DNA of 64,000 bases. It comes from Liolophura sinensis. Its lineage: Eukaryota; Mollusca; Polyplacophora; Chitonida; Chitonidae. This document shows, piece after piece, positions 1-64,000 of this stretch. The translations under genes and the position numbers were made by a program. The first letter of the stretch is position 1, and each line of letters opens with the position of its first letter. The DNA lies in assembly GCF_032854445.1 (NCBI RefSeq), contig NC_088304.1:26970732-27034731 (forward strand), given 5' to 3'. Below the pieces are notes generated by a model. The model saw nothing but the letters and a program-made list of their open reading frames with translations, made no database searches and was not told the origin of the DNA.

Positions 1-102
1 TTGTTACTTTAATCATGTACATATTTCCTGGCTTAACCCGGTGTATGCTAATGGCACTTATACATCCCTGTTGTATGTACGGGATTATATGTGCTGTCTA
101 GG

Positions 103-412
103 GCTTTCTGAATAGCTGCTTGACGTTCTGAAAAGCTGCAAGACTGGACACCTGCATAGCGTTTTGAATAAATACCTAGCGTTCTGAATATTTGCATTAC
201 GTTCTGAATACCTATATGGCGTTTTGAATATGTACATTGCGTTCTGAATATGTACGAGGCGCTCTGAATATGTACATGGCGTTATGTACATGGTATTCTG
301 AATATGTACATGGCGTTCTGAATAATGTACATGGCGTTCTAATTACCTTCATGGCGTTCTAAGCATCTACATGGCGTCCTGAATACCTTCAAGGCGTTCT
401 GAACTATATAGC
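103..412. repeat. 20-bp minisatellite
   Basis: About 15 degenerate copies of a 20-bp unit of the form GCGTTCTGAATATGTACATG. Copies diverge at the left edge and lose the unit after about 410. The short open frame across it is a by-product of the repeat. Confidence 0.9.
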
Positions 413-599
413 ATCCCGAACACCTGATAGCACGAAACATATTAACGATATCGTTTAATAGAGCCGATGACGTACATCTGGTCTTCATTTTGTCATACGA
501 TTATACCGGAATACAGCATAAATTAAATTTCGCCCTGGTTGATGTTCTATTTTAAACCATATTGTAATGAGAAAAGCTACAATGTTAAATTACATGGCT

Positions 600-1515
600 C
601 ACTGATTGACCGTAGCATGAAATAACTGACGTGCTGACAAACTGACAGACGGATTTATCGACTAAGTCACTAACGTAACACTGACTTAAGAGACAGACTG
701 ACAGACTGACTTAATGACCAACTGGCTGACCGCACCTCTGACTAACAAACAAACTGATGTCCTGACATAATGACTGCCTGAATGGCCTTTTAAGTTACAG
801 ACTGACTGACTGGAATGATGACCAGTCTTAACGAGTGATTAATCGTAACGCTTGTTAACAGACAGACTGATATACTGATAGACACATTTACTCACGAACT
901 GGTTAACATAAAAAAGGGACAGACTGACAGAATGACTAACTGACTGACATGAAAAATAAGCGCTAACAGACAGACTAATATACTGGTAGACACATTTACT
1001 CACTAAATGATTAACATAAAAATAGGGGAGAGACTGACGGAATGACTAACTGACTGACATGAAAAATAAGCGCTAACAGACAGACTAATATACTGGTAGA
1101 CACATTTACTCACTAAATGATTAACATACAAATAGCGGACAGACTCACAGAATGACTAACTGACTGCCATCAAAATTAAGGGACAGACTCACAACATGAC
1201 TAACTGACTGACATCAAAAATAACGGACAGACTCACAGCATGACTAACTGACTGCCATCAAAATTAAGGGACAGACTCACAGCATGACTAACTGACTGAC
1301 ATCAAACTTACGGGACAGACTCACAGAATGACTAACTGACTGACATCAAACTTACGGGACAGACTCACAGAATGACTAACTGGCTGCCATCAAAATTAAG
1401 GGACAGACTCACAGCATGACTAACTGACTGACATCAAAAATAACGGACAGACTCACAGAATGACTAACTGACTGACATCAAACTTACGGGACAGACTCAC
1501 AGAATCATATAATAA
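600..1515. repeat. Degenerate GACTGACTAACTGACTGA-rich tandem repeats (110-bp and 44-bp periods)
   Basis: The stretch is built from short GACTGAC/TGACTAAC words. Between about 850 and 1140 the string CGCTAACAGA recurs at 961 and 1071, giving a 110-bp period. From about 1140 to 1505 a 44-bp unit beginning GGGACAGACTCACAGAATGA repeats about eight times, with small variants such as GACAT/GCCAT. No coding potential is seen. Confidence 0.88.
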
Positions 1516-1599
1516 CCAACTGACTGATATAAAAATGACATAAAGATTTACTGACTTACTGGGTAATCTTAAAGCTGACTAACAGGTAGACGGAGAGGA

Positions 1600-2860
1600 T
1601 AATATACTGACTAACTGACTGACCTTACTTAGCAGTGAACAACAGACAGATTGCCATAGTGACTAACTAACTGAGTGACCTTACTTAGCAGTGAACAACA
1701 GACAGATTGCCATAGTGACTAACTAATTGACTGACCTTACATAGCAGTGAACAACAGACACATTGCCATAGTGACTAACTAACTGACTGACCTTACATAG
1801 CAGTGAACAACAGACAGGTTGCCATAGTGACTAACTAACTGACCTACCTTACATAGCCGTGAACAACAGACAGATTGCCATAGTGACTAACTAACTGACT
1901 GAGCTTACATAGCGGTGAACACCAGACAGATTGCCATAGTGACTAACTAACTGACTGACCTTACGTAGCCGTGAACACGAGACAGATTGCCACAGTGACT
2001 AACTAACTGACCTACCTTACATAGCAGTGAACAACAGACACATTGCCATAGTGACTAACTAATTGACTGACCTTACATAGCAGTGAACAACAGACAGGTT
2101 GCCATAGTGACTAACTAACTGACTGACCTTACATAGCCGTGAACAACAGACAGATTGCCATAGTGACTAACTAACTGACTGACCTTACATAGCCGTGAAC
2201 ACGAGACAGATTGCCATAGTGACTAACTAACTGACCTACCTTACATAGCAGTGAACAACAGACAGATTGCCATAGTGACTAACTAACTGACTGACCTTAC
2301 ATAGCCGTGAACAACAGACAGATTGCCATAATGACTAACTAATTGACTGACCTTACATAGCAGTGAACAACAGACAGGTTGCCATAGTGACTAACTAACT
2401 GACTGACCTTACATAGCAGTGAACAACAGACAGATTGCCATAGTGACTAACTAACTGACTGACCTTACATAGCCGTGAACACGAGACAGATTGCCACAGT
2501 GACTAACTAACTGACTGACCTTACATAGCCGTGAACAACAGACAGATTGCCATAGTGACTAACTAACTGACTGAGCTTACATAGCAGTGAACAACAGACA
2601 GATTGCCATAGTGACTAACTAACTGAATGACCTTACATAGCCGTGAACAGCAGACAGATTGCCATAGTGACTAACTAACTGACCTTACATAGCCGTGAAC
2701 AACAGACAGATTGCCATAGTGACTAACTAACTAACTGACCTTACATAGCCGTGAACAACAGACAGATTGCCATAGTGACTAACTAACTGACTGACCTTAC
2801 ATAGCAGTGAACAACAGACAGGTTGCCATAATGACTAACTAACTGTCATTATGCAGACTA
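1600..2860. repeat. 56-bp minisatellite array, about 22 copies
   Basis: The unit runs TGACCTTACATAGCAGTGAA through CAACAGACAGATTGCCATAG to TGACTAACTAACTGAC, about 56 bp. Variants include CAGTGAAC/CCGTGAAC, ACAACAGA/ACACGAGA, and loss of one 4-bp ACTG word in several units. The array shares its TGACTAAC core with the 44- and 110-bp arrays to its left, so all three probably arose from one simple ancestor. Confidence 0.92.
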
Positions 2861-5255
2861 AAGACATGCTGAATAAGTGGCTGGCCTTAACACTGAGGAA
2901 CGTAAGAACCGATTGACCGTAACACTGACAAATATACAGACCGAGAAGCTGACATACGGACTTCATGACTAACTGACTGACTGTAACAATGACTAGCAGA
3001 TAGGCTGTCAAACAGATTTATTGACTAACAAACTCAACTTAACATCCACTAAATCGTCGACAGACAAGTTAACACCGATGAATGATGAACTGACTGAACT
3101 ATTCAATTTCTTTCTGACAAAGTGAACGACAGGTTGCATGGGTAATTTTGTTAGTTCCTGTGTTTTTAATTGATCAAAATAACTGATTACATGACTACTG
3201 CATGAGTTCATAACGTATTTAATTGAATGTTATTTTTTAATATACTGGATAATAAAATACTCCAAACCTAATGACCTTTTTACACCCATTACCCACAAAA
3301 ATCATATCAATAGTTTTAGTGTCAATTGCCATCAAGCGACGAAGGAAAAACAAGACATCAATTATTGAAAAGTAAAGCAAGAATATATGATACTAAGACC
3401 TGAGGCTTTGATAAGATCTGACGATTGACAGAATTCAAGGTAAAACAAACATATATATATATATATATGAGAATCGAGTCTTCTCGGAAAAATAGTTCTA
3501 GGGACAAAAATAGATCATAGTGGATAGACTTGTTCCGATGAAACGCGGAGAAAATCTGCTCCACTTAACAACTGAAATGATAATGTCGAAAAACAAGAAC
3601 TGGTAGTGTAAGGCCATAAAGACCATTTAGAAAACAGTCGGGAGTGGAGACTGGCAATATCATAATTGGCGGTATACTTTTGAGCCTGACAGAATGGTGT
3701 AATATCAAGGAGGCAAGGGCGGGGATTTTCAGAAGCCTGGGTTCTGACTAATACGTATTTTTCGCAGGTAAGATAAATACATTCTGCATAGTAATGCTAG
3801 TTTGTAAAAGTTTGTAAACGAGAGGCAGACGAAGCTGTTGGTTTAATTTGCTGATGCCGGAAACCTTGCGGTTTGACAGCTTTTATTGATCAAACTAAAT
3901 CATGACGTGAAAGTGAATGCTTCTCACACTGGGGATGGGTTATTCCACCCTCTTTTCATTCACTACACAGTATGTGTAAATATCTTTTAAGTTTACATAA
4001 ATTATACACGAAGCGTGGGTGATTTCCAATTTCCCGTGAACGTGCAGACTTTAATCATAGATAACTGACAACGCAGTGCACAATATTAAAGTTACGACTG
4101 ATCAGATATATACGGTGATTAAGTCAGTTAGCGGAACAGCTGTTCATCTTCGATAGACTCAGAAGTTATAATTCTTTTATTACTGATTTGCGATTAACTT
4201 CACTATGTTTTTTTTTTACCTAATTCTATTGATACCAATGGGATAGGGATGGGGTGTTGTGGGGGCGTATTAGTTTATGCTATTTAGTCATTTACATAAA
4301 TAGAATAAAACTCTAACTGAGGTAAAGAATCCGGATTTCGCATGTTACGTAACCACTATCATGCTGTTCTCATTGCTCTGATTTTAACTCTGCAGGGTGT
4401 AGTCTTTCATATTGTAATTATTGCATCAGCGTAAATCCACTGGGCAAACTGCAAAGAAGAAAAAACCGCACAGCAATACAAATGTACAAAGTGGAGTGTA
4501 CTTCAGGTGTTTGCCTAAGACAGACAGGTGTGTAAAGTGATTCTCCAGTACGACTTGACTGGACACCATCCGCTGAAAGCTTACAAGACCGACCTTTGTG
4601 CCTAAAAGTACTATTATTAGGTTCACAGAGAAAGCGAATGTTTTAAAGTAGTCTAATAATATAATAATTATTCAGAAAAGAAATACATTAAATATTTAGC
4701 TTGTGTCGCTCCTAAATCCATTCACATAGAATTGATATGCCTTGCCCTGAAGGCATAGACATCGGATTTGTATTTTTGGAATAATCCAACGGATTGAAAT
4801 ATAATTCCTTCCAATGACACTGAATTTACAACACACAGATTGTGTATATAGTTGGTGGTGACCAGATAGAGTTTTTACCACTGTCCACGTGAAATGTGTA
4901 ACTTAGGCGTTGACACTGTCTGTCTGTTAGCCCTTATTAACATCGTATAACAGGGACGTGTTAAACTTCAATCCTCATTTTTTACTCCTCTCAAAAAAAA
5001 ATATCATTTTCCGTTTAATAGGCCTGTTTTCCGTAACTTCCTTACCTGATATTTTTAATCTAAATTGACTGTAACGTGCAGGGATGGTTCAAATCACATA
5101 AATTTGACCTCATTCTTAATCGCTGTCTGATTTAAACTGTTTTTAGAACAAGGAAATGACTTTGTGTTTATCTGTGAAAAAGTTGGTGCGAGATAAATGT
5201 CTTTCTGCTTCTCTCTACTTTTTGCTCACATTGCATTATAGCCCAAATAGGGGAA
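2861..5255. other. Non-coding stretch, no gene seen
   Basis: AT-rich sequence with frequent stops in all frames. It holds remnants of the TGACTGAC repeat up to about 3110, an (AT)n run near 3451-3469, and nothing else recognised. Confidence 0.6.
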
Positions 5256-6680
5256 AACGTGTAAGTACTTCGGACTATACTGTGGTTCTACTCCTCGCAG
5301 GGGTCCAATGTTTTGGGTAATCTTTACATTCTGTTGTGGCTGTAACATTCGTGCCCTGACTTGATATGCTTTGTGTATGAAATACGAACAGACCTATGGC
5401 CCACAATATCCAATCCCCTGCCTGCCTTACACCTGTTAGTGTAAGGAGGCGTATTATTGCAGTGGGTTGAACATTCACAGTTTAGCACACATAGCATCCT
5501 ATTTTACTCTCCCATGAGAAATGTGTACCTTACGGGCTTCCCCGGACTGGGTCACGCAGGGCATTATTGTGTCCTGTCCGAACACGCCTCACGGAGACAC
5601 ACGATTCCCCCGCGGCGAAGACGCGCTGCAGTCCGGGCTGTTTTACGCTATGAATCACACGGATTCGCTTCATTTGCCTCTCCAATGTAAAACGGAAAAC
5701 AAAACTGATACTCATGCTGTAATATTTTAGACACAGTTGTCAGGCGATGGTATTTCTGGAAAAAAGTTAATTTAATTTCTTGTGCTGAAGTTAAGTAAGG
5801 GTAGACTGGTACAGGTCAGTATCGTCATATTTTCACATAAACAGGTTACTGATTTACAAACTGGTTAACTCCAATAGTTTTGTTAAGGATATTTCAAGTG
5901 TTTACTGTTAAAATACGGTCATGGAAAAACTTGTCTCGGATGTGAAGCGTGAACAGTGATTCTTAATTGATTTTTTTTTACCGCCACGAAATATGGGCTA
6001 AACATCAGTCCAGCTATCCAATATATTGTTCATGTTATCGTACTCTTCGAACTGAGATTACCCTAATAGGGAAATGCAACAACAAAAAAAAAAAAACGAT
6101 GAATGTGATACTCTTATAGTGTTTCAGAAACTGATTCTGCACGCACACGCTTTAAGATGATATTTGATACGGTCTGTTTTCTCTCGAAGTATGTAGCATT
6201 TTGTTCAATAAATGAATTTCAATTCTTTCAGTATCAAGAGTTGTTCTATTTTAAGCTTTAAAAGTCCATTATCGTTGGAATTCTTCAGAACTGACTGGTA
6301 CCTTACTTCTGCTGCAGGCGTCATTTGAATATAAAGTCTGATCGCACGGTTAGCCAGATAATTGGAGGAGTAAAACTAAGTAATTAGTGCTAACTGAACT
6401 CTTTGTTTTTAGCACTATTTACTACATGTAGCGAAAGCTATGAAAAAAATGAAATGTGCACATCATGTTTAAACAAAATGGTCACACGTTTTCACATTTC
6501 TGGCCATCCATGTGTTTCTGGTTCGATGGTATGTCTACATATCACGGACATCGAGTAGATCATCCCTTAATGCTGCAGTAGCACCTTGGATTGTTTACAA
6601 AGCATTTCTTGTTAACTGTTCCAGCGATGGGAACTGTCCCTGCCTAAAGCAATTTGGTTCCAAGCTGCGTAGTCCATTGT
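5256..6680. other. Unassigned stretch including a GC-richer patch
   Basis: The patch at about 5520-5700 is clearly richer in GC than its surroundings and open in three overlapping frames for 60-77 codons. None of these peptides resembles a known domain or carries convincing splice sites. A short GCCTACACG-type 9-bp repeat lies at about 6688-6720. Confidence 0.4.
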
Positions 6681-6719
6681 TCATTACTGCCTACACTGCC
6701 TACACGGCCTACACGGCCT

Positions 6720-7300
6720 AACTAATAACATTTTAATCACATATTGCCAAAGAGCACTTGTCAACGTTACGTCCAATTTTTGTGGTAAAACATTCACTAA
6801 ACACATTTTTACGGATATAAGGGGCACATACTGTAACACAGACAGTGAAATCAGTGTGCTTATTGACAAATGTTCACACGTAAACCTGCTCCTTGTCAAT
6901 TTACCTCAGTTAGGATTTTATTCTAACTGTTCACTTGCACAATAAAATTCTTAAATAATACCAAATTATATGCCCTCTAGCGTGGCTTAAGCTGAACTAT
7001 AGGGAAAATACATCATTTTATTAATTGCAATTTATTACACGTTGCAGTTCTAGAGTTATTCAAAATGCTGTATTGTAATGACATTTAATATACAGCGATC
7101 AAACCTCGCGGATGCTTAGCCCAACAGCAGAATCCAGAGTAGCATAGAGAGTAAAAAACAGACTAGAGACGACAGTGTGATAGCTGCCAAATGGTCCGCA
7201 CATAGCCGGTGAAGTACGGTCTCTTGTAAGCTGAGTTAGGGTTTACCTATAACAGTTTATGTAAATGCTTAAATGGTAGCAAATTCAGTACAGGCCCCTG
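6720..7300. repeat. Dispersed repeat family, two adjacent copies
   Basis: Two diverged copies of a sequence also present at 19190-19370 and 62870-63220. Shared words include CATAGAGAGTAAAA, AGTGTGATAGCTG, CAAATGGT, CTCTTGTCAGTTTACCTCAG, TTTTATTCTAACTGTTCATG and TGGCTTAAGC. No coding frame is seen. It is probably a non-autonomous transposon family. Confidence 0.7.
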
Positions 7301-7309
7301 AACACGGTG

Positions 7310-7618
7310 GCTTAAGCAGAATTAACACTGAATCAGGATCAACACCTTGGCAGAGTTAACACTTAAGCAGAATTAAGAGTTAAGCGAAATGAACACTCAA
7401 TCAGTATCAGCACAAGCAGAATTAACACCTAACCAGAATAACCACTTAATCAGTATCAACACTTAAGCAGAATTAAGAGCTAAGCGGAATTAACACCTAA
7501 GCAGAATTAACACTTAATCACTATCAACACCTATGCAGAATTAACACTTATGCAGAATTAACACTTATGCAGAATTAACACTTAAGTAGTATTAACAGTT
7601 AAGTAGAGTTAACGATAC
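7310..7618. repeat. 18-bp minisatellite
   Basis: About 17 degenerate copies of the unit AGCAGAATTAACACTTAA, with AATCAGTATCAACACTTA variants. It follows directly on the dispersed repeat ending in GGCTTAAGCAGAATTAACAC, so the array appears to have grown from the 3' end of that element. Confidence 0.88.
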
Positions 7619-7877
7619 TTGTAACGGTAAATCAAAAAATACATCAAGATCGTTTGTTGTGTCCTTTTATTATGTTTAAAATGTTTTCTTCATAACGCAA
7701 TGTTCTGTAGATATCATTTATACGCAATTAAGTCATAGGGATGATATTGGATAAACAAGAACAATAACTTGTTTAACAACATAGTTTTACGTTTATCCGA
7801 TAAATGCGAGTAGTACGTACTGACCCAGATACTCGGTTTTTAGGTAACCTTGTGGGTGGCGTGCGTGTTACTGCGGT

Positions 7878-7892
7878 CACGTGGTGACGTCA
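7878..7892. promoter_or_regulatory. Adjacent E-box (CACGTG) and full CRE (TGACGTCA)
   Basis: CACGTG at 7878-7883 is followed by TGACGTCA at 7885-7892 within a CpG-rich patch of otherwise AT-rich sequence. Both are textbook bHLH and CREB/ATF sites. Their position is about 3.8 kb upstream of the first putative exon of the shell-matrix-like gene. A role as promoter or enhancer is only a possibility. Confidence 0.25.
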
Positions 7893-10800
7893 CGCGTCAG
7901 ACAAGTAGCGCTGATTGCCTGACTCTTAAAAAACTTTTGATGTTCTGAGATAAACTGCGAAGTTTGCCACGCCGTGGATTTGAAGGCATTGTCACATACA
8001 TACACGCAAAATAGCCCCCTGACTTAGCCGTGGTCTGTAGCTATATCAGACAAATATCACTCCGATTCACTCATCCATAGTGCAATTACTTTTTAGTTGT
8101 CGATTATTAGATGTTGAAACAATTTTTTCCCCGAAGTTTTCAGAGATGTTTCTTATAATATGCACTAAATGCGGTACACCATTGCATTGTCAGCGTGTAC
8201 ACCCTAACATGAAACACGCGCGTGCAAATCTGACAGCTCGGTAAACACCAACCTAAAAACTCATAATCACGAAAATTGCAACAAATCACTTTGATCTCAT
8301 AAGTGCGCAGGTAAAATACATACCTGCGTTTTTTACCTTCACAAGCCGAGGTAACCTTGTATCTGTTTTCACAATTGATCGTTTAACCCCATACATAGTA
8401 CAGGTGTTTTTGCCAAAATGTCTTGAAGGCTAATCAATCAAAATCAATTAGAGACATTCGTTAAAGAGTAAAAAAGATGAAAAGCTACATCATTTTCTCA
8501 CGTTAATTCATAACTTGCAGTCGGTTTTTATGATATGATACGGAATGTCTCTTTCATATTTGACTGATGTACGCTGATGAATCAAATAATACAGACAATA
8601 CAAGAGTGAATGTCACATTTAATCTGTTACACTATATTTCATCCACTTTATTAATCGTTTATGAATCGCATGTCAGTCTATGATTAATAACACTATGGGG
8701 GCACGTAACTTAGACTGGATTCATCTTTAATAGTTGAAAAGTAAACGAAATGATATTTGTAAATTAAAGGAAAAATTGTCTTACCCTTCATTTAATAACA
8801 TCGAATAAATGAAAAATTATAATCTCATATTTATACGTTAATAACAGCTGACTGCTCGCTTGGTAAAGTTTGCACAAAACAGTTCCGACAGCTTCAAAGA
8901 TGATAAAACTCTTTTGAATGCTGAGCGAGTAACAACAATCAGCCAGCCGATAGAAAATGATTTCCGTCGGTTGACTAACCAACCATGTCGATCATTTCAC
9001 CGACATTACTATAAACTTTTTAAAAATAATCATATCACAGCGCAAAGTAATGTACATCGCTAGATATCGCAGTCTAACCACAGCAGAGAGACATCTCCTG
9101 TTCCACAGAGTTTATTCAAGGACGCCTCATGCTATGTCACTTAAAATAATAGACATATTAAAATATTGATGTTGCTTGTAACGTAAGCCTCGGCCCTGTC
9201 TAAATTTTGAACACATTTACAAAAAGTAGCGATGTTACATGCCATTTGAGCATTAGATAGCCTAACCAGCGCACACTTTTGATTCTTAGTGTATAAGTGA
9301 CGAAATCTAAGCTGAGTTTAGGTTCTAAACTCAAGCTCTAGATCCTTTGTGTATAAATGAATGTATAAATTTCAGTGTCTACATGGCAGATGTGCATGGC
9401 AGATGGGCGCAAGTTTTTGGAACCTATATTCTGCGATCGTTGTGTATACAAGAATACGACCCCACAGCAATCAAAACTTCGGTTGCTGCTGGTCGAAAAG
9501 TCTGGGTTCTTGGCAGTGTAATATGCAGTATAATATGCTCTATCTCCATGCACATAAAAAACCAGGGCTAAGCAAGATGTTCTCGGTACTCAATGCCCAT
9601 TGTAGGTACGTAAAAGAGGCACAAATTGACATCCCACTGAAAATTAGCTTCACGTATATTGCACCGAGACCCTTTGTTAATTGAATGGCCAATATTATCA
9701 GAAATGATGTGAAAACCATGACCGAGCGGCCGACGTATACAATGTTATTTGGTCTCAGATAAGAATGAACACCATTTCATGTACGTCATCATCAGGCCAC
9801 TTGACTCCGATGTCATCTTAAGCACACCAAGTTCATTCCTCATCTCGGAATGTCGCCCACTCACCGTGCTGAGTACAATTAGCGGTAACAAATGGAGTGT
9901 CAGAGACACTGCGACACCATTGTTCTGGCTGCTCAGGGATGGTGCCTGGTTGTCACAACCTGTCAGGGTGTAAGATATTTTCTCCACACTAAAGGAAATA
10001 GGGGATGGGCTATAGGACTTCTCAGACTTTGTTATCTACGCTTTCAGGTTTATTCAGGTTAGATTTCTTTCATCCACCTGATTCATTCATACATCCGTGT
10101 GTTATATGTTACGTGAGCATTTAACTAATCTTACCCACTGCCATCATCAGTACCGTCATTGATCATCGTTGCTTCTATCGTCTTCATCATGATTATCGTC
10201 ACAGTTATCATCATAGTTATCAACATCGTCTTCATCACATGTGATTCATATGACATAAAATAATAATAAATAAACAAGTGTAACACAAAATTAAATATAA
10301 TTTTTTTTGCACAGTTTGATGCGCAGTGGTATACAAAACGGACTAAGCCCTCCATTGTTGTTATTCCTGTTATTTGGAAGCTTTCATACAAATGTGGTAA
10401 CCGTTGTACATGTCGCAGAAGTCTTATAAATCCGCCGGCGTCACTCGTACATTTAGCGCAGAAACCATGGCGATAACGTGCTTCTCTTTTTTTTTTCGCA
10501 ACGTTGTTCACAAACATATACCCACCTCTACTGCCAGCTGGACAGATCCCAACAAAACTGATAATAAAGGGGATTTATTCTTATGTATTCAGGGAAAATA
10601 AAAGCAAAATACTATGCATACATTTAGCGGGATAACACAAGGAGTAAATTTCATCGAACTATTTCTTTTGTCTTCTGTGGCCAGATGTTCAAAAAATGTA
10701 TCAAAGATCATGTATAGTTAAACATTGATAGAGAATAACAAGCAAGTATAACCGTATAAAAAATGAGAAAAAAACGAATTCAAGGTTATCAACTTTAAGA

Positions 10801-11695
10801 AACTTTTCCTTTTATTCGTATCCTAATGTATTCTGTATTATGAGAAATGGAAGTTTAGCTTTTGTCAAACTTTTGAACAACTATAAAACCTTTGCATTAC
10901 TAAGCCTTTCCTGTTTTACTTACTAAAGAGTTAACAATTATTATTATACCGTTAACAAATGGCAGTAAATTTCTTCTATAGAGGACATCTTCGTAAAAGA
11001 GGCAAGTAAAGTTAAACTTAGACTCAACACCTTGTGGATCATAAAGACGTAAAAGTATTTGTGTGGATTATCCCTGGTATGTTTGTGTCGTGAGTGTCTA
11101 CTTTCTCTTTTTTCAAGAGAAAATATTCAAAAAGAAATATATATATTAAAGCATTCTTTAGTCTTTTAACAAACATTCACTGAATGATGGGACGTGTTTA
11201 TTCTAGCGGGAAACAATTGCAGGAAGACAGACTTAATTGCATGTGTCATGACAGGTATACCTGATCGAGACAGGTAAACTGACTCTTTGATCACCTGTAT
11301 GAGTCAGGTGGGGTGCAGGTATGTTTAGTAGGAATGTCCTTACCCGAACTCTTTTATTAAGTTCGCACGACAGGAACGGTCATTCATGTATGTTAAAACA
11401 CAAGGGGATATCGACACTCTATTGTTCCAATAGATAAGTCGTGGCCTGCCAATGCTGTGTAGAAAGTTTCAAGCGCCCTCGGCATTAAGTGGTAGTCGAT
11501 CGTAAGATTTCGTGCTAACTAGCTGTTGTGAGTTTGCTATGGACAAATCACCTTAAACAAGGCTTTTTTTTTCATTTGAAAACACCTTCTCTGTATTAAT
11601 TGTTGCTCCTACAAATTGGATACGATGTGCTGAAAACAATGTCTGCTCTGTTCAATTACCATTCACACGAAGTTTTCCTCTGCCTTTTGTTACAG
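7893..11695. other. Non-coding stretch upstream of the large gene
   Basis: No exon, domain or clear repeat was recognised. Short open frames at 9361-9684 and on both strands at 9745-9990 show no family resemblance. Any promoter and first exon of the large gene may lie here or further left, because the exon at 11696 begins with an acceptor site. Confidence 0.45.
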
Positions 11696-11807
11696 AAGGG
11701 TCGTTAATATCAAAAGAGTCGGGGAATTTCTGCAGAGCGCCAAACTAAAAGTCATTGGAGAGACAGGAGGAAAACGGAGCAACAACAACGCTAGCGTAAA
11801 TTGTCGG
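11696..11807 (+). other. Putative 5' UTR exon of the Pif-like gene
   Basis: A pyrimidine-rich tract ending TTTTGTTACAG precedes this segment, and it ends at a strong donor, CGG|GTAAGT. It has no long open frame, which suits a 5' UTR. The next strong acceptor downstream on this strand is at 13905, immediately before the signal-peptide ATG. Assignment to that gene is inferred from position and splice sites only. Confidence 0.45.
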
Positions 11808-11964
11808 GTAAGTTTTAATGAATGAGTGAATGATTATGGCTTAACGCCACATCGGCAATTTTGCAACCATATCGTGGCGAGCGGGTAAGTTTTAAATGTC
11901 CTCGCTAAGACACATACAACCATTTCGGGTAAGTTTTAAATGGTTGTATGTATCTTAGCGAACA
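11808..11964. repeat. Triplicated donor-like 12-mer flanking a short insert and a hairpin
   Basis: GGGTAAGTTTTA occurs at the exon donor (about 11806), again at about 11883 and again at about 11927. The first interval holds a GAGTGAATGATT...TAACGCC element resembling common molluscan short repeats. The second and its flank form a hairpin with 21-bp arms at 11902-11922 and 11941-11961 (two mismatches). Confidence 0.7.
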
Positions 11965-12654
11965 TATTAAAGTGAAAAGAAATTTAGCTATTTACACGTT
12001 GAACTCATTGTAAAATCCACTCATTTGTTATTGAACAAGTTTGCTTCTTGGTTTAACCTACTCGATCTGGTTGGTTAAAAACCTTTGCATGTTGCTATGC
12101 ACTGACAATTGCACGCGCAAGGAATAAAAGATTCACTTGACTGATTTTTTAAAAATACTTTTTCATTCGTCACTTTTTTGCTGACTGGTAGAGAATAAAA
12201 ACTTTACCAATAAAAATATTAGTACTTTTCACAAACGTATGCTTAAGAATTTGACACGAAATCGCTGGCATTGCTGGTGGTAGTATACGATTGCTGCACA
12301 AAAAAGATTTGTTTGGATAATGAAACTTAATTAAAACAAAATCATTTGACTGAAGTTTTTAGTCCTTTATTTGACCGTAGAACCAAATTTTAGCTTCGGT
12401 ACTTCAACTAATCAACTAATTTCAACTACATCAATCACAGCATTCGCACACCAGCTATCGAACAAAATGGGTGTTCTTGGTCAATAATGGCAATATCAGT
12501 TTCCTCAACGTTCAACATAAACCACCCAAAGTAAGAAAGTATATCAAGTTTTAAATTAAGACTGAGGATACAAAGAGAAGCAGTCAGCTGTTTTCGGAAA
12601 GACGTGAAGAACGTGAAGAAGGCGAACGAATTAAACCAGTATCTAAATCGTGCA

Positions 12655-13763
12655 CCAGCTAGTTTGTACGATCTCTAATATCCGCAAAGCTAGTTTGTAG
12701 GATATCCTAATATCTGCAAAGCTAGTTTGCATGATCTCCTAATATCTACAAAGCTAGTTTGTATGATCTCTTAATATCTGCAAAGCTATTTTGTATGATC
12801 TCCTAATATCTGCAAAGCTAGTTTGTATGACATCCTAATATCTACAAAGCTAGTTTGCATGATCTCCTAATATCTACAAAGCTAGTTTGTATGACATCCT
12901 AATATCTACAAAGCTAGTTTGTATGATATCCTAATATCCGCAAAGCTAGTTTGTATGACATCCTAATATCTACAAAGCTAGTTTGTATGACATCCTAATA
13001 TCTACAAAGCTAGTTTGTATGATATCCTAATATCTACAAAGCTAGTTTGTATGACATCCTAATATCTACAAAGGTAGTTTGTAGGATATCCTAATATCTA
13101 CAAAGCTAGTTTGCATGATCTCCTAATATCTACAAAGCTAGTTTGTATGACATCCTAATATCTACAAAGCTAGTTTGTATGACATCCTAATATCTACAAA
13201 GCTAGTTTGTATGACATCCTAATATCCGCAAAGCTAGTTTGTATGACATCCTAATATCTACAAAAGCTAGTTTGCATGATCTCCTAATATCTACAAAGCT
13301 AGTTTGCATGATCTCCTAATATCTACAAAGCTAGTTTGTATGACATCCTAATATCTACAAAGCTAGTTTGCATGATCTCCTAATATCTACAAAGCTAGTT
13401 TGCATGATCTCCTAATATCTACAAAGCTAGTTTGTATGACATCCTAATATCTACAAAGCTAGTTTGCATGTTCTCCTAATATCTACAAAGCTAGTTTGTA
13501 TGACATCCTAATATCTACAAAGCTAGTTTGTATGACATCCTAATATCTACAAAGCTAGTTTGTATGATATCCTAATATCTACAAAGCTAGTTTGTATGAC
13601 ATCCTAATATCTACAAAGCTAGTTTGCATGATCTCCTAATATCTACAAAGCTAGTTTGCATGATCTCCTAATATCTACAAAGCTAGTTTGTATGACATCC
13701 TAATATCTACAAAGCTAGTTTGCATGATCTCCTAATATCTACAAAGCTAGTTTGTATGATCTC
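12655..13763. repeat. 32-bp satellite-like array, about 34 copies
   Basis: The unit AATATCTACAAAGCTAGTTT plus TGTATGACATCC is repeated head to tail with almost no length change. Two main unit types exist, TGCATGATCTCC and TGTATGACATCC, plus a TGTATGATATCC form. The array stops 145 bp before the start codon of the large gene, and if the 11696 exon is real it lies inside the 5' UTR intron. Confidence 0.95.
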
Positions 13764-13907
13764 CTCGTAAAAAAAGTTTCCTGCATGGCGTATAGTTTGA
13801 TCAACCTTCATCCATCCTTGGAGTTAACTGACTTCAATCTTATTTTCCATACATTTATGAAATGGTGTATTTTCTTTCTTTACGATTTGTGGCTTGTATT
13901 TTCAGGA

Positions 13908-14001
13908 ATGACCCGTTGGCTTGTATTATGGTTGGTTGTGGGTTTGGCTGCTGTTTACCAATGTCAGTCGGAACGCGCAAAACGAGATGAGGACAGCTCA
14001 G
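13908..14001 (+). CDS. Pif-like gene, coding exon 1: signal peptide
   Basis: The acceptor TTGTATTTTCAG ends at 13905 and the ATG follows two bases later. The peptide begins MTRWLVLWLVVGLAA, a typical hydrophobic secretion signal ending near CQS, then ERAKRDEDSSG. RAKR fits the furin consensus R-x-K/R-R, so a very short propeptide may be removed. The donor TCAG|GTATGG leaves phase 1. An earlier in-frame ATG exists, but it lies upstream of the acceptor. Confidence 0.82.
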
Positions 14002-17000
14002 GTATGGTTTTCTAACTTAATGCTGTATGCCTCATAAAGTAACGATTGACCTGAACATGAAATGTCGGATTTCTCATTTTACGTGAGACCATTTGCCAAC
14101 AATCACACTGCTGTCGCTGATCTAATGGTGCTCTCTTCATCCTCTAGTTTTTGGTATTTGTATTTTTCTGCCAAAACCCGTTTCACATTTATGGGTATTT
14201 GTCTTCAAAATGGACGATTACAGGTCAATTTCCGCAAGACTACTTTTCAAAACACCTTTCAACATAGTTCACCCACAAAATAATGTTTAACAAAAAGAGT
14301 AAGAAATTAAGTCGAAATCATGTAAAAAGAAACAGGAAGCATGTAGTTTTCAATGACGGCAAAATAAAAAAGAAAAGAAACAAAAAAAAAAAAAACAACC
14401 AAAAAAAAAAAAAACAACAGAAGCGCATGGAATGTTTCAGATATTTAAAGTTAATCAGTTTCAATGTAAATCATGTACCCCACTGATTTATAATTTCTCG
14501 TTAATCACTAAATATATTTCTCAGTTTGCGCATTTAATTATAAACATGAAGATAGTTTAACGTGATGCATACACTCACCTAGCCACAGTTTGAACATGTC
14601 ATATTTACTTATTTATTTATTTATTATAACTATTTATTCAGAGAGTTATTTATTTTATTTTTTATTGTTGTTTAACGCCCGTCTCAAGAATATTTTTACG
14701 TAAAAAACCGGAGTGCACGGCGTAAACCAGCGACTTTTGGTGAGTTATTGATTAACATTCCGACGTTCAGACACGTTAGACTAAACACGGATAGTAAGTA
14801 GTGTCCCACAATCAATGCCTGCGTGGGAATCTACAAATTAACTGTCCAAGATCGGCTTTGAACCCACACTTCTGGTATAACCTAGTTATTGGAAGAAAAA
14901 TTAGTTAGAAGTTATTTAGTCCCTTTTATAAGAGAGATTTAGCGCAAACGCGTTTGATTTTATCGATTGGTGTTTTACATCGTAATCAAGAATATTTTAC
15001 CTATACGACGGCGTCCAGCATTATGGTGGGAAGAAACCGGGCAGATCCCCAAACCCGATGAATTATCATTAACACATCAGTTTTTGAAGCACCAGATGCT
15101 GAAATTTTCATACAAAACAACTGTGATGACCATTATTAGTTTTCTGCATATTGCAGTTTTTGTCGAAGTCAGGAATGTTTATACTTTCAATTTTTTTTAA
15201 GTCTTCCTTGACTTTGTCAAGTGTGTTAACTATATACTTGATTTTAGCATGGAAATAGTCGTTGCAGGGAAATTGCCAAATTACGTTCCGCTTTTTGGCA
15301 GTGAATAGCTAATTTGATGAGGGACATTCCATTTGCAGTAAAAAAAAACATTATTTTCTGTTGTGATATTGTACTGCCTAAATGTTTTGTATCCACTTTT
15401 TTAACTAAACACATTGCTTACTTCAGAAGAGAAGAAGAGTGTGTATAACTCTGAATTGGTGTTTTAAGGCGGGAATGGAGTTTTATAAATTTCCCATTGT
15501 GTTAAAGTTACAAAGCCACAAAAATTCATTCGTTCCGGTGAGCTACCCTGAAACCCTGAAATCGTCGTTATGAAGCCGTGTGAATACCCGCAATTTCTGC
15601 GAATGTGTTTTGCCGTAATGCATAAAACTGTGGCTGGTAGTGACGATTAAAAAAAGACGATTAATAACAATAGGCTTTAAATACTGGATTGTTTCAATCT
15701 ATCCGAGTTATACAGTGCAATGCGTGCAATAGAACTCTGAGCCTGTGGGAAAATATAGATTTGTAGGACAGGTGTATAAAGATGACCACAATTAAGTAGG
15801 CAACACGCAATTGCAAAATTCAATCAGCAAACAGGAAAAAGGACATAAGAAAATGATTCAGCCAAAATTGTGTTACACTAGTGATATTTAAGTTGCGGCG
15901 AATGGAGTCTTTTTTTCTCCATATATAATTGTATGTAGGATATATCATATTATAATTCATGCCAAAGCCATATGTACATTTACTAAAGCCTTTACACAAT
16001 TATTATCTTCTTACTGTCTTCCGTCCATGCCGGGGAATTAAAAATGATTTCCACATTCCATTTATTCGTAATAAACAGTGCTAATATGTGTATTTGTATT
16101 CTACTATTGCTACAAAAAAAAAAAAAGAAACTGACAGACGGTGTTGTCTGAAGAGTTTTGCTTTACGAAAGATGTAAAAGTTTAAAAGAGTTTTTGGTCT
16201 TATACTAAGGGTTGATTGTATATAGCACTGCCCGAAGAATTTATATGGTCTAACTGACGGATAAGGTATATCACTGTGTATAAGTCATACAAGTTGCGTT
16301 TTTTCATAAACGTTTATTTCTGTGGCTTGGATAGGATCTACGAAGTTAATGACATCGTCAGCCAGAAATTCGCCACTCCTTTTTCTCTCCAGTCTCAGAC
16401 TACGCAAATTCACATCTTTCTTTACTTAAAGAAGGCGAGCCTGTATTTATTTCTATTTAAATTAAACTCTATCAGAAACTTGAATTGCTTAAATCGTTTC
16501 AGACCATGTAGAAACTATTATAATTGGATAAAAGGATAGGTGTATAAACATTCGTCGCAATATCGTGCTTAACATTTGCGCGCCCCTTTTTCATTGACGA
16601 TGACAGAAATACCTTCGGTAAACATCATCCGCAAATCATAAAAGAACTGATCCACACTAAGTATTGCGTAATGGTGTGTCTATTTGTGCCTGTTACACAT
16701 CCGCGTGGAGATATGAAAGAGGAACACTTATAGCACGATTAGACGACAGGAATTAGAACGTCAGCGTCCTATGAATTTTCCAGGCATGATGCGCATGACA
16801 ACTGGATTACTTGGATAATGATCCGGCCCATCAATTAACTCAAGCCAGAAAACAGACAAGAGTTTAACCATAATTTGTGTTGTTTTTGTATACGTGAATG
16901 TTTTTTTTTTTAACGCAGAAACACTTATGTGGAGATACAGTGTTTCATTATCATTCAGGAAATCCTAAATAGACAGTTACATAAGTATTGTTATTCTCTT

Positions 17001-20000
17001 TTGACGGACATCTGACCCCTGTAGAAATTGATCAATATAAATTACAGTCTTTCAACAAACTAATCAGTCACAAATTTAATCCGGCAGGTTTCTTTCTGAA
17101 ACTTTCAGAAACTTCCCCATCCTCTTTTATAGGCTTGAACAGAGGGTATGATTTTAAGGAAAATGAAAAAAAGTCATGCCGCAACAAACGAAAAAAAAAT
17201 CATTTTTGAAGCTTATTTTATATTTTTAATATCACCTATTTTTGTATATTTTCCGTCATTTCCCTTATTCAGAAATGACGTCATCAGTGAACATGCTGGG
17301 CTCGTTGGATCTTGCTGCTTTCTGTCCCCAATTCGATTTGTTTTGACAGTTACCACCGTTGATAGCAGATTACTGAAATTTCGGACTGACCCCAGGGGCC
17401 AGAGGAAAACTGTGGTTTAAAGACGTTTTTACGCGCCATTACAATATGTAAAGCCACATCTCATACTCCATATTAAAAAGTAAAGTCTAGAGTTCATGTA
17501 ATCGTGAAAAATTTGCAAGTGTGTTGATTTTACAAGTAGCTCATTGTGTCACACGTAAAACCGTGCATTGAGATTTACTTGTTAACAACCTCCTCGCAGC
17601 GCTAGGCATGCACCAGACCAGGCGTGACCACGTAGGTTCGCGCGTGCCGATCTCCATGTCGGCTCCATGTCGCGTCGAGCGAATATTTTATGCAGTTTGA
17701 AGTTTTATTTCATTCGTGCGTTAGTGCATAAACTAATGAATTGGTTATGGTTAAGTGAAATTCATGCTCTATTTGTTTTGGTTGAAAACAAAGCATTAGT
17801 CTATTCTTTATTTGTCAGCTGACAACAGCAGGCGAGCTTACAGTCCAGTTTGTACTGTATCTTGAATGGGACTGAAGTGAATTGCCATTAATCTTATAGG
17901 CGTCATTGAAAGCACATACCCCCTGAAAATGAGTGAGTGAGTGAGTGAGTGAGTGCTTGAGGTTTAACGTCGTTCTTAACAAATTTTCAGTCATATGACG
18001 ACGATGAAAATTAGTTAAATCGAAATTATCACGAACATAGAATGAAAAATTAGTATAAAGTTCAATAATCTGCTAAACGACATTCAGTGCGAATTTTTTG
18101 TGGCTTTTCAAAAAATGCGTTGTGTATGTCACGATAATTAAATGTCTTACTGGATATCTCTTGTCAGATCTAAAACAACTTTTCTGTCAAATGAAAAGTT
18201 ATGAAAATTGTCCATCAACGTGTTTATCACATGTTCCTGACAAACAAAAGTAAACAAAGAAGTTCTATTCTACGTAGTACATAGAGATGAAAATTTCTCG
18301 ATCCTTTCATATTTCTGTGTTAAAGTAAACATCTTATGAATTCCTGTATAGAACAGTCCTCGGTCAGCTGCCAGCTTAAAAATGTCCCACAGCAGACATG
18401 CTAATTATGACATAGTTAATAAGATTATGTGACGTCACACAACTGTTTTGGTCTCCAGAGAAACCATTATTAATCCTTCTTCACCGTATTTGGGAGCTAA
18501 GGAGAGGCTTGAATAAATATATTGAATTGACGTGGTCTTCCAGATCTTTCGTTTTTTTCCCCTGTCAAATCATCTCATCATTGCGATAAAATTTTTCGTT
18601 AGTATCATTGTCAGGAGCCCGTTGGTAATTTTAGTAGAACTCTCTGTAAACTATGGCAGCCGATAGTCGACTTTTTGCCACCTCGCTCTCTTGCTTCCTC
18701 GCTTCCCTACCTTGCTGCGTTCTTTCGCCCTGCATTGCTAAAGTTCAGGTAGCAAATGATCGTGTCTTATATGGGCGACCAGTGTATTCCATCAAGCTAT
18801 ACATCATCATGTACAGAGCCAAGGTATCAGGAAACTGTCTTAGATGGCTTATTCCTAATTTCAGAAGAGTTAAATACGTTAAAGTTTTCACTACATTTTT
18901 AATTTTATACTTTAATACTCAGAGTTGCTTTGGACTGTCATGACAAAGTTTCAAATTATAAATTATAACCAAATGTAAATTCAAAGATAATACGACAGTC
19001 TATAGACGTCAGTCAAAGGAAACTTCGACATTTTGGGGGCTAGTGGGCTATAATGTGATATAATTTATTGAATGAAGCAGAACTGTGGAAATTACTCTAA
19101 ACATTGTTAGCCTATAGATTTGTAGCCATAATAGCGATATTGACACTGCGATATAGTATTAGTTGATTTGATGAAAAATAATATGAAAAGACGTACAGCA
19201 GAGAGTGTAAAACCAGAGCATCGGCGATAGTGTGATAGCTGGCAAATGGTGACATATAACGTGTGAAACACGTCCTCTTGTCAGTTTACCTCAGTCGGAG
19301 TTTTATTCTAACTGTTCATGTAGCAAAATACACACTCTCTAGCCCCACGGCTAAAGCAGAAACAGGTAAAAATATATGCAGTAATGTTAACTGCAATATA
19401 CTAGACATCCCTGGTGTAAGAGTTAGAATGACCCACGTCTAGTCTAGAATAACTGTTATGCAGTAACGGACTGCATCGCATGCGCATTTAAAAATGCACC
19501 GCACGATCAAGAACAAGAAATACACCACAAGAACAACGCCGTTGCAAACAGACAGGAAGAAGGATTTCACTGGTTACGCTTGTCCATGTGCTCACTATCA
19601 CACTGTCCTCGCTGCGCTGGGTTTACTCTCGGTGCTGTAGTATTTCATTCGTACATAAACCAGGATTTTGCTGGTGGTCCCCGAGGCCTGGTTCCTTTGA
19701 ATTGTATTAATTTGTTCGTATTTCAAATGTGATGACAACAAAGAATTTGAGTAATTCTAGACAGGTGACGTCTAAAAATTTGAACAAACATTACTGCTTT
19801 TGTCGGGTTTAATATACCTAATTGATAATTGTCATTCGTTGGTGGGCATTGTGTTTCGGAGACAAACTAAAGTGAACAATCACACTGAAGAGTATGTATA
19901 CATATTAACCACTCACGCCATAACTGATTCAGATTGCCTTTTGAGAATGAACGTAGATCAGCACCTAAGAAAATAAAGAGGGAAAAGATTAATTCAACAG

Positions 20001-23000
20001 AGTGCAGTCACGGATGTTGGGGGAAAACAGAGCGCCACTTGAAAACTCTCTTACAAGAGTGTATGCAGAGTTCTTAATTGAATCTTGAAGAAAACTTGCG
20101 CAAAAAAAGTTCTGTGGACTTTAAAAAGATTGGTTCTATGAGAGGTTTAGCAAACATTAGCATAATTTGGGCGAGTTGTAAGACGATTTTACGTAGCGCA
20201 TCGGTAGGCCAAATACCCGCCGGCGAAATTGTGTGGGAACAGAGCATATATGTAGGGCACGCTTAATGCATAGCGTCTTAAAAATAAAACTATTTCAGCT
20301 GGTTTTAAAAACGTTATGTTTAGATATGAAATTCTGTATATGAGGAAGAACAATAGGCTTGTGTGTGAAAGGTTGAGTGGACTCTGACAACAATAACCAC
20401 TGTTCTCCGAGCTCCCTCACAAAAGTTTGCCGGCACATAACGGGTTTTCATATGAGGCTAAACCCATACTCAAATCGGAACGAATACATCGCCCATTTAT
20501 AGTTTTGTCCAGATATATTTGTAACTGCAATGACGTCATTGTTGTCTTGGATACGATTGAAAGCCTCTGTGTCTTAGTTTCGTCAACAGAAATGCATTAT
20601 GACCAGGCATATATAGAAGGAAAAAGTAGTTCGTGGAGACTTAAATACTAACAAATTCCAACCCAAGATTGACGCGGAGAGATAAAATTATGGTGACGCA
20701 TTCATTAGATAAACACTTGTTTGTATGTTTAAAAAGATAAACTTTTAATTTATGGACAGTCACTTATAATGACTACCAAGAAAGTTCATTGAAATGCTTA
20801 AGTTGTGCGTACGATTGAGAAAGCAACTACAATACAAAGACTTCAGAGTGCAAAACTGTAAGTCTTGAAAAACCGGTTTCTACAAGAACCATAGAACCAT
20901 AAACTCTTCCACTCACTGTTGCTTTCCTAATGACTTTGTCTTTTTTATTGTTTTATCCACAAATGATTTACAGCAGCTACTAGATCTCTCAATTTCCTGT
21001 TCCTCTAACGGTGTTATCACTCTCCATGAATTCTATTTTTTATATGTTTAAAAGGGATTTTGTAGCTTATGTTCTTTTGCTTTTTCGAAGAGATACATGT
21101 TTTGATATTTTGTTCTTTTGCTTTTTCCCATATTCAATTATCGGTATTCAGCGCAGATACCTTTTTTGATATTTTGTTTGCTTTTTCCCATATTCAGTTA
21201 TCGGTAATCAGCGGAGATACATATTTTGATGAACAACAGCTTATAGCATGGAACACGATTTAGATGAGAATTTATTCAATCGCTAGAGCACTCCGTGCGT
21301 CTTTCCGTCATAAATGAAAACTGTTGAATACTTCTCTTTGCAAGAGTCCTTCCAAATTTCTCACTTTATATACTTTCTTAGTTCTTTGGTGGTTTGTGTT
21401 AAACGTTGCTTTTAAAATTGCATGTATGATTATTGACCCGGAACGTCCATTATGTTTGACAGCTGATATACGAATGTCGGTTTCGCCGCCTCGGCTCATA
21501 TACTCAATACTCCCAGTGTATATACAAAAATTGCTCGTTGATTTAAACGAGCAAATAATATTATATTATAACAATTAAATAATTATTTCAAGAATTCTAG
21601 ATTTTCTATCTACTTCCATTTCCAGCAAAAACTATTGTTGGTTCAGTGGATTCTTCAATTAATCGCTCCTCTGGTAAAAAAAAACAAAACTGGATCATAT
21701 TCAACCTATGCTGGTTGAGGTTTGTCAGGAAGTTTGTCAGGAGGTTTGTCAGGGAGTTTGTCAGACAGTTTGTCAGGTACTTGACGAAGGGCGACAAAAG
21801 TATACTCCGGGCGTCCATATTTCCCCTACCTGTAAAATAATATTAAAACCACAGCATAGAGAGTAAAACCAGAGCAGCTTAGAGTATAAAATACCCGTGG
21901 TGATATAAGAGTACTTGAGTAACGGACTAACTTACTGACTAACCGACTAACATACTAACTTACATTTTTGTTTGTTTGTTTGTTTTATTGGGGCCTAACA
22001 TCTTAACGTCGCTTTTGTCATTATTCTAGTGATATAACGACGTTGTCTCCCTATTGTAGGTCAGTTTTGACATTTATAATGCTGTTTCACTTGAACGCAA
22101 TGTATAAATAATTTTTTTTTTTGATTGGTGTTTTACGCCGTACCCAAGAATATTTCACTTATACGACGGCGGCCAGCATTATGGTGGGTGGAAACCGGGC
22201 ACAGCCCGGGGGAAACCCACGACCATCCGCAGGTTGCAATGTATAAATGAACGCAATCTATAAATAAAGTCTACTAAATCGTACTGACAGACGTCATTAA
22301 ATCTTAATGTTTTTTATGCCTTCAGGGTTGAGCTCACATGGGATGGGGATGGACTACCCGATTCCTCATCACCCACAGACAGGTGAATACTTATAAAAAT
22401 GCTTATTGTGTAATTGGTGAAGAACTTCGTTTGAAATTTTTCCTTATTCCAGCTTTTGAAATACATGCATATATTAACCAATTTCTGGAATTCACTTAGA
22501 AATCTGTTTTTCTGTAGTATTACCATTTTGTTCTGATCCTTTCCAGCCTTAGCGCACGTAATTTCCGTCGTTTGTTCTTTGTTCGAATACATGTTTTGAC
22601 AGTTTAAATTTGGCCTCATATTCCTGAAAAATACACATCAAGGGGGATATTCACGGTAATTTGTGGCAGTGGCACGGTATTTTTGTGAGTGCCATGATAC
22701 TGGCACATATTACCGTATGTTACCGAGTAGTACCATACGGCTGCTTTGCAGTACCGCAATGTGTAAATCTTTTTGGTACGATCCATTGTCTGAAATCATT
22801 CTACTCAGTACCTTGATGTATGGGCACAGTTTTAGGTAGCATGTAAGTCTTCATGTTACCTAAAATTTACGTTTCTCAGTATATATCTATTTGCTGATTA
22901 AGCCTAATTGTACGTGTTATGTGCGTACCTGCTACGCTAAGAGTTCACTGTAGCCGAGCTCATATTATTACCGATTGGTTACGAGCAAACTCTTGCCTGT

Positions 23001-26000
23001 AGCTTTCTGATTAGTTTTAGAAAGAACAGTTCATAACAACAAGTCGTTAGTATAGAATAAAACAAAAAGTTAATACTTAAGAAATACAAAATAATCTGTC
23101 TTCGACCATATTATATACATTCCTAAATGGAAACATACGGACAACACGTAATGTTACATTTGTCCTTAAACCATGTATTTGAATGTGCCAGGCTGGTATA
23201 TATCTTGTAGAATTTTCTAAATTATGTCGTATACCGTGTCTTCGTGTTCTTTAGCTGTTATGTACAGAGCTTTAAAAAAATGGAATGGTGCATAGCAGGA
23301 GACCAGTTTTCTGATTTTTTCCTTGCTTTTTGTATTCCCATTTACCACTGCGGTGTAAAAGCATTGCAAACCAACAGATATTATCTGCATTGTGGAATGC
23401 ATTTGCACTTTTCGCGAATTGCATTAAGGCTGTTGGGAACGGAGATGGAGTAAAAGTGAGATGAGAGTTAAGTATGTACAGTGTACATTTTATGTTGGAA
23501 AATGATGCAGATATATATTATGAAGTAAATGTAGACCGCGACAGTTTAATTGACAAGTAAAATCTCGTTAAACAACAGAACCTGGGTTACTTGGTAACTT
23601 TTCTGCGTTTGTTGTGTACAACGAATTCTATGTGTCATTCAAAAACAATTTTTTTTTTCTTTCTGAGAAATTTAAACACTGCAAACCATGATATCTGCGT
23701 CGATACTGCGGACTCCATCAAATATAACATATCCTCTTCACATGCATAAAGGCAGTGCTAACAAGAATTCATTCTTAAGATCTATGTGGAGTGTTTTTAA
23801 GCATATGTGCCAAGGTTTATGAATCACACATGCAAAAAATAAGTTGGAGAAAAAAATTACAATTTCATTAGGTCATTGAAAATGCTTATGTAACTATATA
23901 AATAGCAAGTGAGGTTTTATGTAGCTGAGAGTCAACCATCGGATAATGACAAGGACAGTGAAGAAGCCAACCCTTCGCAGCAAGATTTTGGGACTGCCCA
24001 GCCAATTTTTCCACAAAGACAACAACACACAGGGCCTGTGCTAGGGATTCTCCAATCAGGTCATATTCCTCAACAAAAAACCCTTGTAGCCGTGCCAAGA
24101 ATATTGTCTGGAAGCTACGCAGATCAAAGTAGCAATAAAGCAACAAATCTCGCAGACGTCGACAGCAAAGAAATCAAGCCTTCCTCGGCATCATCAAAAC
24201 AACCCTCGGCTCAGGCACAAGATATCTCAGTTCCTAAACGAGTCTGGTCAGATGGCTTCCATTCCAAGCGCCAGGAAATTGTATCAGATCGGCGACGAAC
24301 CGTTCCTGTTGGCTCTACCAGAGTGTCTTCGAGCAATCATGTGGTTGCGAATACGAGAGCGTCATCAAATGCTGACGACGATGAGAGCAAAGAGGCACCG
24401 CCCTCGCCGTCAGTCCAGCATGTAGCGGCTGAAACACAAGTTAGATCCATCCCCGGACGTGTGCCAATGGTCACTGTTGAACGGCGTTACCCGATTCCTC
24501 GTAGCAGACTACCTGTGGTTGCAGCGAGGATACCTGTCGCATCGCACACTGAAAAACCTGCAACGGACGATGATGAAAACGACAGCAATGAGAGCAATGC
24601 ACAACCATCTGCGACATTGCACAAACCCGTCGCACGGCCGTACAGACCGCCAGTTTATCCTAGACCCGGGCCAATGGCCGTGGTTGTACCTAGACACCTG
24701 GTACCGGTTCCAAATCAGCGGCGGGTGCCAGTAGTTGTGCCTCGACCTAAGTTACCGGTCCTTGGTCAGCGACAAATGCCAGCAGTTGCTCTCCGTCCTA
24801 TGGTACCATCACCTGCCCAACGACGGTTGCCAAAAGTTGTACCTCGAGTCCAAGTTCAGTCAACAGAGCCATGGTGGGCCAAGCTTCAGCATCGACAATG
24901 GTCAGGAGTACAACAGGGTGTTGTGCCAGGTGTACAGGGGAGGCCATCTGTGGTTCCGAGACCACAACCTGTCAAACCTAGACCAGTGTACCCCTCTTCC
25001 CATGTTCGACCATTCATGCATATTGTACCAGCGGTGCCGGGGACAATCCAGGGTGGAGACACAGCAACAAAGAGCAGTGAGCAGTTCTTCTTTTGTTCAA
25101 TCATATATCAACATTACAAAGGAGGTGTTAATACATGGTCATTAATACAGAAAAGATGTATTATGCCATTGACTTTATCACTCGTAAAGGCCATTTGTAA
25201 CTTGTAACGTGGGGTTTCATGCATTGTAAGAGCTGACAATAAGCTTAAAGCTGAAAAAAATTTCTGTGCATTGCAACTACATTCGTCTACTGAAAAATAG
25301 AGAAAACAAAGACCATCACACTTTTGCTTCTGGCTAATCTTTCATCTTCACCCAACACAAGTTTGCATGCCATATGAATTCCAGGATGAAGGATATCTTC
25401 ATATCATAATCTAATACAGGCGAAGAAATCGATAAATCCGACAGTGACGAGAGCACCGGAAGCGTGGAGACCGTTAAGAAACCAGCACCGTTACCACCTG
25501 TCAAACACATACCGGTTGTATCACTCCGGGTCCCTGCTCCTCGGGTGACACCACGGCCAGTCAGTGTCACGAAGGCTCCTACATGGCCACACAGACCAGT
25601 TACAGCGCCAATCGTCAGCCCAATTGTACACATCTCCACCCCAAGGCCGGTACCCACGACCCAGCGACCGCCTGTCGTGACCCCCAGACGCTTACCAAGA
25701 CCAACGCCGCGTAAAAAGATATTTGTTCCGTGGAGACCTCCGCCAACGACAGCAAAACCCATTCCAACCCAACCACCAGCGACACCAAGACCGTCCACCA
25801 AAGCTCCACAAGTCCAACTCCAAGCGTCAAGTAAGCCGTCGCCACAGTGATCTCTCCTGATCTGACGTTTTAAAGGCTATATTACATATCCCGAATAGTA
25901 ATTTATTTATTTATTGTTTTGGTGTTGTACTCATGAATATTTGACTTATACGACAGCGGCAAGCATTATGGTTGGAAGAAACCGAACACAACCCGGATGA

Positions 26001-29000
26001 AACCCACGACCGTCCGTAGGTTGCCTTTTTCCTGTACTATAATCATTGGAAAAGAACTTGTATAACGATCTGTTTAATTTCAGAGCATAAACAGCTCCAC
26101 TGGTTGTAAGATGCTAATATGTGAGCATTTATCTCAACATTTAGTTGAAATTCCTGTTCGAAGTAAACTGATAAGAGGCCCAATTTAACCGGTAACGTTT
26201 GATCATTATCCAACCGTCACAATGGTTTTACTCTCCACCCCATAGTCTTCTATAGCAATGATAATATAATCGTTTAAAATGAAATATAAAAATTTGCCTA
26301 AAACAAATGCTTTTGGTGTAATCACATTTTAATCTAATAATATCTCCTATGTTTAGCCGAAACCAACTCAAGTGATGAAGATGATGAGAGTACAGAGGAA
26401 AGTGCACAAAAAGCGCCATCTGCTGGGCAGACCGGAAACAGTGAGGAAAATGGCACGAATGTCATGAATAGCTCCATGACTTTCCTCAGAAAAATCTTCA
26501 CAGCTTCTTATGGATACATAGAATCTTTTATATTTCATCTTACATTTTGGCTTTGAGCAAATCGGTGGACACAATGCTATGTGCTAAGTGTATATTCGAT
26601 AGGCTATGGCGAGATAATAATGGCTGATACATATCCAAGAATGGCTGCCTTAGGGTTGCACACTACTATTTACACGCTTGGAATGGACCGATAACAGCTG
26701 GTTATATGCTGGATTGTATTTGTAGACAGGTCCATACATTTGCCCGATGACATGCTTTGATTTTTAATAGTGTAAACATACGTATATATATTATATAGCT
26801 TCTTAGAGATTTTAAATCATATTTTTACCATAGAAATCATGCGGTGTCTATTTAATCCGTCATGCCATATCGTCATATCACCTTAGAAGTCATGTATCTT
26901 ATCTAATCGTTCAGTCCATATTGTCATATCACCATAGAATCATGTTGTGTGTATTTAATCGTTCATGCCATATTGTCATATCACCATAGAAATCCTGCTG
27001 TGTATATTCATTCGGGCGTATGAATGCTTATTTGCTAAGAATAGGTACAGTTATCTGTAAATATATTTGCATGAATATATAAATATATATATGAATAAGT
27101 TGCTTATCGGAATTAGGAATAGAAGAACAAGTAAAAACATTTAACTGTTTTGTTCTTTTACATTTTTGCTATGTAACTTTGTCGTGAGATATGATAACTT
27201 TGTCCCCATTGCTGTTTTAGTCGGTGTTGTCTTCTTTCGTTTTTAAATGGTTATTGTGTATAAGTCGTATTTCAGTTTTGGGTACAGTGCTTCCACTTCA
27301 AACATCTTCTGTATACACTATAATCAAATTTGGGCTTCTTATACTACGTAGTGTTACAACAAACTCCTTATAATTTCTTGCTTTATTTCAGTGGATTGGT
27401 GCTTGTATGTATCCTCTCGGTTTATATGCAACGCTTAATTTAGCTCAAATATATATAACTTCACCAAGAACAAGGGAAGTAAATCTTGCTTTCCCACAAA
27501 ATTGTCCTACTTTATGTAGTAGACGCCGCTTTATGACGGATCCATGGCTTTAACATTCATTTCTGACACGTTTTTCCTGTAACCCAAACCGTTTGGTCAC
27601 GTACAAAAATCCTAATTTTTTTTACCAGACACCTTACAAATGTTTAAAGTAAACGAATTTAGTTATATTTACTCATGAATATTTCCATACATTCAAACGT
27701 AACTTAATATAGTTGGTTTTAATTTTATCACCACTATGAGTGACATGCATCTTGTAGTTTTCTCGCATAAGCTTTGCATCTAAGTTCATTGTATAGAATA
27801 CAATAATTTAAAGTAACAACACATTTTCTATCTACAAATCCTATTCAGCTGGAATCTCTGAGAAAACATACGACTTCACTTATCACTCACTAAAATAACT
27901 TTTTTGATACGGCACACAAATGTTACTGTATTATATGGCGCTAACAGTTGTGAAGAAACCAAAGTAGTTAACATTTGTCTAAGAGCTGCTAACGAATGTT
28001 ATTTTATATTTGCAGGATTTGCTGATGCTCGACAGCGACGACCAGGTAAATGTTTACATCACACACAACACTGACACCCGAGCTTATCACAACTGCTTTG
28101 ATTTTCAGTGAAATATGTCAGTTGATTATAAATCAAAATCACAGTTCATATACGTTTGATTAAGTTAGTTGTTGCGCCTGCAGATGTGACATGGGAGATA
28201 ACTCTCAAGCATCAGTCGTTCTGTGGTTATAACTATAACTTCATGCAACAGCCAAAATCACAATATAACTAACATGTATAAACAAGCAAGTAACAAGCTC
28301 ATTGAAATATCTGCAAAAACTGTGGAAGTTAAATAAAGTCGGCTTTACATTCTTCCACCGTTTGATAGCTATATGTAAGTTTCATTTTGTTGAATACTCA
28401 AAACAGATTTGATTTGTTAAATAATATTATTTATTCATTTACATGATTGTTGTTTTTAACTCAATAATATTTCACTTATTCGACGGCGGCCAGCAATATG
28501 GTGTGAAGAAACCGGGCGGAGCCCGGAAGAAACCCACAGCCATTCGCAGCTTACTGGCAGACTTTGCTAGGTACGGTGTTAAATAATGGGAATGCTAATA
28601 AATGTTCCCAAATGCATTTTTTGACCACGGAGCTGTTATTGGCAAGTGGTTTCCTATAGGGCTTCACTAACTCGCGTACTTAACTTCCTCGAAATTCGGG
28701 CACGGTACGTGTACGTGCTGGCGGTTTGAATAATTTCTTCGCACGAGACTTTTCGTCGACGGAAGTTCAAGTTCAAAACATGGCGGACGTTGGTTCGACC
28801 TCTTCAATTCAAAACATTAAAACTGCTGGGTTACTGCTAAAAGATGGTTTGCCAGTACAAATTTGGGTATGTCTACAATTCGGATGCATCTGGGAATCAG
28901 CGCCTGTCAAAGACAAAGACTTCTTTGAGTTGTAAATGTCAGCGAAATTTTCTGCTTGGAGCTCCATGCCATTGGCGCTTTACCTCTAAGCTAGCCTTAA

Positions 29001-32000
29001 ACCTTGGCGGGGAATGAGACGGCTCCTTAAGTGACGGTCTCAACGCACATGTCGATGTTTGTGTTCCAGTGCCCCGGCAGGCGGGAACAAGCGAGTCACA
29101 GGGATCTCGGTCCGATGCCGCTCACTACAACCCCTTGCCGGGCCGAGGTTGGTGTTTCTATCGCTCGTTTAGGTGGTGTGTTGATCATAAACTGCTAAGC
29201 CATATAGATAGTTTGATTTGGAGATTGCAGTATTCCCGTAATATCGATACTGTTATTACTACTGTAGAAGAATATGTAAGTTCGCGTTTGTATACTAACT
29301 GTATTAACACAGGTATATACTTATAGGCTTGTCTAGGAACATGCAATACCACTGTGTTGTTTACTGTAAATTTAAATCCGTCGGGGGCACCCCCCCACTC
29401 TACGGCTATTGTGTAAGTTCAATAAAGTGGGTTATTATTATTACATATTTGATGATCGATGGACATTAGTTAGTGTGGTAGTGTCAGTTATGAAAATAGT
29501 ACAACAATAGCCAGTTTGCATAAATTCACTACTCTTGCATGTCTTCTGCACGAGTTCAACGAGAAACGTGTACAGAAAATATGTATTTATCTCATTATAT
29601 TTTTGTACCACAGTTCCACGACCACCATACTCACACGACTCAGAGTCCGTGGAATCCGGAGGTCACATGGGACAAGGTAAGTGATAATGATGCTCTTTAA
29701 TGTACCACACTTAGTGCTGTATTGGCTGGTTCGAACTCAGCTGTTGTCAGTATATCATCTCGATCATATAAGATGTTTCTGTCGATTCAATCTTGATTCG
29801 TGGCGTGGGAAACTCCATATTTGTCAAAGTACGTACGTGGTGTCTTTTTAACTTTGGGTCTGTTATTCAATCGCATCAATTGGGCTTGAATTGTTAACCC
29901 CACGCTTATTTGCTAAGGTGTCATGTCTGGTGTCCATACTCTGTGATTGCCTAAGATGTCACGTTTGTGTCCGCATACTCTGGCAGAATCAGTGTCACAC
30001 CCGGTGTCCGTTCTCTCTCACTGACCGGTAACCCAAAGCTAAACTGAATGTTCCTACTGTAACGCCGTTCTTCGGCCATATGGACTTCAAAACGGACCTT
30101 TTTACTAAAAAAATACCGGTTCGAACCCTACCTTATTTTTGCTATCCACCGATGATACGAACAAACCGTAAACATGTCAAAGTTTAAACTTTTGAATCGG
30201 ACAACCCAAACTAACGTCCGCCATGTTTGGATTATTTTTTTCACCTTCGGGCAGGGTGATTTGCCGCGAAAATTTTATCCCACCCAACATTCTACCGTTC
30301 GTTCGTGTGGATGATTTCGCAGTCTAAGGTTCGTTGAAGACCATTAGCTTGCATTCCACCATTAAGACATATCTGTACATGGCATTTGTGTAAGTTCGTC
30401 ATTAACATGACGAAGCTTGCTGGTTGATGCCTTTTATTCCAGTTTACTCCTCCTTTGAAACTAAATGAAAAATTCTAAATATGGCGTTAAACAAACGTTT
30501 TGGATACAGTGGTCTCGCAACAGATAACGTGAGACTCATTGAGGACGAGATTTTATCTTGTTCGCGCTAAAATACAATGGACGTTTCCCATCCCTGTCAT
30601 AGTGTATTTCAGAATCAAATAATTAAATAAATAAATAAATATTCCATGAATCTGAGTGACATTTAAACTGTCCACCTGTCTGTTTGCAAAGGTACGGACA
30701 GCGGAAGCTACGAAGGACATTATCACGGAGGAAGTGATTCAGGTACTGTACTTCTCACTACGTAAAATATAAACCCAAACGGCATTGTATAGCTAGAGTT
30801 TCTGGAATTTGAGCTTTTATGGAACAAGAAACAATAATAATAATAAACAAGAAACGATAAGATAAATACGCATAGGAGAAAGACGCAAAGGCATGAATTA
30901 AATTGACAGTAGTTTAGGCCCTGGTAAAGTTACCTCCCTTACTCCAGTAACAGTTAATCCTGGACGTTTATCCTTCATTGTTAACATAACATATCATTCA
31001 CCGCATCTCGGTGCAACAAGCAACAGGTTGGAGCGATCACTTGTTTGGGAACACTTGATGCTCGTGTAACATTCAGTGTTTGTTTTGTTAATACAGGTTC
31101 CCACGAAAGCGACGAAGATGACAGTATAGAGGACGGATATGTTTACTATCACCCTCCTTCACAACCAGGTGAGACATATAAATGACATATGTGGCTAGGA
31201 CACAGACAGTTTGTGACTCGAGGCAGAACATATTCCGTGCTAAGCCACCCTGAAATCAGATAAAAGAAACCTGTCTTCGTTGAACCAACAACCTCAACAT
31301 TTTACATGCCCAGTTTACATTTCTCTCAAGACGCTGCCGTATAGAGGATCACGTTACTTGCTCAGCATGTTCTAGCCTCATCGATGACTTATTTAATGAA
31401 ATTGACCTCCCTTTTGCTGTTATCGACCATAGGTCTCTCTCGTCTTCATGATATAATAAAGATTTTTGTGAATGTAAATCAAAAGATGCCGACATTTTTA
31501 AGGGCGTACCACAAAAAGCTTGTAGAAAATTTAGCCAAGATGGTCACTGAGCCAAAGCCTAGACAATACAGATGTGGCTGTAGTTGTACATGCCACAAAG
31601 CTTGTCGAATAACAAAATTCCAAATTTCATCCTAATATTTGTCATATTTTTAAAATATATATCCGTTACAACGAAAAACAGCGAGACATATGCCTTAATA
31701 CGGTGTGTTTTGTTTATAACCGTATGTTATTCCTTGTTTTTCAATCCTTTCCCAGCATGCCCTGCTGTTGCCGATGTTGTAATCATGATTGACGGCTCGG
31801 ACAGTCTAACAGAGCAGAACTTCAACACCGGCAAACGGGTCACCGATCAAATCATCGCAGGGATGTATCTGAATCCGGAGAACGGATACGTGGCCGGAGC
31901 CCTCGTCTTTAGCGACTCCATCCAAGAAATCCGGTTGAGACCCTTCAAGGACAATGTCTACCTGAGAACCCTTGTGATGAACACCTTCCAAGAGATGGGG

Positions 32001-35000
32001 GGCACAGGTACCGACTACGTGCTCTACAACATGAGACGGCTTTTCTTCTCCGAGGGGAGAAGCGGAGTTCCGAAGATCGGCGTCCTAATGACGGACGGGC
32101 GCGCTAGAAACCCTTCCTCCGCCATAGAACAAGCCAGGATGGCTAAGCTCGAGGGTATTACTCTGATCACTGTGGCTTTGGGCGTGGTCACCAACGCGCT
32201 GGAGCTCCGGGCGATTGCTTCCACCCCACGGGACGTTGTGCTCAGACCCACACCTGTTGGAATCTTACGCCTCATCCGCTCTAGGTCCTCCATTCGCTGT
32301 TCAGGTAAGAGTGCTTGACGTGAACACTTTCTTGCTGTTGCCATTCTTCACTTTTATCCATTGTTTTGCTTTGTATAAAGCATCATTGATTTGCTTATTC
32401 TTAACTGGCTTTGCACATGTAAGCCTTGCATCAAGCGGTGTCTGTCTACTTGCCCTTTTTATGTTGGCTGTTGTTTTCCCTTGCTCAAAACATCAGTCAT
32501 TTGCTTATTCTTGTTTAGCTTTCGTAACGCACGCACAAAGCATTGCCTTATATCAGTGTGTGCTATATATATATTTTTTTATTATTATTAACTGTACTAC
32601 GATAGCCCTTAACAATATATGCAAAAGTACAACTGCACTGGAAGTGAGCAATAGCATCTGTGTTAACTACTAATCTGTAGTATTCAGTACGTTATTGCTT
32701 GCTTCGCCATTTATTACAGTCCTTTATTCTGTGAATTATAAAAATATTTTCACATAAAACACAAATTTGTTCTTTGTTCATATAACGATACACGTAAACT
32801 TGTACTTCAACACTTGCTTGTTTGAGAAGCAGGTCTGACAAAATTTCCATTCCTGTATTACTGTCGTTGCAAAATGCTAAGTACATTTTTGTCCTATTTG
32901 AAAGGAATTCTTTAGGAGTTAAGGTTATTCTTTTTAGAGAAGAACACGTATTGAAACACAAAAAACAATATAAACACGTATATTAAATGCCTGGAGTTGT
33001 CAGTTTAAAGAAAAAGACCTTTAAAAATTGAAGCAGGCATCCCTAAATAGACAACTTAAAACCATGCATAAATATTCATCCATTTATTTTTTTGTCGATT
33101 TTTGTGGAAGAGGTTAAAGGGGTTCAAACATCTGAATTCTAAAGTGAGCTTTATGGACAATACTATCACAGTTTAGGAACTCTGAGGCCGCAGTAAGTTT
33201 TTTTCATCTCTAAGCACGACACTGACTGTTGGAATAACTCTTTGTACCCATGAATAAACTGTTACTGAGATAATATTCATAAAAATTTCTTCCTTCTGGT
33301 GAAAATCAGAAAGAAAAGGTGATGTGACGTCAGACTTCTTACATACCGTCAGTGTGGTTCATAAAGCCCACCATAGTATTCAAATAATTGAACGCCTCTT
33401 AATACTCTTCAAAAATCTGTAAAATAAATGAAAGTATTTTTAAGCATAGTTTTCAGTTGTCTGTATGGTGAACCTTAGTTCATATTTTAGCTTTCTTTAC
33501 TTTAAATACTTGATCATTTTTAACGCCGTACTCCAGAGTGTATGGTTGGGATAAGTTTTATTTGTGAACGAAATCGTGCAGAAGTCAATGAATATCACTG
33601 CCCTTCGCCAGGCAGCTGCAGAGGTCGGCGAAAATCACTGGTCTTTGCCAGACAGCTGCAGAACAGAGAACGCATAATCGCTGGTGTTATGAAACGCCGA
33701 AAAACATGGAAATGTTAGGATGTTGTCTCTTTTTTTATCCCAGCAGTTGTCAAATCATAACTAACAACAGCGCATAAAAAATGAAGCTAATAGAACAATA
33801 CATTACTTCCACTAACACTGTCGACTTCTCGACGAGCGTAAAATCTTTGTAATGTGAATATGTACGGTTTTTGCACAAAATACGTATCCAAAGGTTTATG
33901 GGGAATGCTTTATACCATGCTTTATTCTGCTTCAGCACACCATTTCTTTGTACAACTGGTTGAGGGTTTCTCCTGTTATTATGCACATTGCACTTGCTGG
34001 CTTATATTTTCAGAGCATGTTCAGTTGTCCACACCATCTGCAGGGCCACAAACGTTCCAAGACCCTCTTACATCGTCAGGACCAGAACCTTACCACGAAC
34101 ACCCCCGTTATCAAGATTCATATTCACCTCCTAACTCACACCTCTTTAATGTAACACCCTCACCCTCAATGCCATCGACTCTACCGCCTAATGGTTTATA
34201 CCATTCTCTTAGGTCAAGGCCAGCTCCTAGTCCAGAGTCATACTCTTCTTCGGAGCCTCGACCTTACAGAGAATCAGCGCCATCCCCATCGTCGTACACA
34301 TCTCCTAAACCATCCCAGCCCTCTGGCTTACAGGTTTCCCCTATGATTCACGCTTATGTTGGGTCAAACACTTCCCCGACTCCAGGTCCTTCCCACGGGG
34401 CCCAATATCCATCCACACAACCGCACACATCTCCTGGGCCAATCCCATCTTCATCGACAAGTTCACCCTCGACAGCTGATCCATACCAACCTCAAGGTTC
34501 AAGCCCATCTACAACTGTACGTTCATCCCCGGGTCCAATCATTTCATCAAATTCATACAAATTTCCAGATTCAAAAACTTCTTTAGTTTTTAGCACCAAC
34601 AAGAGTCAAAGCACTTCTTCAGCTCTAAACACTTCTCCAAGCACATTCTTACGTCCAAACACTTTTGGAGTTCTAAGCACTTCCTCAGTCTCACACACTT
34701 CCCAAATTCCAAAAATATCATCAGCTATAAGCACTTCCACTGATCCAAGCTCTTCTGCAATTGTAGATATTTCACCAAGCACCTCTTCAGGTCAAAGCCC
34801 CTCAGGTTCACGCACTTCACGCCCAAGCCCAATGCAACGCTCAAAACCACTTCCGTCATCAAGGCCAGCACCACGCCCAATTTCAGTTGATTCACGCAGG
34901 TTTCCATCCGCATGGTCATCTGCTTCTGCCAGTATTCTTCCAGCTTCAAGCCTAACCACATCTCCAGATCAACGGCTATACCTATCCCCAGCTCCACCAC

Positions 35001-38000
35001 CATCCCCATCCCCAAGTCGACAATCATCCCCATCCTCAAGTCGACAATCATACCCATCTCCAGGCTTAGAACTCTCTCCATATCCAGGTTCAAAACCACC
35101 TCCCTCAACAGGTCCGCGGCCATCTCCATCCCCAGGTCCACGGCCTTCCCAAGCCCTAAGCCCAAAGCTAGTCCCTTCCCCAGGTTCAGAACCACCCCTC
35201 TCATCAGGTTCACAACAGTCTCAATCTCCAAGTCGACAGCCTTCCCCATTCCTGGGTCCAAAACTAGTCCCACCTTCAGGCCTACGTACACCCCCCTCAC
35301 CAGATATACATACACCCCCATTCCCAGGTCTACATATACCCCTGTCCTCAAATTCACACCACTCCTCACAGCCATTTCTTACGCCAGAGTCAGGTATGCA
35401 ATTTTATGTTTGAGCACCAAACTTAACCATATTATCATGCTTGCATTTTTCTTATGCTTTTAAGCTATTTCAATGTGCATGCTTTATATATTCAGACTAA
35501 GTTGGAAACCTTGTAAATATCCTTTTACGAAATTTGAGCAATGTAAAAATAAATAGCTGATTTTATTTAAAGCGTTTCTGTTTTCCGTAGTCATAAACAC
35601 CACAAGTGACAAACCACCATTTTTACCAATTCTTTATTTCTCAAGGTTCATTTACAGATACACAATTGCCTAAATTCACGCCCTAAATTCACGCCCTGCT
35701 CAGCTCCTTAGTCACACTTTGCACTCACTGAGTTTCAATTTTCAGGACCTGGGCACGACTCACCCTCACTGTCGCACCCTCCTCACTGGTCAGGTAGGCA
35801 CTGTGATATAGATATTTGTTGGCCAAGCACAGATGTTTGTTGGCTCTAGCACAGATGTTTGTTGGTTCTAACACAAATATTTGTTGGTCCCAGCACAGAT
35901 ATTTGTTTGTCCCAGCACAGATGTGTGTTGGTCCCAGCACAGATATTTGTTGGTCCCAGCACAGATATTTGCTGGTTCCAGCGCAGATATTTGTTGGCCT
36001 AACACAGATATTTGTTGCTCCTAGTACAGATATTTGTTGGTCCCCGTGCAGGTATTTGTTGGTTTCAGTACAGATATTTGTTGATTCTAGCACAGATATT
36101 TCTTGGTCACAGAACAGATATTTGTTGGTCCTAGTACAGATATTTGTTGGTCCCAGTGCAGGTATTTGTTGGTTTCAGTACAGATATTTGTTGATTCAAG
36201 CACAGACATTTCTTGGTCACAGAACAGATATTTGTTGGTCCTAGTACAGATATTTGTTGGTCCCAGTGCAGGTATTTGTTGGTTTCAGTACAGATTTTTG
36301 TTGATTCTAGCACAGATATTTCTTGGTCACAGAACAGATATTTGTTGGACCCAAAACAAATGTTTGTTGGTTCAGACATATGTGGTGCCACATGCCATCC
36401 CTATCTTGTTCTGCTCACAACATGTAACATGTGTGCCGAGAAGAACAGCATAGAGACCTGTCATGCATCTCGCTGCCTGATATAACTTCGTTAAAACTTT
36501 GATGCAGCATATTGATGTTTTTTTAAATATGAGTTGCACCTGGAATATTTAATAACAAATTAATGTATAATACATATGACTCAAACAAGCATGTTCCACT
36601 TTGATTGTCGTCTGTGTCATAGCACCACAATCGACACCTTCTTTCCGTAATTTATTGCTATAAAGCCTTTTACTGTAATGTTCATATTTCGTTTTAAAGC
36701 TGCATGCAATTTTGTCACAGCTTTGGCACACCCTTGCACCTGTTTGCTTTTGTTTTCAGCACATGTTCCAAAGTTTCCCTCAGGACGAGGTATGCACTAA
36801 TCTCTGACACTCCGCACATTATAATGTTCCAATAGTCTATTTCTTTTAGAGAGTCGCCGATTTTAAGCTGTCAGTAAAATCAAACATATTCGCTACAAAA
36901 ATTGCCTTTAGTCAGTGATACGTAACAACATAAGCTCTAGACATTGATATGTTTGAAGTTCACATTATTACAAGGAAAATGAAGTTAGAACAGTTTTTTT
37001 TGTAATTTACAATGTTATTTACAATGTTAGAAAAGATTTTTCCACAGGTTTTTGAATTATTATGACGTCTTCCAAAGCAATGAGTTCTTGGCGTCGAAAC
37101 TGAGCTTATGCAGTTTAACATTATGAATTAGAGGAAGTGTTCTAACTTGATTTTCTTTGGAAGAATATGGACTTCCAACATATCCATGTGTAGAGCTTGT
37201 GTTGTTACGTATCACTGACTGAAGGTAATTTTGGTAGCGAGTAGGACTGCTTTTACAGACAGATGAATATAGGAGACTCTCTAAAAGAAATAGACTATAT
37301 AATTTATAATGCATTATGTTACAGTTATTTCCTCTTTTATGAAATTATCAGAGCTACGCTGTGTTTCAAATGATCATTAGGGCATAACAGAATTTTAATT
37401 TATATCGGTATATTCTAAGTAAGGGAAATGCTAATAAACAAATAACTAGTGAACTGCAAAGATAGGTCTGTTCATTGTGAATTATCTTTCTGTGCCGGTA
37501 CAAATATACACCTCTGAAAGTGGTAAATGGAGTCTGCTAGTAACTAAAAATGAATTCAAGCGATTAAGTATTCAATATTTTCGATCGATTTCTGGAAATA
37601 CTGCGTTTAGCTACAAAAATGTGGAACGATTTTCATGACGTGGCGTGCAGGTTACCGAGGGGAAGTAACTCCAAATGCCCTACGTTTTCAAAATATCTTT
37701 CAATTTATACAACTATTGTGAATCACCTTGATTCTCACATTTGCAAAATATGGTTTAAACGATGAGAATTATTGAATCTACTCTTATCTCTTACTCGATA
37801 ATCTTTCAATTGTCTTTAAAGAAAAGCTACTTGCTAACTGCACACTTTGCACCGCTTGTTGTTGGTTTACAAGGCACATTTACACACCCCTGCTTATACT
37901 TTCAGTACCTCTACCCACACCACCCTTACGGCTCCACCCTACACAAGGTAATAGGGCGCGGTGTCTTGTAAATATACATATAGCTACTTAAATAATGGTA

Positions 38001-41000
38001 CATATAAATATATTCCTGTCTTAATAATAAAACATTGACAGGATTTTTGTGTTACTTCGAAATTCATTCGGCATCTGCATGGCAAAAACCACAGTCGATG
38101 GGTTTTTAATAATTATTCATGTGTACTTACAGGTAAAAAAAAACTTTTGTGTGAACCGTGATTTTGGCTACTCTTTAAGACCAGTGCATTTGAATATAAT
38201 GAATAAAAGTAGAGCATGCAAGCGTATTTATGGTATATTAAGTCTCAGTTGAAACTTACTGATCATACTTCTTTTGATCCGGTTTAAAAAGAAAAAAAAA
38301 CTAATCAGTTCTGTCATTCAGCACTAATAAAGATCTGCGTAATTTTAGTTAGTGGGCTGTGATGTTTTGGTCACACGTTTTATAGCTGCACGCTTTTTTT
38401 TTTTATTAAATGCACACTTTTGCACAGGTTGGCTTTTATTTTCAGGACCCGTCTATAACCCACCACAACGTCCGCAGTCCACACGAGCACCAGGTATGCA
38501 CAGTGCACCTCGGCTATAAACAAGCTTTGTTTTTGTTTCGATGTCATATTATCAAAGCAAAATCACAATACTAGAGTAGATCAAATAGCATATTTTGTTA
38601 TATACAGTAACAATAGCTATGGTGATACCATATGCAACTATGATTGATTGCATTCCAGCTAAACAACCAGGAATTGCTGTGAACAGCGGCTGATTCGTGA
38701 ACATGTACATATTGGTGTTGTCACTGCAGAAGTTGAGATGCACGCTTTTCACAATTGTTCGGCTTAAAATGCAACCCTTAGCACACCTTGCTTTTGTTTT
38801 CAGCACCCGTCCCTAACCCACCATCACGTCCGCTCCCCACACCAGCACCAGGTATGCACAAAATTGAACTACACAAGTTTTGATTTCTGTATTTATATAT
38901 TATTTAAGGTATTGAAATTTAAACCACATGAGATGTGTTAGTATACAGGTTCGTGTGTTACACACGAGTAACAACAAGTGTTCTCATATCTTATACAACT
39001 TAAACCAGCTACTGCAATGCACAGGTCAAGACAATGGTCATCACAATGGTTGAATTGTTCACGGGAGCACCATGTTAAAGTCCAAGCTGGGTCAGTGTTA
39101 AGATTTTAAATTGGAGGAGTTTGAACTTCTGCACTTTGAGCTCATTAGAAGGTAACGCAAAATACAAGAAAATTTAGTGGCCTAGCATGTAGTCCTATGG
39201 TCTGTTTCTTTTAGCAAGTCGCCTGTATTCAGCTGTCTGTAAAATCAGTCATATTCTCTATCAAAATTTGCCTTTCGTTAATGACTAACGCTAATTTTGG
39301 TGGCTAGTATAACTGACTTTACAGACAGCTGAATCTAGGCGACTGGCTAAAAAAATAGAGTGTAATTGGTGTGTTCGGTATAGCATTCCAGTGAGGCAGC
39401 ACTAAAGTTATGTTTTCAGTGAGCTTGGTCTGCTAGAAGGAGAGGCTGTGGTGATACCACAAGCCTTGTTAAAAAGTCAACCACATATACCCAGAGTCCT
39501 GTTTAGAAAATGCCGCGGTGTTGCTGTATTGTCTAAGGTTACCATATTCACGACTACAGACCTCTCAGCTTATGCTGTTTGGCAAAAGAGTGATCTAACT
39601 CTTGAGTAATCTAACATCATGGGTAAAAACCCTGCTGTTTATGTAATTATAGTTAGTATTGCTGGGTCCCCATGTGTTTAGATGCACCACGCTCCCCACA
39701 ACTACTTGGCTTTACGTGCACACTTTTGTACAACTGGGATTTTGTTTTCAGCACCCGTCTCTAACCCACCATCACGTCCTCTTCCCACACCAGCACCAGG
39801 TATGCACACATTTGCACTGTAAAAGTTTTGGTTTTGTCATTGATATCAACGTATTGATGACAATAGAAGAGTTTTCTGGTGTCTTATACAATTTGATGGA
39901 CGGTTACAGCAGTGTTGGTACCGGTACTTTTTTCGTTTTGAGCTCACTGGAAATGATCAGGCAAAGTACAGGTCGATACAGTGACTATATTGTGAGTGAG
40001 TGGGGCATCCTAGCAGGTTTATTCTGCATAGCATTCCAGTGAGGCAGCACTGTAGTTCTGTCGTCAGTGAGCTGGCACTGCTAGAAGGAGATGTTATAGT
40101 GATACGAATGCAATAAAATTGAGATAAAGTTTATACTGACGTTACATAAAGTTAAAGGAAACCTCTTTTTTTCACAGTTTTTCACAGTTTCCTTTATCAC
40201 AGCATTTGCTATGAAATGTTTTCTGTTGCTATATATAATCTAGTTTTATATTAACCTAGTCACGACTAAAGAACGACAAATAGGACAACCTTTGAAGTAA
40301 AATCCATTGTTTCTGTTCTATATGTCGGTAAGAAAATTCTCAGCCTGTTGACGTGACTTTAACAATGTGTCCACAACAGCAATCCCATAGCTATTTGCAT
40401 GTGAATATCACGCTCTGCACTCTCGTTTGCTTGTGATTTCAGTTCCCGGCCATCCCCGACCCCCACAGTATCCCCAACCCACCCGCATACCCGGTGAGAC
40501 CTCTTTCAATAATTCGCACATTATGTAGAGATTATAAAGCTTCAAATTTGTTTATTAAGTTTTAAGTGCTCAAAAATATTTATATACCTATACGAGAGGG
40601 AGATCCAGGGGTTAAACACACCACTCTCCACTAGTCTTCCATAGAAATGGAGAGGAAAACCAGCATCACTGCAATTGCATTGGTGAGAGGTTCCTTGGTT
40701 ATTGTGCTGCGCTAGCACTCTAACCAATAGGCCACGGATGTACCAAACACTTAAAATACTACAGCACAGAGAAGTTTACAAAGACCTATAATTGTTATTT
40801 TTGGAGAATGTGCCGGTTTGCATATAGTTAATATGTTTGTTGGGAAGCCTAGCCGTTGTTTAAATTATTTCCAGTTAGAGTATGAATATTATACTACAAA
40901 AACATACCGTGGTCTACATCTACTGTGGCCTCCCGATGGCAACGTTGTCATGTCATCTCCCAGAATTAACGAAATAAAACGCAAAATAATTAAAACTTTG

Positions 41001-44000
41001 AGAATTGTTGTAATAACAATATAAAAATTGTCTAGAACTAATTATGTCTAAGCCATGGGTGAAGAAAGAGTTTGCACATTTTTAAACCTTTAGATGAATT
41101 AACAGTTGAATTAAAACCAGCCACGTGTGACCATCTGCCAACTTCACACTGCCGTCTTTGTTAACGACGTAATGCGTCCGTCTACCTTCTCTTTCCAAAG
41201 GCGTTACCCCTACATCTAGGAGGCCTGGGTTCCCTAGCACTGGACTACCCCCAAGATTCACTACTCCACGACCCAGAAGAGGTACGGCTACAAAAATGCC
41301 TTTGTCACATACCGTAAATGACGTCCAATTTCGTCCATGACTTACGTGACTCATCTTGCTGTAAGAGAATGTAAGAGTTCTGTTGATCCCAGAAAGGTGT
41401 TTTGAGGTTTATGTTGAAGAATGATATCCAACTGGAGGAAAATGTAAGCATTAGCACTAAACATAGTTCTAGATCATTGATCGTGTTTTATGCTTTATCA
41501 TCACCGCTTTTAACGTGATCACTAAGCGGGATATATGTTGCTCACCATGATTATCCGGTTTGGTGGTTAGGACTGGTCCACGGCGCTGGTATAAACGGCT
41601 GCCTATCAGTGTTCTTTCACTAAGCCCGTATACACATTGAGCTCGCTCTGTGGGTAAAAATGTGCGTCTTACACGTGGACAAAAGTTTTCAAGAATTTCA
41701 ACTATCGGTATTTTAATCAGGGAACAAAGGTTTATATTACAGTTCAAATAGAAACAAAGTCAAAACTATTGTTAGCATAAAGTTATGACCTTTATACTAA
41801 TATCCGGGCTCAAATGGCCTCATTGTAGGTCCGTGTGATGACTGCAAGTTCCTGAACGGAATCGGCTACAATCCCCACGAATCGGTGTGCTCTTATTACT
41901 ACCAGTGTTTTGACAACAACGGCGTGCTTGTCCCCGTTCAGCGACGGTGTCCATTCGGGTTGTTCTGGGACCAAGGAGACTTGACCTGCAAGAACGCTGC
42001 GGCCGTGGACTGTGCTACAGGTGAGATGACGCCAAACACCGGAGCTTTAAACTCAGCGCAATCTGACCGTAGTGTTGTGTCGTAAGCGCTCGTGTATGCG
42101 AAATACAGACACGTCTTATGTGGAATTCAGTCAGTTGGACTTTAAAGTCGTAAGTTCATTGGCGACTAGGGCAAACTTCGTACGACCAGTTGAGATGAGC
42201 CTTCTGGCTTGTTTTCGATTGAATGTACCCTAATCATACAGAGGCGTTGACTGAAAAGACATCTCTGAATACAGCTCACATTTGACATTGTGTATTTCAC
42301 ACTACGATATTTTCCGAGATCATATTTCCACGTTGTCTATATCGAAGGATTGGTGTGATCGGATCACGAATTGATTTTACGTAGGAAACTTCAATGTATC
42401 AGTCGTAAGTCTAATTTGGATGTTATAAAACATTTCTTTGTTATAAGTTGAAAGTAAAGTCACTAGAATTTTAAAACCAGACAGAAACACCCTATAATTC
42501 GTAAAAAACAAAAAGCAACACCTACTGCACCAGTTATACAGGCAAGTGCTATAGTATTTCAGCTTTGTTCATTTCTTGATATTCTTAAACTATTTATATT
42601 GAGGCATTGGCCTGTAAGATTAGTCTCCCTTGTCCATGTTTTCACAACCGCTAGTTATCAATAGCGTGATTTCTTCATATTTACTCTGAAGCTCTATTAT
42701 TTAGTACTAACATGTATATATGGGTGCTGTCTCCGCTTCTTAGGTACCGTTGACAATAAGCGGTTGACTCCGCTCGTGTGGCCGTTTGCGACCTGTTCAG
42801 TGAACGCTCAACGTTCAGTGGAGATCACTTGTCTTCCTCCTATACGGTGTATATAACAATGCTTCACATGAGGAAAATTGGTCAGTAAGTTGCCATAGAC
42901 CGATGATTTTTACCTGGAACTTTGGATTGCTTCACCCATAATGCTGACCACCAACTTATATAAACAGACTGCAATAATCATTTCATTGTTAAACTCACCA
43001 ACTTACCATGTTCATTTGTATGTTTCTATTTCAATAATCGGCTTACAGATCCGTGTAAGCGTAGCCCTCGATCTTACGGGGCTCCCGAAAACTGCCGTGC
43101 GTATTGGCAGTGCCGCTGGGGCAGAACCGTCAGAGCACAGTGCTGTGCCTACTCCCACAGGTTTGATCGGACCAGGGGCTGTATCTATGACAACAGCTGT
43201 ACTGTGCCATGTCCCCCTAACCAGCCTCCACGACCAGGTAAGCCGAATTCAAGTCACTTTTTTATACGCCCATATTACGTGTCGTAGTATATTTCGGCGT
43301 TGTCCGTCTGTCAGTCTGCGGAAATTTTGGAGTAAACTCTGCATATCCAGTACCTAACTTTAACAGAGCTACTCTTTACCACCAGGACAGAATACGGTTG
43401 AAAACGAGTAACATAAATTTAAAATTGACAGTGCTAATTTAGCCTTGTAGACAATGTCAACATTGTATTTGAACAACTCATTCAACATTTAAAATTGCAC
43501 TATTACTAGCTATTTTCCTTCACAACCGCCAATTAAGTATGTCATTTTTGGATATTCACTCTGAAATGGACTATCCATGCGATAAGTTAGATTTCAGAAT
43601 TTGCTACTTAAACTGCGGTAGTACGTCAGGCGATTTGTGTGATACCCCTTCTAAGGTGTGCTGTAGGCCTAAATGCCATGCCCGTGTAGTCTCATATTTG
43701 TATTTTATAATTTACGAACACAAAGGTATGAATCACAAGATAATTAACGAATGAATCACAAATATAACTATCGGTTTAGACGAATCTGTCAAAATAAAAA
43801 CCAACCCAGTCATCGTGCAGTCTTTCTAGGTAACCGGCTCAACCAATAAACACATGGTCTCGTCGTTCCATTCCAGATGTTTGCAACAAACGGCCGTACC
43901 CTCAAGATCAGACTCAGTACTACGAGGACATAGGTCAAGGTCGAACTATCCTAAGACGTTGTGCCCCAGGGACCATCTTCGTGCCTGCTCCCACATGCCG

Positions 44001-47000
44001 CTGTGACAGAGGCACCGTTGTTCCCCCGATGCCATGGGGTACGTACATAGAGATACAATTTGAATTCGTCTAAGTATTTAGTACTGGACTTCTTGATGTT
44101 ATTTTTTCACATATGCTCAGTGATGCCTTACCTCAAAATTATGGTGTTCGTAATTACTTCAAAATTCTGGTATTAATAATTACGTAAAAATTGTTGTCTT
44201 GGTAATTACGTCAAAATTCTAGTATAGGTAATTACGTCAAAATTCTAGTATTGGTAGTTCTTTCAAATTAAATTCATAAGACTTTCCTTAAACTAGCCTG
44301 CTTTTCTTTCTCTTTTTTTCTGTGTTTTTTAAGTAAATGCCTTCAATAATCTGACACACTTTTTAAAACAAATGAATCTAGACAAGGAACAGGACCACTT
44401 TTTTCACAAAATTTCAATCGTAAATTTTCTCCTACAAAAATGACAATATGTAGATTATTTTGTCATAGATCTACAAGAGTTACTAAAACAAAACACAAAA
44501 AGGTGGCTTACGAAGTCCTTGTGAGATTGGTCACAAATGTCTATGTATCTTATCAATATTGTAACTGATGATCAATCATAAATACGCACAGAAATATTAG
44601 TGTAGAAGGAGCCTTATGTGTTGGTGCCTTTGCGAGAGTCTACCCCAGAAAGAATGCCCCCAAACGCCCTTGGCACCAAATGGTCATTTCCGGGAAACCA
44701 GTGGTACACAAAACTAATACGTTACCCATTTGGTAAATGAAACCCATTTTGCTATAAATATATTGGGTAAATAGATATTGTGAAATGAGAGTCTTGACCA
44801 ATTAAGGTTAATTAAAAATGTCCAAAACTATCTACCTTAAACTACCTTACTATTCCAGCAACTAAAAATTAATTCAACACCATTTCACTAATTTAAATTC
44901 TCCACAAGTTGATGTATAGCCCCTTCGCACCTTCCAACGACCTCCCGAAACGTCTTCCAGAGCCAGTTTGACGTACGCCTTTATATGTATCCTATACAGT
45001 GTATAGTACATAGTTAAATCTTCAAGAAAATGGTGTCACTTTTCAGAGCCTTAGCAGATGCAAATTTTGCGAATTTTTGCGAATTTTGACCACATGTGTC
45101 TTAAATTTTTATTAAGTACATTTTGATGGTGTTGATTGCATACCGGTATAATTTATGTGACAGTTGATGACCGTGTGTTTTATGTAATCAGTTGGATTTT
45201 ATTTGAGATGAAAACTTTGTAGGTGAGACCCGCCTTCGTTACATAAATGAAGAAGTAAATTAAAAACATCATATTTGCATTGGACATGGACATAAAACTA
45301 AAACTGTTTTTACAAAAATAACATTTCTTCCTCGCAGAATGCAAACCAGATCTGTACTTTCCCTTTGACAACGACCTGCTGGACAAAGCGGATGACAAGA
45401 CGCCGGCCTTTGCTGACCGTGTCACTATAGACCGTTCCCCCAGAAACGGAGCCGTAGGGGGTGGGGCAGCCAGGTTTAACGGTAATGCCAAGTTGCTCAT
45501 CTGGAAGTACGCCAACATGGAGTTCGGCTCCAAATTCGTGATACGTTTACGTTACAGGGCTTTACCGTCGTCCAATGCATCCTTGGAAGAGGGGATAATC
45601 ACGAACAGCGACTGTAGATTACCCTGCTCTGTGGCCATATCCTACGACAGACAAGACAACACAACGACGGCCAAAATCAGGACAGAAGGCACGGGCGTCG
45701 TGCGAAGTCTACTGGCACATGTAAGAACGCTATTCGTTAGAGTTAACACTCTCTGTCGAAATATTGAAAACGATTTCTGATAAGGATTACAATTCCTCTA
45801 TCCATAATCTTCAGAGTCATTTGTAAGAGAGTACATTATTTAACACCAGTATAAATAAATAAAAATATAAATAAATAAATAAATTACGAATTAAGTGTTA
45901 CAGATTGACTAACATTTTTAGTATCAATGCACAAACATAGGGCATTTAAATACTGTCATAACAAATAGAATATGAGAGAATACGTTTCGCGTTACAGAGT
46001 CCTGGTTGGAATGCTGTAGAATACAGATATGACGGGAACCGACTCACCTTCTCCCTCAATGGGAACTCCCAGAGCTTAGCAGCAACTGGTAAGTTGTTGT
46101 GTACAATAACAGTGCATCAGTCATACTTTGTTTGTTGTAGTAGTCAGTAAGACTGATAAAATGCACTTAGAAGACGTTTTTCGTTGACCATTCCATACCC
46201 CTCTACGGACAAAGTTTATTAAGCCATACTTGTGGGATTCTTTAGTATGGCGTAAAACACCAATCAAATAAATAAATCAATCAAACATACTGGTGGGAAC
46301 TACGCAGTATAACTTGGTGGAACTATTGTCTTCTAAAGTTAAGAACATTTTTTGAATAACAGGTCGTTTCATTTATGAAAGTTTTGAGTTACACACTCGG
46401 CCAATGTTTATCATATTTAAATATTTGTTGTGCACACAGTTTCATACATCATCTTTACTGCAATAAGTATGTTAGCGATGTACTGTAACAGTTTACGTCA
46501 CCAACCTCTATAGCTGAATGAGAAGAACGGGCTCGATTAAGTCATCAATAAACTAAACCTGACGTAGAACAAATTATGGTAATGGCCGCAGCTGACTGCA
46601 TCATCATTTTACCATACCTTTATAGCAGATAGGAAATGATGTATCCACCGCGGCTGTTCCCACACAAAATCAGACCGGCGTAATGGGAAAAGGCAAAAGT
46701 TCATAAGAATATGAGATACTAATGGAAAAATAAATTAATATAGAATAAACAAGAATATTGCCCTTTTATGTTAATTTCTAACAGTTTCAAAGACCCACGT
46801 GTGTGTTATCTTTTAATACAGGTAACATTGTCAAGGTGCCGGCCGCCTTGCAGATAGGAACTGGCTGCATGGGGTTTTCCCCTTTCACAGGTCTTATTGA
46901 CGAGGTAAGTCATAACGTATTACAATCTTATTACTCACAATGGATAAATTTTTGTGAAGAGGACATTGTCCTAAATGGGAAACTGAAATATACTCTTGCA

Positions 47001-47241
47001 TGCATGTAGAACTTCACAACCAAATCAGGTAAATATGCAAAATTTTTTAAGAGTTCGAAAATGTAACGATTGCTACAGAAATGGCTTATCAAACTGTGTT
47101 AAGCCTTCCATCTCACAGTACAACGGATATACACACTTTTTGTTCATGATAGCACTGTATAAACAGCATATTCATGTATGTTTTGAATTAATTCAGGATT
47201 TCTTTTCTCCTCAGCTATATGTCTACAAGTGCATACCTTGA
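13908..47241 (+). CDS. Pif/BMSP-like secreted shell-matrix protein (about 1,794 residues, 25 coding exons)
   Basis: Conceptual joining of 25 exons gives an uninterrupted frame. Domains in order are: signal peptide (residues 1-21) and an RAKR furin-like site; acidic and basic Pro/Arg/Val blocks (about 50-670); a VWA domain (about 672-854) with intact MIDAS (DGSDS, a Thr in GGTGTD, Asp in MTDG); a Ser/Pro mucin-like segment (855-1314); seven proline-rich mini-exons (1315-1419); three peritrophin/CBM14-like modules (1420-1600); and a laminin-G-like domain (1601-1794). VWA, chitin-binding and LG modules in that order are known from molluscan Pif and BMSP proteins, which act in the extracellular organic matrix of shell. 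The long N-terminal region before VWA and the mucin-like insert are unlike classical Pif. The Asp-rich Pif80 repeats are absent, since the third chitin module splices straight into LG. Exon boundaries rest on GT/AG sites and phase. Alternative splicing of the many phase 1-1 exons is possible. The family call is fairly sure. Orthology to Pif itself is not. Confidence 0.85.
17931..18005 (+). repeat. Short interspersed repeat with GTGA head
   Basis: (GAGT)n is followed by GGTTTAACGTCGTTCTTAAC and TCATATGACGACG. A related copy occurs at about 21966-22052 with a TTTG-rich head, TCTTAACGTCGCTTTTGTCA and GATATAACGACG. The layout recalls common short molluscan repeats. No terminal inverted repeats were resolved. 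Confidence 0.55.
19194..19640. mobile_element. Element with inverted arms (dispersed repeat family)
   Basis: TACAGCAGAGAGTGTAAAAC...AGTGTGATAG at 19194-19238 is matched in reverse complement by CTATCACACTGTCC...TTTACTCTCGGTGCTGTA at about 19595-19639. Internal sequence shares TTGTCAGTTTACCTCAG and TTTTATTCTAACTGTTCATG with the copies at 6720-7300 and 62870-63220. A MITE-like or foldback transposon is the simplest reading. No transposase is present. Confidence 0.6.
21719..21778. repeat. 12-bp tandem repeat
   Basis: Five copies of (A/G)GTTTGTCAGGAA-like units. The repeat makes short open frames on both strands that have no other support. Confidence 0.8.
22097..22247 (-). mobile_element. SINE, 5'-truncated, with 13-bp target-site duplication
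   Basis: The tail half of the common SINE lies at about 22110-22234 in minus orientation, with GATTGGTGTTTTACGCCG and TACGACGGCGGCCAGCATTA visible. GCAATGTATAAAT is present on both sides. The tRNA-like head is missing. Truncation at the head with a flanking duplication is the normal outcome of LINE-driven target-primed insertion. Confidence 0.75.
22326..22382 (+). CDS. Pif-like gene, small coding exon 2
   Basis: TTTTTTATGCCTTCAG precedes 57 bases that stay open in the gene's frame, and ACAG|GTGAAT follows. It is phase 1 on both sides like its neighbours and codes for 19 residues (GLSSHGMGMDYPIPHHPQT), a His/Pro/Gly-rich stretch in keeping with the surrounding low-complexity region. It is short, so a chance match is possible. 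Confidence 0.6.
23925..25076 (+). CDS. Pif-like gene, exon 3: acidic/basic Pro-Arg-Val-rich region (384 codons)
   Basis: The acceptor TTTTATGTAG and donor AGCA|GTGAGC give phase 1 to phase 1. The segment begins with an acidic patch (SDNDKDSEE). Two further patches follow (NADDDESKE and ATDDDENDSNES), separated by Pro/Arg/Val-rich stretches. The second half carries about four 20-residue repeats with the core VPxPxQRRxPxVVPR. No globular fold is evident. Ser-x-Glu and Ser-Asp-Glu clusters would suit secretory-pathway kinases and calcium binding. That part is inference. The frame stays open past the donor, so a retained-intron form ending near 25207 cannot be excluded. Confidence 0.8.
25420..25830 (+). 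CDS. Pif-like gene, exon 4: acidic patch plus Pro/Val/Arg/Thr-rich stretch
   Basis: The acceptor is CTAATACAG and the donor TCAA|GTAAGC, phase 1-1, 137 codons. It opens with EEIDKSDSDESTGS and continues in PVxTPRPVPTTQRPPVVTPR-like text rich in Pro, Thr, Arg and Val. It repeats the acidic-then-basic layout of exon 3, so the two probably share an origin. A long open frame on the opposite strand here is a composition effect. Confidence 0.82.
25901..26024 (-). mobile_element. SINE fragment in intron 4
   Basis: TTTATTTATTTATTG tail side followed by ACTCATGAATATTTGACTTA and TACGACAGCGGCAAGCATTA, through ACCCACGACCGTCCGTAGG. This is the tail half of the common SINE in minus orientation. Confidence 0.75.
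26357..26440 (+). CDS. Pif-like gene, exon 5: acidic patch
   Basis: The acceptor CCTATGTTTAG and donor AAACA|GTGAGG are phase 1-1, 28 codons. The sequence includes NSSDEDDESTEESAQ, the densest acidic/serine cluster of the protein. It lacks the basic Pro-rich half seen in exons 3 and 4. Confidence 0.75.
26830..27005. repeat. Tandem repeat of about 55-60 bp, three copies
   Basis: The unit includes ACCATAGAAATCATG...GTATTTAATCGTTCATGCCA and ATTGTCATATC. It occurs three times within the intron. It has no coding role. Confidence 0.7.
28016..28045 (+). CDS. Pif-like gene, exon 6 (10 codons)
   Basis: Acceptor TTATATTTGCAG, donor CCAG|GTAAAT, phase 1-1. It encodes FADARQRRP-like residues. The very small size lowers certainty, but sites and phase agree with the neighbours. 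Confidence 0.6.
28425..28560 (-). mobile_element. SINE fragment in intron 6
   Basis: Contains TATTTCACTTATTCGACGGC and GGCCAGCAATATGGTGTG, then AAACCGGGCGGAGCCCGG. This is the tail half of the common SINE, minus orientation, degenerate at the tail. Confidence 0.75.
28620..29445 (+). repeat. Possible retroelement 3' tail
   Basis: The segment ends with TTCAATAAAGTGGGTTATTATTATTAC, a terminal simple repeat after an AATAAA-type signal that resembles LINE or retrocopy 3' ends. A 40-base part (about 28775-28815, around AACATGGCGGACGTTGGTT) recurs inverted at about 30175-30225. The open frames inside (28726-28935, 29069-29326) show no recognised domain. Confidence 0.35.
29614..29676 (+). CDS. Pif-like gene, exon 7 (21 codons)
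   Basis: Acceptor TTTGTACCACAG and donor ACAAG|GTAAGT, phase 1-1. It encodes PRPPYSHDSESVESGGHMGQ, again joining a Pro-rich start to an acidic Ser/Glu cluster. Confidence 0.75.
30692..30742 (+). CDS. Pif-like gene, exon 8 (17 codons)
   Basis: Acceptor CTGTTTGCAAAG and donor TTCAG|GTACTG, phase 1-1. It encodes TDSGSYEGHYHGGSDS, a Gly/His/Ser/Tyr-rich stretch. Confidence 0.72.
31097..31168 (+). CDS. Pif-like gene, exon 9 (24 codons)
   Basis: Acceptor TTGTTAATACAG and donor ACCAG|GTGAGA, phase 1-1. It encodes SHESDEDDSIEDG followed by YVYYHPPSQP, the last acidic patch before the VWA domain. Confidence 0.78.
31756..32304 (+). CDS. Pif-like gene, exon 10: von Willebrand factor A domain
   Basis: A single 183-codon exon (acceptor CCTTTCCCAG, donor TTCAG|GTAAGA, phase 1-1) carries a whole VWA fold. 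It starts ACPAVADVVIMIDGSDS, where the DxSxS metal site is intact. It then has the GGTGTDY threonine and the IGVLMTDGRARN aspartate, so all MIDAS elements are present. The end, near RSRSSIRCSG, supplies a Cys that can pair with the first one. VWA domains of this kind bind proteins or collagen-like ligands in a metal-dependent way. In Pif/BMSP proteins the domain also lies N-terminal to the chitin-binding modules. Confidence 0.93.
32305..34013. other. Intron 10 of the Pif-like gene
   Basis: AT-rich intron. A weak SINE-tail trace (AACGCCGTACTCCAGAGTGT) lies near 33522. No extra exon was found. Confidence 0.6.
34014..35393 (+). CDS. Pif-like gene, exon 11: Ser/Pro-rich mucin-like segment (460 codons)
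   Basis: Acceptor TTATATTTTCAG, donor AGTCAG|GTATGC, phase 1-1. The product is dominated by Ser, Pro, Thr and Gly with almost no Cys. Its second half has a loose repeat of about 12 residues with a PSPGSRPSPSSG-like core. Dense Ser/Thr beside Pro suggests O-glycosylation, as in mucin-like linkers of matrix proteins. That is inferred from composition. Third-position bias to A/T and C-rich first positions make the opposite strand open for over 200 codons, which is not a gene. Confidence 0.87.
35746..35793 (+). CDS. Pif-like gene, exon 12 (16 codons)
   Basis: Acceptor TTTCAATTTTCAG, donor GTCAG|GTAGGC, phase 1-1. It encodes PGHDSPSLSHPPHWS. It is the first of a run of proline-rich mini-exons with similar upstream introns (TGCAC...TTTTCAG). 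Confidence 0.72.
35815..36385. repeat. 22-bp minisatellite with 110-bp higher-order unit, in intron 12
   Basis: The basic unit ACAGATATTTGTTGGTCCCAG C repeats about 25 times. From about 36010 on, five variant units recur as a 110-bp block (for example TCCTAGTACAGATATTTGTT at about 36128 and 36238). Open frames of 86-142 codons on both strands result from the repeat lacking stops. Confidence 0.92.
36760..36789 (+). CDS. Pif-like gene, exon 13 (10 codons)
   Basis: Acceptor CTTTTGTTTTCAG, donor ACGAG|GTATGC, phase 1-1. It encodes HVPKFPSGR. The upstream intron end resembles those of exons 15-17. Confidence 0.62.
36833..37298. mobile_element. Foldback element in intron 13
   Basis: Long imperfect inverted arms, about 36833-36985 and 37120-37298. 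The left end is TAGTCTATTTCTTTTAGAGA and the right end its reverse complement. Both arms contain AGTCAGTGATACGTAACAAC in opposite sense. No coding sequence. A related smaller element is at 39201-39360. Confidence 0.8.
37906..37947 (+). CDS. Pif-like gene, exon 14 (14 codons)
   Basis: Acceptor CTTATACTTTCAG, donor CACAAG|GTAATA, phase 1-1. It encodes PLPTPPLRLHPTQ, similar to exons 16 and 17. Confidence 0.68.
38446..38493 (+). CDS. Pif-like gene, exon 15 (16 codons)
   Basis: Acceptor CTTTTATTTTCAG, donor CACCAG|GTATGC, phase 1-1. It encodes PVYNPPQRPQSTRAP. Same length and layout as exons 16 and 17. Confidence 0.75.
38804..38851 (+). CDS. Pif-like gene, exon 16 (16 codons)
   Basis: Acceptor CTTTTGTTTTCAG, donor CACCAG|GTATGC, phase 1-1. 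It encodes PVPNPPSRPLPTPAP. Near-identical to exon 17, differing at one residue, with related flanking intron sequence. Confidence 0.78.
39201..39360. mobile_element. Small foldback element in intron 16
   Basis: TCTGTTTCTTTTAGCAAGTC...CAGCTGTCTGTAAAATCAG on the left is mirrored by CTGACTTTACAGACAGCTG...GCGACTGGCTAAAAAAATAG on the right. It shares the TTTCTTTTAG(A/C)(G/A)AGTCGCC end with the element at 36833-37298, so they belong to one family. Confidence 0.8.
39752..39799 (+). CDS. Pif-like gene, exon 17 (16 codons)
   Basis: Acceptor ATTTTGTTTTCAG, donor CACCAG|GTATGC, phase 1-1. It encodes PVSNPPSRPLPTPAP. It is a recent duplicate of exon 16. The intron after it repeats ATTCCAGTGAGGCAGCACT, which also occurs before it near 39387. 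Confidence 0.78.
40443..40493 (+). CDS. Pif-like gene, exon 18 (17 codons)
   Basis: Acceptor GCTTGTGATTTCAG, donor ACCCG|GTGAGA, phase 1-1. It encodes PGHPRPPQYPQPTRIP, the last proline-rich mini-exon before the chitin-binding modules. Confidence 0.75.
40585..40735 (-). mobile_element. SINE head fragment in intron 18
   Basis: Minus-orientation remnant of the tRNA-like half: TGCATTGGTGAGAGGTTCC, GGTTATTGTGCTGCGCTAGC, ACTCTAACCAATAGGCCACG. The tail half is missing or too diverged to see. Confidence 0.65.
41829..42020 (+). CDS. Pif-like gene, exon 19: chitin-binding module 1
   Basis: Acceptor CTCATTGTAG, donor CTACAG|GTGAGA, phase 1-1, 64 codons. Seven Cys; the last six fit the peritrophin-A/CBM14 spacing C-x14-C-x5-C-x13-C-x12-C-x7-C. 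Aromatics in CSYYYQC and FGLFWD occupy the usual chitin-contact positions. In the family this fold binds chitin outside the cell. Confidence 0.9.
43049..43237 (+). CDS. Pif-like gene, exon 20: chitin-binding module 2
   Basis: Acceptor ATCGGCTTACAG, donor GACCAG|GTAAGC, phase 1-1, 63 codons. It reads DPCKRSPRSYGAPENC, then CRAYWQC, QCCAYSHRFDRTRGC and NSCTVPC. The C-x5-C pair and the aromatic FDR segment match CBM14, with extra Cys. The longer open frame that overlaps this exon in another phase has no domain and is a shadow. Confidence 0.87.
43877..44038 (+). CDS. Pif-like gene, exon 21: degenerate chitin-binding module 3
   Basis: Acceptor CATTCCAG, donor ATGGG|GTACGT, phase 1-1, 54 codons. 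VCNKRPYPQDQTQYYEDIG aligns with the other two modules, but Thr and Ile replace the C-x5-C pair. RRCAPGTIFVPAPTCRC keeps the later cysteines. One disulfide is therefore lost, and chitin binding may be weakened or changed. Confidence 0.8.
44130..44265. repeat. 28-bp tandem repeat in intron 21
   Basis: About four copies of GGTAATTACGTCAAAATTCT plus AGTATT, with the left copies degenerate. Confidence 0.7.
45338..45720 (+). CDS. Pif-like gene, exon 22: laminin-G-like domain, first part
   Basis: Acceptor CTTCCTCGCAG, donor GGCACAT|GTAAGA, phase 1 to 0. ECKPDLYFPFDNDLLDK opens the jelly-roll. GGGAARFNGNAKLLIWKYA and FGSKFVIRLRYRALP are typical LG/concanavalin-like strands. CRLPC and SVAISYDRQDN follow. 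Pif proteins also end with an LG domain. No Asp-rich repeat lies between it and the chitin modules. Confidence 0.88.
45998..46088 (+). CDS. Pif-like gene, exon 23: laminin-G-like domain, second part
   Basis: Acceptor GCGTTACAG, donor CAACTG|GTAAGT, phase 0 to 1. WNAVEYRYDGNRLTFSLNG is a classic LG strand pair (hydrophobic strand, turn, 'L-x-F-x-LNG'). Confidence 0.88.
46236..46290 (+). mobile_element. SINE tail fragment in intron 23
   Basis: TATGGCGTAAAACACCAATC followed by AAATAAATAAATC is the 3' end of the common SINE in plus orientation. Confidence 0.65.
46822..46904 (+). CDS. Pif-like gene, exon 24: laminin-G-like domain, third part
   Basis: Acceptor TTTTAATACAG, donor GACGAG|GTAAGT, phase 1 to 0. 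It encodes NIVKVPAALQIGTGC and GFSPFTGLIDE. The G-x-(L/I/F)-IDE ending is the usual last strand of LG domains. Confidence 0.88.
47215..47241 (+). CDS. Pif-like gene, last coding exon: LYVYKCIP and stop
   Basis: The acceptor TTTTCTCCTCAG is followed in phase 0 by eight codons and TGA. Joined to the previous exon it gives LIDE-LYVYKC, the expected closing strand and cysteine of an LG domain, which strongly supports this small exon. Confidence 0.82.
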   Translation, partial: LYVYKCIP

Positions 47242-48430
47242 TATACTGGACCCTCTAGCACAATCTTCTGCCAGAATATTTCTGTCTGATTTGAGCTACT
47301 ACTTGCGCTAACTACATGATGCACACAGCAACAGCAGCAACAACAGAGCATGCTCTCAGTTTCGATGTTAAGCAACGAGAATCTGCGAGATCTACACACA
47401 ACCCATGAGATTCTTCGGGAATTGCACAGAAACCATGCCAACATTACAGTTGTACTTGGAAAGCAGTTAACAAAATTGTTTTGATGTTTCTTTTTTTCCC
47501 CTGATACTCAACCTTCTGTGACGTCATTATGTTTTAGTGGGGTGTGTGTGTTTTTTATGCCAAGCATTATATAACGCACCTTGTAATACGTGTACATTAA
47601 TATATATAAATGCATATATATATATATAACAATATGTTGTATTGTTAATGGTAGAGAAGGCAAACTGAAAGAAAGCGAAAAATGAAGGCGGAATATTATC
47701 TGTATACAGTAGAATCACCGTTGTAACCGACATCAGTTATCTTTTATCCGACTACCTCCGAAAAACAAGTCAATTGTTACAGATACAAAGTATTATTGAA
47801 TTCCTTGAACAGAGCTCCCCGTTGACTTCCAAACAACGTGGTGTGAAGGTCGTAAATATACCGTTTTTCTGGCCTGTGTCGCTTTTCCTGGAAAATAATG
47901 CATATCGACATGGCAACGTATCGCTAAAACACGTCTATTCTCGACATACCAGTCTTTGCCTGAACTGAAACTATACATGGAAATTGTTGGAAGGATGAAG
48001 TACGTGCTGCGTTGCTGTATTCTTGCAGCGATAAATTAATTAACAACCTGCAACAAACGTCAATGATTTTTATTACGAAAAGGCAACAAATCTGAAAGTG
48101 AAAAAACTCATCGAAAAGAGATGAAGCAGTGTAAAATGTGGATACTCGAAGGGCCGGAATTACATGATTAGCAATTTTAATTAAAGTAATTAAGTAAAAA
48201 ATTTAATCTCTAACTAATTAAATGCGACCACGTGTTGATCATGTGATGGTCACATACATACGAGCTTTTATTTAAATCGCCGGTGGAAGTCATTGACTGA
48301 TGATATAATGGACGCTTTTTCGTGACACTAACGGTATACTTTCAACAGGTAATGTTTCCAGCATATATTCTATTGTGCCATGTAATCCTTTTGTGTATAG
48401 ACGTGTTCACCTGTGCTGGAAAAAAACATT

Positions 48431-48436
48431 AATAAA
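48431..48436 (+). terminator. Possible polyA signal of the Pif-like gene
   Basis: This is the first exact AATAAA I see after the stop codon, giving a 3' UTR of about 1.2 kb. No closer canonical signal was found. A nearer variant signal could be used instead. Confidence 0.3.
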
Positions 48437-48499
48437 TTGTAAAACTACAATATGTTTATGTCACTTTATTATAAAGCTATTAACACGGGAATTTCGAGC

Positions 48500-48580
48500 T
48501 TAAATCATGGTTACGTCCCTAGGTACCATTACGTTGCCGTTAAATCATGGATTCGTCCCTAGGTACCGTTACGTTGTCGC
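48500..48580. repeat. Two 41-bp direct copies
   Basis: TTAAATCATGG(T/A)T(A/T)CGTCCC and TAGGTACC(A/G)TTACGTTG occur twice in tandem. Too few copies to say more. Confidence 0.75.
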
Positions 48581-48608
48581 TCTATGTGCAGCACGGTAAA
48601 TCAGTGCA

Positions 48609-48765
48609 TTTTATTTATTCTTTTATTTGATTAGAGATTTACGCCGTGTTCAAGAATATTTCACTTATACGACGGCGGCCAGGATTATTGTGAGAGGAAA
48701 GCCTGTGGGAAACCCACGATCATCCGCAGGTTACCGGTAGACCTCCTCCGGCACGACCGGAGTGG
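48609..48765 (-). mobile_element. SINE copy
   Basis: TTTACGCCGTGTTCAAGAATATTTCACTTATACGAC region followed by GGCGGCCAGGATTATTGTGA and ATCCGCAGGTTACCGGTAGA. Minus orientation, head half incomplete. Confidence 0.78.
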
Positions 48766-51700
48766 AATCCTTAATTGATATCACATTCAGCTGGATTATC
48801 CCGATAAGATTTGCAACATATGCAAGGCCAAATAGCATATTAATCACCACTGAGAATAATCCAAAACTTTTGATGAAAGAAAAGTGCCTGAAAATGGCCA
48901 CCGGAACTCCAAGCGACGAAGGTGTCGGATTGATGAGTGATGCAGTTCTATTGCTAGTCTTTTTTTCCTTCAACTTTTCTTAGTTAGTTACTTTAGACGG
49001 CTACCTCAGTCCTTGATAGCTGGGGAAAATTTTAATTAGGCATTTTGCGCCTTTAGTTTGCTAACTACTGTAGTCCGGAGACTTGTCAGGTGTATAACTA
49101 GCGTACACGGGTGGTTTATGCTCCGGACTTAAGCCTGAATGTCATCATATTGAAGTCAAGTAATCGTAGAGTATGAAGTTGAACACCAATCAAATAAATA
49201 AGTGTTTCATTTTACACACACAGGCATGCATAACGCGTCTATCGAGCGCCAATTTTGTGTTTTTTTATTTCATTTTGCTGATTTATTTGCTGAATTATCA
49301 CAGAATGCGTACCATGCGCTGCAATATGTAGTCTAACATTTGTTATAGAAATAATGGCGTAATCATTCAGAGAAATTCTGCTGACAACTGTTTCGAATCT
49401 GCACGTGAGGCTGACATGTGAAGTATCGCGGCTGTTGCAGGTTGATATTCACAGACACGAAGGAGATAAAATGCCTAGATAGCAATTAACACTATGTTAA
49501 CACAGCTACGCCCTCTGTATACTGATATATCGTAAAACGTACATGTGAGCAAGATCACAAAAACAGAAATTTGATTTATGTGGTGTTCGAAATAAACTAC
49601 AGGGCAACTGACCTTATTGTATCAGAAAAATGAAAAGAGCAAGACGGTTAGAAGAGTAAGGCATTTTAGCTAAAAAAGAAACTTAATTAGCTTATGTTTA
49701 AATAATTAATTCCGTCACGCTTGACCAGCAGACCAAAGCCTTGACGGCTTAAATCTGGCCAGACAGACGTCAAGTTGCTGTAACCCAACACTTTGAAGTA
49801 GAATGTCGATAAGGCAATAAATATGAAAAGAATTCGAAATAAATTATCAGAAAGAGCAACGTTAACACTCTTTACTCAACAATTAGACAATATCCCCATT
49901 TACATACACGCTATAACATCGCGGATACGTCGGGGGTTCTGCCACAGCGACACGTGTGGGATGAGAGGGAAAGGGGCACAAATGCGTTGCCGTCAACAGT
50001 TTTAAGTGATGTTGGAAAGACGCAAGGCATGTTCACTACCATGACAACATAAAAGTTGTCAATGATAAAATATTCGTCTCAGTTGCTCTTTGATTGCAAC
50101 TGTTTATAAATTCGACGTGGCGATCTAATTCAACATGGTGAATAGATGGTTAGTATTCTGATCTTAAAGGTACGGTTAGCTAGTGAGCCATTACAGTGTT
50201 TGTCCCAAATGCATTCTACACAAAAACTGAAGTTATATGACGGCAAATATAATCCAGGATTGAACCCGTGCGTATCAATAAACAATAACCACTAGATCTA
50301 CCCCCCGCTCACCATCCTAACATAAAGGTTGACTTTGAGAATGTAGACAAGTTCCTTTAAACAATCAAAAGCAAACCAAGTGCTTAGCACTGGATCCACC
50401 ACATAATCTGCCCCTCACCCTTCCCGAACATGCGCTCAAATCACACTGGCAGTTTCCGCCTATAGCTACACATTGTTTCTGATGTATTTGATTGGTCTTT
50501 TATGGCGTATTCCAGAGCATTTCACTTCTACCACAGCAACCAGCATTAAGGTGTTGGAATATAACCAGTAGGCGTACATCTTGAAATTCTTATCTCCCTT
50601 TAATACACAATAATTTCTATTCATAGACAAAACTACTTCTTTCTTTAATTAAGAAAACGTAAGTTAATTCAGCCAAGATGTCAGACAGAGAAATTATTGT
50701 AAAGTAATATATATTCATTAAAATTCTATTGTTCAAAAATGGTACCTTTACTCCAGGTTAACAGCATTGTGGGTGGAATATTTTATCAAAATAATTAAGA
50801 GAATAGAAAAAATTATAATTTTACCCATGTGAAGATCCTCCATAAATAATTTCTTTTAATAAATGAAATGTATTTCACTTACACTTTCATGAGTTCATAA
50901 TTGCAAACCGAAGACATTTGCCTTCTTTGTGATATTCAAAAACCTTTCTCATGTGCAACACTAACATTTCAGTGTCTTTTCTCAATTTTAAGTTTTTTTG
51001 ACTCCGCAGAATAGTTTGCTGTGTTAGAGTGTGTTAGAGTTTACACTGCAATCAAACATCATATCGTATACATTTGCTAAAAGTTTGTAGGTAGTAGCTT
51101 ATATGTTTTTTTTTCTCAGTTTTGATGACTAGCGTGTAAACTAATGTCTTTCTCAATTAGATAATTAGTTTATTGCGATTATAATAAATGATGGTAGATA
51201 TGTCTTCCACGGAAGAAAAGGAACATTTCCATGTATAACATTTCTATTTTGACACAGTTACATGTGTGAACAGAAACAATTAGTTGTTGTTGTAGGCCTA
51301 TCTAACCTTGGCGTTAGACACCACCTGAACTGTGGATGACTCTGTCCAAGTGGTCAAACAATAGGTAAATAATTAAATCACACGTCCGCGGCAGCACTGA
51401 AAACATCACTAGCAAAGATATATACATATATATGTGTACCGCTGCCAACATGTAAACTGAAGTTGTAGAACTGTTCGAGTAGCATCGTAGAGTTATGCCA
51501 TCTGGATATCTGAGGAGTTTTCCCTTGAAGTGTTACGTGATTGGTTGGCTGAGAGTCAGTGGTGTTACTATTGCACATATCCAAGCGCTGTCTCTAAGTG
51601 GTAGAGAAATGGTAAAGAAAGTTTTCCCCGTCCACATGTGCAAACGAGTCGTACATGAGGCTTCTTGGTTAAAACTTTGGTGAAGGTGAGAATATTTTCG

Positions 51701-53364
51701 TGAAATGTTTATCATATTCAGAAAGACAAAACGGTGTACGTATTCAACAACAACACAAGGAAACTGGTCTTTCCGATTCGAACCTAGGTTGGGCTGTAAA
51801 TTGTTTGAAAAGCCGCCCGAATTGTGCACTGGTACAAGTGTAATTTGGATGCATGGTGTTTTCGTAAAGAAACCTTAACTAACGCATTTTTGTTGGGTAT
51901 GATGGAATAAAATTGCCGATGAAATCTCCCAGATTACTGCATTCCAATATGGATGCGTGACAGGAGCTTCAAAATCAGAACGACTCAAATGGAACGTTTT
52001 GCAAAAGACCGTCTACTCTCAGAATCTTTACCCTTGTCAAGGCTGTAAACAGAGTAGATAACTCTATAGGGAACAGGCACGTTACCTATGGAAGCAGTCA
52101 GTATTGTCTCCTTATGTAAACCAAGAACTTTAAAAAAGTTAACCGGCCATATGTTGATCTATGGTGTGACGTACTCGGGATCTATATCCGCCATTCATGC
52201 TACAATGTGTTTATTCTCTGATATTTAATCACGTCATATTCGTCCCTTCATCTGATCTCACTTCTGAGAAAATCCCTGAGCCCAAAAAACAGTAATATTT
52301 ATTCATTTATTTGACTGCCGTACTCAAGGATATTTTACTTATAGGACGACGGCCAGCATTATGGTGGGAGGAAACCGGACATTAGAATCTAATCTTAGGA
52401 TTGTTGTAACTCGACCACCAGTTCCAAACTGTTGAATTTAACCTTGTTTAAGTCATACATAATATTTCACCTTAAAGCGTGTGGGTTTGATCTCGTTTTG
52501 TCCCATTTTTTTCACGGGGGCAATTTACTTAGTTACATGTGTAAAAGTCAGATGTTACTGTTTTATGAAATGTAGGTAAAGTCTCGTCACATACGATCCA
52601 CCGAGAATAATGCAAAACTCTCGACTACAACGACAGTGAATCTTCACTGGTCCCCTTCTTCCTGACGTGGGCTCAAACGACTGACCGAATTAATTTGTCG
52701 TTTAAAACAAATATATTGGTATATTTGAGACGCTTTTCAGTGCTTCAGCTGACAGACGATATTATTCGAGACTACATTGCGGCCTAGGTCTAAACACGAA
52801 TCTCTCTCCAACTCACCAGTGGCTGTATCTGTGGGTACATCCGGGATCGCTAGCCTGTGAAAACATGGGGAGGATGTGACCTACATGCATATACAGCGAA
52901 GTGCAAACATTCGGGTACAGCTGGTTAACGAATTACAAGGTTATGTCACGGTAACCCAGACAATTGTTTACATTAGTGGATTAGCCAGGGAAGCGTATCA
53001 GAATTTATGAATCATAAAATGGAAGAGAAGTTATGACCTGCTGGGCCTTTCTGTTACAATTCCGTCGCTGACGCTGTTACCTTACAATTCTGTAGTCTCG
53101 ATATATGGTTTCAGCAGAATTTCCAATCGTCCAAAGCATACAAATAGAGGACTTTTGAATCGAATTCGTTTAAAAGTAACTTGCCATAAGTCTTGCTGAA
53201 ACATCTTATAATGACATTGATCTACTGATAAGCTGTCTCGTTGTGTTCCGGAGGCACAGTTGACACATCTTTCCTTCAGGAATTTCTATAAAGCTCAGCT
53301 CCTCAATTTTCTACGCTAAATAACTTTTTGTGAAACATTTTGATACGCCCATGTTATAAGAAAT
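48766..53364. other. Intergenic stretch, no gene seen
   Basis: SINE fragments lie at about 50478-50575 (minus; TTTATGGCGTATTCCAGAGC) and 52291-52382 (minus; GACGACGGCCAGCATTATGG). The remaining sequence is AT-rich with stops in all frames. Short frames near 48762-48983 and 51495-51829 have no domain. Confidence 0.5.
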
Positions 53365-53612
53365 TGGGACCTTTGTGGCGCAGTTGGTTAGCGCAGCGTA
53401 ATGACCCAAGAGCCTCTTACCAATGCGGTCGCTGTTAGTTCAAGTCTAGCTCATGCTGACTTCCTCTCCTGTCGTGCGTGGGAAGGTCTTCCAGCGACCT
53501 GTGGATGATCGTGGGTTTCCCTCGGGTTCTGCCCGGTTTCCTCCCACCATAATGCTGGCCGCCGTCGTATTAGTGAAATATTTTTGAGTACGGCGTAAAA
53601 CACCAATGAACA
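53365..53612 (+). mobile_element. Full-length tRNA-derived SINE
   Basis: The head TTTGTGGCGCAGTTGGTTAG (A-box-like) and TGTTAGTTCAAGTC (B-box-like) mark a tRNA-derived polymerase III promoter. The body runs through CCCGGTTTCCTCCCACCATA and CTGGCCGCCGTCGTATTAGT to TACGGCGTAAAACACCAATG. This copy and the one at 55576-55848 are the best references for the family in the window. Confidence 0.85.
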
Positions 53613-55375
53613 GGTTTACCTATAATTACTCATAAAAGCAATAAGAGTTCGAACTTCAAACTTTTCAGTTGAATTCCTCTTGAATGGTGACTACTATTTA
53701 ACTGGGGAATTACTTATTTACTAATTCCTGATCCTTCATGTTACATGTCTTAAAAGGCTGCCAATAATAAAAAAAACATAACTTTTCAACACAGGGTGCG
53801 CTATTAGGTCTGTTCAGCGTTTAATCAGTTGCCTTTTCCTTTCACTTACAGGTAGGACGGAAACAATATTTACCTATTTAATTGGTCTTCAGTGTTGACG
53901 ATGGAGGTAGGCTTTATGGGTGGAAGAAACTGATGCTCATGGAGAAAATTGTAGCCCATTCCAGTATCCAGGGGAAACTATTTGACATAAAAACGCAGTG
54001 AAATCAGCCAGGGCTGAATTGGAGTATGTTACCGAATCAAAGGCTCATCGACAGAGGCGAGAACAAATTCTTACCCGAATCCGACAGAAGTAAATACACG
54101 ATGACATATTTCACACGGAGATCATTTGGTCAGGATTCAAACTCAGTAGTCAAGCAAAAACAGGCAAAAAGAAACACATCTAGCTTGTTTTGCTTGCATG
54201 AGAGTTTATCGTACAGAAAACACTGGTTAGCCTTACAAGCTGACTGCAGGTATTACGACACAAACATATTAATGTGACATAATTATTCACTTCATAATGA
54301 AAATGTGACTACGTTAACCAAAATCATTTTCACATATTTCTTGTCTAGTTAGGCAGCAGTAATCTATAATGAAGAATCGTTGTGGTTCACGCAATCATAT
54401 TTTCATAAATCGAAAAAAATGAGAAACAATTTGGAAGTTCAGAGGAACTCTACATTCACCATATACTATTTCATTGCATTTCATGTACAATTCTAAGGCC
54501 TTGTCCGCATTGGTACAGTGGTAATATGGGCGCCCTGAAACCGCTCTGTCGAATAGGATTCTTCATATATTGTCAAGCATTTCGTACAATTACACTGAGA
54601 AAACGGCCTCAGTTTAGCTTGGTAATAAATGTCTATTCACCACACTATCATATATTTATTATATACGGTATATAATTCATAAGACAAAACTTGTTTCAAA
54701 TACCAACATTAGACGAAAAAGGATAATAGCCTATGCGTATAACTACTGCGCATACAGTAGGCTGATGGTGTAGCTTGGCATATTTCCACGTCTACACTTG
54801 TTGCATAACTTCATTCTCATACCGGGAAAGCCATTGCGTCATTTCGAACGACGGGGGTTTTCCCCAGGACTTCCCATCTAGTTGCAAGGGATCTTTATCT
54901 GTTTCATCAGTCATTTATTTATGCATTTTTGTGTTTTATCTTGTACCCAATTGCAGTCAGGTTTGTGTGTGAAGGAAACACATCTCTCTTGAAGAAAGTC
55001 AGGGAGGCGCAATTTGGGAAGAAAAGAAATCATAGCTAGGGTGGTCAAGTACCATAAACAGTTTCTGTATCGATGTCCGGCTTCTACAGATCAGGTACCT
55101 CATACAGAAAGCCTCATACAGAAATATCAGAGACTGAATACTGCTAAATACAGCGTATTATCACACATACAAACAACAATTTCTACATATGAGGTGCATA
55201 TTTATGCGTAAATATCTCGCATCAAACAAAACACTCTGCTTTTCATTAGACAACAATGGCCACTTCAGTCTGCTGAGTAGGTTTGTTTCTTTGTTGAGAC
55301 CCGACGGCGGTCACATCGAGATTCACCTATCTATCGGTCTACTGCACTGAATTGATGAGTCTTTGCAGGATAAAT
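53613..55375. other. Intergenic stretch, no gene seen
   Basis: Nothing recognised. Frames of 65-83 codons at 54026-54277, 54775-54972 and 55014-55211 have no domain, signal peptide or splice support. Confidence 0.5.
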
Positions 55376-55380
55376 TCTTT

Positions 55381-55501
55381 ACATGGTGACTCAGTGATAG
55401 TATACGCAAATATACGGTGTCAATAATTTTCATATTTTGTCGAGGCTTACGAGGATTATCGACATCATGTATTTGCGTATCCTATCACTGAGTCACCATG
55501 T
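55381..55501. mobile_element. 121-bp near-palindromic foldback element
   Basis: ACATGGTGACTCAGTGATAG at the left is an exact reverse complement of CTATCACTGAGTCACCATGT at the right. Pairing continues inward for about 50 bases per arm with scattered mismatches, leaving a loop of about 20 bases near TATTTTGTCGAGGCTTAC. No coding content. It looks like a MITE-like or foldback unit. Confidence 0.85.
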
Positions 55502-55575
55502 AACTAATAATATCGTCAATAATATCTCGGGATACTCCATCTGAATGCAGCGTGATACATTACGTATATCCACAG

Positions 55576-55848
55576 GAATGTTTATTTATTTATTTATTTG
55601 ATTGGTGTTTTACGCCGTACTCAAGAATATCTCACTTATACGACGGCGGCCAGCATTATGGTGAGAAGAAACCGGGCGGAGCTCGGGGGAAACCCACGAC
55701 CATCCGCAGGTTGCTGCAAGACATTCCCACGTACGGTCGGACAGGAAGCCAGCAAGAGCTGGACTTGAACTCACAGCGACCGCATTGGTGAGAGGCTCCT
55801 GGGTCATTACGCTCCGCTAGCGCGCTAACCGACTGAGCCACGGAGGCC
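55576..55848 (-). mobile_element. Full-length tRNA-derived SINE
   Basis: Minus orientation with a (TTTA)n tail at the left and the tRNA-like head at the right (GCGCGCTAACCGACTGAGCC). It holds all parts of the family, and a poly-C run of about 10 bases follows the head. Open frames across it on both strands are SINE sequence. Confidence 0.88.
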
Positions 55849-55871
55849 CCCCCCCCCCCGCAGGAAGTTTA

Positions 55872-56025
55872 AATTTTTTAAATTTATTTGTTTGTTTGGT
55901 TTGCGCTGTTCTCAAGAATAATTCACTTGTACGACCTTGGCTAGCATTATGTTGGGAGAAAACGGGGCAGAGCCCGAGGGAAACCCACGACCATCCGCAA
56001 GTTGCTGGGAGATCTCACCGGGTGA
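55872..56025 (-). mobile_element. Diverged SINE variant upstream of the lysozyme locus
   Basis: TTTGCGCTGTTCTCAAGAATAATTCACTTG, CGACCTTGGCTAGCATTATG and ACCATCCGCAAGTTGCTGGG set this copy apart from the other SINEs. The same variant bases recur at 63625-63775, which marks both as parts of one duplicated segment. Confidence 0.8.
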
Positions 56026-56157
56026 AAGATATTTAAAACTGATTAAAGTTTTGTGGTGAGTATTTACAATTTGGGTACATTTCTTACTCTGCCGTATGAA
56101 TTGTACAATTCTTCAACTTTAATGCTTGAGATCAATATCATATTTTTATACTTTCAG

Positions 56158-56260
56158 AACATTTTAAAATCTGGACAGATACTACTGCACAAGGATTCGA
56201 AGATGAATTTGATTCCTACGTTTGTCCTTACTATAATGTATACCATCGCCGAGGCTGCAG
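56158..56260 (+). CDS. Alternative or orphan first exon: signal peptide (CDS from 56203)
   Basis: The acceptor TTATACTTTCAG ends at 56157. The ATG at 56203 opens MNLIPTFVLTIMYTIAEAA, a signal-peptide-like stretch, and GCAG|GTACAT at 56260 leaves phase 1. The phase matches the lysozyme exon at 57856, so this could be an alternative start of that gene or the stub of a lost paralogue. The segment is duplicated at the end of the window. Confidence 0.55.
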
Positions 56261-56780
56261 GTACATGTATCTTGCTAGGCCTACCTATGGTTCATTACCA
56301 TGAAGTGCAGATCTCACAGTATGAAAACACGAAACATGACTCCACCTTGTGGCCGGAGACCGATATATTTTGACAGGATGTTATGTTATATTAGTATTAC
56401 GTTTTATGACGATCAGACCACTTATGGCAACCTCTTTTAAAGCCCTGTATAATAATAGTGTACACTAGCAGGAGATTTTGCTGCAGAAATTTGATCGTGT
56501 CATAGACGTATTGTACGACTCGGTGCTCTAGCCATTCAGTGTAAAGTGGGGTTAGCCGGGGAGATTCCTTAAACCTGATACTGTTTAGACATAAGACATA
56601 ACTCTGTTCAAACAGGACGCAGGCGCGTCATCGTACCAGCCCGGAGGTAACATTTCTCCAACAACAACAAGGAAACTTTCCGAACAAATAAGCACCGGGT
56701 TCAGAAATTGTGACCCGCTGGTTTTATTAATCGAACAACTACGTGTTATTTGGATCAAAATGTCACTCAATTCTAAACCC

Positions 56781-56788
56781 TATATAAG
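56781..56788 (+). promoter_or_regulatory. TATA box of the lysozyme-like gene
   Basis: TATATAAG lies 61 bp upstream of the ATG at 56842, placing a start site near 56812 and a 5' UTR of about 30 bases. The ATG has a strong context (AACCATGGG). Confidence 0.65.
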
Positions 56789-56841
56789 AGAATATGGCCA
56801 GTGTTGCGAATCACTGAAGTTATCGAAGCCTTGGCTGAACC

Positions 56842-56902
56842 ATGGGAGCTGTAATGGTGTCCATTTTCATTGCTGGCATTTGTTTTGCCGCACAAACTCT
56901 GG
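56842..56902 (+). CDS. Lysozyme-like gene, exon 1: signal peptide
   Basis: ATG through CTGG|GTAAGT, phase 1 donor. It encodes the hydrophobic leader MGAVMVSIFIAGICFAAQTL. Confidence 0.78.
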
Positions 56903-59881
56903 GTAAGTTTTGCATATATATTGCATATAGATTTATAGTTTTTCATATATATTGCATATGTATAGAGAGTTGTTCATATATGTTGCATATAGATTTAACG
57001 GATTTCATATATTGTGCACATAGATTTAGAGCTTTTCGAATATGTATTGATGAAACCATGTGTCGTAATTTAAATGACAGAGGCGTTTTAACCGAAACGG
57101 TTATATAGAAAAGAGCTCCCTTTATATAATCTCAGTGGGCAGCGCGCTGGTGCTTCATAATGACCCAGGAGCCTTTCACTCATGCGATCGCTGTGAGTTC
57201 AAGTCTTATCTCACTCTGGCTTCCTCTTCGGTCGTACATGGGAAGGTCTTGCAGAAATCTTAAGAATATCGTGGATTTCCCGCTGGCTCTGCGCAGTTTG
57301 TTTCCCACCATAATGTCGGCCGCCATTGTATAAGTAAAACCTCGGTCAACTAAGTAAATACATGTCGTGAAGCTCTTCCTTTCCAAACATCTGAATGTTC
57401 CAGCTCGGGTTTTACCCTCTATCCTGTAATGATTAATATGGATTTGTATTTTACTTTGCTTAATTATCATTCATTCGATTTCAGGTGATTCCAGGTGTCT
57501 AGCTATTGGCGGAAACTGCCAGTATGATTTGACTTCATGTTTGCAAATCTTGTTTAGAGGATGGAGTGGTTTCGTCCGAGTTCAGTCCAGGTTCTGTTCC
57601 TCGCCCGACCGATTTTCCTCCGGGCTCTGTCCGGTCTCCTCTACCCATTAATCTGACTGCTGTATCACTTGTTACGTAATATTAAATACGGCGTAAGCTG
57701 TTATCCAAATAAATAGGAAGAAGTCTTCTAGTAACACCTTGCTTTCTCTTCTTAAAAATAAAGCTCATTTCATATTGTGATATAGAGTCACATCATATCG
57801 TGATACACTTTACACGTGTAATATGAGATTATTCTACTCATATCTCTCTTTCCAGGTGACCCCTGTTTTACGTCATCAGAAATGACGGCCCTGGAGAATA
57901 AATTGATAACGTTCGAGGCGATCCGATTAACAGGTTATGACGCGCAGCCACAGAACAGTTACGAGGACCTTACAATATGTAAGTGATCTCCCTTTGTGTT
58001 TGATCTCTTCATCTCAAGCTATCTCTCTTTGTGTTTGATCTCAACACAGAGGACAAAGAAAGCCGATTTGTCTGAAACAGAAATGAAAGAGTTTGGCCTA
58101 CAACACTTAGCCACCAAATTATATATATTTTATATCCTAAAATCCCGTTTGGCATGTTGCAATGAAAAAAAATGTACATCAATGTTGCATGCAGTCGTTC
58201 AGTATTCTTGGAGTATGTGAAAAAGTGTAACGTACTGTTAAAATGCAAAACAGTACACTGTAATAACAAGCGATGTGTTTTTACAGTAAAACTGTTAAGT
58301 AGGACGTAAAACCCCAAGCATGCATGCAAACATACATACACCCGCATACATACATACATGCATATACGCTCACATACCTACATACAGACATAAACACATA
58401 CCTACATACAGACATAAACACATACCTACATACAGACATAAACACATACCTACGTACAGACATAAACACATACCTACATACAGACATAAACACATACCTA
58501 CATACAGACATACATATATATTTATATAAACAAGGGACTGTTAAGGCTTTTTAAGATTTTATGATTATGTGATTTTTTTTTAAATATCATGTTAAGTAAC
58601 AGCTGAAATGACGTACACACGTAATACGATGGTAAGTCACAACTGTAACCTACACCAGTTGCTGGAGGGACCTCTATGGCAAAGGTGGTTTGCGGCGCAT
58701 TGACCCAGAGGCCAATGCGATTGCTATGAGTCCAGCACATGGTGGCTTCCTCTCCGGCCAACAACCTACAGATGATTTTCACCCTGTCCGATTTCCTTCC
58801 AACATAATGCTGACCGCTGTCGTATAAGTGAAATAAGCTTGAGTGCGGCGTAAAACACCAATCAAATAAATAAATACATCAAGTACCTACACCAGTACTT
58901 GTGTCTGTACAGTAGATTCTGTTGACCTGCTCTAAATCTGTAGATTTTTTACACTAATGGTCTCCGTCGTAAATTAGAGCCAAAGTTGGAGAATGTAAAC
59001 AAATATTTCATACGATGTACTAAAACAAACCGAAATTTAATGTATTTTAATAAAATGAAATCATGTGATATTTGAAGGTGTAGGGTTCAACTTGAAGAGA
59101 GGTGAGGCCAGCAACGTCTTCGGGTCAGTCCTGCCCGGAGTTGACTTTGATTCGGTTTACAACCGCAGTACCTCGCTCACCAGGGATCAATGCATGGCAT
59201 TATTCCGGGTAAGACAACGGAAACATGAGTGGGGTAACAGGCAGGGCATGGCCTATCGTGCATGGCCTTATGTAGTCTTAAAACTTAAGTTTAACAATTT
59301 AACGGGTTGAAATTGACCACACTTTGAAAGTGTTTTATACAACACGTATATGTAAGTTTTTTTTTTAGCTGTAATTGTTATATGTAGCAGCTGTAATTTT
59401 AGGTGTTATATGTAACAGCTGAAAGTGTTATACGTAACAGTAATTTACATACGTAAATGTAGGAGTGTGCGAATTAAAACACAATAAATTTAAATATAAC
59501 ATAATGTTGTGTTTTCTGCGATATGCTAAAATACATGTATATTATATGATGTTACATAATATTTCGTTTATTTCTTTCTCTGTTTGACTTTTTTTTCAGC
59601 ATGACCTTACCCAAATTTACATTCCGAGGGCTGAAATAGTTGTCGGACCTAAATTGTGCAGTTTTCCGGTAAATGTGAAGATCGCGATCGTCAACGCCGT
59701 CTATCGAGGAGATTTGAGCTACTATCACAGAACCGCTGGTTACATCAGGGACAGTGACTGGTATTCCGCGTCATTGGAATACCTGGACAATGATGAGTAC
59801 AGAAATTGTCATCGGCTAGGTATCCCAGGGGTGTGTGCCCGCATGGAATGGAACGCTGAACAATTCAGGACAATGGGTTAA
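56842..59881 (+). CDS. Secreted phage-type (T4-like, GH24-fold) lysozyme-like protein, 198 residues
   Basis: Exons 56842-56902, 57856-57978, 59078-59208 and 59600-59881 join without a frame break. Residues 1-17 or so are a signal peptide (MGAVMVSIFIAGICFAA). The domain then starts DPCFTSSEMTALENK. FEAIRLTGYD (Glu41) and YEDLTICVGFNL (Thr60) correspond to the E-x8-D-x5-T active-site region of T4-type lysozymes (E-G-x-R-L-x-x-Y...Y-x-T-I-G-x-G), with a five-residue longer loop. Asp49 or Asp58 could act as the catalytic acid partner. Cys replaces the usual first Gly of the TIGxG motif. The C-terminal half (AIVNAVYRGDL, DWYSASLEYLDN, ARMEWNAEQF) fits the helical lobe. Six cysteines in the mature part suggest disulfides. 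Phage-type lysozymes have been described in bivalves as antibacterial or digestive muramidases. Activity here is inferred from the residues only. Confidence 0.75.
57125..57345 (+). mobile_element. SINE copy in intron 1 of the lysozyme-like gene
   Basis: ATAATGACCCAGGAGCCTTT, GTGAGTTCAAGTCTTATCTC, ACCATAATGTCGGCCGCCAT. Plus orientation; the tail is degraded. Confidence 0.75.
57485..57555 (+). pseudogene. Truncated cysteine-rich exon
   Basis: ATTCGATTTCAG is a good acceptor, and in phase 1 the frame reads GDSRCLAIGGNCQYDLTSC. The C-x3-GG-x-C-x6-C pattern is that of a small disulfide module often found in secreted invertebrate proteins. The expected rest of the module is missing: sequence after about 57555 grades into a SINE and the frame stops at 57646-57648. 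No phase-1 donor of good quality follows. It could be a lost N-terminal module of the lysozyme gene or the remains of another paralogue. Confidence 0.45.
57560..57718 (+). mobile_element. SINE copy abutting the cysteine-rich exon
   Basis: GAGTTCAGTCCAGGTTCTGT, TTTCCTCCGGGCTCTGTCCG and TACGGCGTAAG...AAATAAATAG follow the family order in plus orientation, strongly diverged. Confidence 0.65.
57856..57978 (+). CDS. Lysozyme-like gene, exon 2: catalytic Glu
   Basis: Acceptor CTCTTTCCAG, donor ACAATAT|GTAAGT, phase 1-1. It covers residues 22-61, with Glu41 in FEAIRL and Thr60 near the end. Confidence 0.78.
58320..58525. repeat. 24-bp minisatellite in intron 2
   Basis: Five to six copies of CATAAACACATACCTACATACAGA between about 58385 and 58510, preceded by CATACATACA-type sequence. 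All frames are open because the unit has no stop and is a multiple of three. Confidence 0.92.
58665..58876 (+). mobile_element. SINE copy in intron 2
   Basis: GGTTTGCGGCGCATTGACCC, GTGGCTTCCTCTCCGGCC, TGACCGCTGTCGTATAAGTG, GCGTAAAACACCAATCAAAT and an AAATAAATAC tail. Nearly complete, plus orientation. Confidence 0.82.
59078..59208 (+). CDS. Lysozyme-like gene, exon 3
   Basis: Acceptor ATATTTGAAG, donor TCCGG|GTAAGA, phase 1 to 0. It encodes VGFNLKRGEASNVFGSVLP through TRDQCMALFR. The split codon at the 5' junction gives Cys62. The acceptor has a weak pyrimidine tract. Confidence 0.72.
59600..59881 (+). CDS. Lysozyme-like gene, exon 4 and stop
   Basis: Acceptor CTTTTTTTTCAG, phase 0. It encodes HDLTQIYIPRAEIVVGPKLC to WNAEQFRTMG and TAA at 59879-59881. 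It holds the helical C-terminal lobe with PVNVKIAIVNAVYRG. Confidence 0.85.
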   Translation, partial: HDLTQIYIPRAEIVVGPKLCSFPVNVKIAIVNAVYRGDLSYYHRTAGYIRDSDWYSASLEYLDNDEYRNCHRLGIPGVCARMEWNAEQFRTMG

Positions 59882-60120
59882 ATACATTGTGAGATTTAAA
59901 TCCATTTAATATGCACATGTCATTCAAAAATGTGAAATTCTGTCACCTTATTCTCTTTTACATCTTTTTGATTGACCGTGTCAAGTATATAAGATTCAAT
60001 GCACATGTACTGCCTATAACAGACTTCTTTTTTATAAAAGGCATTGCTGTCTTTGGCGGCTTAAGTAGATCCAAACATTCTATTTTATAATACTTTTTAC
60101 CTCGGAGCATAAGATAAGAA

Positions 60121-60126
60121 AATAAA
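60121..60126 (+). terminator. PolyA signal of the lysozyme-like gene
   Basis: AATAAA lies 240 bases after the stop codon. This is an ordinary distance. Confidence 0.6.
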
Positions 60127-62087
60127 AGAATTCATGCATGACAAAAATTTGCATTGCGTTTTCTTCCATTGCTATATCTTTCCATTAAACACGTTCTGGT
60201 TTTAATGTCTCTGTCAGTGACTTTGTGAGAAAACTTCTGCAAGGATTTGGATGAAAGTTTGTGCACATATTGAATCGCCGCTGAAGGCCAATATTTTACG
60301 TCGTGTTAGAGCTTGATATTCAGATTTAGAGTCAGGAAAGTTTTTCAACCATTCTTCACCATTAACGCACGGAATAGAGTACTGTACTTTCGCCCGTAAT
60401 CTGAGAAATTGTAGTTTCACCGCGGTGTGGTTTTGCTTTCTGGGAATAATCTGTGAGCCTATATTGAGCTGTCTGAGAAAATACTCGCTATCGCTGCCTG
60501 AATTACCTGGAATATTATGCTAGCACATTATTTAAAAATGATAGAAAACGTGCACATGCAACACTATATTCTAGAAAACGTCTTATTTGAGATTCAAATA
60601 AGGGATAAAGGATGTTCGACTCGGCAAGTGATTTATGAGTGAAATAACTAAATTCGAGCGATTTCATTTGTGGTTTAAAAGTGGCTTTAAACTACCAGTA
60701 GCGAAACCAGTTTGTTGGAGGAGAGGCCGAGTTGATGGGGACGGTAAATTGGACCGGCGTTCCCGGTGTGTTCAAAAGTGATGTCATTTCCGAATATTTC
60801 CGACCTTTGATGGAAAAAATGCAGACAATAGAAGGGTTATCGAAACTTTAAAATATGCCTCAAAAATGGAAATATTTTTTCTCACTGCTTTGGCACATCT
60901 TTCTTCGTTTTCCTTAAAAGCATTTTGACGCCTCCATGGCCGAGAGAGTTAGCATGCGCAATGACCAGGAGATCTCTCACCAATGCTGTTGATGTGAGTT
61001 CAACTGCAGCTCACGCTGGCTTCCTCTGCGGCAGTACGTGGTAAGGTCTGGCAGCAACCTCCGGATTGTCGTGGGTAATTCGGTTTATAGTACTTTCTGG
61101 CGATGTCTTTAAGGACAATTCACTAAAACAGCAATATATACTCCAGTCAAGGGGCAAAACACATCAACGCACCCAGCTTTATTCCTATCAAAATCTACCC
61201 AGTGTCACAGCCGAGAAACAGGCAAGGAAAACCATGTACTTAACAAATATAGACCTCATTGAAGAGACCTGTATATACATGTAGAAAGGGTCGAGTGAGA
61301 ATAATGGCGGCTTACAGAAGCAAATTTCTCTCAATACATACCACCTGAAATTGCGTGCGAAAGGATTCCGCTTTCAAAACTACCCCACTGAAATGATGGT
61401 CTTCCCCTGTCACTAAGACTTACACCGAATATATTTAGAAGAAAAACACCTGAAAACCGAGAGAGTTCGACAGAATGACAGACAGACAGGATGACGGAGG
61501 CAATGTCTGATCGTGAAGTTTGGTGTCTTGCCTACCCAACTCGCAGAGAACTCAACATTACATGTGTTTGTGACAATTAGGTGATGTAAATGTATAGCAA
61601 TATTTCCAGATGCCAATGGGCTTTTTTCTGGGTCATAATTGTGCTGCTGGGCTTTGATAATATTACACGAATAATTTTTACACAAAAAGTAGATATAGAT
61701 CTGTTGAAGTCTCGCCCTTTTTTCGTTCATCTTATACTGTTACAAATAACTTAATGTCAGTCGTTACACCCATGATCTGTTAACTTAGATTTTTGCCTGC
61801 ACCACAGAGGTTAAGCTGTTGAGGAAACATTAAAGATGTGCCGCAATAACCTGCAGCCCATACAGCGTAACCTGGATTCGATCTTGCTACCTTACTGATG
61901 CAGGGTGGATAGGCTATAGCGAGTCTCAACGTCCAGGATATCATTCCGTGAAATGGAATTCTCTCCTTATGCTAGGTGTAAAAACAGGGCAAAGTAAAAT
62001 ATAAACAATAACATTGACCTTTTTATTATTTGTCTATAATTGTTTTTTTTGGGTGATGAAGTTTCAGTTGTAGTGGAATTGGCTGTG
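60127..62087. other. Intergenic stretch with one SINE
   Basis: A 3'-truncated SINE (plus) at about 60928-61078 shows CTCCATGGCCGAGAGAGTTA and GTGAGTTCAACTGCAGCTC. No gene was recognised elsewhere. The minus-strand frame at 61413-61730 has no domain. Confidence 0.5.
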
Positions 62088-62169
62088 ATTCGCCACGTCT
62101 TCCTCCCACCATAATACTGGCCGTCGTCGTATAAGTGAAATATTCTTGAGTACCGCGTTAAACACCAAA

Positions 62170-62220
<51 letters not shown>

Positions 62221-62224
62221 ATCA
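62088..62224 (+). mobile_element. SINE tail half with long AAAT tail
   Basis: CTTCCTCCCACCATAATACTG, GTCGTATAAGTGAAATATTC and about fifteen AAAT/AATA units. The long uninterrupted tail suggests a young insertion or later slippage. Confidence 0.8.
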
Positions 62225-62401
62225 AATTTAAACAGGATGTCCTGTTTACAATATCGACAGTCTGCCCTGTATTACTGAAAACTGATGACTTTTCTCTTAC
62301 ATGTCACCTGCTTTATCTGATGGTAATATTCTTACTTTTTATATGTTATTTTTTTGTACATTATGGACTTCTGTGGCCTATTGTGGTGGTTATCGTGCCA
62401 A

Positions 62402-62585
62402 TGTACAGAATAACCCAGGAAACTCTTACCAATGTGATGTTAAGTCCAGCTCATGCAGGCTTCCTCCTCTATCGAACGTGGGAAATCTCTTCCAACAACT
62501 TGCTGATGGTCATGGGTTTTCCCGAGCTCTGCACGATTTCCTCCCACCATAATGCTAGTCATTGTCGTATAAGTAATAATATAAT
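62402..62585 (+). mobile_element. SINE copy, diverged
   Basis: GATGTTAAGTCCAGCTCATG, GGCTTCCTCCTCTATCGAAC, TTTCCTCCCACCATAATGCT and TCGTATAAGTAATA. Frames across it are SINE sequence. Confidence 0.75.
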
Positions 62586-62869
62586 AAAATATAACACACC
62601 TATCAAATCAAGAAATGAATATTTATGGACTATTTCTTAAATATTCAGTTACTTTGGGATAACTGTTGTTTTGGGGAATCGAAGGTCTATTAGTGGAAAA
62701 CATTTGTGTCGCACGTCCACTGCTTCATCACTGCTTAGGTTAAGTCGCGTTAAACAAATAATGAACAAACGTTATTTCTTAAACCGCGTTCATACGGTGC
62801 GATTTGTCGAATTCTACAGATTTATTAACTTACTCATGTGATCTGTCTTCATTGGACTTACCGACATCA

Positions 62870-63220
62870 TCGAAGCAGATATTCAGTGCAGATTAACTGC
62901 AACGCGGAAGACAGCAGCGAAATCAGTGTGACTGTTGGCAAATGGTCACATGTAACCCGTGTAATGTGGTCTCTTGTCAGTTTACCTCACCTAGGGTTTT
63001 CTTGTCTCATACTGTTAGGCACATTTTAATGAGCTGTTCATGTGAATGCCTTAATGGCAGCAACTTAGACACCCCTCGCCGAATGGCTTAAGAAATATAA
63101 TTAAATACGTACAGCATAGAGAGTAAGACGACAGCAGCGACAGCTCTGCAATAGCTGCCGGGCAAGTGGCAAATTTACCTCTGGCGGGGCTTTATTCTAA
63201 CTGTTCATGTGAGTGCATTA
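62870..63220. repeat. Dispersed repeat family, two adjacent copies
   Basis: The first copy has TGGTCTCTTGTCAGTTTACC and GAGCTGTTCATGTGAATGCC. The second has CATAGAGAGTAAGACGACAG and TTTATTCTAACTGTTCATGT. Same family as at 6720-7300 and 19194-19640. Confidence 0.7.
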
Positions 63221-63624
63221 ATGCAAGTCTATTCAAACCACAAACAGGCTTGTCCAGAATACATATTCTCGGGCCCTGTCTGCACGAGTGCACGTTCGTT
63301 TACTACCTAAACAACACAGCAACAAAAACATCTATTTTGGGGTTTTTCGTACAGCACAGCCTGAGATTTAAAGACATTCATTTGAACACCAACCAGATCG
63401 CAGATTCGACTCTCAACAGCTCAAATCGGCCTAACACTTGAAGCACTTTGCTCCGCGCACTGCCATATACAGCCAAAGCCCGTGACTTTGTCTTGGTTAC
63501 ACCATTCAAACAGTATAGATTCCATCTTTTATATAGATCACATGGAAACATACATCACTTTCTGTTCGAAGGCACAGCAAAAAATTAAACAATCTACAAA
63601 AAAATTTTTGAATTTTTAAAATAT

Positions 63625-63775
63625 ATTAATTTATTTGATTGATGATTTGCGCTGTTCTCAAGAATAATTCACTTGTACGACCTTGGCCATCATTATGTTG
63701 ATAGAAAACTGGGCAGAGCCCGAGGGGATCCCACGACCATCCGCAAGTTGCTGAGAGATCTCACCAAGTACGACC
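63625..63775 (-). mobile_element. Diverged SINE variant, duplicate of 55872-56025
   Basis: TTTGCGCTGTTCTCAAGAATAATTCACTTG and CGACCTTGGCCATCATTATG share the variant bases of the copy at 55872-56025, so the two were duplicated together with the flanking exon rather than inserted separately. Confidence 0.8.
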
Positions 63776-63902
63776 GGAGGAAAAGATATTTTTATTAGAT
63801 TATAGTTTTGTGCTGAGTACCCATAACAGGCCTTTATAATTCGGGCAAATCTTTTACTCTGCCGTATGAATTGAACAATTTTTCAACTTTAATGCTTAAG
63901 AT

Positions 63903-64000
63903 CAATGTCATATTGTTATACTTTCAGAATATTTTGAAAATCGGGACAAATGAAACTGGATAAGGATTCCAAGATGAATATGATTCACGTTTGTTATTAT
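63903..64000 (+). pseudogene. Partial paralogue of the 56158-56260 signal-peptide exon
   Basis: TTATACTTTCAG is followed by a match to 56158 onward. The ATG at 63974 starts MNMIH, and two bases are missing just after it compared with MNLIPTF, so the frame shifts. The window ends here. It may be a decayed copy or use a different start downstream. Confidence 0.5.

Follow-up and report, generated by a model that had tools for sequence, protein, structure and literature searches.

A probable Pif/BMSP-type matrix protein gene with a basic segment ahead of its VWA domain, located in a gene cluster of the chiton Liolophura sinensis

What kind of protein is encoded between positions 13908 and 47241 of the window, the stretch of 64,000 nucleotides of Liolophura sinensis DNA analysed here (contig NC_088304.1, positions 26,970,732 to 27,034,731 of the forward strand), and does it form one gene? 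Pif is the best-known nacre protein. Chiton shell genes have been little studied, and the accounts consulted here deal with one or two chiton Pif homologues. A preliminary description, made from the letters of the DNA, had read the locus as a Pif/BMSP-type protein of unusual layout, with about 620 residues before the VWA domain and a mucin-like insert before the chitin modules, as if the mineral-facing segment of Pif had moved to the other end. Our analysis indicates that the region is probably a single gene, called gene E below, for a secreted Pif/BMSP-type matrix protein with a basic front segment, a spacer and a chitin anchor.

A twenty-exon model of the gene

Twenty exons on the plus strand, from an ATG at 13908 to a stop codon that ends at 47241, join into one stop-free frame of 1,710 residues, and this gene model agrees with the start, the stop and the single unbroken frame read earlier. 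The exons are as follows.

13908..14001 (+): E1, start codon, predicted signal peptide, RAKR at residues 23-26 and a phase-1 donor; codon usage z 0.7
23925..25076 (+): E2, 384 residues, rich in Pro, Val, Ser and Arg, net charge +18, with short acidic patches; borders uncertain
25420..25830 (+): E3, 137 residues, Pro 25%, pI 11.7, with an acidic patch at its start; acceptor 0.53, donor 7
29614..29676 (+): m1, mini-exon of 21 residues; donor 9 of 9; open in all three phases
31097..31168 (+): m2, mini-exon of 24 residues, strongly acidic; a candidate in phase 1 only
31756..32304 (+): VWA exon; Pfam VWA, 2.2e-21
34014..35393 (+): Ser/Pro-rich exon, 460 residues (S 27%, P 21%, T 7%); frame-length test; codon usage z -0.3
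35746..35793 (+): p1, Pro-rich mini-exon; phase-1 candidate
37906..37947 (+): p2, Pro-rich mini-exon; phase-1 candidate
38446..38493 (+): p3, Pro-rich mini-exon, duplicated with its flanks
38804..38851 (+): p4, Pro-rich mini-exon; duplicate
39752..39799 (+): p5, Pro-rich mini-exon; duplicate
40443..40493 (+): p6, Pro-rich mini-exon; phase-1 candidate
41829..42020 (+): CB1, CBM_14 chitin-binding module; Pfam 1.7e-7
43049..43237 (+): CB2, CBM_14-like; Pfam 2.4e-4, 21.6 bits against a cut-off of 22.1
43877..44038 (+): CB3, degenerate CB-like; same-position paralogue exons, e.g. that of B at 1.3e-10
45338..45720 (+): LG exon 1 (LG1); present in 14/14 family genes
45998..46088 (+): LG exon 2 (LG2); gene model and paralogues
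46822..46904 (+): LG exon 3 (LG3); gene model and paralogues
47215..47241 (+): last exon, end of LG and stop codon; gene model

The modules run in the order signal peptide, E2, E3, m1 and m2, VWA, Ser/Pro exon, p1 to p6, CB1 to CB3 and LG, the LG ending at the stop codon. Seventeen of the 19 introns are in phase 1, and the other two (LG1/LG2 and LG3/last exon) are in phase 0. Since exon borders were picked as GT-AG and in frame, the continuity of the frame is not independent evidence, and most of the short exons can be read without a stop in a further phase as well. Synonymous codon usage was tested against a training set of 4,868 codons from the domains of the paralogues. It supported the VWA exon (z 9.7), CB1 to CB3 (6.1, 4.3 and 3.2), LG1 (6.5), LG3 (2.9) and E3 (3.4), gave little for LG2 (1.7), m1+m2 (1.9) and p1-p6 (2.4), and did not support E1 (0.7), E2 (1.6) or the Ser/Pro exon (-0.3). 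In the frame-length chance tests (SIGNIFICANCE), the E2 frame (383 codons) beat all 1,000 dinucleotide shuffles of its own sequence, and so did the Ser/Pro exon frame (459 codons; 1,000/1,000); the length of the E3 frame alone was not significant, being reached by 81 of 1,000 dinucleotide shuffles.

The weakest internal splice sites of the model are those of E2 (acceptor pyrimidine value 0.40, donor 5 of 9), to be compared with best acceptors of 0.6-0.93 and donors of 6-9 for most domain exons of the paralogues; the donors of several paralogue VWA exons were not found under the same scoring rule. Splice-site scoring found no clearly better phase-1 pair for E2, which was retained in the model because of its frame length and position. 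These weak sites lower our confidence in the one-gene model and raise the alternative of two genes.

The sequence directly ahead of the ATG resembles an acceptor, which points to a possible 5' UTR exon upstream. A 32-bp tandem repeat (34.7 copies, window 12657-13765) ends about 140 bp before the start codon. The flanks contain six ORFs (at least 100 aa in 1-13600, at least 110 aa in 47300-64000), and the three of them scanned with Pfam gave no match over the cut-off. Frames with a YSRI..YDGGQ-like motif, seen by eye at about 28443-28583 and at 55504-55788 of the window and near 2225 of the fetched stretch of paralogue K, are probably pieces of a dispersed repeat.

The segment before the VWA domain

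The VWA exon is preceded by 597 residues. The signal peptide, predicted in E1 from a hydrophobicity scan and the sequence, holds if E1 belongs to gene E, and cleavage after residue 21 would leave about 576 residues (22-597) ahead of the VWA. The long front segment announced earlier is thus real in the model, with 597 residues rather than about 620. Its description as acidic and basic blocks was correct as to the short acidic patches: within residues 22-597 there are six acidic windows of 12 residues, of which the first and second are adjacent, and the tripeptide S-x-E, a kinase site, occurs 14 times. As a whole, however, the segment is net basic (D+E 9.0%, K+R 12.8%, net +22, pI 10.1, Asp 4.9%); it is a basic polyampholyte, unlike an Asp-rich Pif80-like block. 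The only R-x-[KR]-R site of gene E is at residues 23-26, and none divides CB from LG. E2 gave no Pfam match, and a search of the whole L. sinensis genome with E2+E3 matched only these exons themselves, with no relative.

Two mini-exons, m1 and m2 (45 residues together, D+E 22%), bridge E3 and the VWA exon in phase. They were chosen from five phase-1 candidates in this intron, the other three being left unused, as were three mini-exon candidates in the intron between E1 and E2. Against shuffles, the intron before the VWA showed four phase-1 mini-exon candidates where 0.47 were expected, and one acidic candidate where 0.01 was expected. On the plus strand, and limited in length, the other phases gave three phase-0 candidates and one phase-2 candidate in the intron before the VWA and eight and four, respectively, in the intron before CB1; these mostly occupy the same slots, and one of the phase-0 candidates is acidic.

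We looked at the possibility that E1 to E3 form a separate gene for a secreted Pro/Arg-rich protein ending near 25850, the exons from VWA to LG then being a compact Pif-like gene with its own signal exon. The E3 frame runs into a stop codon 18 nt beyond its donor (near 25850), which would allow the N-terminal exons to be the end of a gene of their own; the weak splice sites of E2 and the lack of any relative of E2 and E3 in the genome fit this possibility as well. The paralogues also speak for it. Signal-exon candidates were found 0.3-4.8 kb upstream of the VWA in 9/11 VWA-bearing paralogues (6/11 with strict settings, a relaxed re-scan adding 3/5, B weakly), with none in K and L in either scan, and no separate exon was found there between the signal candidate and the VWA (phase 1, at least 45 nt, site thresholds) that would correspond to such a long segment; the best candidate for gene E is E1, 17.8 kb upstream of the VWA and with four exons between. 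The strict scan missed a signal exon in five paralogues (A, B, F, K and L) too, so that finding none near the VWA of gene E is weak evidence. Several observations oppose the division: the E3 donor (CAA/gtaagc) scores 7 of 9, m1 and m2 bridge the gap in phase, with m2 acidic like the patches of E2 and E3, and no AATAAA or ATTAAA poly-A signal occurs within 2.4 kb after E3. In addition, the sole signal-like frame with a phase-1 donor between E3 and the VWA, outside the VWA frame, looks by eye to be derived from a repeat. We therefore consider two genes unlikely and keep the single gene as the preferred model.

The conserved modules, the spacer and the paralogues

Gene E has one VWA, and its motifs DGSDS, GTGT and TDG form what we take to be a complete-looking MIDAS. 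Downstream of it, the mucin-like insert proposed before the chitin modules was recovered as the 460-residue Ser/Pro exon and six Pro-rich mini-exons in frame. In the intron 35393-41830, six of the seven phase-1 mini-exon candidates are Pro-rich, where 200 shuffles give an expectation of 0.005 Pro-rich candidates, and the minus strand of this intron has no Pro-rich mini-exon candidates; three of the nine mini-exon candidates before CB1, all within a tandem repeat, were unused. p3, p4 and p5 are mutual duplicates in blocks of 107 nt, and between p4 and p5 the exon is 94% identical and the 60-nt flanks 45% and 63%. A 22-bp/110-bp tandem repeat occupies window positions 35810-36373, in the intron after p1, and its long frames on both strands are probably spurious.

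In the comparisons with Pfam, the VWA and CB1 were clear. CB2 fell just under its cut-off, the LG was also below the cut-off for Laminin_G_3 (6.7e-5, 23.5 bits, cut-off 27.6), and CB3 gave no CBM_14 match, its support coming from the paralogues. The three chitin modules proposed earlier are therefore of unequal standing, with CB1 clear, CB2 borderline and CB3 placed by paralogue exons. Among ten aligned LG sequences, that of gene E is the one that matched Laminin_G_3, the other nine being first exons only, and the LG profile found no match in the PDB at E up to 1. The published LG N-terminal motif (PMC11291548) has LG exons of the family as its 12 best matches among 3,987 gene-strand ORFs; LG1 of gene E ranks fourth (E 0.049), and the matches do not include LG1 of A or of M. 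The published C-terminal motif matched 8/14 genes, gene E excluded, and the joined LG of gene E aligns weakly with it. The LG is uninterrupted in the model and has no Asp-rich insert inside, as expected from the earlier remark that no Asp-rich part follows the chitin modules.

Gene E is the fifth of ten Pif/BMSP-type loci, A-J, that lie within about 474 kb (C10:26,824,843-27,298,443); ten matches to the first LG exon and ten to CB1 were found at C10:26.82-27.30 Mb. Loci A, H, I and J are on the minus strand and the other cluster loci on the plus strand. Genome-wide, CB1 gave 20 matches at E up to 0.001, gene E included, namely the ten of the cluster, eight elsewhere on C10, one on C3 and one on C6. 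Six CB1 matches, gene N among them, lie at C10:7.55-7.71 Mb and may represent a second group of related genes. The family set used here comprises 14 genes: E, the cluster members A-D and F-J, then K, M and N on C10 and L on C3. The detected modules keep the same order in 14/14 genes, not every module being detected in each. Five genes (A, F, I, L and M) have at best a marginal CB3; the fetched DNA of K and N yielded neither LG2 nor LG3, and that of A and I no LG3. For G and J, no VWA was detected in the fetched stretches, and the VWA matches in the genome include none near them. I and M have two VWAs each. Locus D (C10:26,958,544-26,963,774) resembles its neighbour C, has a split VWA frame and an in-frame TGA in LG, and is likely a decaying duplicate of C.

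Some paralogues have large low-complexity frames between the VWA and CB1. Among the frames listed, Thr/Pro-rich ones reach 3,007 aa in H, 2,118 aa in B and 1,464 aa in K, the last ending with CB1 in the same frame, and shorter ones occur in M and N; phase-1 donors were found for all five of these frames, weak ones in B and N, whereas acceptors were seen for those of B and H alone. Several members thus carry a mucin-like insert at this position. In A, C, D, F, I and L the gap from VWA to CB1 is only 0.5-1.6 kb, so that a large insert does not fit. This lack of room, together with the 17/19 phase-1 introns that make the inserts skippable without a frame change, speaks for low-complexity exons that are optional, in which case the main isoform of gene E may be a plain VWA-CB-LG protein. 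We hold this to be improbable, and continue with the full-length protein of the gene model.

The fetched DNA of all 14 genes was scanned for acidic inserts; apart from a short stretch in J, it showed none that is Asp-rich. The scan covered gene-strand ORFs of at least 22 aa in 30-residue windows with at least 12 D/E, was blind to exons below 30 codons, and was made on incomplete DNA (LG2/LG3 unlocated in K and N, LG3 in A and I, and a 5-kb gap in B). The stretch in J is in its CB2 exon, and J is without a detected VWA. The LG of J is also the best match of both published LG motifs.

Trees were built from L. sinensis genome sequences only, with no conchiferan sequence, and the published subfamilies lie outside their scope. 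In the VWA tree, six other VWAs are set apart (96/96) from a group made of gene E, the other 12 Pif-type VWAs and an array of 16 VWAs on C1. The forks inside this group are mostly unresolved, and its long end branches suggest that the copies are old; the Pif-type rows do not form one clade, as A joins the C1 array (88/74). The joined-domain tree places E, A, B, C, F, G and H together (86/92) and I with J (99/96). With LG1 only, the former group is recovered at 60/86, an unsettled bootstrap, and no sister of E is resolved. The joined-domain and LG1 trees do not include D, and the VWA tree could not take it because the pieces of its split VWA are too short. The C1 array itself (C1:65,114,268-65,136,607) is composed of 16 VWA frames, many with Pro/Thr-rich linkers, and at E below 0.1 neither a chitin exon nor an LG exon was seen in the 28 kb fetched. 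Another repetitive locus, C4:17,963,870-18,032,943, has among the matches listed 370-aa VWA frames every ~1,804 bp over ~70 kb, many with identical scores.

The sequence thus shows a frame that stays open across the modelled exons, the VWA-CB-LG order common to the paralogues and a place in the ten-locus cluster. With the CBM_14 module, the LG N-terminal motif and the VWA grouping within the genome, these data agree with the initial assignment to a Pif/BMSP-type protein.

A possible function and comparison with known Pif/BMSP systems

The protein of gene E would enter the secretory path by its predicted signal peptide and could be trimmed at the RAKR site that closely follows this peptide. Its chitin modules would anchor it to the chitin scaffold of the shell plates or of the girdle sclerites, and the Ser/Pro exon and the Pro mini-exons would form a stiff, probably O-glycosylated spacer between the VWA and this anchor. 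The S-x-E sites in the acidic patches of the front segment could be phosphorylated, and the segment is more probably a partner of acidic matrix proteins than an Asp-rich type of mineral binder. By analogy with the pearl-oyster Pif VWA, which binds other matrix partners in pull-downs (PMC11291548), the VWA and LG may bind other matrix proteins or glycans. Expression in girdle or plate tissue and the binding partners of gene E are extrapolated from other species.

Published members were compared through their descriptions in the text of the papers cited. PMC11291548 distinguishes eight Pif/BMSP subfamilies, with a chiton protein at the base, and describes Pro-rich low-complexity stretches between VWA and CB (zone 3) in Pif and BMSP, long inserts from VWA to CB in PifN, and a long insertion between the signal peptide and the VWA in PifS1 proteins. 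As inserts at both positions have already been reported there, the idea that the layout of gene E falls outside the described range is not supported. One could then ask whether gene E is the chiton orthologue of bivalve PifS1, with which it shares a long insertion before the VWA (about 576 residues, if E1-E3 belong to the gene). According to the same text, PifS1 is found only in bivalves, its insertion is Ser/Thr- or Gln/Asn-rich, whereas that of gene E is Pro/Val/Ser/Arg-rich with acidic patches, and its low complexity is mainly in zone 1, whereas gene E also has a zone 3 insert; we regard this orthology as very unlikely.

In the preliminary description, an acidic Pif80 part with LG follows the chitin modules of established Pif; in PMC11291548 the Asp-rich insert is a trait of the Pif subfamily (the C. 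gigas member excepted), sits inside the LG and has 21-26% Asp, and complete LGs are described in PfuPifN and PfuPifCCP. A transfer of the mineral-facing part of Pif to the N-terminus, for which the acidic patches before the VWA with their S-x-E sites and the lack of an acidic insert after the chitin modules would speak, is hardly credible for a segment of net +22, pI 10.1 and 4.9% Asp, in a family whose fetched DNA holds no Asp-rich insert able to move, save the short stretch in J, and with A. granulata likewise described without a PIF80-like part (PMC7850002).

The ten-locus cluster, its VWA-less members, the two-VWA member and the very large mucin-like frames suggest an expansion of the family in the second great branch of molluscs, the one without nacre. 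The cluster makes it testable whether the molluscan ancestor had one or several Pif/BMSP genes, and which low-complexity inserts go with the plates and which with the girdle sclerites. A bolder scenario would have the molluscan last common ancestor already possess a Pif/BMSP gene cluster, kept and diversified in chitons, in which gene E founded its own subfamily and its phosphorylated basic/acidic N-terminal segment, not an LG insert, contacts mineral or acidic matrix; we put it forward as a speculation with little chance of being right. No chiton Pif cluster was found in the titles and abstract openings searched, and a term search of PMC11545220 returned no Pif terms. Elsewhere, a tree in PMC13394694, of proteins that are described there as different from Pif, includes one VWA-CB protein of L. 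sinensis, and PMC9635652 reports BMSP/LamG3/Pif groups in cephalopods.

Gene E shares with the Pif/BMSP family as a whole the predicted signal peptide, the VWA, CBM_14 and CBM_14-like modules, the C-terminal LG and low-complexity inserts in zones 1 and 3; it differs in coming from a chiton and, as far as the descriptions go, in having large inserts in both of these zones and none in zone 4, inside the LG. With Pif proper (Pif97/Pif80) it has the VWA, CB, LG order in common, but it is without the Asp-rich insert in the LG and without an RxKR site between CB and LG. PifN resembles it by the long VWA-CB insert and, in PfuPifN, by the complete LG; the PifN insert, mainly in zone 3, is poly-Thr, whereas that of gene E is made of the Ser/Pro exon (S 27, P 21, T 7%) and Pro mini-exons. 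BMSP has tandem VWAs (four in bivalves; a single one in cephalopods and scaphopods) and gene E has one, and the LamG3 type, as described, has CB and LG without the VWA that gene E possesses, G and J being the members that resemble it.

Two systems can be compared at the level of the genome, again by their descriptions. In oysters, the Pif_LamG3 cluster likewise brings together, on a single chromosome, Pif genes and LamG3 genes that have no VWA, and domains have been lost; it is ascribed to tandem duplications within bivalves, from one gene of the molluscan ancestor (PMC10543319), whereas the cluster found here belongs to a chiton. In A. granulata, a chiton too, two homologues have been reported, g24122 (Pif) and g24110 (Pif-like), both Pif97-like, without a PIF80 part and with their highest expression in the girdle (PMC7850002), compared with ten clustered loci and others in L. 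sinensis. Gene E is a well-supported member of an established family, with a layout of its own, a basic segment before the VWA and a Ser/Pro spacer after it, within an unexpectedly large chiton cluster.
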